A stretch of 39,864 bases of DNA from Lachnospiraceae bacterium (lineage in GTDB: Bacteria > Bacillota > Clostridia > Lachnospirales > Lachnospiraceae), in assembly GCA_017542245.1 (NCBI GenBank), contig JAFXXN010000032.1, forward strand, positions 1-39,864, in the 5' to 3' direction. Shown piece after piece: positions 1-39,864 of this stretch. A program made the position numbers and the translations under genes. Position 1 is the stretch's first letter. The number at the start of each line of letters is the position of its first letter. The notes under the pieces were generated by a model, which worked only from the letters and a program-made list of their open reading frames with translations, had not been told where the DNA came from and made no database searches.

Positions 1-98
1 CGCCACGGTAATTTTCTGAATCAGGGTTTTTTCCTTGCGATTTTCCTCCACATAATTGAAAGAGAAAAACTCGCAAAAGTGCGTAAATTCAAGGATTG
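1..98. other. Window edge, no supportable gene
   Basis: This stretch lies downstream of the rlmD stop codon (minus strand). One minus-strand frame stays open from inside the end of rlmD to the window edge, but no start codon with a ribosome binding site is visible and I do not recognise the translation. No terminator hairpin is evident. The next gene may begin just outside the window. Confidence 0.3.
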
Positions 99-1244
99 TC
101 AGGTATTCTGCCTTGTTAGCAGAACCACAGTCTCCACATGCTTTGTATAGGGGAACATATCCACCGGCCGTATTCTTAAAACATTCCAGCCTTTTTTTAC
201 AAACAGTTCCAGATCGCGCTTAAGTGTCACCGGATCGCAGGACACATAAACAACCCGCTTCGGTTTAAGGCGATTTACCGACTCTATAAACTGTGGAGTA
301 CTCCCGTTCCTGGGAGGATCCATAAATACAACATCCGCCTTCTCTCCCCTTTCAGCCATTCGGACCATATATTTCCCGGCATCATCATTTATAAATCGGA
401 TATTCGATATCTGATTCAGCTTAGCATTATTAACCGCATCTTTTACAGCGGCACTGTTAAGCTCTATCCCCAGAACCTCTGCGGCCGATTTTGCAGCACA
501 CATACCTATAGTCCCTATCCCACAGTACGCATCTATTACCTTTTCACTTCCGGTAAGCCCTGCAAACTCCATAGCCTTCCCATAAAGTATTTCCGTCTGC
601 TTGGAATTTATCTGATAAAAAGATGAAGGAGAAATCCTGAACCTGAGCCCGCAGAGGACATCTTCAATATACCCTTTTCCAAAAAGAATGATATTCTTAT
701 CCCCTAAAACCATACTGGTTCGTTTGTCATTAACATTTAAAACCGCGGTCGTAATCTCAGGATGAAGACGACGCAGTTCCTTTATAAAATTGTTTTTTGA
801 AGGCATCACGGGATCTGAAAGAACCAGTACAAGCATGATCTCACCCGTATTTTCACCGATTCTGATAAGAGCATGCCTGAACAATCCCGATCTTTTATCC
901 TCGTCATAAACAAAATACTTAAACTGCTTAACCAGAAAACATAAAGTATCAAGAATATCAGCTGCCCTCTTATCCTCTATCCCGCAGTTTTTTACCGGGA
1001 CAATCTTATGGCTTTTCTCCTCATATATCCCGGTAAAAACATTTTTACTTTTATCCCTGCCGAAAATACCATGGACTTTGTTCCGGTAATTTTCCGGACT
1101 TGCCGCTTTAATAATAGGTTCTGTCTTGGCAAAACATCCTAAAAGACTCTGAATATATACCTGTTTTTTTTTCAGCTGCTCTGTGTAAGGCACTCCCTGG
1201 TAATCGCAGCCTCCGCATTTCTTCTCATATGGGCATTTTTCCAT
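99..1244 (-). CDS. rlmD: 23S rRNA (uracil-5-)-methyltransferase, RlmD/RumA type
   Basis: SAM-dependent methyltransferase of the TrmA/RumA family that makes 5-methyluridine in 23S rRNA. The 381-residue protein has the iron-sulfur cysteines C4, C10 and C13 (CxxxxxCGGC) plus C87, a spacing very close to that of E. coli RlmD. It also shows a SAM-binding DAYCGIGTIG motif, a DPPRNG motif, the catalytic nucleophile C336 (VSCDP) and the C-terminal general base E371 (HVETVVLL). The N-terminal TRAM RNA-binding domain present in many family members is missing: the protein begins directly with the cysteine cluster. Whether it acts on U747, U1939 or both cannot be told from sequence (Gram-positive RlmCD enzymes do both). 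It is divergent from the Rrf2 regulator gene and appears monocistronic. Confidence 0.88.
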   Translation of the reverse strand: MEKCPYEKKCGGCDYQGVPYTEQLKKKQVYIQSLLGCFAKTEPIIKAASPENYRNKVHGIFGRDKSKNVFTGIYEEKSHKIVPVKNCGIEDKRAADILDTLCFLVKQFKYFVYDEDKRSGLFRHALIRIGENTGEIMLVLVLSDPVMPSKNNFIKELRRLHPEITTAVLNVNDKRTSMVLGDKNIILFGKGYIEDVLCGLRFRISPSSFYQINSKQTEILYGKAMEFAGLTGSEKVIDAYCGIGTIGMCAAKSAAEVLGIELNSAAVKDAVNNAKLNQISNIRFINDDAGKYMVRMAERGEKADVVFMDPPRNGSTPQFIESVNRLKPKRVVYVSCDPVTLKRDLELFVKKGWNVLRIRPVDMFPYTKHVETVVLLTRQNT

Positions 1245-1351
1245 ATCTGTCCCTCACTTAAAACATATGATGATGTTTGACCTTTGTCATATACATTATA
1301 CCGAAGAACCTGTATATAAAGCAAGTTTTTTTCTATAAATAAATCTTTTGC

Positions 1352-1416
1352 TTGATTTACCCACTCACCTTGCGGTATAATAGGTATAAAGAGTTACATA
1401 GACAATTTAGGGGAGG
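1352..1416 (+). promoter_or_regulatory. Promoter and RBS of the Rrf2-type regulator gene
   Basis: A -35 TTGATT (1352-1357), 18-base spacer and perfect -10 TATAAT (1376-1381) precede the regulator, with a strong GGGGAGG ribosome binding site just before the ATG at 1425. An imperfect inverted repeat, ACCT (1367-1370) and AGGT (1382-1385), brackets the -10. It could be an autoregulatory operator, as is common for Rrf2 proteins, but the match is short. Confidence 0.6.
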
Positions 1417-1424
1417 ATCGTAAA

Positions 1425-1823
1425 ATGATCTCAACAAAAGGAAGATATGCCATCCGTGTTATGATGGATCTGGCTGTAAATGAAAAAGATAATTATATTC
1501 CGTTAAAAGATATCGCCGCAAGACAGGGTATATCAAAAAAATACCTTGAGATATTGGTAAAAGACCTTGTCGCCGGAGGCCTTCTTACCGGTGTCAGCGG
1601 TAAAGGCGGCGGTTATAAATTATGCCGTAAGCCGGAGGAATACCCCATAGGAGAAATACTTGAGACCATGGAAGGCACGCTTTCTCCTGTCGCATGTCTG
1701 ACCGGTAAGATAAATGACTGCCCCAGAAAACAAAGCTGTCATACTCTCCCCATGTGGGAAGAATATGACAGAATGGTTCACGATTTCTTTTACGGTAAAA
1801 AACTGAGCGACCTGATATCTTAA
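1425..1823 (+). CDS. Rrf2/IscR-family transcriptional regulator
   Basis: A 132-residue winged-helix regulator of the Rrf2 family (IscR, CymR, NsrR). The N-terminus ISTKGRYAIRVMMDLA and the ISKKYLEILVKDLVAGGLL recognition region are typical. C91, C99 and C105, followed directly by H106, form the cysteine set that in IscR/NsrR-type members binds an iron-sulfur cluster. The spacing here is Cx7Cx5C rather than the Cx5Cx5C of E. coli IscR, so cluster type is uncertain. No isc/suf or cysteine genes lie beside it to reveal its regulon. Its TAA stop overlaps by four bases the stop codon of the convergent ABC exporter gene, leaving no room for a terminator between them. A role as iron-sulfur, redox or NO sensor is inferred from the family. 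Confidence 0.85.
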   Translation: MISTKGRYAIRVMMDLAVNEKDNYIPLKDIAARQGISKKYLEILVKDLVAGGLLTGVSGKGGGYKLCRKPEEYPIGEILETMEGTLSPVACLTGKINDCPRKQSCHTLPMWEEYDRMVHDFFYGKKLSDLIS

Positions 1824-3601
1824 AAAGCCTGTATCATCTCATCTATTTCATCTTCGGTAAGGATCTTGCATTTTTTATCCTTTATGGCATAAACCCGGTT
1901 ACATACATTAAGTACCGTAGGCCTGTGCGTCGTAACGATACATGTTCTCGGATATTCATCGGTCATGATATTTTTTAATACTTTTCGTTCGGTTGCAACA
2001 TCAAGTGCAGAAGTCGCCTCATCAAGCAAAAGCAGGGGCGACTTTCTTAATATAGCCCTGGCGATGGAAAGCCTCTGTGCCTGTCCTTCCGATATGCCGC
2101 CTCCGCGTTCTTTAAGCTTACTGTTGATACCGTCATTCATTTTCTCAACAAAGTCTTTTGCGCAGGCAATATCAAGTGCTTCCCATATCTCTTCATCAGA
2201 TGCATCCGGTTTTACGGTCCTCATATTTTCGGCAATGGTCCCGCTGAACATTGTATTTCCCTGAGGCACATATGAAAAGAGCTGTCTGGTTGACGGATTA
2301 AGTTCTACTTTGTCTTCCTTGTTTTCAGGTAATACACTTCCACCGTACAGATACGCTTCTCCTTCTTTTGGATTAATAAGCGAAAGTATCAGGCGGAGCA
2401 TAGTGGTTTTTCCTTCTCCCGAAGGCCCTACCAGTCCGATTATCTCATGCGGATGAGCTTCCAAAGAAGCACCTTCGAAAACTCTTGTGCCCGTACGGTA
2501 CTCATACATAATATTGTCTATGTTCAGGCTTATTCCGTCTTTATGATGCTGTTCTCCGAATTCAACAACACGGTCGTTCTGTGAATAATCCTCTCTGGGC
2601 ATTTCAACAATATCCATCAAACGTCCCGCAGAAGTTGTAAGATTTATAGCTCCGGGAACAAGGGATGTAAGACCGTTTAATGATCCGGTCAATGTTCCGG
2701 AAAGCGTCAGGAACATCGTCATGGTTCCGTAAGTAATGGCACCGGTAGAAACCCTATAGATTCCCCATCCGTAAGAAGAATAAGATACTGCAAGGCCGAC
2801 TATTGCCATAAGCAACGATGTCCACATCGACATCTTCTTAAAATCCAGCCGCATATCGATATATTCTTTTTGCAGCTGCTTAAGCCTCATAACATAAAGC
2901 TTTATAAGGGAAAATGCCTTAATGGTCTGAATGTTCGAAAAAGTCTCCTGGTTAAATCCTGAAACCTTAGCTCCCATAGCGGCACTTCTTTTATTATTAT
3001 TCAGCATGCGCCGCATAAGCTTTCTTGATAACAGTACCGATACTGGAAGCCCCATCATCGCAAAAACGGCAAAAGTCCAGTCATAATAGACCACCATTAT
3101 AAAAGCACTTACAAACTTAAAAAAAGTTATAAGCAGATTTGGAATAAAACTCAGCACTCCGGACGCAATATTAGAAGCATCCATATTCCATCTGGTCACA
3201 AGATCTCCGGTATGATATTCTGTAAGTGATTCCCAATCCGTAACCATTATCTTTTCAAATATATCCAGCTTAATTTCAGACTCAACTTTCATGCTTATAT
3301 ATGCGGATATATAATCAGTGATAAGACCAATAAGGGTATTTACTATACTTAATCCTATCATTATACCGAAGGTCCATCCCAAAGCACCCTCTTCATTCCC
3401 TGTAATAATATCTACAAGTTTTTTCGATATCCAGCTCATGAAAAGCGCAATGCCCGAACCTGCAAATCCAAGTGCAGTATAGAATATCATTGCAAGCCAG
3501 TAATGCTTTCCGTATGAATATATCCAACGGGTCTGGTTTCGCATTTCTTTCAGTCTGCCGGATTTTATCCTTGAAATATAAAAACGAATTTTCTCCTTCA
3601 T
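1820..3601 (-). CDS. ABC exporter, fused transmembrane and ATPase domains
   Basis: A 593-residue type IV (exporter-fold) ABC half-transporter. Residues about 30-330 carry six predicted membrane helices, and about 360-590 carry the ATPase domain. Visible motifs are Walker A GPSGEGKTT, signature ISEGQ (with E in place of the more usual GGQ context), Walker B LLLLDEATSAL and the H-loop TTHR. There is no N-terminal C39 peptidase domain, so it is not a self-processing peptide exporter. As a half-transporter it should homodimerise or pair with a partner encoded elsewhere. It lies about 100 bases downstream of the leader-bearing protein gene (3702-4106) on the same strand, but a strong terminator separates the two, so any role in exporting that protein is only positional inference. 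Substrate unknown; a drug or lipid exporter is equally possible. The RBS at this start (AGGTG) is weak. Confidence 0.8.
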   Translation of the reverse strand: MKEKIRFYISRIKSGRLKEMRNQTRWIYSYGKHYWLAMIFYTALGFAGSGIALFMSWISKKLVDIITGNEEGALGWTFGIMIGLSIVNTLIGLITDYISAYISMKVESEIKLDIFEKIMVTDWESLTEYHTGDLVTRWNMDASNIASGVLSFIPNLLITFFKFVSAFIMVVYYDWTFAVFAMMGLPVSVLLSRKLMRRMLNNNKRSAAMGAKVSGFNQETFSNIQTIKAFSLIKLYVMRLKQLQKEYIDMRLDFKKMSMWTSLLMAIVGLAVSYSSYGWGIYRVSTGAITYGTMTMFLTLSGTLTGSLNGLTSLVPGAINLTTSAGRLMDIVEMPREDYSQNDRVVEFGEQHHKDGISLNIDNIMYEYRTGTRVFEGASLEAHPHEIIGLVGPSGEGKTTMLRLILSLINPKEGEAYLYGGSVLPENKEDKVELNPSTRQLFSYVPQGNTMFSGTIAENMRTVKPDASDEEIWEALDIACAKDFVEKMNDGINSKLKERGGGISEGQAQRLSIARAILRKSPLLLLDEATSALDVATERKVLKNIMTDEYPRTCIVTTHRPTVLNVCNRVYAIKDKKCKILTEDEIDEMIQAF

Positions 3602-3642
3602 ACACCTATACAGTCAAAAAAGACTATTATCTTTATTATCAT

Positions 3643-3675
3643 AAAAAGACCAGTTCCAAGGAACCAGTCTTTTTT
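3643..3675 (-). terminator. Rho-independent terminator of the leader-bearing protein gene
   Basis: A 15-pair stem (3643-3657 with 3660-3674) ends in a UUCC(UUG)-type tight loop and runs into U-rich RNA. Read on the minus strand the two central non-Watson-Crick positions become G-U wobbles. Read on the plus strand they are C-A mismatches. This shows the structure is selected for minus-strand transcription, that is, for the gene ending at 3702. Confidence 0.85.
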
Positions 3676-3701
3676 ATTTTGTTTTTTAATTGTATCAGAT
3701 A

Positions 3702-4106
3702 TTAATCTTCGTTGTTATGATTGCACTCAAGATATGTTTCAACTTCATTTATATCTGTTCCTACATCGGCAATTACACAAACATCTCCGAGACCGATATT
3801 ATCTGTACGGTTGTTCCAATAATTATATCTGATCCTGATAGTATCTGTCCCTGAGCCGCTTAAATATGTTCCGTTTGATGATGAATACTCAACAGGAGCG
3901 GTAAACTTAACAACAAGGATCTGCTCGCTGCTGTTGTGGCCTGCATCATGATGAGCATTAACCTGGAATCTGAAATCACCTCTTCCGGTCTGAGGAATCT
4001 GATGTCTGGAAATTGTTACAGAATAGCAGTTTCCGCTGCCTGTAGCATATACGCCCTCAGCCATCTCATCGCTGTCAAGAATTACGGGACTAACATAATT
4101 TTTCAT
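3702..4106 (-). CDS. Small leader-bearing protein, candidate exported matrix/peptide component
   Basis: A 134-residue protein with no standard signal peptide. Its first 25 residues (MKNYVSPVILDSDEMAEGVY then ATGSG) are polar/acidic and end in a Gly-Ser-Gly, like a RiPP or double-glycine-type leader. I recall similar starts (K-Y-x-x-P...EGVYAxSG) on small proteins of gut Firmicutes, but could not check this. The body (about 26-128) is beta-rich with many T, S, N, G residues. It has Cys27 at its start, Cys110 and Cys128 near its end, and a late YNYWNNRTDNIGLGD stretch. This layout resembles cellulose-binding CBM2 modules (terminal cysteines, W-N..I..G near the end), which is a weak pattern match. 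It has its own consensus promoter and terminator and follows the Pel-like operon, whose ends encode a PqqD-like and a PF14907-type protein. Real gene: clear RBS (AGGAG, 7-base spacing). Function unproven. Confidence 0.8.
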   Translation of the reverse strand: MKNYVSPVILDSDEMAEGVYATGSGNCYSVTISRHQIPQTGRGDFRFQVNAHHDAGHNSSEQILVVKFTAPVEYSSSNGTYLSGSGTDTIRIRYNYWNNRTDNIGLGDVCVIADVGTDINEVETYLECNHNNED

Positions 4107-4192
4107 AATTATACTCCTCTCTTTTTGTCAATTTTCCTTACCGGTTTCCCGGTCCCCTCTTTTTTACATGTCGGTTTATCTCCCCCGACGGT
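4107..4192 (-). other. Structured 5' leader of the small protein mRNA
   Basis: Between the predicted transcript start (about 4192) and the ATG lie two hairpins. One has stem GTCGG/CCGAC (4170-4189) with a ten-base loop. The other has stem ACCGG/CCGGT (4140-4153) capped by a GAAA tetraloop on the RNA strand. An AGGAG ribosome binding site (4114-4118) follows. The layout does not match the c-di-GMP-I riboswitch consensus. The hairpins may stabilise the mRNA or bind a protein or ligand. Confidence 0.5.
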
Positions 4193-4198
4193 ATGGAG

Positions 4199-4235
4199 AT
4201 TATAACAAAATAATATTGCATTGTCAAGTGCAATA
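4199..4235 (-). promoter_or_regulatory. Consensus sigma-A promoter with operator-like repeat
   Basis: Perfect -35 TTGACA (plus-strand 4222-4227) and perfect -10 TATAAT (4199-4204) are separated by the ideal 17 bases. Seven-base inverted arms TATTGCA (4214-4220) and TGCAATA (4229-4235) flank the -35 exactly, which is what a repressor operator would look like. The downstream gene is therefore probably expressed strongly and independently of the polysaccharide operon. Confidence 0.8.
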
Positions 4236-4281
4236 CCCTAACAAACGATATTTTTAACAAAAATGTAAGAATTGTGAACTG

Positions 4282-5514
4282 TCATTCAAACAAATGCAAT
4301 CCCTTAACCCTTTTTGCTCTTTTCCCCGCATTCTGCAGTAATTCCTTGCTTGATACCGAACGTACCTTCCTGTTATTCCTTAAAAAACGTACCAAAGTTA
4401 TTGTCCATAGAACCGGCCAAAACAGGAACACTTTACCTGCCTTAGGGAAATTAAGATGCATCTGATGATGAAACTCCCTGACATAATCAAAAAGCCCGTT
4501 TCCTCTAAGGGCAACCATTCTTCCTTTACTTTTTCCGAACTCCTCCGCCTCCATGAGTTCTTCCATGAAAAGATCTATCTCTTCTTCCTGTTCCTCACGG
4601 TTCTTTCCCTTCTCAAACGGAGACATCCACATAACACTTTCTCTCTTCAAACCGAGATACTTTATGCAGCAGATGGTTATCATATCGGAAAACCCTTTTA
4701 TTCCACTGTCATTCACCATTTTAAGATACTGCTGCCGTTCTTCTTCATTAAGCCCGCGGTTCCAAAGAACGACCCAGTCACAGAGCAGCTTAACTCCGAA
4801 CCCTGCCCTTAAAAAATGCTGAAGCATATGAAGTAAAAGCTCATAGGCATGATAAGCATCCTCCAATACCGGAAGCATAGTCCCCATAATCTCTCTTTTT
4901 CTGATATGGTTACCGCATTCCGGGATCAGTTTTTCCAGATATCCGTTTATCTTGGAATTATCAAACGGTTCCGCAAGCATAGTGTGAACCTCTATTTCCA
5001 TTCCGTTTTTATCAGACATGGAAATATGGTGAAGGGAATGCTGTTCTTCATCTTTACTAAATCCCAGCTTTTCAATCTCCCTTACGGCATTTTCGGCTGT
5101 CTTAATATCAGTCAGAAGAATATCTATGTCTCCTGCTTTTCTTAAATCCGGAACAGGAAAGTCGGCTGCAGCAGCCATACCCTTCATAATACAGAAACTT
5201 ATTCCGGATTTTCCAAGGATTTCTGTAAGCTGCTTATTTATTATAAGCATCCGGTAATTACCTCTTACTATAATACGCGAATAAGAGATCAGTTCCTTCC
5301 TGCTGTTATCCGGGATATCCGGTACCCGTTCCAAAATATCATATAACAGTCCTGCAACACTGTTTCTTATTGCAATCCTAATAATCTCTTTCCAGTCTTC
5401 CGGTTTTATATCGGAGAGGAACCCTGAAAGTTCCTCATCGATAACTTCAGAAGTCTTGTCCTTTGTATCCAGAGCTATTTTTAACAGCCCCAGCAGATAA
5501 CCGAATGAAGTCAT
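4282..5514 (-). CDS. Nucleotidyltransferase family protein (PF14907, NTP_transf_5 type)
   Basis: A 410-residue protein of the uncharacterised nucleotidyltransferase family NTP_transf_5. The hallmark segments are visible: K111-G (IMKGMAAAADFPVP), the metal-binding GDIDIL with D129 and D131, and a later IEVHTML (E174) supplying the third acidic position. The C-terminal third is helical with a hydrophobic stretch (FLFWPVLWTITLVRF, about 365-380), suggesting membrane association. Members of this family are often found beside PqqD-like proteins and in lasso-peptide and other RiPP loci, where their reaction is not settled. Here it is the last gene of the Pel-like operon, about 50 bases after the large membrane protein gene and directly before the leader-bearing protein gene. 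Possible substrates are that protein, a lipid carrier or a sugar. Family assignment is firm, function is not. Confidence 0.8.
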   Translation of the reverse strand: MTSFGYLLGLLKIALDTKDKTSEVIDEELSGFLSDIKPEDWKEIIRIAIRNSVAGLLYDILERVPDIPDNSRKELISYSRIIVRGNYRMLIINKQLTEILGKSGISFCIMKGMAAAADFPVPDLRKAGDIDILLTDIKTAENAVREIEKLGFSKDEEQHSLHHISMSDKNGMEIEVHTMLAEPFDNSKINGYLEKLIPECGNHIRKREIMGTMLPVLEDAYHAYELLLHMLQHFLRAGFGVKLLCDWVVLWNRGLNEEERQQYLKMVNDSGIKGFSDMITICCIKYLGLKRESVMWMSPFEKGKNREEQEEEIDLFMEELMEAEEFGKSKGRMVALRGNGLFDYVREFHHQMHLNFPKAGKVFLFWPVLWTITLVRFLRNNRKVRSVSSKELLQNAGKRAKRVKGLHLFE

Positions 5515-5564
5515 ATTCCTATAACTCCTTATTATTTTATGAATTCAACAACTCTAAAGTATTA

Positions 5565-8150
5565 CTATTTTCCTTCCAGTACTCCTTCATCGTAATCGAA
5601 CATCCACTCTCTATAGTCTTCAGGCCAAATAGGCTCTTTGTAGTCCTCCGGAGGAACCATGACCGAAGTATCCATTGTTGCCAGTTCGTAAAGATTTCTC
5701 TGATTTTGGATCAGATAATAGCATATAAAATCCTCATCCTCATAATATACATGAAGCTCATTGGGGTACATAGCATTAAATTTCTGGCACCATACATATA
5801 TTTTCGAATTAAGGATAGTCCTCTGCCATAAGGAACCATATACATTAATGTTCTCCCAGAATGTTCCGAAGTACAGATTTGCCATGTCCTCGCTTATGGT
5901 CATCTTCCTGAGATTATCTCCTTCACTTTCCTTACCCGGATAGCATACCGTATATCTTGAATTCACTGCCAGCCAATCGGGTCCTAAGAAGAAATGATCC
6001 TGATTTCTGTACAGTGCATTTTTCTCAACAAATATGAATATATACGGAGTAGGAATCGTGTAACTTACATGCTCGGACTCGTTTATAAAGTGAACCAGCT
6101 CCTCATGGTACCCTTTACCCATTATCTGATACAGCTCGTCTGTGGAAGAAACGATCGTATATGTTTCATCATCAAGAGAACTTACTATCTGTTTTGTTAT
6201 CATAGCCGTATCGTTATATCTTGTAAGCTGGTATAACAAATAACCATGGAAATTTCCTGTAATCCTTACAATCGCATAAACTGCGATCAATAATCCTGTT
6301 ACTATGATGTTCTGAACAAAATTAGGAAGCCATTTTTTAAACAGGCTTACTAAAAAGTCAACCGGAACAATAACTGCCGGGACTGCAACCATAATCGATA
6401 AAGTATCAATTCTGTATGGTTCCATAAGGAAGGGAAGTCCCATCTTCTGTGAACAGGCAAAAAGATGAACTGTCACTCCCGATAAAGCCATTATCAGATA
6501 GCCCATATGCATATTCTGCCCAACAGATTCCTTTTTTATCTTCGCATAAACAAGTCTTACCAAAGGGGCAGCACAGCCTATAAGCAAAGTCAGCAGCATA
6601 AATGAGAAATAGAAATTACCCCGGGCTTCTAAATGACCACTCCCCCAGTATCCTGTTTCCAAAAGCATAGTTCCGAAATTCTTTATAGGCTCCGTAACGC
6701 TTTGCAGCAACGAGATAAATGTCGGAGAAGCAGCTACGCTACTTGTGGCAACAGGGTTTCCGTAAATGTACTCCCCACTGTATGCAGTTTGGGCTGTTTC
6801 CTCTTTTTTACTTTCTGTATCCGCTTCGGTAGTTTCCTTCTCTTCTCCGGCAGTTGAAGCATCTTCCGAAGCACCTTCCTCCGATACCGTTACCTCATCC
6901 GGATCGCTGGGCATAAAATAACTCATAGCCCAGTTAAGAGAGTAATTAAGCTCTATTCCGCTTATAAAACAGATTACCAGAGGTCCTACCGAAATTACCA
7001 TTCCCAAGATAACAGATACAATCAAAGGCACCAGTTTCCTTGTTAATACTTTATGTATCAGCGCAAAAGCTATTCCCAGGCAAAGATAGAATGCCATGAT
7101 AGTATCATAGAAATGAATATTTACAGTTCCTGCCAAAGCCAAAGTAAAAATCAAAAGATTCTCATCTTTTAAGCAAAGCGGGAAGCGGATTTTTAATGTT
7201 TTTTTCAAAAAAGGAATCTTAATTGACGTTTTCTCCGCTTGTTTTTCTTCCTTGGTCTTTTTATTTACAACACTGAACCTCAGATACCTGATAAGATAAG
7301 TCCCACAGAACAACAATATCGAATAGCCGAATTCCATAGGTAAAGGCCATTGCATTCGGGCAACGGTAAATATCTGGTTACCATCCTGACAGTCGATAAC
7401 GAGGAAAAATAACAACGCCAATAAGGGAGAATACTTCCAAGTAAACATCTCCCGGAAAAACATAAATAAAGAGAGTATAGTCAAAAAGATAGTTATAGAA
7501 CCGGTAAAAAGAACGGAACTGTACAGATTTACCCCGGTAAGCATGGTCTGGGCAGCAATAAAGAAATGCATTCCCTCAGGATATATACCGCTTGAAAAAA
7601 GAGTGCCTGTAGTCAGATCATAGGACCACATACAGTGAACATATACATCACCGCAGCCAAACGAATAATCATGAAAAGCTCCATAAGTAAAATATATTAC
7701 TCCGAACATTAATACGATAAATAAAGCAATATACTCAAACCAGTGGCCTTCCATGAATTTAAGAAAAGCTTTCCAAAATTGTTTTATTTTGTTTCCTATA
7801 AATTTGAATACATCGGAAACCATAGTTTTGAAGCCATATGTTCCGCCTACAAAACATTTTAACCGTTTGATTGTTTCCCGGTTGATCCTTTTCCCTTTAA
7901 AAATGGAATAGAAGAAAACTCCGTAAAACAAAATACACAATACCCATCTGTTAAGCAAGTTTACAAGTCCGAGGAATGTCATGGTAAGACTTATCAGAGT
8001 TATCATAACCACACAGCAGAATGCAAACCTGTACGATCTCGATTTTGTTTTAAGGTGTGACCTAAAAACAACCATAGGCCAGATAAACATAATAAATGCA
8101 TATACTACAAACACATGTAAATATTGAAAAAACCAATATAATGTATCCAC
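5565..8150 (-). CDS. Large polytopic membrane protein, probable GT-C-type glycosyltransferase
   Basis: An 861-residue protein with four N-terminal membrane helices (1-90), then about ten more between residues 135 and 630, and a soluble C-terminal domain of about 230 residues. The first extracytoplasmic loop contains FGCGDVYVHCMWSYD followed by SGIYPEGMHFF. Acidic residues in this loop, soon after a membrane helix, are typical of lipid-phosphate-sugar-dependent GT-C glycosyltransferases. This is pattern recognition only. Residues about 413-460 form an acidic low-complexity insertion rich in E, T, S and A, probably a flexible loop on the outer face. Within the Pel-like operon it could polymerise, decorate or export the glycan, functions otherwise missing because no PelB/PelC is encoded. 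I cannot name the family with certainty. Confidence 0.6.
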   Translation of the reverse strand: MDTLYWFFQYLHVFVVYAFIMFIWPMVVFRSHLKTKSRSYRFAFCCVVMITLISLTMTFLGLVNLLNRWVLCILFYGVFFYSIFKGKRINRETIKRLKCFVGGTYGFKTMVSDVFKFIGNKIKQFWKAFLKFMEGHWFEYIALFIVLMFGVIYFTYGAFHDYSFGCGDVYVHCMWSYDLTTGTLFSSGIYPEGMHFFIAAQTMLTGVNLYSSVLFTGSITIFLTILSLFMFFREMFTWKYSPLLALLFFLVIDCQDGNQIFTVARMQWPLPMEFGYSILLFCGTYLIRYLRFSVVNKKTKEEKQAEKTSIKIPFLKKTLKIRFPLCLKDENLLIFTLALAGTVNIHFYDTIMAFYLCLGIAFALIHKVLTRKLVPLIVSVILGMVISVGPLVICFISGIELNYSLNWAMSYFMPSDPDEVTVSEEGASEDASTAGEEKETTEADTESKKEETAQTAYSGEYIYGNPVATSSVAASPTFISLLQSVTEPIKNFGTMLLETGYWGSGHLEARGNFYFSFMLLTLLIGCAAPLVRLVYAKIKKESVGQNMHMGYLIMALSGVTVHLFACSQKMGLPFLMEPYRIDTLSIMVAVPAVIVPVDFLVSLFKKWLPNFVQNIIVTGLLIAVYAIVRITGNFHGYLLYQLTRYNDTAMITKQIVSSLDDETYTIVSSTDELYQIMGKGYHEELVHFINESEHVSYTIPTPYIFIFVEKNALYRNQDHFFLGPDWLAVNSRYTVCYPGKESEGDNLRKMTISEDMANLYFGTFWENINVYGSLWQRTILNSKIYVWCQKFNAMYPNELHVYYEDEDFICYYLIQNQRNLYELATMDTSVMVPPEDYKEPIWPEDYREWMFDYDEGVLEGK

Positions 8151-8184
8151 GGTTCCCTCCAGGCTTTATTGCCTAAATCAATAA

Positions 8185-9486
8185 CTATTTTATTTCGCCA
8201 AGACAGCACATCCCGTCTTCGGTCACTCCTGTATTGGCAAACCCTACCCTCGCTTTAGATTCAACCTGTTCCGCGAACAGATAAATCTTCCCGGGTAATG
8301 GCGAGATTTCCATCATAAATGTTTTTGAAGATGATTTTCTGCACATTTGAAGTTCCTCTTCAAAAACCCCTGTCTCTTTTCCGTTTTTCCCCTCATACTC
8401 TATATAAAGCTTTGTCCTGTTATACATATCCGCAAAGCCTGTATTCGCTATCGTAACTTCTAACCTGCAGCCACTCTCACATTTATAAGCTGATACATCC
8501 TTTACAATAAAGCGATACCCGAGATGTGCACCTATATAATCCAGAACAGATTTTCCGTTCCATAAATCTCTTCCTTTGTGTATCTCTTTTCCCCAAAACT
8601 TTATCAGCTTTATATCATGATATCGGTTTAAATAAGTTATTCCCTGCCTTCTTAATTCCGATATATACTCATCCGCGCTGTGCCTTGCTGCAAAACCCTC
8701 TCCAAACAGAGCCTCTCCGCCGCAAGGTGCAGCCTCTGAAATCTGTTTTATAAAATCTGTTTCCTGTTCTCTGCCCCAGGGTTTTCCCCAGCCATGCCGA
8801 TTGTTCCCCGAAATATCGAATGTACCTAGGTCAGTATCCGAACCGAACATACCGTCATTATATATACCCAGCCCGTCAACGATCAGAGGTTTACCCTCAT
8901 CAGGCTGGATCCTTAAATATCTCCATTGAACCGGCTTTCTGACAGCCATAAATACCCTGTCTTTTATTTCTTCCTTAAAGATATACCCCAGTTCCCTCAA
9001 TCTGTCTTCTGCAGCATACCGGGTAGTATGCATCTCTCCCCATTTTCCGACAAGAAGCCCCTGATAAATAAATATATCCTTATAATGATTACTTACAAAT
9101 TCCGCAACCTGTGCCGCATGATCCTTCACCATTCCAAAAAAAGAAGGTTCTCTTTCCATCCCGTTACCGTCATGATCATAAGCTACTCTTAAGATTATAT
9201 CCTTCCCCTTACTCCTTAAATAGTTTATTATCATCTCCAGATGAGAAAACGCAAGAACATCAAGCCTTATGTCTCTATAGGCTCCGATATCCGCCAATAC
9301 AAGCACAAGGCTTATGTCCCTTTCAAGAATATATTTTTTTTCTGAAAAATCCGGCTCTTCATCTATACAGGCAGTGATCAGTTGAAACCAGCCTCTGCAA
9401 GGATTTACTGTATTATCAACCGCTTCACTGAATTCAGCTCTTTTAAACGCCCTGTATCTATTTAGAGTCTGCAGCAACTTTATCAT
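8185..9486 (-). CDS. DUF4874/DUF4832-like putative glycoside-active protein
   Basis: A 433-residue protein. Its first 270 residues resemble a TIM-barrel of the DUF4874 type, with NPCRGWFQL near residue 28 (family: NPxRG), LRVAYDHDG, YQGLLVGKWGEMHTTR and, later, DGMFGSDTDLGTF. The last 150 residues (GYRFIVKDVSAYKCESGCRLEVTIANTGFADMYN) match the beta-sandwich DUF4832 pattern. Such pairs are usually secreted and suspected to cleave or bind polysaccharide. Here no signal peptide is evident at the chosen start, which overlaps the upstream GT2 gene by 29 bases and has an AAGGGG ribosome binding site. A cytoplasmic location would be odd for a hydrolase. It may act in trimming or quality control of the polymer; that is inference. 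Confidence 0.65.
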   Translation of the reverse strand: MIKLLQTLNRYRAFKRAEFSEAVDNTVNPCRGWFQLITACIDEEPDFSEKKYILERDISLVLVLADIGAYRDIRLDVLAFSHLEMIINYLRSKGKDIILRVAYDHDGNGMEREPSFFGMVKDHAAQVAEFVSNHYKDIFIYQGLLVGKWGEMHTTRYAAEDRLRELGYIFKEEIKDRVFMAVRKPVQWRYLRIQPDEGKPLIVDGLGIYNDGMFGSDTDLGTFDISGNNRHGWGKPWGREQETDFIKQISEAAPCGGEALFGEGFAARHSADEYISELRRQGITYLNRYHDIKLIKFWGKEIHKGRDLWNGKSVLDYIGAHLGYRFIVKDVSAYKCESGCRLEVTIANTGFADMYNRTKLYIEYEGKNGKETGVFEEELQMCRKSSSKTFMMEISPLPGKIYLFAEQVESKARVGFANTGVTEDGMCCLGEIK

Positions 9487-10252
9487 ATACGGCCCCTTCT
9501 GAATCGCTGTGGAACAGCCTTATCCTGACCCAAACTGCTATGATAGAGTACATCATTCTTATCATATAAAGAATAGGTTTTAACCCTGAATGCATACTGG
9601 TTCCTTCAGTTCTAACATGCATAACTGCAGGAACTTCCACAATATTATATCCTAAAAGCTGCATCTGAAGGATCATATTGGCATCCGGATACCTGTCGTC
9701 AAAATGATTAAACTGGGAGTAAAAATAAAATGCACGGCGGCTTAACCCCTGAAGGCCTGTGGTTGGATCCGTAACCTTCTTATGCCCGAAGAGTCGGATA
9801 AGGAATTTAAACAGCTTAATCGCAATTTTCTTTGCAAAACCGATCTTAAACTCAGTAGCACCTTCAACAAATCTGGACCCAAGAACAATATCCGGAGTGT
9901 TTCCCTTTTCATCTTCCTTCTTCAGCGCATCATAAAGAGTAGTAATATTTGAAATGTCATGCTGTCCGTCAGCATCCATCTGAATGACATATTTATAAAA
10001 ATTTCTGGCGGCATATTTATATCCAAGCTGCAGACCGCTGCCGTATCCTAAGTTAAAAATATGGGTAACAACTCTGTATCCGCGGGCACGCACCAGTTTG
10101 CCGGTTCCATCCTTTGAAGCATCATTCATTACAAGAATATCCGCCCACTGGGTGATGCCGGCTTCTTCCATACTGTCAAGAAGCTTACCTATGGTTTTTA
10201 CCTCATTATATGCCGGAATAATGATCAAAAGCTCATTCCTTTTTTTCTCCAC
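9458..10252 (-). CDS. GT2-family glycosyltransferase (dolichol-phosphate mannosyltransferase-like)
   Basis: A 264-residue GT-A-fold enzyme of family GT2. It shows the nucleotide-binding start IIIPAYNEVKTI, the acceptor-side VMNDASKDGT, the metal-binding QMDADGQHD, and a downstream DPTTGLQGLSRRAF segment typical of DPM1-like enzymes that load a sugar onto a polyprenyl-phosphate carrier. No C-terminal membrane helices are seen. A lipid-linked sugar made here would be a natural donor for the GT-C-like membrane protein encoded two genes downstream. Its product sugar cannot be read from sequence. The DUF2304-like gene, a frequent partner of such GT2 enzymes, is two genes upstream. Confidence 0.85.
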   Translation of the reverse strand: MEKKRNELLIIIPAYNEVKTIGKLLDSMEEAGITQWADILVMNDASKDGTGKLVRARGYRVVTHIFNLGYGSGLQLGYKYAARNFYKYVIQMDADGQHDISNITTLYDALKKEDEKGNTPDIVLGSRFVEGATEFKIGFAKKIAIKLFKFLIRLFGHKKVTDPTTGLQGLSRRAFYFYSQFNHFDDRYPDANMILQMQLLGYNIVEVPAVMHVRTEGTSMHSGLKPILYMIRMMYSIIAVWVRIRLFHSDSEGAVYDKVAADSK

Positions 10253-10269
10253 TTCTCCTCACCGCCTTC

Positions 10270-11469
10270 TTAAATGTCCAACAACTTGCTTAAAGAATCC
10301 TCGTTTTCGTTTCGTTTCAAAGCATTTTTTGCAATAAACTCTCGTTTTTCGGAGTTTTTAATAAGTTCATCAACTGCTTTAGCAATGCTCTTAGGATTAA
10401 AGTCGCAGATAACTCCGTCCTCCCCGTCATCTACCTGCTCCCTGTTTCCGCTGCAGTCTGAAACTACTATCGGCTTTCCTAAAATCTGTGCTTCCTGAAT
10501 TGCAATACTCTTGCCTTCAAATTTACTGCAGTGTACATAAATATCGGCCTGTCTTAAATACGGATACGGATTATCAACCGCCCCATACAAAATAAAATCT
10601 TCCTTCAAGTCAAGCTTATCAATAAGAGCTTCAAGTTTCTTCCTCTCTTCTCCCTCGCCCAAAACATACCATTTGACATTTCTTCCGCATTTTTTCAATA
10701 TGCTGCAGGCTTTTATGGAAACCTCAAACGCCTTTTGTCTCATAAGCCTTCCTATTGTAAGCAGCCTGATACCTTCAAATCCGTCTTCGAAGCCTTCGCC
10801 GTTTTTAGATTTTTCCCTGATTCCTTCCACATCCAAAAGATTATGGAAGACTCCAGTTTTTTCTTTAAGCTCAGGATATACCTGCTTAAATACATCCGCA
10901 ACCTCATCGGATACACCGAAAATCCTGTCAAACTTAAGATAACAATCCCGGTCCAGTTTTCTTGTATATCCGGCCTCTTTATAATCAATATGAATAAATG
11001 CCGCTTTCTTCTTTGCTTTAACATGATCGCAGACATAATATGCAGACGCACCCTCGATATACGCTACTGCCAGATCATATGTCTTTTTGCTCCTGGGAGC
11101 TCCGTCCGAAATAACTCTCCACAGGAGTTTTTCAGGCAGTATCCTGCCTTTTTTTATCATATCAAGCCCGTTTTTTATGAGATAAGGAAAGTTTTTTATC
11201 AAAGCGCCTTTACTTAAAGACGATTTAATAACAGTCTGAAGCAGATACTTTCTTCCTTCTCCCGTATGAACAGACGCAGAATTAAAACTCTTATTTAAAA
11301 GATTTATTCCAGGAGGAAGCTTATCTATCATTTCGCCCTGTCCTGTCAGAACATAAAGCGAAACTTCATATCTTTCCTTGTCAATCCTTCTTAACAGCTC
11401 CAAAAGAGCATTTTCGGCACCGGCTCTGCCCATGGTATTAATGACAAACAATAATCTCTTTTTTCTCAT
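10270..11469 (-). CDS. GT4-family glycosyltransferase
   Basis: A 399-residue GT-B-fold enzyme. It has the N-terminal NTMGRAGAENALLELL glycine-rich loop (GGAE-like, here RAGAE), a C-terminal LLTIGRLMRQKAFEVSIKAC segment that begins the nucleotide-sugar domain, and the retaining GT4 E-x7-E signature in KFEGKSIAIQEAQILGKPIV. The enzyme should be cytoplasmic and transfer an activated sugar to a growing glycan or lipid carrier. The start codon overlaps the end of the DUF2304-like gene by four bases, indicating translational coupling. The donor sugar is not predictable. Together with PelF and the GT2 it gives this operon three glycosyltransferases, so the glycan is probably more complex than a homopolymer or carries a lipid-linked primer. 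Confidence 0.85.
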   Translation of the reverse strand: MRKKRLLFVINTMGRAGAENALLELLRRIDKERYEVSLYVLTGQGEMIDKLPPGINLLNKSFNSASVHTGEGRKYLLQTVIKSSLSKGALIKNFPYLIKNGLDMIKKGRILPEKLLWRVISDGAPRSKKTYDLAVAYIEGASAYYVCDHVKAKKKAAFIHIDYKEAGYTRKLDRDCYLKFDRIFGVSDEVADVFKQVYPELKEKTGVFHNLLDVEGIREKSKNGEGFEDGFEGIRLLTIGRLMRQKAFEVSIKACSILKKCGRNVKWYVLGEGEERKKLEALIDKLDLKEDFILYGAVDNPYPYLRQADIYVHCSKFEGKSIAIQEAQILGKPIVVSDCSGNREQVDDGEDGVICDFNPKSIAKAVDELIKNSEKREFIAKNALKRNENEDSLSKLLDI

Positions 11470-11882
11470 TTTTTATCCACTTCTTTTTCTTCTTCTCCGT
11501 TAATCAGCAAAAGAATTTCCTTTTCTCTGTCCGCAATGTCCTTTTTGAGCTCAACTATCTCCTGGTTAAGAAGAGAAATATCCATTGCCATCTCTGTCTG
11601 TTTTCTCATTATTTCCGAAATGTGACAGCTTGCCAGGAACAAACCGTATATGAGACAAAAACCTATGAGTAATACCAGTATTAGTCCTACTTCACTCAAG
11701 TAAGTTGTCCATCCGCTGGGTCTTAAGATAATGCCGCCCAGAACAAAGATGATCGCCACAAATCCCCATGTAATGGAAATAGGTTCGGATAACCTTCGCT
11801 TTGCAAGAAGAGTAATGTCAGCAACCAAGATCAGTACGCCGGCACATATAACTATAATTTGTAGAACAAGACCGTAATCCAT
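11466..11882 (-). CDS. DUF2304-like small membrane protein
   Basis: A 138-residue protein with three hydrophobic helices (about 5-25, 37-55 and 65-88), followed by a charged, probably coiled-coil tail (EIMRKQTEMAMDISLLNQEI..., 90-130). This matches DUF2304 proteins, which are commonly encoded next to DPM1-like GT2 enzymes and are thought to anchor or assist them. The start codon shares one base with the stop of pelG (TAATG), and the end overlaps the GT4 gene, so it is translated with its neighbours. Biochemical role unknown. Confidence 0.7.
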   Translation of the reverse strand: MDYGLVLQIIVICAGVLILVADITLLAKRRLSEPISITWGFVAIIFVLGGIILRPSGWTTYLSEVGLILVLLIGFCLIYGLFLASCHISEIMRKQTEMAMDISLLNQEIVELKKDIADREKEILLLINGEEEKEVDKK

Positions 11883-13543
11883 TATTCATCACTGCCTTTC
11901 TTTTCTATCATAGCTGTTTCCTTATTCTCGGTAATCATTGCCTGTTCAGTTTTCTCGATAAGATCAGGCTTAACCGGTTCAGCTTTCTCCGTGTAATCAG
12001 GCTTTATCGGCTCGGTCATTTCCTCCTCTTCTTTGGAAACTATCGGTGCCATGCCCTCACTTTGTGCAAATTCTTCCACCGGATCCTCTTTCTTATCTAA
12101 ATAATTTCTGTCAAAAACTATATTTGAAGGAGCCTTTTTACCCGGTCCGCGGTCTAAGAGGTTACCGTTGCAGAAAATATGTACATCAAAGTGCTTTTCG
12201 ATGCTCCTAAGTCTGAAGTATGCCACTGTAAAACCGACAAATGCACCGAAGATAAGACCGGTACCAAACCATATGGTTGTAAAATGACATGATACTATAC
12301 TTCCCAAACATGTCGCCGCACAGAAGCTGAATGCCGCTCCTATAGATCCTTTAAGATCGTTAAAGTAATAAAGGAACAATAACTCACTGTACATTAGGAA
12401 CATTATAAAGTATCCTGCTGCAAGACAGGGATAAATCTGAAGTATCACGCCTCCAAATCCAAACATCGGCATAAGTATGATAAATATCAGATACAGAATA
12501 ACCGTAACGATAAACTGCAGTCGGACCATATTCATGATCTCTTCCTTCAGCTGTTCAAACATACGGAGCTTTGCATTGGAAATATCCATTCCTCTTCCGC
12601 CGATAACCGCTTCCGAATATCTTTTATATTTTTCATGGAAATTCATTTCCATCTTGGATATGAATATAACACTGGCGGAAATATTGGTAAACATCGCAAG
12701 ACATGTTGCCATATCATAAGTAGGCATACATACGAACGAATCGGCAACCACCATCCTCATATCCGTAGTCCAGAACACAAAGTTATGAATGTAAAGACCT
12801 AAAGTATAGAGGAAATTGGTGACAACCAGCTGCCAGTATTTCTTAAAATAATGAAATACCGCCCGATAAGCACCGCTGTTTACTCGGAAATAACTTCTGA
12901 CAAGCGCCATCTCCAAAGTTGCCGTAAGGGCAAATCCGATATCAAGTCCAAGAAGCATTGCAAGGGTGGTTCCCATTCCGAAAACCTTGGCAAATATAAA
13001 CGATAACGCAACAGCCAAAGCCATTCCGAAAAGGAAATACAGCGAAATGCGTCCATAATCCTTACAGATTGAAAGATACAGCATGGAATAAAATACAAGA
13101 ACCAGAGCCATAAACCCGCAGAATCCGGAAAAAACAAATACCGCTCCAACTTTCCCGACTACAAATTCCCAAATACAGAATATCGTACCTACTATAAAGC
13201 TGAATCCTACGTTAAGAACCAGTCCCACATAATAGCAGGGAAGAATGTCATCATATCGTTCCTCGTAAATCGTATCCGAAAGATACCTTGAAAGCACCGC
13301 GTTAAACGGAGATGCGGTAAGCAATCCGAAAATGAAAATATAAAGAACGGTACATGCATACAACTCACGGCTGAAATAATCAAGCTTTGAAAACCCCAGC
13401 AGAAGCTGCATGATTATTATTGCAGCGATAACGAGGATCATCGGGGCTATGGTAATTATAGTACTGTATCCGAAGCCCACAAGGTTCGTAGTTATGGTAT
13501 TTTTACTGTAAATTTTGTTTAGTTTAACGCCTATACCGGCCAT
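11882..13543 (-). CDS. pelG: PelG-like polysaccharide transporter/synthase membrane subunit
   Basis: An integral membrane protein of the MOP flippase superfamily with about twelve helices, recognised from its start MAGIGVKLNKIYSKNTITTN and the overall PelG pattern. In Pel systems PelG works with the cytoplasmic glycosyltransferase PelF, as part of a PelDEFG membrane complex, to make and move the polymer across the membrane. I place the start at the ATG at 13543 (553 residues) rather than the in-frame TTG six bases upstream. The family begins MAGIG, an AGAGGA-type ribosome binding site sits eight bases ahead, and pelF stops two bases before. After the last helix there is a cytoplasmic tail of about 110 residues ending in imperfect repeats of EPxKPDxxEKxE, low in complexity and absent from the classical protein as I recall it. 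Confidence 0.88.
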   Translation of the reverse strand: MAGIGVKLNKIYSKNTITTNLVGFGYSTIITIAPMILVIAAIIIMQLLLGFSKLDYFSRELYACTVLYIFIFGLLTASPFNAVLSRYLSDTIYEERYDDILPCYYVGLVLNVGFSFIVGTIFCIWEFVVGKVGAVFVFSGFCGFMALVLVFYSMLYLSICKDYGRISLYFLFGMALAVALSFIFAKVFGMGTTLAMLLGLDIGFALTATLEMALVRSYFRVNSGAYRAVFHYFKKYWQLVVTNFLYTLGLYIHNFVFWTTDMRMVVADSFVCMPTYDMATCLAMFTNISASVIFISKMEMNFHEKYKRYSEAVIGGRGMDISNAKLRMFEQLKEEIMNMVRLQFIVTVILYLIFIILMPMFGFGGVILQIYPCLAAGYFIMFLMYSELLFLYYFNDLKGSIGAAFSFCAATCLGSIVSCHFTTIWFGTGLIFGAFVGFTVAYFRLRSIEKHFDVHIFCNGNLLDRGPGKKAPSNIVFDRNYLDKKEDPVEEFAQSEGMAPIVSKEEEEMTEPIKPDYTEKAEPVKPDLIEKTEQAMITENKETAMIEKKGSDE

Positions 13544-13545
13544 AA

Positions 13546-14997
13546 TCAATTCCTCTCAAGTTCTTTTACCCTTTTAGGGAAATTAATCTCAAATGTCTTG
13601 TTGTAAAGTTCTTTATAAGTTGCCTGCATCTGCCCTAACTGATACTTAGCCTTGCAGCGTTTATAACCGACTTCACCCATTTCTTTAACCTTTTCGGGAT
13701 TTCTTGCCAACTCGATCATAGCCTCGGCAAGCTCCTCGGTATTCATTATATGAGTAAGTATTCCGGCCTCTCCGAGTTTATCCTCGCCTTCCCCGAAAAT
13801 CAGTCCGGCACAGTTTCCTACATCAGTTGCGATAACAGGTTTCTTTGCCGCAAAGCCTTCAAGAATGGTAAGAGGCTGTCCTTCGCTTATACTGGTAAGG
13901 ATCGTAAAATCCATTCTTCCGATATACTCGGTAACATTTATCCTGCCGGTGAAAACGACATCATGAAGATTAAGTATTTCAACAATTTCAAAACACTCCT
14001 GAGCATATTCCTCATCCTCGTCGGTCGGTCCCATTATCCAGAGCTTAAGATTCGGAACGATCATTTTTGCGAATGAAAAGGCTCTTATCATAGTCTTAAC
14101 ATCCTTTATAGGCGTTACCCTGAGTATCGCACCGATATTTATAAACTTCTTATCTTCCTCGGTTTTCCCGTTAATATAGGCAAATCTGTCCATATCTATG
14201 CCGTTTGCCGTTATCATTATCTTACTCTCATTACATCCGAGCTCGATCTGGAGCTCCTTTGCATGACCGTAAAGAGCTGTAACTACATCGGCTTTATCAT
14301 AAGCTAAGACTGCCATTTTTTTGAACTGATCTATCCAGATATTCTTATAAATACCTGCTACCCATGTAGCCTTTATAAGCTCTTCTTCTCTTTCTCTTGC
14401 ATAAATACCATGCTCTGAAAGGATCAGTCCGCACTTAAATCTTGACTTTGCCATTCCTCCGAGAACTCCCGCATATCCCGTCGCAACACAGTGATAAATA
14501 TCCGCTTTGGGTATCTCTGTCTTTAAGATCAGGAACAGCGGCATATAGATAGACCGCATAGTCCACAGGAAGTCGGAGAAATTTATCTGGGTAAATCTTT
14601 TATCATAGAGTTCCTGAACGATATGCAGGAAGTCAGCTCCCATAAGCAGATCGTCTATTGAAAAATCCTTTTCAAACAGCTTGAAAACAGTATCCCAGTC
14701 AGGCGTATCATTCATAATGATACTTCTGAGAGCATTGTAATACTTTTCTCCAAAATGTGTTCTTCTTCCTGTCTTCGGCTTTTTTCCCCAGTCAAAATCA
14801 CTTAAATATGACTCATATACGGCCACAACATTTTCAGGAAGTTCATATGCAAATTTAGCACTCTGCTCCCTGTCGGCAATAATGGACAGGATAACAAATT
14901 CATGTTCCGGGAAGGCTTTTACCATACTGTGAACCCAGCCGGAAACACCTCCGACAACATATGGGTAACAACCTTCAGCTACTATACATATTCTCAT
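13546..14997 (-). CDS. pelF: PelF-like glycosyltransferase
   Basis: A 483-residue GT4-type glycosyltransferase with the diagnostic PelF start MRICIVAEGCYPYVVGGVSG followed by WVHSM. The C-terminal domain includes NIGAILRVTPIKDVKTMIRA and the donor-binding EGQPLTILEGFAAKKPVIATD region with the E-x7-E pair. In characterised Pel systems PelF uses UDP-activated N-acetylhexosamine to polymerise the chain on the cytoplasmic side, together with PelG. The gene has a GGAG ribosome binding site and lies 30 bases after the DUF2194-like gene and 2 bases before pelG. Recognition of the family is strong. The exact monomer here is unknown. Confidence 0.9.
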   Translation of the reverse strand: MRICIVAEGCYPYVVGGVSGWVHSMVKAFPEHEFVILSIIADREQSAKFAYELPENVVAVYESYLSDFDWGKKPKTGRRTHFGEKYYNALRSIIMNDTPDWDTVFKLFEKDFSIDDLLMGADFLHIVQELYDKRFTQINFSDFLWTMRSIYMPLFLILKTEIPKADIYHCVATGYAGVLGGMAKSRFKCGLILSEHGIYAREREEELIKATWVAGIYKNIWIDQFKKMAVLAYDKADVVTALYGHAKELQIELGCNESKIMITANGIDMDRFAYINGKTEEDKKFINIGAILRVTPIKDVKTMIRAFSFAKMIVPNLKLWIMGPTDEDEEYAQECFEIVEILNLHDVVFTGRINVTEYIGRMDFTILTSISEGQPLTILEGFAAKKPVIATDVGNCAGLIFGEGEDKLGEAGILTHIMNTEELAEAMIELARNPEKVKEMGEVGYKRCKAKYQLGQMQATYKELYNKTFEINFPKRVKELERN

Positions 14998-15027
14998 GTC
15001 CGATCTCCAATTTCGCCTAACACCGTT

Positions 15028-16818
15028 TTAGTCAAACGGTCCGTCATAGTGATATACTTCTTCGGATTCCTTTAAGGTTATAACAGTCTGCCCTGCCTTT
15101 ACCCTAAGCATATAAGCATCCGTTTCTATACGGGTATACTCTGCATTATCCGATATGCTGTCTATCTCCATATCGTGTGTTCTGAATATGAAAAAGTTTT
15201 CATCAGCACCGGTGCTGTTAAGTATAATCTTATTTCCTTCCTTAGATACATCGTATTTGACGCTCAGCATCTTTCTGATACGGGCATCACTCTCCGAAAT
15301 CGTCGTCGTATCAAAGACAAGTCTGTTTGACCAATATGTAGTTACATAACTAAATACATGATCAAACAAATTCTGCCACTCATCTTCCTTTGTCTCCGGC
15401 CATATAGCCTGATTCATATCAACCAGAAGATTTGTATATCCGAGAGACGTAAGCAGGCTCTTATACAAAAGCGCATTTTTATAAGAGAATTCGCTTGCAA
15501 CATTTGTAGTATACTGAAGCGTAACATTTTCGCTGCAGAAAGAAATTGCCTGATCGTTTCCCCTTACACCGCCTACAACTGTTCTTATCTGAGGTTCCTG
15601 TTCTTCGAGTACTTTTTTGAGATCATCATTCCAATTTTTAATATACAGACTTCTGAACTCATAATTAATCCCGGCGTTTTTATAAAACTCTCGGCTCAGT
15701 TCAGACTTCTGGGCAAGGGTGATATCACCTTTATAATCCATTGAACGGCCCGCTTCGGCATTAAGTTCCTTCATCTGCTGGAGATAAAAAGCAACCTCAT
15801 TTTGCTGCGCATCGACAGAAGTTTCATAATCATATCTGTCCGACATAAAACAGGTCATGTCAAACTCACTTCTTGATGACATTGAAATAATTCCGGGCCA
15901 TGCAATATCTCTTTGGAAAGCTTCAGCATTTCGACTGTAGATTTCTTTAAGCTTTTCGGAATTTTCCTCCGAAAGATAAGGGAAATCAGCAAAAACAACA
16001 CTGTTTGCATTAACAATCGGGTAAATATAATATTCTTTTGTATCATACATCATGCAGTGAAGGAATCCGATTCCCATCATGCCCTGAAGATAATCTCCGT
16101 TTACGGAATATACAAAAGTTCCATTATAATAGCTTCTCCAGACCATCTTAGGAAAATCGTAAGGACTTACACGGTCTTCATCCATAATACCTACAATATA
16201 TGTTTTCGTACCAAGACCTGTATCATACCAGGCTATGTCACGATCCAGATCTTCAAACTTTTTCTCTTCCTCCGTATTTGCAAGGAATACCGCTTCCCCG
16301 CCAAGAAGGAATCCGTCAAAAATCTGAACGCCTTCTACATGAACATTCGGATCCACAACCTTTGTAATACCGAGAAGCGTCTTTAAGTTTTCATCCTTAT
16401 CCACATATTCAGGATCCGGAAGAGTTCCAAAGATCATAACTGCATGCATATCCGCAAGTTTAAGTATCTTATATGTTTTATGCTGCATATCAAAAGTTGA
16501 CGGGTCAAATACGATAGCCGATACATTCGAATTAAGCTCGGGTTCTGGTATTTCCGAGAATACCTTTAATCCCTGCCTGGTATAAGTACACCACTGGCTT
16601 ACAGCATCTCCGACACCACCGTTAATATCACCTACAAACCAGACTACACTGTCCGGATCCACTACGGGAACGTCGGAAGCCTTCAGATCAACCTCAACAA
16701 CATGCTCATTCACATCATAATTATTTCCCTGAGCCTTCATGACCTGTGAAAACTGAAAAATAAAGCATATGGTCAGCATCATCAGGAAAATACTGAAAAA
16801 TTCTCTTTTAGAAAGCAT
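15028..16818 (-). CDS. DUF2194-like exported protein of the Pel-type operon
   Basis: A 596-residue protein with one N-terminal signal/anchor helix (KREFFSIFLMMLTICFIFQF) and a long extracytoplasmic region. Residues 50-130 look like a Rossmann-like or glutamine-amidotransferase-like domain (VVWFVGDINGGVGDAVSQW). The middle, with WPGIISMSSRSEFDMTCFMSD, looks like a degenerate barrel. I recall DUF2194 proteins occurring beside pelF/pelG in Firmicutes. Its place between pelE and pelF is where pelA (deacetylase/hydrolase) lies in the Gram-positive pel operons I know. It may therefore do the PelA job, but no clear polysaccharide-deacetylase metal triad (D..H-x3-H) was found. A structural role in export or anchoring is equally possible. 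Confidence 0.65.
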   Translation of the reverse strand: MLSKREFFSIFLMMLTICFIFQFSQVMKAQGNNYDVNEHVVEVDLKASDVPVVDPDSVVWFVGDINGGVGDAVSQWCTYTRQGLKVFSEIPEPELNSNVSAIVFDPSTFDMQHKTYKILKLADMHAVMIFGTLPDPEYVDKDENLKTLLGITKVVDPNVHVEGVQIFDGFLLGGEAVFLANTEEEKKFEDLDRDIAWYDTGLGTKTYIVGIMDEDRVSPYDFPKMVWRSYYNGTFVYSVNGDYLQGMMGIGFLHCMMYDTKEYYIYPIVNANSVVFADFPYLSEENSEKLKEIYSRNAEAFQRDIAWPGIISMSSRSEFDMTCFMSDRYDYETSVDAQQNEVAFYLQQMKELNAEAGRSMDYKGDITLAQKSELSREFYKNAGINYEFRSLYIKNWNDDLKKVLEEQEPQIRTVVGGVRGNDQAISFCSENVTLQYTTNVASEFSYKNALLYKSLLTSLGYTNLLVDMNQAIWPETKEDEWQNLFDHVFSYVTTYWSNRLVFDTTTISESDARIRKMLSVKYDVSKEGNKIILNSTGADENFFIFRTHDMEIDSISDNAEYTRIETDAYMLRVKAGQTVITLKESEEVYHYDGPFD

Positions 16819-16829
16819 TTTTCACCTCA

Positions 16830-17744
16830 TCATGTAAAAACTCTTATAAGCTCGAGAGTTTCTTTATCAATAACTGTGGGAGAAGCCTTCAGTTCATCTA
16901 TTACCCTGAAGAAATCATCCCTGCGGTTCATGGCAAAGAAAAGTTTCAGCTGAACCGTAAATGAAGAAAGTGCCTGCGGCCAATGGATTCTTGCCCTCTC
17001 GGCCCATTTTTCACACTTTTCAAAATCTTCAACTCCGAGAAGCCTTAAACAGATCTTCTCAAACTGTTCACTCTCGATAGAATCAGCTTCACCCATATAA
17101 AGGATTTCAGCTACAGTTTCCATTATTCCGACATAATTACGCTGTTCCATCTCAATAAATACCTTTTGAGACAAAACCTGATCCATATAATCAATCAGAT
17201 TTCTGCACTTTTCATATTTATTGGGATCGTCTTCCATGATCGCTTTATATTCCTTATCCACCACGGTTCTGAAATCATTTAACGCATCCTGAAGAACCGA
17301 TGCTGCATAATGCGCGGTCTCGGTATCCTCGCTGTTTAACGCCAGTGTGATCGAAGCAAGTGAATTTTTAATGTCATTGCTGACAACATTCATCATCAGA
17401 GTACGAAGATCTTGTCTTCCTGTGATAGCTATCGCCTCTTCCAAAGGTATCATGTTTCTCTCTTTATCTTCCTCAGCCTTTGTTTCAAACTTAGGATGAT
17501 CCTTACCGAAAATAACGTCTTCCAGATCTACCGGTGCCGACATGAATACCTTGTACCATAAATATGATAAACCGAAGAAAACAACTCCGACTACCGGGGT
17601 AAGAGCCATAACAACAGCTTTTATCAGGATGCTCTTTTCCTTGTTAAGCTTAATTATCACATTGAACACGTAATAAACAACGACCGCGATCAAGTTAAGA
17701 ACTATAAGTGTTATTATCAGGATACTCTGTCCGGTCGTAGACAT
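16830..17744 (-). CDS. pelE: PelE-like membrane protein with helical repeat domain
   Basis: A 304-residue protein with two N-terminal membrane helices (about 8-30 and 41-65), then a cytoplasmic, all-helical region (about 100-300) that looks like TPR-type repeats. This is the PelE architecture: two helices plus TPR-like repeats, in the PelDEFG membrane complex. The start overlaps the end of the pelD-like gene by 28 bases and has a GGAGG ribosome binding site within that gene. A conserved-looking TLMMNVVSNDIKNSLASITLALNSEDTETAHYAA segment resembles the HEAT/TPR-like stretch seen in PelE-like proteins. Sequence conservation of PelE is low, so the call rests on topology and position. Confidence 0.72.
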   Translation of the reverse strand: MSTTGQSILIITLIVLNLIAVVVYYVFNVIIKLNKEKSILIKAVVMALTPVVGVVFFGLSYLWYKVFMSAPVDLEDVIFGKDHPKFETKAEEDKERNMIPLEEAIAITGRQDLRTLMMNVVSNDIKNSLASITLALNSEDTETAHYAASVLQDALNDFRTVVDKEYKAIMEDDPNKYEKCRNLIDYMDQVLSQKVFIEMEQRNYVGIMETVAEILYMGEADSIESEQFEKICLRLLGVEDFEKCEKWAERARIHWPQALSSFTVQLKLFFAMNRRDDFFRVIDELKASPTVIDKETLELIRVFT

Positions 17745-19924
17745 ACTATACCATCCTCCACTATCTCCGTATCAATTCCAAGTTTGTCAAAACGGCTCTT
17801 AACAAACTCTGCGTCATTCAAACTCGTGTTCGCAAGCAAAATCCTAAGTCCTCCATCGCTTAATCCCATGATATCGGACTGTCTTAAATGCTGATAAATC
17901 TTATCGCTTAACTGCTGAAGGGTCTCGCCTTCCTTTATCTTAACCTTAACAAGCACGCACTCTGCAAGTCCTTCCCTTTCCGCATTCTGGAATGCAGTAA
18001 GGAGCGGTCCGAATGCATCGGGTTCCAGTATCTTGGTACCCTCAATATACCTCTTCTCCTGAAGTGCCTGCAGATATCTTGCAGAGCGGACAACCGCACC
18101 CTTAATAAGAGCACTGATAACAACCAGCTGGTTGGCCTGGCCGAGAGTCATATTCTCCCAAGGAAGCGTCCATACAAGAAGAAGTATCAGCGGATGGCCG
18201 TCATCGTCAAAAATCATGTTAGCCATCATAGGTTTGTTCTCTTCCATCTTACGATTTATATAAACCTTATGGGTCATAAGAGTTTCATACATCTCGCCGA
18301 GAGTCTCACGGTACTTTACAGAGTTGCCGAGAGATCTTGCTTTCTTTGAAGTTGCAGAGAACAGTCTCATATAGCGATCATTTACAATATTGTAAATAGC
18401 CACATCCTTACTCTTAACCAATGTTGAAAGCATATCGGCAGCATAGAAGAGAACCTCTTCCGGACTGCGCTGATCAAGTGCCGATGTAATACTGTAAATC
18501 TTTCCTACACTGTCATTCTGGTTAATAAGCTGGGTTTCAAGGGCATCCTTAACACGCACGTTACTGCTGTTAATATCCTTCATGTCTCCAAGCTGCCCGG
18601 ACAAGAATTCCTTTTCTTCCTGGCTTTCCCGTTTCAGGCTTGTGATCTGGTCACGCATATAACCTACAACCAGTCCCAGGATGAATATCTGAGCTATCCA
18701 TACATAGGTGTTAGTATCAAGCATCAGTTCAAAACCAGTCTGGTCATACATCTGCCTGAAACAGTATCCGATCGTTGCCAGTACCGCGGAGAATACCGCC
18801 TGCTGCTGACCGTAAACAATAGCAAAGATAAGCACATACAAAAGATAGAAGTCGAGGTTGGCAAAATACTTGCTGTCCGCGGTTCTGTTATTTATCATAA
18901 AGAAAGGAATAAACACTATCAGATTCTCTATGAAAGGAATCAGAGCTTTTATCAGCCATCCGCCTCTCTCAAAAATTCTCTCAAAAATACCCTTCTTCTT
19001 CTCAATATCGTTCCAGAATGCAGGCTTATTCAGCTGCATAGTCCTGCAGATACGCTTTATTATACCCTCATCATTACAGTAATACTGTTTTCCGAACTCC
19101 TTAACAAATCTCTCGTTTGAAAGAACAATCCTCTTTTTATCACCGGGAAGGCTTAAAACCTGCGTCTCTGCACTTGAATACTGACGTACTATCTCAGCTA
19201 TCTCCGGCTCTGTTTTCTCATTCCCTGAAGAAATGTTGTAAAGGCTGTGCCTGCATTCGCCCGCAACAGCTACACGATAAATGAACTCAACGGCATCGGT
19301 CTCATATAATAAGGAAAATCTGCTGTTTTCATTTACGGTTATCTTCTTATTATCAAAAGCTTCCAGGCACATCTGCGATACTTTATCGCGGCATTCGCTT
19401 CTCTTCTTCGGAATACCGTAAACATGATCGAGTCGAAGTGTAATGATATCCTTTTCACGGCTTAAACGATAACTCTCACACATTTCCTCTGCCTGAGCCA
19501 AAAGCATGCTCCTTACTCCTATTGGTGTAGGTGCATCTTCTTCCGTGATGTTTTCATTACTGTTCATGTTAAAAACTTCATCCGATGAGAGATAAACAAA
19601 ACGTCCTTTGTTCTTCATCGCATAACTCATAAGTATGTTCATAAGACCTGACGAGTACTGTACTGCATCGGCCTCTTCATGATTCCACTTATAGTTTGTG
19701 TCATATGCGCCTAAGAATATGGTAAGGTCCATATTTATGCTTTCAAAAATCTCATTTAAGCATGCGCAGTCATAGGGGAAATTGTATCTCTCGAAAACTT
19801 TCTGGTAAGGCGCCTTTTCCTGGCGTGTTCCGGTAAGAAGGTACACTCTGTGTCCCTCTTTTTTGAATTTGATGATCAGGCTGTTGATCAGGCTTCCCGA
19901 TCCGCCTATAAGAAGTATGTTCAC
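17717..19924 (-). CDS. pelD: PelD-like c-di-GMP receptor fused to an N-terminal SDR/epimerase domain
   Basis: A 735-residue fusion. Residues 1-290 form a Rossmann-type SDR/epimerase domain (ILLIGGSGSLINSL, then FVYLSSDEVF and ITLRLDHVYGIP; the third glycine and the YxxxK pair are poorly kept, so it may be non-catalytic). Residues 320-422 hold four membrane helices. A coiled linker, a GAF domain (about 470-600) and a degenerate GGDEF domain (about 610-735) follow. The GGDEF core is replaced by SDGGLR, so cyclase activity is not expected. Just upstream, R681-Q-S-D684 is an RxxD motif at the inhibitory-site position, the c-di-GMP-binding feature of PelD. The gene starts with GTG, sharing GTGA with the stop of the PqqD-like gene, which fixes the start. 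Expected role: activate polymer synthesis when c-di-GMP is bound. Confidence 0.82.
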   Translation of the reverse strand: MNILLIGGSGSLINSLIIKFKKEGHRVYLLTGTRQEKAPYQKVFERYNFPYDCACLNEIFESINMDLTIFLGAYDTNYKWNHEEADAVQYSSGLMNILMSYAMKNKGRFVYLSSDEVFNMNSNENITEEDAPTPIGVRSMLLAQAEEMCESYRLSREKDIITLRLDHVYGIPKKRSECRDKVSQMCLEAFDNKKITVNENSRFSLLYETDAVEFIYRVAVAGECRHSLYNISSGNEKTEPEIAEIVRQYSSAETQVLSLPGDKKRIVLSNERFVKEFGKQYYCNDEGIIKRICRTMQLNKPAFWNDIEKKKGIFERIFERGGWLIKALIPFIENLIVFIPFFMINNRTADSKYFANLDFYLLYVLIFAIVYGQQQAVFSAVLATIGYCFRQMYDQTGFELMLDTNTYVWIAQIFILGLVVGYMRDQITSLKRESQEEKEFLSGQLGDMKDINSSNVRVKDALETQLINQNDSVGKIYSITSALDQRSPEEVLFYAADMLSTLVKSKDVAIYNIVNDRYMRLFSATSKKARSLGNSVKYRETLGEMYETLMTHKVYINRKMEENKPMMANMIFDDDGHPLILLLVWTLPWENMTLGQANQLVVISALIKGAVVRSARYLQALQEKRYIEGTKILEPDAFGPLLTAFQNAEREGLAECVLVKVKIKEGETLQQLSDKIYQHLRQSDIMGLSDGGLRILLANTSLNDAEFVKSRFDKLGIDTEIVEDGIVCLRPDRVS

Positions 19925-20196
19925 ATTGCCTCCTCTGTTATGGGCTTATACCCAAATTCCTTCAGCTGCATTTCAAAACCCACTATGTCACTAAGCACAT
20001 CCTCAGGCTTTGAATTGTATCTGTCCACTAGTATCTCTGCTATCTGAAGATTGGTTTTGCCTTTCTCCATCAGCTTGTAAATTTCTGCGCCCGTCTCATT
20101 CATAGGCAGCGGCTTCTTATATTGACCGATATCCTGTTCCATATCGATAAGCCAATACAGACCTACGGCCTTACGGAGCTGAAATCTGGCGCTCAT
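19921..20196 (-). CDS. PqqD-like protein (RiPP-recognition-element fold)
   Basis: A 91-residue protein with the PqqD pattern: a beta-strand start (FQLRKAVGLYWLIDMEQD), then PLPMNETGAEIYKLMEKGKTNLQIAEILVDRYN (the 'N..ga..i..ll..g.t..ei...l...y' helix-turn-helix core) and a C-terminal helix. PqqD-type proteins (RRE domains) bind leader peptides and deliver them to modifying enzymes. This is the first gene of the Pel-like operon, with an AAGGAAGGTG ribosome binding site, and its stop overlaps the start of the pelD-like gene. No radical-SAM or cyclase gene is present. Its natural partner may be the leader-bearing protein encoded at 3702-4106. It could instead be an adaptor with no peptide substrate. 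The family call is good; the partner is inferred. Confidence 0.8.
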   Translation of the reverse strand: MSARFQLRKAVGLYWLIDMEQDIGQYKKPLPMNETGAEIYKLMEKGKTNLQIAEILVDRYNSKPEDVLSDIVGFEMQLKEFGYKPITEEAM

Positions 20197-20273
20197 AAAA
20201 ATTCACCTTCCTTTTATACTGAAACTGTTAAAACACTTGGCAAACCATTGCCGAAAAAAATTACCAGTTTATT

Positions 20274-20303
20274 ATTATATACTAATTGGGTATATTTTGT
20301 AAA
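20274..20303 (-). promoter_or_regulatory. Promoter of the Pel-like operon
   Basis: On the minus strand a -35 TTTACA (plus-strand 20298-20303), an 18-base spacer and a perfect -10 TATAAT (20274-20279) lie about 75 bases before the PqqD-like gene. The leader contains only a weak hairpin (GGCA/TGCC). It is the only good promoter seen for the 16-kb operon. Confidence 0.65.
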
Positions 20304-20416
20304 GTTTCTTTTTATAAATATTTAATTTTCTAAATTTTCTCATAGATTTCAAAACATTTAGATGTCAACTGTTTTTTTATTTTTTTGTAAATTTATCACA
20401 AATGCCAAAATATTTT

Positions 20417-20533
20417 TTTTCCACAAAATTTTTTTTAACAAGACTACAAAAGTGGTAATTTTTTGTGGATAACGTGGATAAAATGGTGTATAACTCAAAA
20501 TCTTCATAAAATACACCGATTTTTAGTGGATAA
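20417..20533. repeat. Cluster of DnaA-box-like sequences in AT-rich DNA
   Basis: Within the 613-base gap (20197-20809) there is one perfect DnaA box on the minus strand (TGTGGATAA, 20464-20472). One-mismatch boxes occur at 20417-20425 (TTTTCCACA), 20473-20481 (CGTGGATAA), 20485-20493 (GGTGTATAA) and 20525-20533 (AGTGGATAA). The surrounding DNA is very AT-rich with long T and A runs. No dnaA or other replication gene is in the window. It may be a DnaA-titrating or DnaA-regulated site, a non-canonical origin, or binding sites for another factor. Confidence 0.5.
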
Positions 20534-20597
20534 CTCTTGCCTGATTTTATAATTTGTTTATTTTTTTATCTTTCTCCACCTTTTGATCACGTGTCCA

Positions 20598-20622
20598 AAA
20601 ATTGTGCAAATTGCACAATTTT
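20598..20622. promoter_or_regulatory. 25-base perfect palindrome
   Basis: Two perfect 12-base arms (AAAATTGTGCAA and its reverse complement) flank a single central A. It sits about 150 bases upstream of the trxB -35. The one-base centre and low GC suit a protein operator better than an RNA hairpin. The binding factor is unknown. Confidence 0.6.
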
Positions 20623-20748
20623 GTAATTGTCAACTCTTTTTATGGCCGAAAACAATATCCATCTATGAGAAAAATCAGCTTTTATTTTCTGACTATATCA
20701 TGTATTTAATATTGTTGTCTGATTATTGTATTTCGATATTATTATCAT

Positions 20749-20803
20749 TTGACGTGACACGGATAAATATGCTATTATAAAGGTATTCTTAATCACGAAA
20801 GGA
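20749..20803 (+). promoter_or_regulatory. Promoter and RBS of trxB
   Basis: A -35 TTGACG (20749-20754), 18-base spacer and -10 TATTAT (20773-20778) are followed by an AAAGGA ribosome binding site (20798-20803) six bases before the ATG at 20810. Confidence 0.65.
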
Positions 20804-20809
20804 TTTGTT

Positions 20810-21802
20810 ATGGATAATATAAATATCTACGATACCATAATCATCGGTTCCGGTCCTGCAGGCATGGCCGCCGCCATATACGCTGCCAGAGCAGAACTCA
20901 ATTTCTGCGTTATAGAAAAATCCTACGCTTCTGGCGGCCAGGTTCTTACGACCTACGAAGTTGATAACTATCCCGGACTTCCCGGACTTTCCGGCGGAGA
21001 ACTTTCAGATAATTTCAAAAAACACTGTGACAAGCTTGGCTGTACATTTATCACTGCCGATATTACAGATATCACTCCCGGCCACATTGCTCCGAACGGA
21101 TTCTTCAATGAGATCGATCTGTCAAACAAAGGACTCGATTCTGTAATAGACCTTATATTCATGCTTACCACCACCGAAGGCGACGCATTTCTTACCAAGA
21201 CCATCATCGCTGCTACCGGTGCAACTCACAGGAAAGCCGGCATAGAAGGAGAAGACCGGTTCGCGGGAGTCGGTGTTTCTTACTGTGCAACATGTGACGG
21301 TGCTTTCTTCCGTAAAAAAGATACGGCTGTTATCGGCGGCGGAGATGTTGCTTTAGAAGATGCCATCTTCCTGTCAAGATTATGTAATAAAGTATATCTC
21401 GTACACCGGCGTGATGAATTCCGTGCCGCAAAAGCTTTAGTAAGTGCAGCAGATAAGATCGATAACATCGAATTTGTTTTTGATTCGGTTGCCAAAAACA
21501 TTACCGGTAACTCCAATGTAGAGGCTCTTACCATCAAAAACGGCAAAACATTCGAAGAACGGACATTACCCGTTTCAGGTGTCTTCATAGCAATAGGTAT
21601 CGTCCCCGAAACCGAACTGTTCCGGAATCTTGTAGCCTGTGATGAAGCCGGTTACATCTTGGCAGACGAAAGCGGAAAAACTTCTATGCCCGGAATATTT
21701 GCAGCAGGTGATATCCGTAAGAAACCTTTACGCCAGATCATTACCGCTGCGGCTGATGGTGCAAACTGCGTAACCAGTGTTGAAACATATCTGATGAAAT
21801 AA
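20810..21802 (+). CDS. trxB: Thioredoxin-disulfide reductase
   Basis: A 330-residue FAD enzyme that reduces thioredoxin. It shows the FAD-binding IIGSGPAGMAAAIYAARA, the redox pair C159-A-T-C162 followed by D (CATCDGAFF), the NADPH-binding IGGGDVALEDA and VHRRDEFRA segments, and the C-terminal FAD motif GIFAAGDIR. It is slightly longer than E. coli TrxB (about 320). An insertion of about 20 residues (NGFFNEIDLSNKGLDSVIDL, about 97-117) before the first domain junction moves the CxxC pair from the usual 135/138 region to 159/162. No thioredoxin gene is adjacent, so it is monocistronic here. NADH- or NADPH-dependence cannot be fixed, but the HRRDEFRA arginines favour NADPH. Confidence 0.92.
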   Translation: MDNINIYDTIIIGSGPAGMAAAIYAARAELNFCVIEKSYASGGQVLTTYEVDNYPGLPGLSGGELSDNFKKHCDKLGCTFITADITDITPGHIAPNGFFNEIDLSNKGLDSVIDLIFMLTTTEGDAFLTKTIIAATGATHRKAGIEGEDRFAGVGVSYCATCDGAFFRKKDTAVIGGGDVALEDAIFLSRLCNKVYLVHRRDEFRAAKALVSAADKIDNIEFVFDSVAKNITGNSNVEALTIKNGKTFEERTLPVSGVFIAIGIVPETELFRNLVACDEAGYILADESGKTSMPGIFAAGDIRKKPLRQIITAAADGANCVTSVETYLMK

Positions 21803-21823
21803 CCTTTCCGGTAACAGATAGGA

Positions 21824-22177
21824 TCACATATTTGCTCTCAGCTTACTGACAGCCTCTCCGACAGACCTTTTAATATCGCTTATTTCGTAAGGTCTTACGA
21901 TAAAATCATGTATATGGGCTCTCATAGCGACTCCGGCGAAGTATTCATCATCGGAAATCCAGATCAGCTCTGTGTTTTTGAACCGCTGATTGTATTCCAT
22001 GACCACTTCCATTCCCTCAGCTCCCTTAAGACATACGATCACAAGATCATATCTTTCATAAATCTTATGTCCGTCAAGCTGAGGTCTGGCGAGTTCCACA
22101 GGGACATCAAGGCTGCTCACCAGATCCCTTATACTTTCGTATTCCAGGTTATCATAAGTATAAATAATTGCATTCAT
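21824..22177 (-). CDS. Degenerate receiver-domain protein
   Basis: A 117-residue stand-alone protein with the alpha/beta alternation of a response-regulator receiver and nothing else. The phospho-acceptor strand reads YDLVIVCLKGAEGMEVV, with Cys49 where the aspartate should be. The conserved lysine of the last strand is replaced by Arg95 (IVRPYE), although the following proline is kept. The acidic pocket near the N-terminus is absent (IIYTYDN). It cannot be phosphorylated in the normal way and is probably a pseudo-receiver that works by protein contact. It is convergent with trxB (21-base gap) and divergent from the LytTR regulator gene. Partner unknown. Confidence 0.7.
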   Translation of the reverse strand: MNAIIYTYDNLEYESIRDLVSSLDVPVELARPQLDGHKIYERYDLVIVCLKGAEGMEVVMEYNQRFKNTELIWISDDEYFAGVAMRAHIHDFIVRPYEISDIKRSVGEAVSKLRANM

Positions 22178-22298
22178 TGCTCACTCCGTATAAAAATACA
22201 CATTTTGTAACGACGCGTTTAGTATATTGGCATTTTATAAATTTTTCAATAGTTTAGTGATAAACGGATTGATTCTGTGACAAAAGGAGACTATAATC

Positions 22299-23051
22299 AT
22301 GAATATCGCTGTAGTAGATGATGTAAAAACTGATCGCGATGAACTAGTAACTCTGATAAAAAGATATGCATCTCTTAACCAGATCAGAATCTCCATATCT
22401 GAGTTCGACAGCGCCGAAGATTTTCTCGAAAGCTTTAGATCCTATTCCTTCGGATTTGTATTCATGGATATATATATGAAGGAAATGAACGGTGCCGAAG
22501 CCGCCAAGATCATCCGCGAGAAAGATCCTGACGTCATTATAATATTCCTCACTACCAGCGATGAACATATGCCGGACGCTTTTAAAGTACACGCCTTCGA
22601 TTATATCGGCAAGCCTGCGGAAAAAAACAGAATTTTCAAACTTCTCGATGAATGTACTCATTCTGAAAGTGCGAGGTTCGATGAGCCCGTACTTTCTTTC
22701 AATGCAAACCGTACACAGCTTGCACTTCCGTACAGCAGCATCAAGATAGTTAAAACTGCAAATGCCAACTATCTGGACATCGTAGACCGGAAAAACATTT
22801 CCTATCAGACCCGAATGACTTTTTCCGCCGTAGCCGATGAACTGTCAAATGACAACAGGTTCTTGCAGATCATCCGCGGTGTACTCGTAAACATGGATTA
22901 TATAATAGATATATTTGACGGAAAATGCCTGCTCGAAGGAGACGAGAGCGTTCCCGTAAATGTCAAGAAATCCAAAGAATTAAGCGATATATGGCTAAAC
23001 TACAAATTTGCCAAAAAGCGTTCACTACAGAAAAAAAGGAGACTTGAATAA
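22299..23051 (+). CDS. LytTR-family response regulator (AgrA-like)
   Basis: A 250-residue regulator. Receiver domain 1-120 has D7/D8, phospho-acceptor D57 (FVFMDIYMKEMNG), T86 (FLTTSDE) and K105 (IGKP). The LytTR DNA-binding domain spans about 128-235 (the KTANANYLDIVDRKN and LQIIRGVLVNMDYI stretches are typical). Such proteins bind direct repeats at promoters, often for peptide-based cell-cell signalling, bacteriocin or surface genes. The stop codon shares one base with the start of the downstream kinase gene. An AAAGGAGA ribosome binding site precedes the ATG. Confidence 0.88.
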   Translation: MNIAVVDDVKTDRDELVTLIKRYASLNQIRISISEFDSAEDFLESFRSYSFGFVFMDIYMKEMNGAEAAKIIREKDPDVIIIFLTTSDEHMPDAFKVHAFDYIGKPAEKNRIFKLLDECTHSESARFDEPVLSFNANRTQLALPYSSIKIVKTANANYLDIVDRKNISYQTRMTFSAVADELSNDNRFLQIIRGVLVNMDYIIDIFDGKCLLEGDESVPVNVKKSKELSDIWLNYKFAKKRSLQKKRRLE

Positions 23052-24400
23052 TGAACTGGCAGGATTTTCTTGAGTCTTTTCTCTCATATTTTATCATTAT
23101 CCCGGGAGCCGTATTGTGTATACTTCCCATGAAAGATCAGTTTGTCTGCAGCCTGAAAAAAACAATCCTGATCTCTGTTCTGTTTCTCGTATCCCTGATA
23201 GCGATCACATCATTTATAGACATAAACTACAAATTCTCCTATAATGACCCGATCCTGATCATCGCTGTCATATTATCATTCATAGCTTTCAGTCTGGTCT
23301 GCAAAACCGCTATCCACAAACGGCTGAATGTTTTCTTCTTAAGCTGTGTGATCATAAGCTTTATAGCAAACATAACAAATTATTTCGACGCGATGATCCA
23401 TCCCTCATCAAATATAGATAATCTAAGCTTCGAAGCAATAATCTTTCAGGTAATCTTAAGCGTTGTTGTAACAGCCCTGCTTGCCTTTCCGTTATATAAA
23501 TACGGAAGCCGGCTCATCAACAGTTTCGAATCGCCAAAGATCTGGTATGCCGGAGCCGGAATATCCGTTTTATGCCTGGCAATCAATTTCCTCATGATTC
23601 CGGGTGACTATGAATCCATAAATGCAAACAACAACATCCTGTTCAATTTTATAAGCCTGCTGCTTCTCTTTATTTTATATCTCATCCTTATAATAATGTA
23701 CTACTATCTGGTTAAAACAATAAAAGTTTCCGATGAAGACGGCTTTAAAGATCAGCTTATAAAAATGCAGGAAAACGTGTATACCAAACAGACTCAGTAC
23801 CTTGTGGAAACTTCCAGACAGCGTCACGACTTTAAAAACCTTATAAAGACCTTTGACATGCTTGTCCAGAATAACAGGTATGAAGAACTGAAACTGTACA
23901 TCCGTGAATATGCGGATGCTCTTCCGGAAAATACCTCAAAGCTGTTTACTCTTAATACTCCCGTAAATGCCATTCTCAATCACTACATGACCGAGGCAAA
24001 GGAAAACGATATAAAACTTTCCTGGGAAGTAGATATACCTTCAGTCATACCGATTGCTAATCTTGATGTGTGTGCTATAATCGGAAATATTCTTGAAAAT
24101 GCCATCCTGGCATGTAAAGAAGTAGCTCAGGGAGAGCCCAGGTTTATCGACCTGTCCATTACATATGAAAATGAAACCGCCATCTACATATCAGCCACAA
24201 ACAGCTTCGACTCATCTTCCGTCCTGGCAGACAGCCAGCTGCTAAACGGATCAAAGGAAACAAAAGGATTAGGTCTTGCCTCCATCAGTTCCATTGCAAG
24301 TAAATACCATGGATCGGCAAACTTCTCCCATGAGAAAAATGAGTTTTATTCAGAGATTATGTTAAGAAATCCCGATAAAACAAATACGGATAAAAAATAA
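23051..24400 (+). CDS. AgrC-like sensor histidine kinase (GHKL ATPase)
   Basis: A 449-residue kinase. Six to seven N-terminal membrane helices (about 10-220) form the sensor. The phospho-acceptor helix carries H259 in SRQRHDFKNLI, the AgrC/NatK-type H-box. The C-terminal ATPase domain has NILENAILAC (N-box) and GLGLASI (G-box). It should phosphorylate the LytTR regulator encoded just upstream. No AgrB-type protease or AgrD-type signal peptide gene was found nearby, so the stimulus is unknown: a peptide, a lipid or membrane stress are all possible. Confidence 0.88.
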   Translation: MNWQDFLESFLSYFIIIPGAVLCILPMKDQFVCSLKKTILISVLFLVSLIAITSFIDINYKFSYNDPILIIAVILSFIAFSLVCKTAIHKRLNVFFLSCVIISFIANITNYFDAMIHPSSNIDNLSFEAIIFQVILSVVVTALLAFPLYKYGSRLINSFESPKIWYAGAGISVLCLAINFLMIPGDYESINANNNILFNFISLLLLFILYLILIIMYYYLVKTIKVSDEDGFKDQLIKMQENVYTKQTQYLVETSRQRHDFKNLIKTFDMLVQNNRYEELKLYIREYADALPENTSKLFTLNTPVNAILNHYMTEAKENDIKLSWEVDIPSVIPIANLDVCAIIGNILENAILACKEVAQGEPRFIDLSITYENETAIYISATNSFDSSSVLADSQLLNGSKETKGLGLASISSIASKYHGSANFSHEKNEFYSEIMLRNPDKTNTDKK

Positions 24401-24403
24401 GTA

Positions 24404-24450
24404 AACCCCTTGCCCGGTTTTTTAAACTCCTGAGCAAGGGGTTCTTTATA
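24404..24450 (+). terminator. Terminator of the two-component operon
   Basis: Ten-base inverted arms AACCCCTTGC (24404-24413) and GCAAGGGGTT (24434-24443) with a 20-base loop follow the kinase stop by four bases. The U-run after the stem is short (CTTTATA), so efficiency is uncertain. It may also serve transcripts coming from serA on the other strand. Confidence 0.6.
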
Positions 24451-24479
24451 TTCCATTATCTGATGTCAGTATCATCTCG

Positions 24480-24497
24480 AAAACGCCTTCTGCGTTT
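24480..24497 (-). terminator. Possible weak terminator of serA
   Basis: On the minus strand a six-base stem AAACGC/GCGTTT with loop AGAAG ends in TTTT, about 30 bases after the serA stop. It is short and could be chance. Confidence 0.35.
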
Positions 24498-24529
24498 CTA
24501 TCTTACCTTCATGATGTTCACTGGCGGAA

Positions 24530-25696
24530 TCACATCACAGTAACGGTTCTTACACCATCGATAGCCTTGATAGCTGCAACAGCTGCATCTCCGGCTTCCT
24601 TAGCATCTACAAGACAGTAACCAACGTTTCCGCGCTTTCCGTCTTTAACTGCATTGATGATAAGACCTGCGCCGTTAACAGCCGTAACCATATCTGCTAC
24701 ATCTGCTGCATTGTAACGGATAGCAATTCTTACACCCTGCTTTGCACCAAGGTCAACTCTGGGATAATTTACAGAATTAATAATATTTCCGTTCTCAACA
24801 AAATCAACTACCTGCTTAACTGCCATAGCTGCACAGTTATCCTCAGCCTCTTCTGTAGAAGCTCCGAGATGAGGAATGGCGATAGCGCCTGCCATATTGC
24901 TGGATGCGGGATTCGGAAAATCTGTAACATACTTGCGAACCTTACCGCTCTCAAGAGCAGCCTTCATAGCCTCATCATCAACCAGAAGGTCACGGGCAAG
25001 ATTAAGAATGATAACGCCATCCTTCATCATAGCAATCTTCTCGGCGTTGATCATCTTCTTAGTATTCTTGTCGGGATCGGGATCGTCGATAAGAGGAGTA
25101 TGAACAGAAATGAAATCTGCGTTCTTATAAACCTCATCACGTGTTCCTACTATCTCTATAGCAGGATCAAGTGCTGCCTTAGCTGCATCACTGAGGAAAG
25201 GATCACATCCGATAACCTTCATGCCAAGACTTAATGCTGCGTTGCCAAGAGGTCCGCCGATAGCGCCAAGTCCGATGATACCAAGAGTCTTTCCCTTGAT
25301 CTCGGTTCCTGCAAATTTGCTCTTTCCTTTTTCAACAAGCTTAGCTACCGTCTCGTCATCCTTAACGGTCTGTACCCAGTTGATACCGCCTACGATATCC
25401 CTGGATGCAAGAAGCATAGCTGCGATGGCGAGCTCCTTAACAGCGTTAGCGTTAGCACCGGGTGTATTGAATACTACGATGTTCTCGTCAGCACAACGGT
25501 CAAGCGGAATATTGTTAACGCCTGCACCGGCACGAGCGATAGCCTTAAGAGTCTTCGGGAACTGCATCTCATGCATAGCTGCTGAACGTACAAGTACGAT
25601 ATCAGCCTCGTCAAAATTCTCTGTTACTGTATAATTGTCGGTAAGGTTTGCCATTCCGACAGGTGAAATCTTATTTAAGCAATTTACCTTAAACAT
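24530..25696 (-). CDS. serA: D-3-phosphoglycerate dehydrogenase
   Basis: First enzyme of serine biosynthesis: oxidises 3-phosphoglycerate to 3-phosphohydroxypyruvate with NAD. The 388-residue protein has the 2-hydroxyacid dehydrogenase layout: substrate domain halves around a Rossmann domain with GKTLGIIGLGAIGG, a catalytic Arg-Glu-His set in the expected places (LARDLLVDDEA, then PNPASSNM and PHLGAST) and a short C-terminal ACT domain (about 315-388), the usual place for serine binding and feedback control. The start has a GGAGATAA ribosome binding site. It follows serC with a 150-base gap filled by an inverted repeat, and both should share the T-box-controlled transcript. Confidence 0.92.
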   Translation of the reverse strand: MFKVNCLNKISPVGMANLTDNYTVTENFDEADIVLVRSAAMHEMQFPKTLKAIARAGAGVNNIPLDRCADENIVVFNTPGANANAVKELAIAAMLLASRDIVGGINWVQTVKDDETVAKLVEKGKSKFAGTEIKGKTLGIIGLGAIGGPLGNAALSLGMKVIGCDPFLSDAAKAALDPAIEIVGTRDEVYKNADFISVHTPLIDDPDPDKNTKKMINAEKIAMMKDGVIILNLARDLLVDDEAMKAALESGKVRKYVTDFPNPASSNMAGAIAIPHLGASTEEAEDNCAAMAVKQVVDFVENGNIINSVNYPRVDLGAKQGVRIAIRYNAADVADMVTAVNGAGLIINAVKDGKRGNVGYCLVDAKEAGDAAVAAIKAIDGVRTVTVM

Positions 25697-25734
25697 ATCT
25701 TTATCTCCTATTTAATATTTTCTGATGAAGCTTT

Positions 25735-25842
25735 CACCTCATCCGCCCTTCGGGCACCTTCCCCTCAAGGGGAAGGCCAAATATCTCATTCTAAGGCTTC
25801 CCCTCGAGGGGAAGCTGTCGGCGTAAGCCGACTGATGAGGTG
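25735..25842. repeat. Head-to-head pair of GATGAGGTG-type intergenic repeats
   Basis: Two copies of a short interspersed element face each other between serC and serA: copy A on the minus strand (25735-25778) and copy B on the plus strand (25793-25842). Each has a first hairpin (CCTTCCCC/GGGGAAGG or GCTTCCCC/GGGGAAGC), a second small hairpin (GCCC-GAA-GGGC on the minus strand, or GTCGGC-GTAA-GCCGAC), and ends in GATGAGGTG. Together they form a 108-base inverted repeat (CACCTCATC...GATGAGGTG) that could fold into a long hairpin in the serC-serA mRNA. A third copy lies at 39473-39523. Repeats of this look are widespread in gut Firmicutes as far as I recall. Confidence 0.8.
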
Positions 25843-25849
25843 TAAAACT

Positions 25850-26932
25850 TCAGGCGTTCTCAGCCTCATATTTCTTTAAGAAATCAACAAGTGCCTGTAC
25901 GCCCTCGATAGGCATAGCATTGTAGATTGAAGCACGAAGACCGCCAACGCTTCTGTGTCCCTTAAGGTTATCAAAACCTGCTGCCTTTGTAGCTGCAACA
26001 ACAGCTGCATCCTTATCAGCATCACCCGTTACGAAGGGTACGTTCATAAGAGATCTGTACTCCTTCTCAACAGTACCCTTGAAAAGCTTGCTTGAATCAA
26101 GATAATCATAAAGGATAGCTGCCTTCTTCTTGTTAATCTCATCCATAGCAGAAAGTCCGCCAAGGCTCTTTAAATACTTAAATACCTTACCGCATACATA
26201 AATAGCCCAGCAGTTAGGAGTATTATACATAGAACCGTTCTTAGCATGTGTATCAAATCTGCAGTATGTAGGTACGAAATCAGGAAGATCTTCACGGATA
26301 AGATCCTCACGGATGATAACGATAGCAAGACCTGCAGGTCCTACATTCTTCTGTACACCGCCGTAGATAAGACCATACTTAGATACATCTACGGGCTTGC
26401 TTAAGAACATTGAAGACTGGTCAGATACAAGGATCTTGCCCTTTGTATTAGGTAACTCTTTGTAAGTAGTACCATGAATGGTCTCATTCTCACAGATATA
26501 TACGTAATCAGCATCATCGTCTATAGGAAGATCTGATACATCAGGAATATAGCTGTAATTCTTGTCTTCGCTGGTTGCGATAACATTTACCTTACCATAC
26601 TTTTTAGCCTCAGAAGCAGCCTTCTTTGACCATGCACCTGTAACGATATAATCAGCTACACCGTTCTTCATAAGGTTCATAGGTATCATAGCAAACTCGA
26701 GTGTAGCGCCGCCCTGTACGAAAAGAACCTTGTAGTTATCCGGGATACCCATAAGATCACGAAGATCAGCTTCAGCTTCATCTATGATCTGCTGATAAAC
26801 CTTAGAACGATGGGACATCTCCATAACACTCATACCACATCCGCGGTAATCAACTACCTCTTTAGCGATCTCCTCTAAGACCGGCAGGGGCATCATAGCG
26901 GGACCTGCTGAAAAATTAAAAACTCGTGCCAT
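25850..26932 (-). CDS. serC: Phosphoserine aminotransferase
   Basis: PLP enzyme that converts 3-phosphohydroxypyruvate and glutamate to phosphoserine. The 360-residue protein begins with the family pattern RVFNFSAGPAMMP, carries YRGCGMSVMEMSHRSK, and has the PLP-binding lysine in YGGVQKNVGPAG, then VGGLRASIYNAM near the end (phosphate-binding HRSVGGLRAS). It is first in the serC-serA operon, behind a serine T-box and an AGGAGG ribosome binding site. The stop codon lies inside the outer edge of the inverted repeat that follows. No serB (phosphatase) gene is nearby. Confidence 0.93.
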   Translation of the reverse strand: MARVFNFSAGPAMMPLPVLEEIAKEVVDYRGCGMSVMEMSHRSKVYQQIIDEAEADLRDLMGIPDNYKVLFVQGGATLEFAMIPMNLMKNGVADYIVTGAWSKKAASEAKKYGKVNVIATSEDKNYSYIPDVSDLPIDDDADYVYICENETIHGTTYKELPNTKGKILVSDQSSMFLSKPVDVSKYGLIYGGVQKNVGPAGLAIVIIREDLIREDLPDFVPTYCRFDTHAKNGSMYNTPNCWAIYVCGKVFKYLKSLGGLSAMDEINKKKAAILYDYLDSSKLFKGTVEKEYRSLMNVPFVTGDADKDAAVVAATKAAGFDNLKGHRSVGGLRASIYNAMPIEGVQALVDFLKKYEAENA

Positions 26933-27001
26933 TTTAAAATCCTCCTAAATTTTTTCTTTTTCGAAATCATTATTCTGATAATGATCAATTGTGCGTATAA
27001 T

Positions 27002-27035
27002 AAAAACCCCATATACGCTTGAGGCATATATGGGG
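27002..27035 (-). terminator. T-box intrinsic terminator
   Basis: Stem CCCCATATA.../...TATATGGGG (27007-27035) is followed on the RNA by UUUUU (27002-27006). It is the 'off' structure competing with the T-box antiterminator of the serC leader. Confidence 0.88.
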
Positions 27036-27045
27036 CGAAATATAT

Positions 27046-27231
27046 CCGCGGTACCACCCAATTTATCATGAAAACCATGACATCTCTATGACGATATAAA
27101 GGTCGCCTCCCTCCGACTCCTCGCCGGAAGCTCCGAAAGTGGATGGATCTGTTTCCTTCTGCTGCCTCGCACCAAACGGCAGCTCTCTGTGATCGGTACT
27201 TTCAGATCGTAGCTTTCATCATCGCTTAAAC
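27046..27231 (-). ncRNA. Serine-specific T-box riboswitch leader of serC-serA
   Basis: The conserved T-box GGGTGGTACCGCGG lies at 27046-27059, directly before the terminator. Stem I holds the typical apical region CAGAGAG...TTTGGTGCGAG (about 27160-27188). An AGUA loop-E-type motif (in GAAAGTACC) lies opposite the specifier UCC at 27141-27143, within the strand CATCCAC between the paired arms GAAAGT/ACTTTC and GATC/GATC. UCC is a serine codon, in agreement with the serine genes downstream. Uncharged tRNA-Ser should stabilise the antiterminator and switch on serine synthesis when serine is short. The short 61-codon reading frame inside the leader is not a gene. Confidence 0.9.
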
Positions 27232-27237
27232 AACGTC

Positions 27238-27267
27238 ATTATACATCTCATTCCACAAAAAAGTCAA
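27238..27267 (-). promoter_or_regulatory. Promoter of the serC-serA T-box transcript
   Basis: On the minus strand -35 TTGACT (plus-strand 27262-27267), an 18-base spacer and a perfect -10 TATAAT (27238-27243) place the transcript start near 27231, just before stem I of the T-box. Confidence 0.8.
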
Positions 27268-27312
27268 CTACTTTTTTTAAAAAAATTTCCATACAGCGGT
27301 TTCCCTGTATAT

Positions 27313-30300
27313 TTATCCATTGTCTATCGGAGAAAATTCCAAGATTTCATCATCTTCTTCAGGTTTTATGCTTTCCACGATATTAATGTTTTTTCTGATA
27401 GTCTCCACCACTTTATCATACATCTCCAATGCTCTTAAATGGTTTTTGTCTATGACCACAACATTACACTCCTTAGAAGCTTTCTCCAAGGTAGCTGCGA
27501 TATCGGAAAGTCTCTGAGCGCCTATAGTCTTTGATGAACTCTTTAGAGAATGGACAAATATAGAATAATTTTTCCAATCCTTCTCTTTATAATATTTCTT
27601 TATATTTTCCATCTTACTGCCGGACTCAACCGCATATTCCGAAAGAACCTCCCGGTAAATGTTTTCATCATTCATACAGTAATTCATCCCTGCAGCAGTA
27701 TCTATCCCTTCCTTGTCAAGAGAAGCGAGCCGCTGATCCCCATTATTCGCTTTAGGAACATCCCTGCTTTCTTCCGGTACAGAAATCTTTTCTATCTTAT
27801 CTTTCGGAAGATATTTATACAGAGCCTTCTCCAAAGAAAGGCCGTCCACAGGCTTTGTAAGATAATCGGAAAATCCCTCGGCGATATACCTCTCTCTTGC
27901 GCCCCTTATCGCATCCGCTGTAAGACAGATAACCGGAGTCTTTAAATTCAGGCTGTTCTCTATGGCCCTAATATGGTTTAAAGTCTCTGTTCCGTCCATA
28001 CCCGGCATACGCTGATCCATAAGAATAACATCATACGCATTATCCTTAGAAAGAGCTATAGCCTCTTCACCGTTTAAGGCAGTATCTATCTTAACCTTGG
28101 TCTTCTTAAGCAGATTAACCGCAACGGTAATATTCATCTTAGTATCATCAACTATAAGAATACGCGCCCCGGGAGCATGGAATGATTCACAGTAAAAATC
28201 ATCATCCTCTTCATCCGGGTTATTCGGGTTGTATTCCCCGATCGGTTCCGGATTCTCAATCTTCTGACGAAGTTCAAAAGAAAATACAGAACCCACTCCG
28301 TATTTACTCTCAACCTTGAGCTCACTGCCCATAAGAGCAAGAAGCCTGGTAGTGATCGACATTCCAAGTCCGGTTCCCTCAATATTTCTGTTTCTCTTCT
28401 CGTCAAGACGTTCAAAAGATTCAAACAGACGTCCCATATCGCTTTCTTTAATGCCGATACCGGTATCCTTAACCTCCACGTAAAGAAGAACACTGTCATC
28501 CGTTACTCCCTTATTATTTACAGTCACGGTTACAGAACCCTTCTGAGTATACTTAACCGCATTGGTAAGAAGATTAAGAATAATCTGGTTAATTCGCGTA
28601 TCATCTCCGTAAAGTTCTGACGGTATAGTCGGATCCACATTGACATACAGCTTAAGATTCTTGGCATTTGCCTTCTCACGGATTGAATTAATAATATACG
28701 TAATAAGAAAACTAACACTGTAACGAACGGAAATAAGTTCCATCTTTCCGTCTTCAATTTTTGAAAAGTCAAGAATACTGTTGATCAGCGCAAGAAGATT
28801 TCTGCCCGAATTCCTGATAATTCCGGAATACTCCAGAATATCTTCATTTGTTGCCTCACGGAGTATCATCTCGTTCATTCCCAGGATGGCATTAATAGGC
28901 GTCCTGATCTCATGGGACATATCCGCGAGGAAATTACTCTTTGCCTTATTTGCCGCATCGGCAGCCAGCTTTTCAAGCCTTAAAACCTCTGCCTCATATT
29001 CCTGTTTCTGTTTGCTGACACTCAGTTCCTCCATCTTCTTACCGTAAACCTGCTCATTCTTATAACTTAAATAGTAGAAGAACGAGATCAGAGCAAAAAT
29101 AGTAAGAGAAACAAGGATATTTATAAGAACCTGTGAATGTACGGCTTCAAAAAGCTCAGAATTAGTGATAACAATGGCAACATACCATTGATTATCCATT
29201 ACAGGACATAGGAAAACCGTACAATCCTCGCCGTTTACGACAGCATCCATGGTCCCTTTCTTTTTATCTATGATATTTTCCAAAAGTTCCGGTTCAAAAA
29301 TCTCACACAGATTATTACCATTATAAGCGGAATCCCTGTGAGCAACTATCAGTCCGTCCTCATTGACGATCATAGCGTACCCTTTTCCGCTAATATCCAC
29401 TTCTGCAGTAACTTCCTGGATATAATTAACGATAACGTCCAGAGCAACTACATTCCGGATACTCGAAAATTCTTCTTCAGGGCTGTCTGAGATCAGCTGA
29501 CATATAGTGATAACAACATCATGAGTCTGTGCATCCACATATGGTGAAACTATAATAGTCTTTCCGTTAGCATTTATCGCATAATTATACCAGTCTCTGA
29601 CCTTTGGATCATAATCCTCGGGAGGAACCCAGCCCGAACCGTCCATATACTCGCCCCGGACATATGCATAGATACCCGTAAAGTTCTCATCAAACTGTAA
29701 GAACTGATTTTCTGTCTGATTGGTCAGATACTCCAGTATACTTTCCTGAGAATCACCTTTTCTTACCATAAGATCTACGGTATCTGCCGTAACCTGCAAA
29801 GTTGATCTTGCAATGGACAGATAATTCTCAAGTTCGGTAGCCGTCGTTGCAACCTTATCTTCTCCCGATTCATAAACCGCAGAAACCGATGCGGTATAAA
29901 AAATCCTGGAATTATAAATAACCGTAAAGGTCATAAGAACAAGTGTTATGAGCAAGGTGAAAACAAGATTAAATCTGCTTCTTTTAATAGCAATACTGTT
30001 CTCGCTCTTTTTAAATATCTTAATCCTTGTAGCAGTAATATAAATAACACCAAGGATCAGCATGATCATGAAAGCAGATATAACAAACAGTATAATGGAA
30101 ACAATACCGTTCATATCTTCATTTTCCCCACTTGCGGAAAAAGAGATTTTCATCCAGTTTGCAAGGAAAAAACCGGCTACGCAGCCGCCAAAGATAATAA
30201 CAGAGGCAACACCTCTTAGCAGAAGCTGTGTTTTAACATCACCGGTATTCTTTTCCGGCGGAACAGTTCCTTCTGCCTTGTAATCCTTTCCCATTGCCCA

Positions 30301-30906
30301 GGCAAGGATAGCTAAGATAAAATAATTTATAAAAGCAAAATAGTAATATGGATTACTCAGGTCATCCTCCCAGAAATAACATGTAGAAGTCCACATTCCG
30401 TACTCTGTAATGACCTCCAAAAGAATTACTGTATGAAGATACGGAAAATGTACTCCCGACTTCCTGTTTTTAAAATAATAAATCAGGGATTGCAGACATA
30501 TCATCGCAACAGGGGTAAGGAATAATCCGGACCAGATATTATTAAAATATCCGCCGAAAGAATTATAAATAACACACTGATAAATATTTATGGGAATGGG
30601 CAAAAGCATGAGCGGATGAAAAAGGCGCTTTGCCCCGGGCTCGCGTCTTTTATACGCAATGATCAATAAAAAAATATATCCGACATTCCATCCGAAATAA
30701 GCTATAAAAGCCGATACCTCAGGTTCAGCTTTCATAACAAGTGAAAACAGTGCCCAGTAATAATCGCTCAAGAGATGCGCCAAAAAATAAACGGATAAGA
30801 GAAGATATCCGCGTTTCGGATTTTCTATATATCTGAAAAGACTTATCAGCAGGCCGATAACAACAGTTAAAAGCATGCAGATATTATCAATCATGTCAAT
30901 ATTCAT
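27313..30906 (-). CDS. Hybrid sensor histidine kinase with Cache, receiver and Hpt domains
   Basis: A 1197-residue phosphorelay protein. Residues 1-205 hold about seven membrane helices, followed by two more (230-300) and one at about 312-340. A dCache-type extracellular domain (about 345-600; WVPPEDYDPKVRDWYNYAINANG is the typical Cache strand) is closed by a helix near 605-625. The cytoplasmic part has a HisKA helix with H665 (MSHEIRTPINAILG), an ATPase domain (NLLTNAVKYTQKG, DTGIGI, GTGLGMSI), a receiver domain with D964 (VILMDQRMPGMDG) and a C-terminal Hpt domain with H1119 (FVHSLKSSSKTIG). Cache domains usually bind small molecules, here unknown. No response regulator is adjacent, so the Hpt domain must hand phosphate to a regulator encoded elsewhere. 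The double sensor (seven-helix plus Cache) is unusual. Confidence 0.88.
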   Translation of the reverse strand: MNIDMIDNICMLLTVVIGLLISLFRYIENPKRGYLLLSVYFLAHLLSDYYWALFSLVMKAEPEVSAFIAYFGWNVGYIFLLIIAYKRREPGAKRLFHPLMLLPIPINIYQCVIYNSFGGYFNNIWSGLFLTPVAMICLQSLIYYFKNRKSGVHFPYLHTVILLEVITEYGMWTSTCYFWEDDLSNPYYYFAFINYFILAILAWAMGKDYKAEGTVPPEKNTGDVKTQLLLRGVASVIIFGGCVAGFFLANWMKISFSASGENEDMNGIVSIILFVISAFMIMLILGVIYITATRIKIFKKSENSIAIKRSRFNLVFTLLITLVLMTFTVIYNSRIFYTASVSAVYESGEDKVATTATELENYLSIARSTLQVTADTVDLMVRKGDSQESILEYLTNQTENQFLQFDENFTGIYAYVRGEYMDGSGWVPPEDYDPKVRDWYNYAINANGKTIIVSPYVDAQTHDVVITICQLISDSPEEEFSSIRNVVALDVIVNYIQEVTAEVDISGKGYAMIVNEDGLIVAHRDSAYNGNNLCEIFEPELLENIIDKKKGTMDAVVNGEDCTVFLCPVMDNQWYVAIVITNSELFEAVHSQVLINILVSLTIFALISFFYYLSYKNEQVYGKKMEELSVSKQKQEYEAEVLRLEKLAADAANKAKSNFLADMSHEIRTPINAILGMNEMILREATNEDILEYSGIIRNSGRNLLALINSILDFSKIEDGKMELISVRYSVSFLITYIINSIREKANAKNLKLYVNVDPTIPSELYGDDTRINQIILNLLTNAVKYTQKGSVTVTVNNKGVTDDSVLLYVEVKDTGIGIKESDMGRLFESFERLDEKRNRNIEGTGLGMSITTRLLALMGSELKVESKYGVGSVFSFELRQKIENPEPIGEYNPNNPDEEDDDFYCESFHAPGARILIVDDTKMNITVAVNLLKKTKVKIDTALNGEEAIALSKDNAYDVILMDQRMPGMDGTETLNHIRAIENSLNLKTPVICLTADAIRGARERYIAEGFSDYLTKPVDGLSLEKALYKYLPKDKIEKISVPEESRDVPKANNGDQRLASLDKEGIDTAAGMNYCMNDENIYREVLSEYAVESGSKMENIKKYYKEKDWKNYSIFVHSLKSSSKTIGAQRLSDIAATLEKASKECNVVVIDKNHLRALEMYDKVVETIRKNINIVESIKPEEDDEILEFSPIDNG

Positions 30907-30951
30907 AAAGGCATATCCCTGCTTTCACAAAAAAACGATGTACCATTATCT

Positions 30952-30980
30952 AGTATACACCCAAGCCCTCCAATATTCAA
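30952..30980 (-). promoter_or_regulatory. Promoter of the hybrid kinase gene
   Basis: On the minus strand -35 TTGAAT (plus-strand 30975-30980), 17-base spacer and -10 TATACT (30952-30957) lie about 50 bases before the ATG at 30906. Confidence 0.6.
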
Positions 30981-31021
30981 GTATTAATCATTATAAAAAA
31001 TAGCTATCATCTTCGACCAAT

Positions 31022-31052
31022 AAAAAAGCTTCCCCAACAAAAGGGAAGCTTT
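31022..31052 (-). terminator. Terminator of the rpsF-ssb-rpsR operon
   Basis: Stem AAAGCTTCCC/GGGAAGCTTT (31025-31034 with 31043-31052), eight-base loop, followed on the minus-strand RNA by a run of U. It lies 16 bases after the rpsR stop. Confidence 0.88.
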
Positions 31053-31067
31053 ATATTATCATATAGA

Positions 31068-31349
31068 TTATTCACATACGTAAGGCAGGATTGCAAGCTG
31101 ACGTGCACGCTTAACAGCAACTGTCACTGCTCTCTGATGCTCTGCACATGTACCGGTAATTCTGCGGGGAAGGATCTTTCCTCTCTCAGAGATATATCTC
31201 TTAAGCTTGTTTCCATCCTTATAATCTATTCCGCCGCTAGTCTTGTCAGCACAGAATGCACAGACTTTCTTTCTCCTGCGAACTATCTTCTTCTTTACTG
31301 AAGCATCCTTATCGTTCTGCTCCTTGCCATTTGTCTTATTATAGGGCAT
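31068..31349 (-). CDS. rpsR: 30S ribosomal protein S18
   Basis: A 93-residue ribosomal protein that binds 16S rRNA next to S6 in the platform. The core [17 protein letters not shown] followed by [18 protein letters not shown] is typical. It has an N-terminal extension of about 20 polar residues ([20 protein letters not shown]) compared with the usual 75-80-residue protein. C30 and C33 form the CxxC pair of the zinc-binding C+ form of S18. It is the last gene of the rpsF-ssb-rpsR operon, followed by a strong terminator. Confidence 0.95.
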
Positions 31350-31404
31350 TGCCGCTACCTCCTTTTTACTTTAGCAGTCCCGGAACGGACTGCACAACAA
31401 CAGT

Positions 31405-31869
31405 CTAATTGAAAGGTAACTCCTCTTCAAGCCCGCTCGGTATCTCCATAAAACCATCCTGAGCACCTGAAGGTGCGGGAGCCGGAGCCGCTGCAGCCTG
31501 ATTATTCGAATATGTCTGTCCGCCGGTATAACCCGAACTCTCTGAAGCAGCTTTGCTCTCAGCGAATTCAAGACTGTCAACGACTATACGGGTACGGTAA
31601 ACCTTCTGGCCATCCTTATTTGTATAATTATCATTCTGAAGTCTTCCTTCAACAACGATCTTTATTCCCTTTTTAAGGTACTTCTCAGCAAACTCGGCCT
31701 GTTTACCAAATGAAGTACAATCGAAGAAATCTGCATCAGGATCTCCTTCACGCTTAAACCTACGGTCAACAGCGATACTGAAAGAACCGATCATAATACC
31801 GTTCGCACCCTGTCCGTAACGGATCTCGGGATCACGAGTGAGTCTACCAATCATTATAACTTTATTCAT
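31405..31869 (-). CDS. ssb: Single-stranded DNA-binding protein
   Basis: A 154-residue SSB. The OB-fold spans 1-105 (MNKVIMIGRLTRDPEIRYG, FFDCTSFGKQAEFAEKYLKKG, YRTRIVVDSLEFAESK). A flexible Gly/Ala/Pro/Gln linker follows. The C-terminal tip is LEEELPFN: the conserved acidic-Pro-Phe tail (DDDIPF in E. coli) that recruits replication and repair partners, here with one extra Asn after the Phe. It is co-transcribed between rpsF and rpsR, the standard order. Confidence 0.95.
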   Translation of the reverse strand: MNKVIMIGRLTRDPEIRYGQGANGIMIGSFSIAVDRRFKREGDPDADFFDCTSFGKQAEFAEKYLKKGIKIVVEGRLQNDNYTNKDGQKVYRTRIVVDSLEFAESKAASESSGYTGGQTYSNNQAAAAPAPAPSGAQDGFMEIPSGLEEELPFN

Positions 31870-31880
31870 AGGACCTCCTA

Positions 31881-32171
31881 TTATTCCTCGTCCTGTCTAA
31901 CGCATAAGAATCTAAGCACGTTCTCCTTGATACGAACTCTCTGTTCGATATCAGCGGGAGCTGTAGGCTCAGCTTCGAACTGGATGAAATAGTAGCAGCC
32001 CTCAGACATCTTCTGAATATCGTATGCCAGTTTTCTGCGTCCGCCGTCGATAACCTCAAGGTTCTGTCCGCCGGCCTTTGCAACTATGTCCTTAACTGAC
32101 TCTACGACTGCGTTCCTCTGTTCATCCTCAATCTTTGCATTGACAACTAACGCTAATTCGTACTTGTTCAT
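31881..32171 (-). CDS. rpsF: 30S ribosomal protein S6
   Basis: Ribosomal protein S6, partner of S18. I place the start at the ATG at 32171 (96 residues, MNKYELALVV), not at the in-frame GTG four codons earlier: that GTG lies inside the AGGAGG ribosome binding site (32183-32188), while the family starts MNKYE. The resulting spacing of 11 bases is slightly long. The sequence NLEVIDGGRRKLAYDIQKMSEGCYYFIQFEA is typical. An out-of-frame ATG (ATGAAACTATGA) also sits between the RBS and the start. Confidence 0.93.
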   Translation of the reverse strand: MNKYELALVVNAKIEDEQRNAVVESVKDIVAKAGGQNLEVIDGGRRKLAYDIQKMSEGCYYFIQFEAEPTAPADIEQRVRIKENVLRFLCVRQDEE

Positions 32172-32199
32172 AGTTTCATGCACCTCCTTCTGGTCTCTG

Positions 32200-32275
32200 G
32201 CTTCCGATTTTACGGAAGCAAGGAAAATAATATATCACAAGGCGGTATTATATCATACAGATTATAAAAAAGCAA
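32200..32275 (-). promoter_or_regulatory. Promoter and leader hairpin of the rpsF operon
   Basis: On the minus strand -35 TTGCTT (32270-32275), 17-base spacer and perfect -10 TATAAT (32247-32252) are followed by a leader hairpin GCTTCCG/CGGAAGC (32200-32219, six-base loop). Many bacterial rpsF mRNAs carry a leader bound by the S6-S18 complex. This hairpin contains a CCG, but I cannot confirm the full motif. The promoter lies inside the last codons of the upstream BIG2 gene. Confidence 0.6.
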
Positions 32276-33553
32276 GCAAAAATATTTTTTTTCTATAATA
32301 TTTTCTGCCACACCGCATCTGGTGCATTTTCCGTTAACGAAATTATGATGAAGAGCAGGTGTAAACTGCGGTGCATAAGCTATATATCCGCAGGAAGAAC
32401 AATACTTTCCTTCAGTAAAACCGGGCTCTGTACATGTAGCGGCAACAGGCTTCTGTATAACCCATGTATGTATATGCCCATACTTGTCGGCTCCGCATCG
32501 GATACAGGTGGGGCCTCCGTTATACTCATGACCGAGCGGCGGAATCTCCTCTGCATACTGCTTAACATCTCCGCAGAATCTGCAGTAAATAAACTCTGTT
32601 CTTCCGGGCTCTGTACAGGTAGGATTAATCGCTTTCTCAACTATATACTCATGAATCTCAGGCTCATGACATCTTGCACAGAAGCCATTCTGATAATCAT
32701 GCCCTAAAGCTTTGATAGTCTTGGGAGCTATAATAACCTCTCCGCAAAGATCACAGTAAACCTTTTCTGTATAGCCGTCTTCGGTACAGGTAGGTTCCTT
32801 GGAAATATTGATCAGATGGTGCTCATGAGGCGGAGTATAATTCGGATCTTTCTCACCGCATACGGTACATATTCCGTCTTCTCCGTAAGAGTGGCCCTTT
32901 GCAGGGATAACTTCCTGGGGAACTATAACCGCACCGCATGTAGTACAGTATTCACCCTTAGTAAGTCCCGTTTCCGTACAGGTAGGCTTTTTAGCTGATT
33001 TATAGGCATTTGTATGAATGTGGGATTCTTCATTATATACTACACTGACCTTACACTTATACTTATTTCCTGCCTTATCCTTAACGGTTATCACAGCTTT
33101 TCCGATAGTAACGGCGGTAACGGAACCTGTCTTTGTAACTTTAACGACATTGGTATCCGAAGACTTAAATGAAGCCGCCTCAGTCCCTTTAAGCTTAAGA
33201 GTAAACATGGTTCCTTCTTTAAGCTCATACTTCTTATAATTAAGCTTAGCTGCTGCTATCGTAATCTTACAGGTATATTTCTTTCCTGAAAAAGCAGCCT
33301 TTATTGAAACATCTCCTGCCTTCTTTGCGGTAACAAGACCGTCCTCACTGACAGTGGCAAGCTTGGTATCGGATGAAGACCAAGTTATGGCTCCTGCTGC
33401 CCCTTTAAGCTTCAGCTGCAAAGTTTCCCCTATCTTTAATTCTGCCGATTTCTTATTAAGTTTTATACCCGCTGCAAAACTGGATTCAGTTCCAGGGATA
33501 CAGATAACTATAAGAATCAGTGCCATTAAAAAACCAATGATCCTTCTTTTCAT
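32210..33553 (-). CDS. Secreted protein with two BIG2 domains and four Cys-rich repeats
   Basis: I place the start at 33553 (447 residues, MKRRIIGFLMALILIVICIP), preceded by a GGAGGGG ribosome binding site; a more upstream in-frame ATG has none. A signal peptide (1-26) is followed by two Ig-like BIG2 domains (about 29-97, 98-167). Four tandem repeats of about 45 residues come next, each of the form TCTExGxTxxxYCxxCG...GHxY...CxxCG, with six cysteines forming CxxC knuckles that could bind metal or form disulfides. The last 25 residues (IIEKKYFCLLFYNLYDIIPP...) are hydrophobic and unlike the repeats, and they are encoded by DNA that is also the promoter of rpsF, so the original stop may have been lost. 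No sortase motif is seen. Probably a surface or secreted binding protein. Confidence 0.78.
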   Translation of the reverse strand: MKRRIIGFLMALILIVICIPGTESSFAAGIKLNKKSAELKIGETLQLKLKGAAGAITWSSSDTKLATVSEDGLVTAKKAGDVSIKAAFSGKKYTCKITIAAAKLNYKKYELKEGTMFTLKLKGTEAASFKSSDTNVVKVTKTGSVTAVTIGKAVITVKDKAGNKYKCKVSVVYNEESHIHTNAYKSAKKPTCTETGLTKGEYCTTCGAVIVPQEVIPAKGHSYGEDGICTVCGEKDPNYTPPHEHHLINISKEPTCTEDGYTEKVYCDLCGEVIIAPKTIKALGHDYQNGFCARCHEPEIHEYIVEKAINPTCTEPGRTEFIYCRFCGDVKQYAEEIPPLGHEYNGGPTCIRCGADKYGHIHTWVIQKPVAATCTEPGFTEGKYCSSCGYIAYAPQFTPALHHNFVNGKCTRCGVAENIIEKKYFCLLFYNLYDIIPPCDILFSLLP

Positions 33554-33594
33554 GACAACCCCTCCATTTAAAACAATCATGATAAAAATTTTTT

Positions 33595-33664
33595 AAGGGC
33601 AGATTCAGCCCTTATATCATATTATCCTAAACTAAAGAATACCACCTTTCGGTAAGAAAATCAA
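33595..33664 (-). promoter_or_regulatory. Promoter region and hairpin before the BIG2 gene
   Basis: On the minus strand -35 TTGATT (33659-33664) and -10 TATTCT (33636-33641) with a 17-base spacer overlap the end of the Gx-transporter gene. A six-base hairpin AAGGGC/GCCCTT (33595-33613) follows. It could be part of the leader or a weak terminator for the upstream operon. Confidence 0.45.
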
Positions 33665-34161
33665 TCTTTTTTTCCCGGAAACATTTTAATCATGATTCCT
33701 GTAACAAGCCCTGTAACAAACCCGGAAACAAGCCCGGAAATAACCAAAACCGGGAAATAATAAAAGACCGCCTTCCCCACAACAAAAGCCGCCACAAGAA
33801 TCTGTCCCAGATTGTGTGCCACTCCGCCCGCCATACTTATGCCGGTCACCGAAAACTTTCCGGTTTTCTTAAGCAAAAGCATAACCGTTATACTCAAGAA
33901 CGCACCGGCAAGACTGTAAATACAGGCAAACATCCCGGAAAACGTCAGTCCTGAAAGAACTATCCTCGTAACAGACATGGCTGCTGCCATCTTCCAGTCG
34001 ATCAAAAATATCACTATCATAACCGGAATATTGGCAAATCCCGGTTTTATTCCGGGGACCGCAAAAAAGGCAGGAAGCAGGCTTTCAACATAACCTATAA
34101 TAAACATGACCGCAGTCAAAAGCCCGGCCAGTGCCAGACGTTTAATACGATTATCAGTCAT
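33661..34161 (-). CDS. Gx transporter family membrane protein (HepS component I-like)
   Basis: A 166-residue polytopic protein with five to six helices and the family start RIKRLALAGLLTAVMFIIGYVESLLP. A glycine-rich SMAGGVAHNLGQILVA stretch follows. Proteins annotated as heptaprenyl-diphosphate synthase component I or 'Gx transporter' share this layout (ECF S-component-like). They are regularly encoded after an NusG-domain-II protein, as here. The substrate is unknown; roles in prenyl-quinone or flavin-linked electron transport have been suggested from gene context. It is the last gene of the ABC/CARDB operon, with an AGGAG ribosome binding site. Confidence 0.8.
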   Translation of the reverse strand: MTDNRIKRLALAGLLTAVMFIIGYVESLLPAFFAVPGIKPGFANIPVMIVIFLIDWKMAAAMSVTRIVLSGLTFSGMFACIYSLAGAFLSITVMLLLKKTGKFSVTGISMAGGVAHNLGQILVAAFVVGKAVFYYFPVLVISGLVSGFVTGLVTGIMIKMFPGKKD

Positions 34162-34196
34162 ATATATGCCGCTCCTTTCATATTTTTTACAATCCT

Positions 34197-34544
34197 CTAT
34201 CGTATCTCAACTATAACCCTGTTCGGAAGGCAGACAATACTTTCACCCTTACCGGAAATCGAACTATGGTTAACACATATCTGATTAGGGCATTCGGCAA
34301 AGATCATATCCGCTGTCCCATCCTTTATCTTAAGTCTGCAGATCCCCTTGATCCCCGGTATATCAAAATCCGCATCGGTATTAAGATCTGCCTCCGCATA
34401 AACCGTACCGTCCACAGTTATCCTCACTATACTTCCTTCTCCGGAATTAAAAATCCGAAAAGCAAAAAATCCTGCTGCCGCGATCAGCACCAGGATAAAA
34501 ACTATAATAAGATCCGTTTTTTTAAACAGCTTGACATTACTCAT
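34197..34544 (-). CDS. NusG domain II-containing membrane-anchored protein
   Basis: A 115-residue protein with one N-terminal anchor helix (about 11-29) and an extracytoplasmic NusG-domain-II-like beta domain (VRITVDGTVYAEADLNTD..., ending CPNQICVNHSSISGKGESIVCLPNRVIVEI). The paired cysteines in CPNQICVNHS and IVCLPN are hallmarks of the stand-alone family. These small proteins are usually next to Gx-transporter genes and often near ApbE flavin transferases or Rnf genes, none of which is in this window. The start overlaps the permease gene by eight bases. Confidence 0.85.
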   Translation of the reverse strand: MSNVKLFKKTDLIIVFILVLIAAAGFFAFRIFNSGEGSIVRITVDGTVYAEADLNTDADFDIPGIKGICRLKIKDGTADMIFAECPNQICVNHSSISGKGESIVCLPNRVIVEIR

Positions 34545-35874
34545 TCTTCATCGCCTCAATAGCTGAAATCCTTGTGGCTCTGAGTGCAGGGAAGAATCCC
34601 GAAATAAGTCCGATAAGAATTCCGAAGCCGGCCGCAAAGAAAGGCAGCCAGAAAGGAATAACGCTCATCGGAGCATTGCTGCTTTCCCCGTACATGCCTC
34701 CGCCCATAAGGCCTGAGAAAATATCACTTCCGTACTTATTCAAGAGCCAGGAAACCAAATAGCTTAATCCTACTCCTATTGTACCACCGACAAAGCCAAT
34801 AAGTCCAGCCTCAAATAAGAAAAGTTTTTTGACATCGCCCACTTTACAGCCGAGAACCTTCATGATACCGATCTCTTTGGTCCTCTCATATATGGACATG
34901 ATCATCGTATTGGCGATATTTATCGCAGAAACAAGCATTGCAACACCGCCGATGGCACCCAGGATCAGTTCCAGCATATTTGCGGTGTCCTGCATAGGTT
35001 TGATGTACTGCATCTCACTCTCGGATTTAAGACCGAGCTTCTCGATTGCCTCCTGAACATCAGTAACATTATTCATATTGTCAACATTTATCTGAATGTT
35101 CTCAAACTTCTTAATGCTCTCAAGAGCCTTCTTCCTGTCGGAAAGCTTCAAAGTATTTGCATACTTCTCATACAGCTTGACATACATATCATAATCCATG
35201 AAAGCATAATAGTCGGTCATGGAATATCCCGATTGGGACTGAGGGATGGTCACAATATTCTTTAATTCATATGAAAACTCCCTCTTTTTCGGATTCGGCT
35301 CATATCCCTGGAACTTCAGTTCAACCTTATCCTTGTTAAAGTCAATCTCCTTGTTGACATAACGGGAACCGTTAAAATATCCGAAATCCAGATACATCTG
35401 TGAACCAATGTATACCCTGTCCTTAGAATTTTCCTTATTTGGATATGTACCGTCCTCCAAAGCCGGATATCCGAACTCTTCATAGCAGTCCATATCCATG
35501 ATTATCATACTAAAATATGTTGTATATTTTTTCTTGGCCAAAAGCTCTGCATTACCATAAATATACGGAGTCACACACTTCACATGCTCGATACTTCTCA
35601 GCTGTTCCAAAGTATCCTGGTTCAGTTCCTGCTTCTTATCTACCCAGTTTCCGTTATCATCCTGGTAAAACGAGTTCGAACTTACACTGATAACGGTCAT
35701 GCTTCCGTTCTCCAGGATAGATTCCTCGAAACTCCGGTTCATACCTATACCTATGGAAATCATAACCATGATAGATATGGTTCCTATGATCACACCGATG
35801 ATTGTCAGCGCAGTCCTCGCTTTTCTTCTCAACAGATTTCTGGCCCCCATTTTTATAAGGTCAATAAATCTCAT
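34537..35874 (-). CDS. MacB/FtsX-type ABC transporter permease
   Basis: A 445-residue permease with the four-helix MacB architecture: helix 1 (about 20-42, TALTIIGVIIGTISIMVMISIGIG), a large extracellular MacB_PCD domain (45-290), and three C-terminal helices (about 300-325, 350-375, 405-432) with the FtsX signature YERTKEIGIMKVLGCKVGDV. Such proteins do not move substrates through a pore but transmit ATPase motion to outside partners. The gene shares one base with the stop of the CARDB-repeat gene, so the extracellular CARDB protein is the likely partner, with the ATPase encoded first in the operon. Confidence 0.88.
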   Translation of the reverse strand: MRFIDLIKMGARNLLRRKARTALTIIGVIIGTISIMVMISIGIGMNRSFEESILENGSMTVISVSSNSFYQDDNGNWVDKKQELNQDTLEQLRSIEHVKCVTPYIYGNAELLAKKKYTTYFSMIIMDMDCYEEFGYPALEDGTYPNKENSKDRVYIGSQMYLDFGYFNGSRYVNKEIDFNKDKVELKFQGYEPNPKKREFSYELKNIVTIPQSQSGYSMTDYYAFMDYDMYVKLYEKYANTLKLSDRKKALESIKKFENIQINVDNMNNVTDVQEAIEKLGLKSESEMQYIKPMQDTANMLELILGAIGGVAMLVSAINIANTMIMSIYERTKEIGIMKVLGCKVGDVKKLFLFEAGLIGFVGGTIGVGLSYLVSWLLNKYGSDIFSGLMGGGMYGESSNAPMSVIPFWLPFFAAGFGILIGLISGFFPALRATRISAIEAMKNE

Positions 35875-38528
35875 TATTCATCATCCTCATCATCAAGCAA
35901 AGCCTTCTTACGCTTCTTCTTTACAACTACGACAATAACTACGATCACTGCCACGCCTACTGCAGAGCAGATAACGATGAACAGCCAAACGGGAAGTCCA
36001 ATGATCTTTCCTGAGCCTTCTCCGTCTTCGGCACCCTCAAAATCATCTCCGAAATCCATATCGGGATCATAATCGCCCTCATAATCCGGTACATAATAAC
36101 CTCCGCTTAAGTTACCGTAGTCAGGATAATAATCTCCGAAATCTCCTCCGTCCATAACATATGTATTGAACTCTGCGGTCTTAGTCTGCTCATCTCCGTT
36201 ACTGTCTTCAAAATGAACTACAACTATACCCGTTGCCTCTCCCGGAACAAGAGCTACGATCTGAGGATTACAATACTCCTGGCCATAACCGCCCACTGAA
36301 CCGATATAGGATTTTGTGGCATTGTTAGCCAGAGCGAAATCGCCTTCAATAGTTACATATACATTGCCGAGGCTTGATCTTCCCATATTGTAGAACTCAA
36401 AACTTAAGTCAACGGGAACACCCACCATAACACCCTCATAAGAATCGATATAAATATTCTCTATCTCAGGTCTGTAATTCTCTACTGCGTGAAGCTTTAT
36501 GCTGTTCTCATCAGTCACGCCGCCGCGCTCGGTATCAACCTCGCTCATGTCGTCATACTCATATTCCACTCTGACGGAAAGAGTATAATCACCGGTAGCC
36601 ACATCACTTCTTGTCTTAAGGCGGATAACCTGCTCCACGGTCTCACCCGCAGGAATTTCTTCTATATAAAAGATATTGGAACCCTCTGTGGGAGCAAAAT
36701 ACCCTTCAGCCTGCTCAAGAGTGATCTTAATATTCTTTGCCGACTTTGTAACATGAGTATTCTTCAGACTGTATTTAAAATCAAATGTGCCGCCGGCACG
36801 AAGTTCTTTCTGAAGTTTTTCAATATCATCATTCTCACCGATATTATCCCAGTCAACGATCGGCTCGGTTGAATACTGGCTGATGATAAGTTTAGGCTTG
36901 CTGGTCTTCTGATCGCCTTCCTTAGATTCATTTACAACATTAAGTACATAAAGGCCTGCCGACTCAGAACCTGTCATATTGTTTTCATCGGTATACTCAC
37001 AGTTTACATTTAAAGTATTAAAACCTGAAGGAATATCTTTTCCGACTTTAAAAGTAAGGCTTACCCTTGCCCTGCTGCCGGCTTTGATCGTACCTACCTT
37101 CTTATAAGGTTCGGAACTTACAGGTTCAAATCCTGAAGATGAAAGGCCTGTTCCGGAAACCTTAACATTTGTGATATCTGCTGTACCGTCATTAACAACA
37201 TCAAAACTGATAGTAACCTTCTCGCCTGCTACCGGACTCTCGGGAGACTGGCTTACATTTGTGATAGAAACAGAACCGTGTCCTTCCTTCTCAGCTTCCT
37301 TCTGGGGTCCCTTAACATACATGGTCATGGTCTGGGAAGTCTTCTCGTTTTCCTTCTCATCCTCATACAGTGACTCCATCTGGATCTCATAAAGACCTGC
37401 AGGGAAATTCTTAGCCACTATAACCGGGATACTGACTGTAGCTTCCTTACCCGCTTTAATATCACCTACATAAAATGTATCTGTCGTAAAACCCTTTGTA
37501 AGTCCTATCGAAGTATCAAGGCCCGACTTTATCGCGATCCTTACATTCTTTGCATCGGCTTCTCCGACATTTTTAAGAGTAACCTTAATGCTGTCCTCCG
37601 TATCCGGATTAAAGATCTTATAATTATCTGAAGTAGAAAGAGAAATAACCGGCTGCTCCTTCTTCTCCTCGGTTTCCTGAAGCTTGTTAACGGTTATATA
37701 CATATTCTGGACAAAAGGTCCCTGTGCGGTTCCGGAGGAATCCTTGCAGCTGATGACAGCAGAGATATTATAGAAACCGGGCTCCGCATTCTTAAGAACG
37801 GTAACGGGTACATCCACAGAAGCAGTGGAGCCTGCTCCGATAGTTCCGACCTTAATATTTTCTACCTTATAATCGGGAATGATACCACTGTCGTTAAAAT
37901 TCATGCTCAGATAAGTATTAAGCGCCTGTCTCTCGCCTGTATTCTTAAGCTTAAGCTTAATGGTAAAACTGTTACCGGGATAAACTGCAGACTCATCCAG
38001 AGTAATCTTATCCACAACAACCTCTATAGGCTTAAGCTCTGTAGCGGTATAAGAAGTAAGTGACAAAAGAAGATCATTATTCAGATCCATATTTGTTCCG
38101 TCTGAATAATAAGCATGTCCGCTTCCGCTAAAGGTAACAGAATTATATCCTATCTTTAAAGCATCTGAAGCTGTAACATCAAACTCAAGATTATAAACTA
38201 CACCGTGCTGAACAAAAAATCCTGTGGAATAATCCGGTTCGGTAGTACTTTTGGGATCCGAAAGTTTGACATTTGAGATCATTAAGTCATCATTTGAAGC
38301 ATCTGCACTTAATGAAAACAGATTCAGTGCCGCATCAGTAACCTTTACGGGAATAAGATAATGCCTTACCTCACCCGGCTCGATCTGAAAGTCAAACCTG
38401 CCCGTTGCTTTCGCCGGAACGAGATAATTGGATGCAGCGTATACGTCGGTCTTTCCGAACATGCAGAAAATCATAGCTGCAAGGACCAGAACAGTCGTAA
38501 TTTTTGATAGTTCCCTTAATCGTTTCAT
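35874..38528 (-). CDS. Extracellular CARDB-like repeat protein with C-terminal membrane anchor
   Basis: An 884-residue protein: signal peptide (1-31, ending VYAA), then four to five Ig-like CARDB/COG1361 domains. Recurring strands are FTIKLKLKNTGERQALNT, IKVTLKNVGEADAKNV, ISFDVVNDGTADITNV, FDFKYSLKNTHVTKSAKNI and LSFEFYNMGRSSLGNV, near residues 190, 310, 435, 580 and 705. A flexible linker rich in D, G and Y (about 790-840) precedes a C-terminal helix (WLFIVICSAVGVAVIVVIVVV) and a basic-then-acidic tail. It sits between the ATPase and MacB-like permease genes with four- and one-base overlaps, so it probably forms one complex with them, filling the place of the MacA adaptor of Gram-negatives. 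A role in envelope remodelling, surface adhesion or export is inferred. Confidence 0.82.
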   Translation of the reverse strand: MKRLRELSKITTVLVLAAMIFCMFGKTDVYAASNYLVPAKATGRFDFQIEPGEVRHYLIPVKVTDAALNLFSLSADASNDDLMISNVKLSDPKSTTEPDYSTGFFVQHGVVYNLEFDVTASDALKIGYNSVTFSGSGHAYYSDGTNMDLNNDLLLSLTSYTATELKPIEVVVDKITLDESAVYPGNSFTIKLKLKNTGERQALNTYLSMNFNDSGIIPDYKVENIKVGTIGAGSTASVDVPVTVLKNAEPGFYNISAVISCKDSSGTAQGPFVQNMYITVNKLQETEEKKEQPVISLSTSDNYKIFNPDTEDSIKVTLKNVGEADAKNVRIAIKSGLDTSIGLTKGFTTDTFYVGDIKAGKEATVSIPVIVAKNFPAGLYEIQMESLYEDEKENEKTSQTMTMYVKGPQKEAEKEGHGSVSITNVSQSPESPVAGEKVTISFDVVNDGTADITNVKVSGTGLSSSGFEPVSSEPYKKVGTIKAGSRARVSLTFKVGKDIPSGFNTLNVNCEYTDENNMTGSESAGLYVLNVVNESKEGDQKTSKPKLIISQYSTEPIVDWDNIGENDDIEKLQKELRAGGTFDFKYSLKNTHVTKSAKNIKITLEQAEGYFAPTEGSNIFYIEEIPAGETVEQVIRLKTRSDVATGDYTLSVRVEYEYDDMSEVDTERGGVTDENSIKLHAVENYRPEIENIYIDSYEGVMVGVPVDLSFEFYNMGRSSLGNVYVTIEGDFALANNATKSYIGSVGGYGQEYCNPQIVALVPGEATGIVVVHFEDSNGDEQTKTAEFNTYVMDGGDFGDYYPDYGNLSGGYYVPDYEGDYDPDMDFGDDFEGAEDGEGSGKIIGLPVWLFIVICSAVGVAVIVVIVVVVKKKRKKALLDDEDDE

Positions 38529-39397
38529 AATTCTTTCCCTTCCTTATCAACATCTTCTTTTGTATTCTCTTCGTCCAAAATCTTTTGGGCGGCTTCTTCA
38601 AGTTTCTTTGTCTCAAGTTCCAAATCTATGCCGGATCCGGCCTTTTCAGCTTTCTTTTCTTTCTTCTCCGGTTCAATGAATTTGCCTTCTTTGGAATTTT
38701 CCTGGATTTCTATGCTCTCTATCTTACCGTCCAGAATATTTATTATCTTATCCGCATATTCCGTAAGCTTCCTGTCATGCGTTACCATAACAACCGTCTG
38801 TTTATTCTGCCTTGCCATGGCTTTAAGCATATCCATGACCTCTATGGTCGTCCTCGAATCAAGGTTTCCTGTCGGCTCATCGGCAAAAACTATAGCCGGT
38901 CTTGCCACAAACGCCCTTGCTATACCTACTCTCTGCTGCTGGCCGCCGCTCATTTCTTTAGGTTTATGCTGCATTCTTCCCTTAAGCCCGACCGCCTTCA
39001 GCATTTCAGTAGCAAGCTTTCGTCTCTTCTTGGCGGACACCCTCTTAAATACCAGAGGAAACTCAACATTTTCAAGCGCTGTCATCGAGCCTATCAGGTT
39101 ATAACTCTGAAAAACAAATCCCAGATTATCCTGCCGGAATTTAGCAAGTTTATTCTCGCTCATCTTGCCTATCGAACTGCCTTTAATGATGACTTCGCCC
39201 TTGGTCAGCTTCTCTATCCCGGCCATCAGGTTAAGTAGCGTCGACTTACCCGAGCCGGAAGTACCCAGAAGGCAGCAGAATTCGCCTTCATCCACGGTAA
39301 AGCTTACCCCGTCCACGGCCTTTATCTTCTCCTGGCCCATCCGGTACACCTTTTTTACATCCTTAACTTCGATGACCGTCTTCCTTTTTCCTTCCAT
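38525..39397 (-). CDS. ABC transporter ATP-binding protein (MacB/LolD type)
   Basis: ATPase of the MacB/LolD/FtsE group: Walker A GTSGSGKSTLL, Q-loop FVFQSYNLIGSMTALENVEFPL (typical of the group), signature MSGGQQQRVGIARAF, Walker B IVFADEPTGNLDS, H-loop VTHD. I place the start at the ATG at 39397 (290 residues, MEGKRKTVIEV) because it has a GGAG ribosome binding site; the in-frame ATG at 39409 has none. After the ATPase domain (about 225) there is a charged, probably coiled-coil tail of about 65 residues rich in K and E, not part of the standard fold. It is first in the ABC-CARDB operon and overlaps the next gene by four bases (ATGA). Confidence 0.88.
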   Translation of the reverse strand: MEGKRKTVIEVKDVKKVYRMGQEKIKAVDGVSFTVDEGEFCCLLGTSGSGKSTLLNLMAGIEKLTKGEVIIKGSSIGKMSENKLAKFRQDNLGFVFQSYNLIGSMTALENVEFPLVFKRVSAKKRRKLATEMLKAVGLKGRMQHKPKEMSGGQQQRVGIARAFVARPAIVFADEPTGNLDSRTTIEVMDMLKAMARQNKQTVVMVTHDRKLTEYADKIINILDGKIESIEIQENSKEGKFIEPEKKEKKAEKAGSGIDLELETKKLEEAAQKILDEENTKEDVDKEGKEL

Positions 39398-39472
39398 AAT
39401 AATCTCCATATCAGAACATCTTTACTGTCCTTAAAAAATTTCTGTCCTTTAACGTATACTCATTAACGTATT

Positions 39473-39523
39473 AAGCCTTCCCCTAAAAAGGGGAAGGTGG
39501 CTGCGAAGCAGCCGGATGAGGTG
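39473..39523 (+). repeat. GATGAGGTG-type intergenic repeat, third copy
   Basis: Single copy: hairpin 1 CCTTCCCCT/AGGGGAAGG (loop AAAA), hairpin 2 GGCTGC-GAA-GCAGCC, ending GGATGAGGTG. It has the same two-hairpin plan as the pair at 25735-25842, but the second hairpin differs in sequence while keeping its pairing. It lies upstream of the ABC-ATPase gene. Confidence 0.8.
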
Positions 39524-39601
39524 TAAATTTCATTAATCAGTATAAGTCTCTATAAAGCCGGTATCAGCTTAAAACACCGGCCGAATAAAATATTAAATGA
39601 C

Positions 39602-39790
39602 TTAAGTGACAATTAAGTGACAGACGAAAAAAAATTTTTATAATTTTTTAATTCTTCAGTTTCCCCTATTAGACGACACACTATATAAGAAAGTTCCAAA
39701 AAAAATCCGGACATGCATAAATGAATTAATTTTCATTTTAAATTCCAGTTTGACTGGAATTTAGTTTGAAAAAGCTTTATCTGGAATTTA
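39602..39790. promoter_or_regulatory. Operator-like repeats upstream of a plus-strand gene
   Basis: The 39524-39853 gap holds two direct copies of TTAAGTGACA (39602-39611, 39613-39622; 11-base period). It also has an inverted repeat with 11-base arms AAATTCCAGT/ACTGGAATTT plus a T-A pair (39739-39763, three-base centre TTG) and a further half-site CTGGAATTTA (39781-39790). The position, upstream of the gene starting at 39854, suits transcription-factor sites. No clear -35/-10 pair was found. Confidence 0.5.
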
Positions 39791-39853
39791 CTCTGATTAA
39801 TCATTGTATGTTATTATTAGTAGTGTAGTGTCCTGGTGGCAGGAGGTAATTAC

Positions 39854-39864
39854 ATGGCTAATCA
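39854..39864 (+). CDS. Start of an unidentified gene, cut by the window edge
   Basis: An AGGAGG ribosome binding site (39841-39846) lies seven bases before ATG GCT AAT CA. Only three codons (Met-Ala-Asn) are inside the window, so the product cannot be named. Confidence 0.6.

Follow-up and report, generated by a model that had tools for sequence, protein, structure and literature searches.

An operon for a Pel-like exopolysaccharide that begins with a PqqD-like gene, ends with a PF14907 nucleotidyltransferase gene and is followed by a small protein with a leader-like N-terminus raises the question of what peptide-modification genes are doing in such company. The locus lies in a 39,864-nucleotide stretch from a Lachnospiraceae bacterium (hereafter the window), and a first-pass annotation had suggested that the operon might couple polymer synthesis to the recognition, modification or export of a small matrix protein. 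Our comparisons make it probable that the locus belongs to a RiPP system resembling the linear polyphosphorylated peptides (LPP; Popov et al. 2026, described in May 2026, PMC13381572), which has become an accessory of one Lachnospiraceae Pel lineage and serves the maturation and export of small, folded proteins found outside the cell. The gene set beside the Pel cluster has the look of a pathway that tags, phosphorylates, exports and trims small CBM-shaped proteins.

Family matches confirm the PqqD, PelD, PelF, PelG and PF14907 genes at the places first assigned to them, and PelE follows from its position (Table 1). PelF and PelG both exceed their curated cut-offs, and PelD combines an epimerase-like N-terminus with RxxD, present as RQSD, in the C-terminal part, all features of Gram-positive Pel systems. 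The original gene list was otherwise incomplete, as the operon also holds a DUF2194 protein, a DUF2304 protein, two glycosyltransferases, a DUF4874/DUF4832 protein and an 861-residue protein. Pfam gives no informative match for the PelE-like protein and none for the 861-residue protein, and the DUF2194 protein, which occupies the place of PelA-DA, matches no deacetylase family. The DxD pattern of the NTP transferase is present in 28 of 34 cases. From PqqD to the NTP transferase, neighboring genes overlap or are separated by at most 50 bp, so they likely form a single operon; the PqqD gene overlaps pelD by 4 bp.

Table 1. Positions of the Pel operon, the leader-bearing precursor and associated features in the window
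Feature	Position	Strand	Evidence
Terminator-like hairpin after exporter gene	1736..1771	-	16 pairs, then T-rich tail
MsbA-like ABC exporter (LppD-like)	1820..3601	-	PF00664 + PF00005; best NCBIfam MsbA_rel/MsbA, below cut-off
Leader-bearing precursor, 134 aa: residues 1-20 YxxP leader, Ser24, core from ~26 with CBM2-like fold	3702..4106	-	
Sigma-70 consensus promoter-like site TTGACA-17-TATAAT, ahead of small gene	4199..4227	-	12/12
PF14907 NTP transferase (NTP_transf_5, LppN-like)	4282..5514	-	PF14907, 120.8 bits, cut-off 31.2
861-aa protein, homologues in related Pel loci	5565..8150	-	Sequence homology
DUF4874/DUF4832 protein	8185..9486	-	PF16173, PF16116
GT2 glycosyltransferase	9458..10252	-	PF00535
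GT4 glycosyltransferase	10270..11469	-	PF00534
DUF2304 small protein	11466..11882	-	PF10066, E 4.8e-9
PelG exporter	11882..13549	-	PF16933, 485 bits
PelF glycosyltransferase	13546..14997	-	NCBIfam PelF NF038011, 375 bits, cut-off 100
DUF2194 protein where PelA-DA expected	15028..16818	-	PF09960, E 3.5e-13
PelE-like membrane protein	16830..17744	-	Position; homologues 21-55% identity in the Pel loci compared
PelD-like, SDR/epimerase N-terminus, RxxD in C-terminal part	17717..19924	-	Domain match + motif
Stand-alone PqqD-type RRE (LppB-like), first gene of Pel operon	19921..20196	-	PF05402, 34.4 bits, cut-off 23.4

The small gene does follow the NTP transferase gene, but it is not the tail of the operon: it starts 175 bp further on and has its own promoter-like site. 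This site and the adjacent ABC exporter, whose gene lies another 100 bp downstream, were overlooked when the surroundings of the small protein were called minimal. Past the precursor gene, 3.7 kb of contig remain. Promoter-like sites scoring at least 10/12 precede 47 of 79 leader genes elsewhere, against 27 of 281 in the control set and 24 of 395 shuffles; the shuffles are the fairer control, since leader genes are often first in their transcripts and the contrast with control genes is biased. A homologue of the exporter occurs in 56 of the 66 loci of the small protein, and no peptidase domain was matched in the window copy.

The leader of the window protein reads Y4xxP7xI9, and YxxPx[L/V/I/F/A] is found in 80 of 80 leader proteins. 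This set comprises those loose-pattern matches that have a Met close by and end in an EGVY-like motif (the last filter reduced 82 to 80); the search expression required an aromatic residue, a Pro two to four residues on and the EGVY-like end, and left the Tyr, the exact spacing and the last position free. In the 66 loci, 107 of 10480 frames contain the loose pattern, compared to 18 of 10480 shuffled frames and 12 of 2912 frames in control loci; for the tight pattern, the counts are 76, 0 and 3, respectively. The control loci include two true leader loci (L013 and L020). The second half of the window leader, NEELAEGVYAASG, agrees with the LPP remainder xHQxIxFETxxS only in spacing, one hydrophobic residue, Glu and Ser, and we therefore file the system as an LPP-like variant rather than a plain LPP member. 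A conserved Ser, Ser24 in the window protein, lies shortly after EGVY. Phosphorylation of a C-terminal Ser, as in paeninodin, was rejected as a general rule because Ser is the last residue in just 8 of the 80 proteins.

Structure comparison (Foldseek VIA-align) assigns a CBM2-like fold to the window core. Pfam, PDB sequences and NCBIfam gave no useful match for it, PF00553 (CBM2) included; none of 49 homologues has PF00553 listed either, and 4 of the 10 other leader proteins examined match it weakly, below threshold. The core domain is also found within large surface-type proteins. Among the leader proteins, one class of core is small and Cys-rich.

The stand-alone PqqD protein retains the two residues with which LppB grips YxxP (PDB 9x8z, 9x8z_B): N33 and D70 are invariant in 8 of 8 aligned homologues, which makes it a putative leader binder. 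In relatives, a PqqD-HprK-like fusion kinase, a SipW-like peptidase, the exporter and the leader protein adjoin one another. This genome also encodes the fusion kinase and the peptidase, both on a second contig (C95), away from the small gene, so that it has the HprK-like kinase typical of LPP. The peptidase next to this kinase carries GxSMxP, LHR and GDN, accounting for Ser, His and Asp, and scores E 8.3e-7 with the signal peptidase I model, below the cut-off. Motif counts are 39/40 (P-loop), 35/40 (LHSxS) and 40/40 (NGDxN), and, for the peptidase, 34/34 (GxSMxP), 33/34 (hHR) and 31/34 (GDN). The approximately 400-residue PqqD-bearing protein of relatives was considered as a radical SAM enzyme and rejected, as it is HprK-like and a motif scan shows no Cys motif in it. 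The first-pass view of a minimal arrangement devoid of modifying enzymes is not supported: as that view had it, a scan of 20 window proteins (bases 99-24400) showed neither a radical SAM enzyme nor a cyclase, but the kinase and peptidase occur near the leader gene in relatives and, in this genome, on C95.

The predicted association of Pel operon, PqqD, PF14907 and leader protein across genomes was borne out far above chance. A leader profile finds 13 of 200 family genomes at E<=1.4e-5, all 13 of them PelG-positive, while none of the remaining 187 matches at E 0.001, with G076 marginally over the threshold (E = 0.00101). The leader genomes found are all PelG-positive, except for G096, whose leader is diverged. 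The leader was rejected as a class-wide motif: among 361 genomes of the class it is detected (E 0.001) only in G000, G022 and, doubtfully, in G394, where the match lies inside a 2128-residue frame. In this set, 13 genomes have PelG over the cut-off (9 outside the family, 4 inside), and the leader is absent at the same threshold from all 9 outside and from 2 of the 4 inside. By hand count, 11 of the 36 PelG genomes carry a PF14907 gene no more than 15 kb from PelG. A PqqD gene is this close in 11 of 11 kinase-positive and 2 of 23 kinase-negative PelG genomes (p 2.7e-7), in a hand-compiled table that counts PqqD among the matches listed, adds PqqD of G043 from its locus, and leaves out G025 (broken contig) and G177 (sub-threshold PelG). 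In a PelG tree of 30 of the 35 over-cut-off genomes, those with a locus available, the RiPP-type set keeps to a single Pel lineage of Lachnospiraceae. Mantel tests on kinase, exporter, NTP transferase and GT2 distances are all positive (rho 0.47-0.66), the highest value being for kinase versus exporter (n=42); they were run without a neutral control gene, and shared ancestry alone could explain the kinase-exporter correlation. Together with the kinase, peptidase and exporter genes, the co-occurrence points toward a small extracellular protein that is recognized with the guidance of an RRE, modified and exported, as originally suggested.

We propose that the 134-residue precursor would be expressed from its strong promoter, and its N-terminal YxxPxI would be gripped by PqqD-type RREs, both the stand-alone protein encoded in the Pel operon and the domain carried by the fusion kinase. 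By analogy with LPP and pseudomycoidin, the HprK-like kinase would then place a phosphate on Ser24, the PF14907 transferase may put a sugar on this phosphate, and the SipW-like peptidase would cut the leader near EGVY with the help of an RRE. The fold and the genome context suggest that the MsbA-like exporter would release the CBM2-like domain, which would bind or organize Pel-type polymer in the matrix; the label "matrix protein" has the same origin, the fold and the Pel company. It is a long shot that the kinase and transferase build a phosphodiester-linked sugar on the Ser near the new N-terminus and that the Pel-type polymer grows on this sugar or is joined to it, tethering the CBM-fold protein covalently to the exopolysaccharide. 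If true, this would be a protein-glycan matrix conjugate from an RRE-guided RiPP pathway.

ABC exporters, RREs, kinases and conserved leaders are common parts of RiPP clusters, and the leader proteins might accordingly be secreted antimicrobials or signals, akin to bacteriocins, that travel with Pel islands and have no matrix role. Patchy distributions suggestive of horizontal transfer, which the main text of PMC13381572 associates with conflict genes, fit this reading, as does the Cys-rich core class. We consider it quite unlikely, given the near-uniform presence of PelG in leader genomes, a CBM2-like core that recurs in large surface-type proteins, and the fact that no immunity gene was recognized among the 20 window proteins scanned.

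Another explanation, unlikely though the strongest of the three in our estimate, is that the stand-alone PqqD serves Pel synthesis without contacting the leader, for example by regulating PelD or acting as its scaffold, while leader handling falls to the kinase-fused RRE alone. The overlap with pelD, the whole operon that separates PqqD from the leader gene and the RRE already present in the kinase are in keeping with this role. It is at odds with the concentration of PelG-linked PqqD genes in kinase-positive genomes and with the invariant YxxP-gripping residues; moreover, leader cleavage in LPP requires the discrete RRE, according to the main text of PMC13381572. The kinase, NTP transferase and peptidase could also act on a short peptide encoded elsewhere, the small protein sharing just the exporter. 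A second PqqD gene and a separate HprK-like gene on C95 (57-60 kb), as well as the distance of kinase and peptidase from the small gene in this genome, are compatible with such a substrate; we judge it very unlikely, in view of the adjoining genes in relatives and, with the reservation about ancestry given above, the Mantel correlation. An LPP-like accessory of the Pel lineage that acts on the small protein remains our preferred reading.

This reading would give the pathway a concrete, testable job on CBM-fold proteins, and would carry leader recognition by RREs beyond short peptides to folded domains outside the cell. LPP has no known role, and a biofilm link is only speculated upon (PMC13381572); here the newly described pathway would be tied to biofilm building in gut Lachnospiraceae. 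As far as the main text of that paper describes LPP, both systems have a discrete RRE, an HprK-like kinase, an NTP transferase, a SipW-like SpI peptidase and an MsbA-like exporter, often with polysaccharide loci nearby, and precursors of 35-200 residues with a YxxPxVL-type leader, variable C-termini and a conserved Ser near the cut site. We liken the window transferase to LppN, whose Pfam family is not stated in the sections consulted. The present system differs in having an RRE fused to the kinase, EGVYAASG in place of FETxxS, a folded CBM2-like window core, and a stand-alone RRE within a Pel operon, the set following one Lachnospiraceae Pel lineage. Pel does not appear in the sections consulted, and a word search of the main text for "clostridi", "Lachnospiraceae", "carbohydrate-binding" and "cellulose" found none, although some of these loci may be within its data. 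The string EGVYAASG has no match in open-licence literature; among the matches listed from it, the LPP paper is the only relevant one, and none describes the PqqD/kinase/transferase/leader set with Pel.

In paeninodin and pseudomycoidin, an HprK-like kinase phosphorylates Ser and an NTP transferase puts hexoses on the phosphate, according to the parts of PMC8498205 consulted; both enzymes and a PqqD-type RRE recur here. In contrast to lasso peptide clusters, neither a macrolactam cyclase nor a B2 peptidase turned up in the scan of 20 window proteins (bases 99-24400), and the acceptor is not generally a C-terminal Ser. Gram-positive Pel loci, pelDEADAFG in the main text of PMC7112168, share with the window an epimerase-like PelD N-terminus, PelE, PelF, PelG and DUF4832, which is known as a Pel accessory from streptococcal and clostridial loci; PqqD, PF14907 and the leader proteins are additions here, and DUF2194 takes the PelA-DA place. 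A word search of that text returned no "PqqD" and a single "nucleotidyltransferase". A parallel in logic lies in another kind of signal, one coupled, like this leader, to exopolysaccharide genes. PEP-CTERM/EpsH systems use an exosortase in a Gram-negative setting. Their sorting signal, as presented in the parts of PMC1569441 consulted, tracks exopolysaccharide genes across genomes and is a C-terminal domain, whereas the system described here combines a leader at the N-terminus with an RRE, a kinase and an ABC exporter, and may be the N-terminal equivalent in Bacillota.

The leader of the 134-residue protein tracks PelG across Lachnospiraceae. In one draw of 200 family genomes from 199 genera, used for several queries, matches exceeded the cut-off for PelG in 35 genomes, for PF14907 in 67 and for PqqD in 100. 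The small protein itself matched nine genomes (E up to 0.0011, open frame), all with PelG on the same contig. A leader-only profile spanning 24 positions, derived from 32 leaders that precede cores of several types, matched 13 genomes at E ≤ 1.4e-5, every one PelG-positive (p = 1.7e-11, for genera that are not independent draws), and the next-best match came only at E = 0.0042. The co-occurrence anticipated by the first-pass annotation is borne out in this direction. The converse fails: the leader is missing from 22 of the 35 genomes that carry PelG. Among 361 genomes of the class at large, a credible leader occurs only in the source genome (G000) and G022; 13 have PelG, and the leader is absent from all nine outside the family and from two of the four inside it. 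Several leader genes lie on contigs other than the Pel contig.

An independent scan of a named genome collection gave 66 loci for the small protein, titled mostly as Lachnospiraceae or its genera; the outliers are Olsenella porci and MAGs of Coriobacteriaceae, Oscillospiraceae, Thermoclostridium and Gastranaerophilales. Within the fetched flanks, the ABC exporter neighbors 56 loci, the PqqD-HprK-like fusion kinase 47, the SipW-like peptidase 34 and the NTP transferase 35; restricting the count to the 32 loci that span 19.5 kb or more gives 29, 27, 22 and 19. A search for PelG covered 45 of these genomes; the remaining 21 either have PelF or PelG inside the locus (16) or had already been surveyed and are PelG-positive (5). 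All 42 searched genomes with leader-type loci contain PelG. This number includes L232 and L234, whose contigs stop short of the leader; by its title, L232 comes from the same isolate as L223. PelG was found in none of the three genomes in which the small protein's core domain occurs without a leader; there the domain resides in two surface-type proteins and in a pilus-like protein that we take to be TadG-like.

The 4.72 Mb draft genome, of which the window forms contig C89, comprises 203 contigs and is 97% complete, with contamination estimated at 8.6%. Neighboring genes of the Pel operon overlap or lie within 50 bp of each other, and a Pfam scan of its 861-residue protein gave no match. The PelD-like protein has an RxxD motif and an epimerase-like N-terminal domain, the latter in common with Gram-positive PelD as described in the available text of PMC7112168.

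Features of the window and of related loci
Feature	Location	Strand	Details
Pel operon	20196 to 4282	minus	PqqD, PelD-like, PelE-like, DUF2194, PelF, PelG, DUF2304, GT4, GT2, DUF4874/4832, 861-aa protein, PF14907 NTP transferase
Sigma-70-type promoter-like site	4227-4199	minus	12/12 positions, upstream of small gene
Terminator-like hairpin	1771-1736	minus	16 pairs, downstream of exporter gene
T-box leader	27028-27231	minus	upstream of two genes resembling phosphoserine aminotransferase and dehydrogenase (named by eye)
456-aa protein	32210-33580	minus	signal-like start, several repeated CxxCG units, zinc-ribbon look
Variant Pel locus (L118/L119)	G035:C1:2058000-2090000		NTP transferase gene directly upstream of pelD; downstream, separate PqqD, smaller HprK-like protein, more distant ABC exporter (44% identity)
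Second PqqD gene (L125, L138, L139)	G000:C95 ~57.4-60.2 kb		near separate HprK-like gene; possibly a lasso or LPP-type cluster
Leaderless core domain, ~4,700-aa surface-type proteins	L224:5963-20296; L228:6098-20305		genomes without PelG
Leaderless core domain, pilus-like protein	L229:5540-6457		genome without PelG
Short Cys-containing proteins, 79-82 aa	L275:7340-7588; L116:7391-7630		variant leader NEGVYAASG/AEGVFAASG
Set in genome G096 (L269)	G096:C13:35000-54000		exporter, diverged leader protein (AEGIYAGSG), fusion kinase side by side

The small gene lies 175 bp beyond the NTP transferase gene and 100 bp ahead of the MsbA-like ABC exporter gene, in whose product a domain scan matched no peptidase domain. 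Given the promoter-like site before the small gene and the hairpin after the exporter gene, the two genes probably form a separate, strongly expressed transcription unit. Of 79 leader genes elsewhere, 47 are preceded by a site with 10 or more of the 12 positions matched, compared with 27 of 281 regions upstream of other cluster genes and 24 of 395 shuffled regions.

A tree of 30 PelG proteins has two deep groups, one of 11 rows all without the leader and one of 19 with the leader in 13. The leader label requires four changes versus 10.1 in shuffles. A single gain and a few losses, with retention over deep divergence, is the simplest reading. The set in G096, which lacks PelG, indicates that exporter, leader protein and kinase can exist without Pel. 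A PqqD gene lies within 15 kb of PelG in 11/11 kinase-positive versus 2/23 kinase-negative PelG genomes (p = 2.7e-7, from a table compiled by hand from the family survey and fetched loci), which ties the PqqD of the operon to the leader system by inheritance.

YxxPx[LVIFA] is present in all 80 leader proteins, each of which also has a Ser at one of the four positions following EGVY. We propose this Ser as the phospho-acceptor, because it is the sole Ser position common to unrelated cores. According to the available text of PMC13381572, N33 and D70 of LppB, the discrete RRE of linear polyphosphorylated peptides (LPP), grip the leader Pro and Tyr. Both residues, so numbered in the window protein, are invariant in eight of eight aligned stand-alone PqqD proteins and align with those of LppB (9x8z), whereas the paeninodin RRE (9x90) differs there. 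The kinase's own RRE keeps each position in 28 of 30.

LPP precursors are described in the same source (Nat Commun, May 2026) as 35-200 residues long with the leader YxxPxVLxHQxIxFETxxS; the kinase phosphorylates core Ser3, and the RRE is required for cleavage by the peptidase. LPP loci are frequent in capsule regions, the role of LPP being unknown according to the authors. In pseudomycoidin, an NTP transferase adds one or two hexoses onto the phosphate (PMC8498205, a review); deleting the LPP transferase gene in a heterologous host caused no change (PMC13381572). By analogy, the small protein may be phosphorylated, glycosylated and cleaved; it may also be exported and bind polymer. The link of polymer synthesis to a leader-bearing protein that the first-pass annotation proposed holds up, but the arrangement is not the minimal one it supposed: there is an LPP-like set of kinase, peptidase and exporter. 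Judged from its genes, the system appears to be a Pel-tied variant of an LPP-like pathway with a CBM-fold cargo, and hence not of unknown kind. Compared with LPP as presented in the available text, the Tyr-to-Ser spacing is 19 residues in 75 of 80 leader proteins (20 in the window) rather than 18, and the same parts are present.
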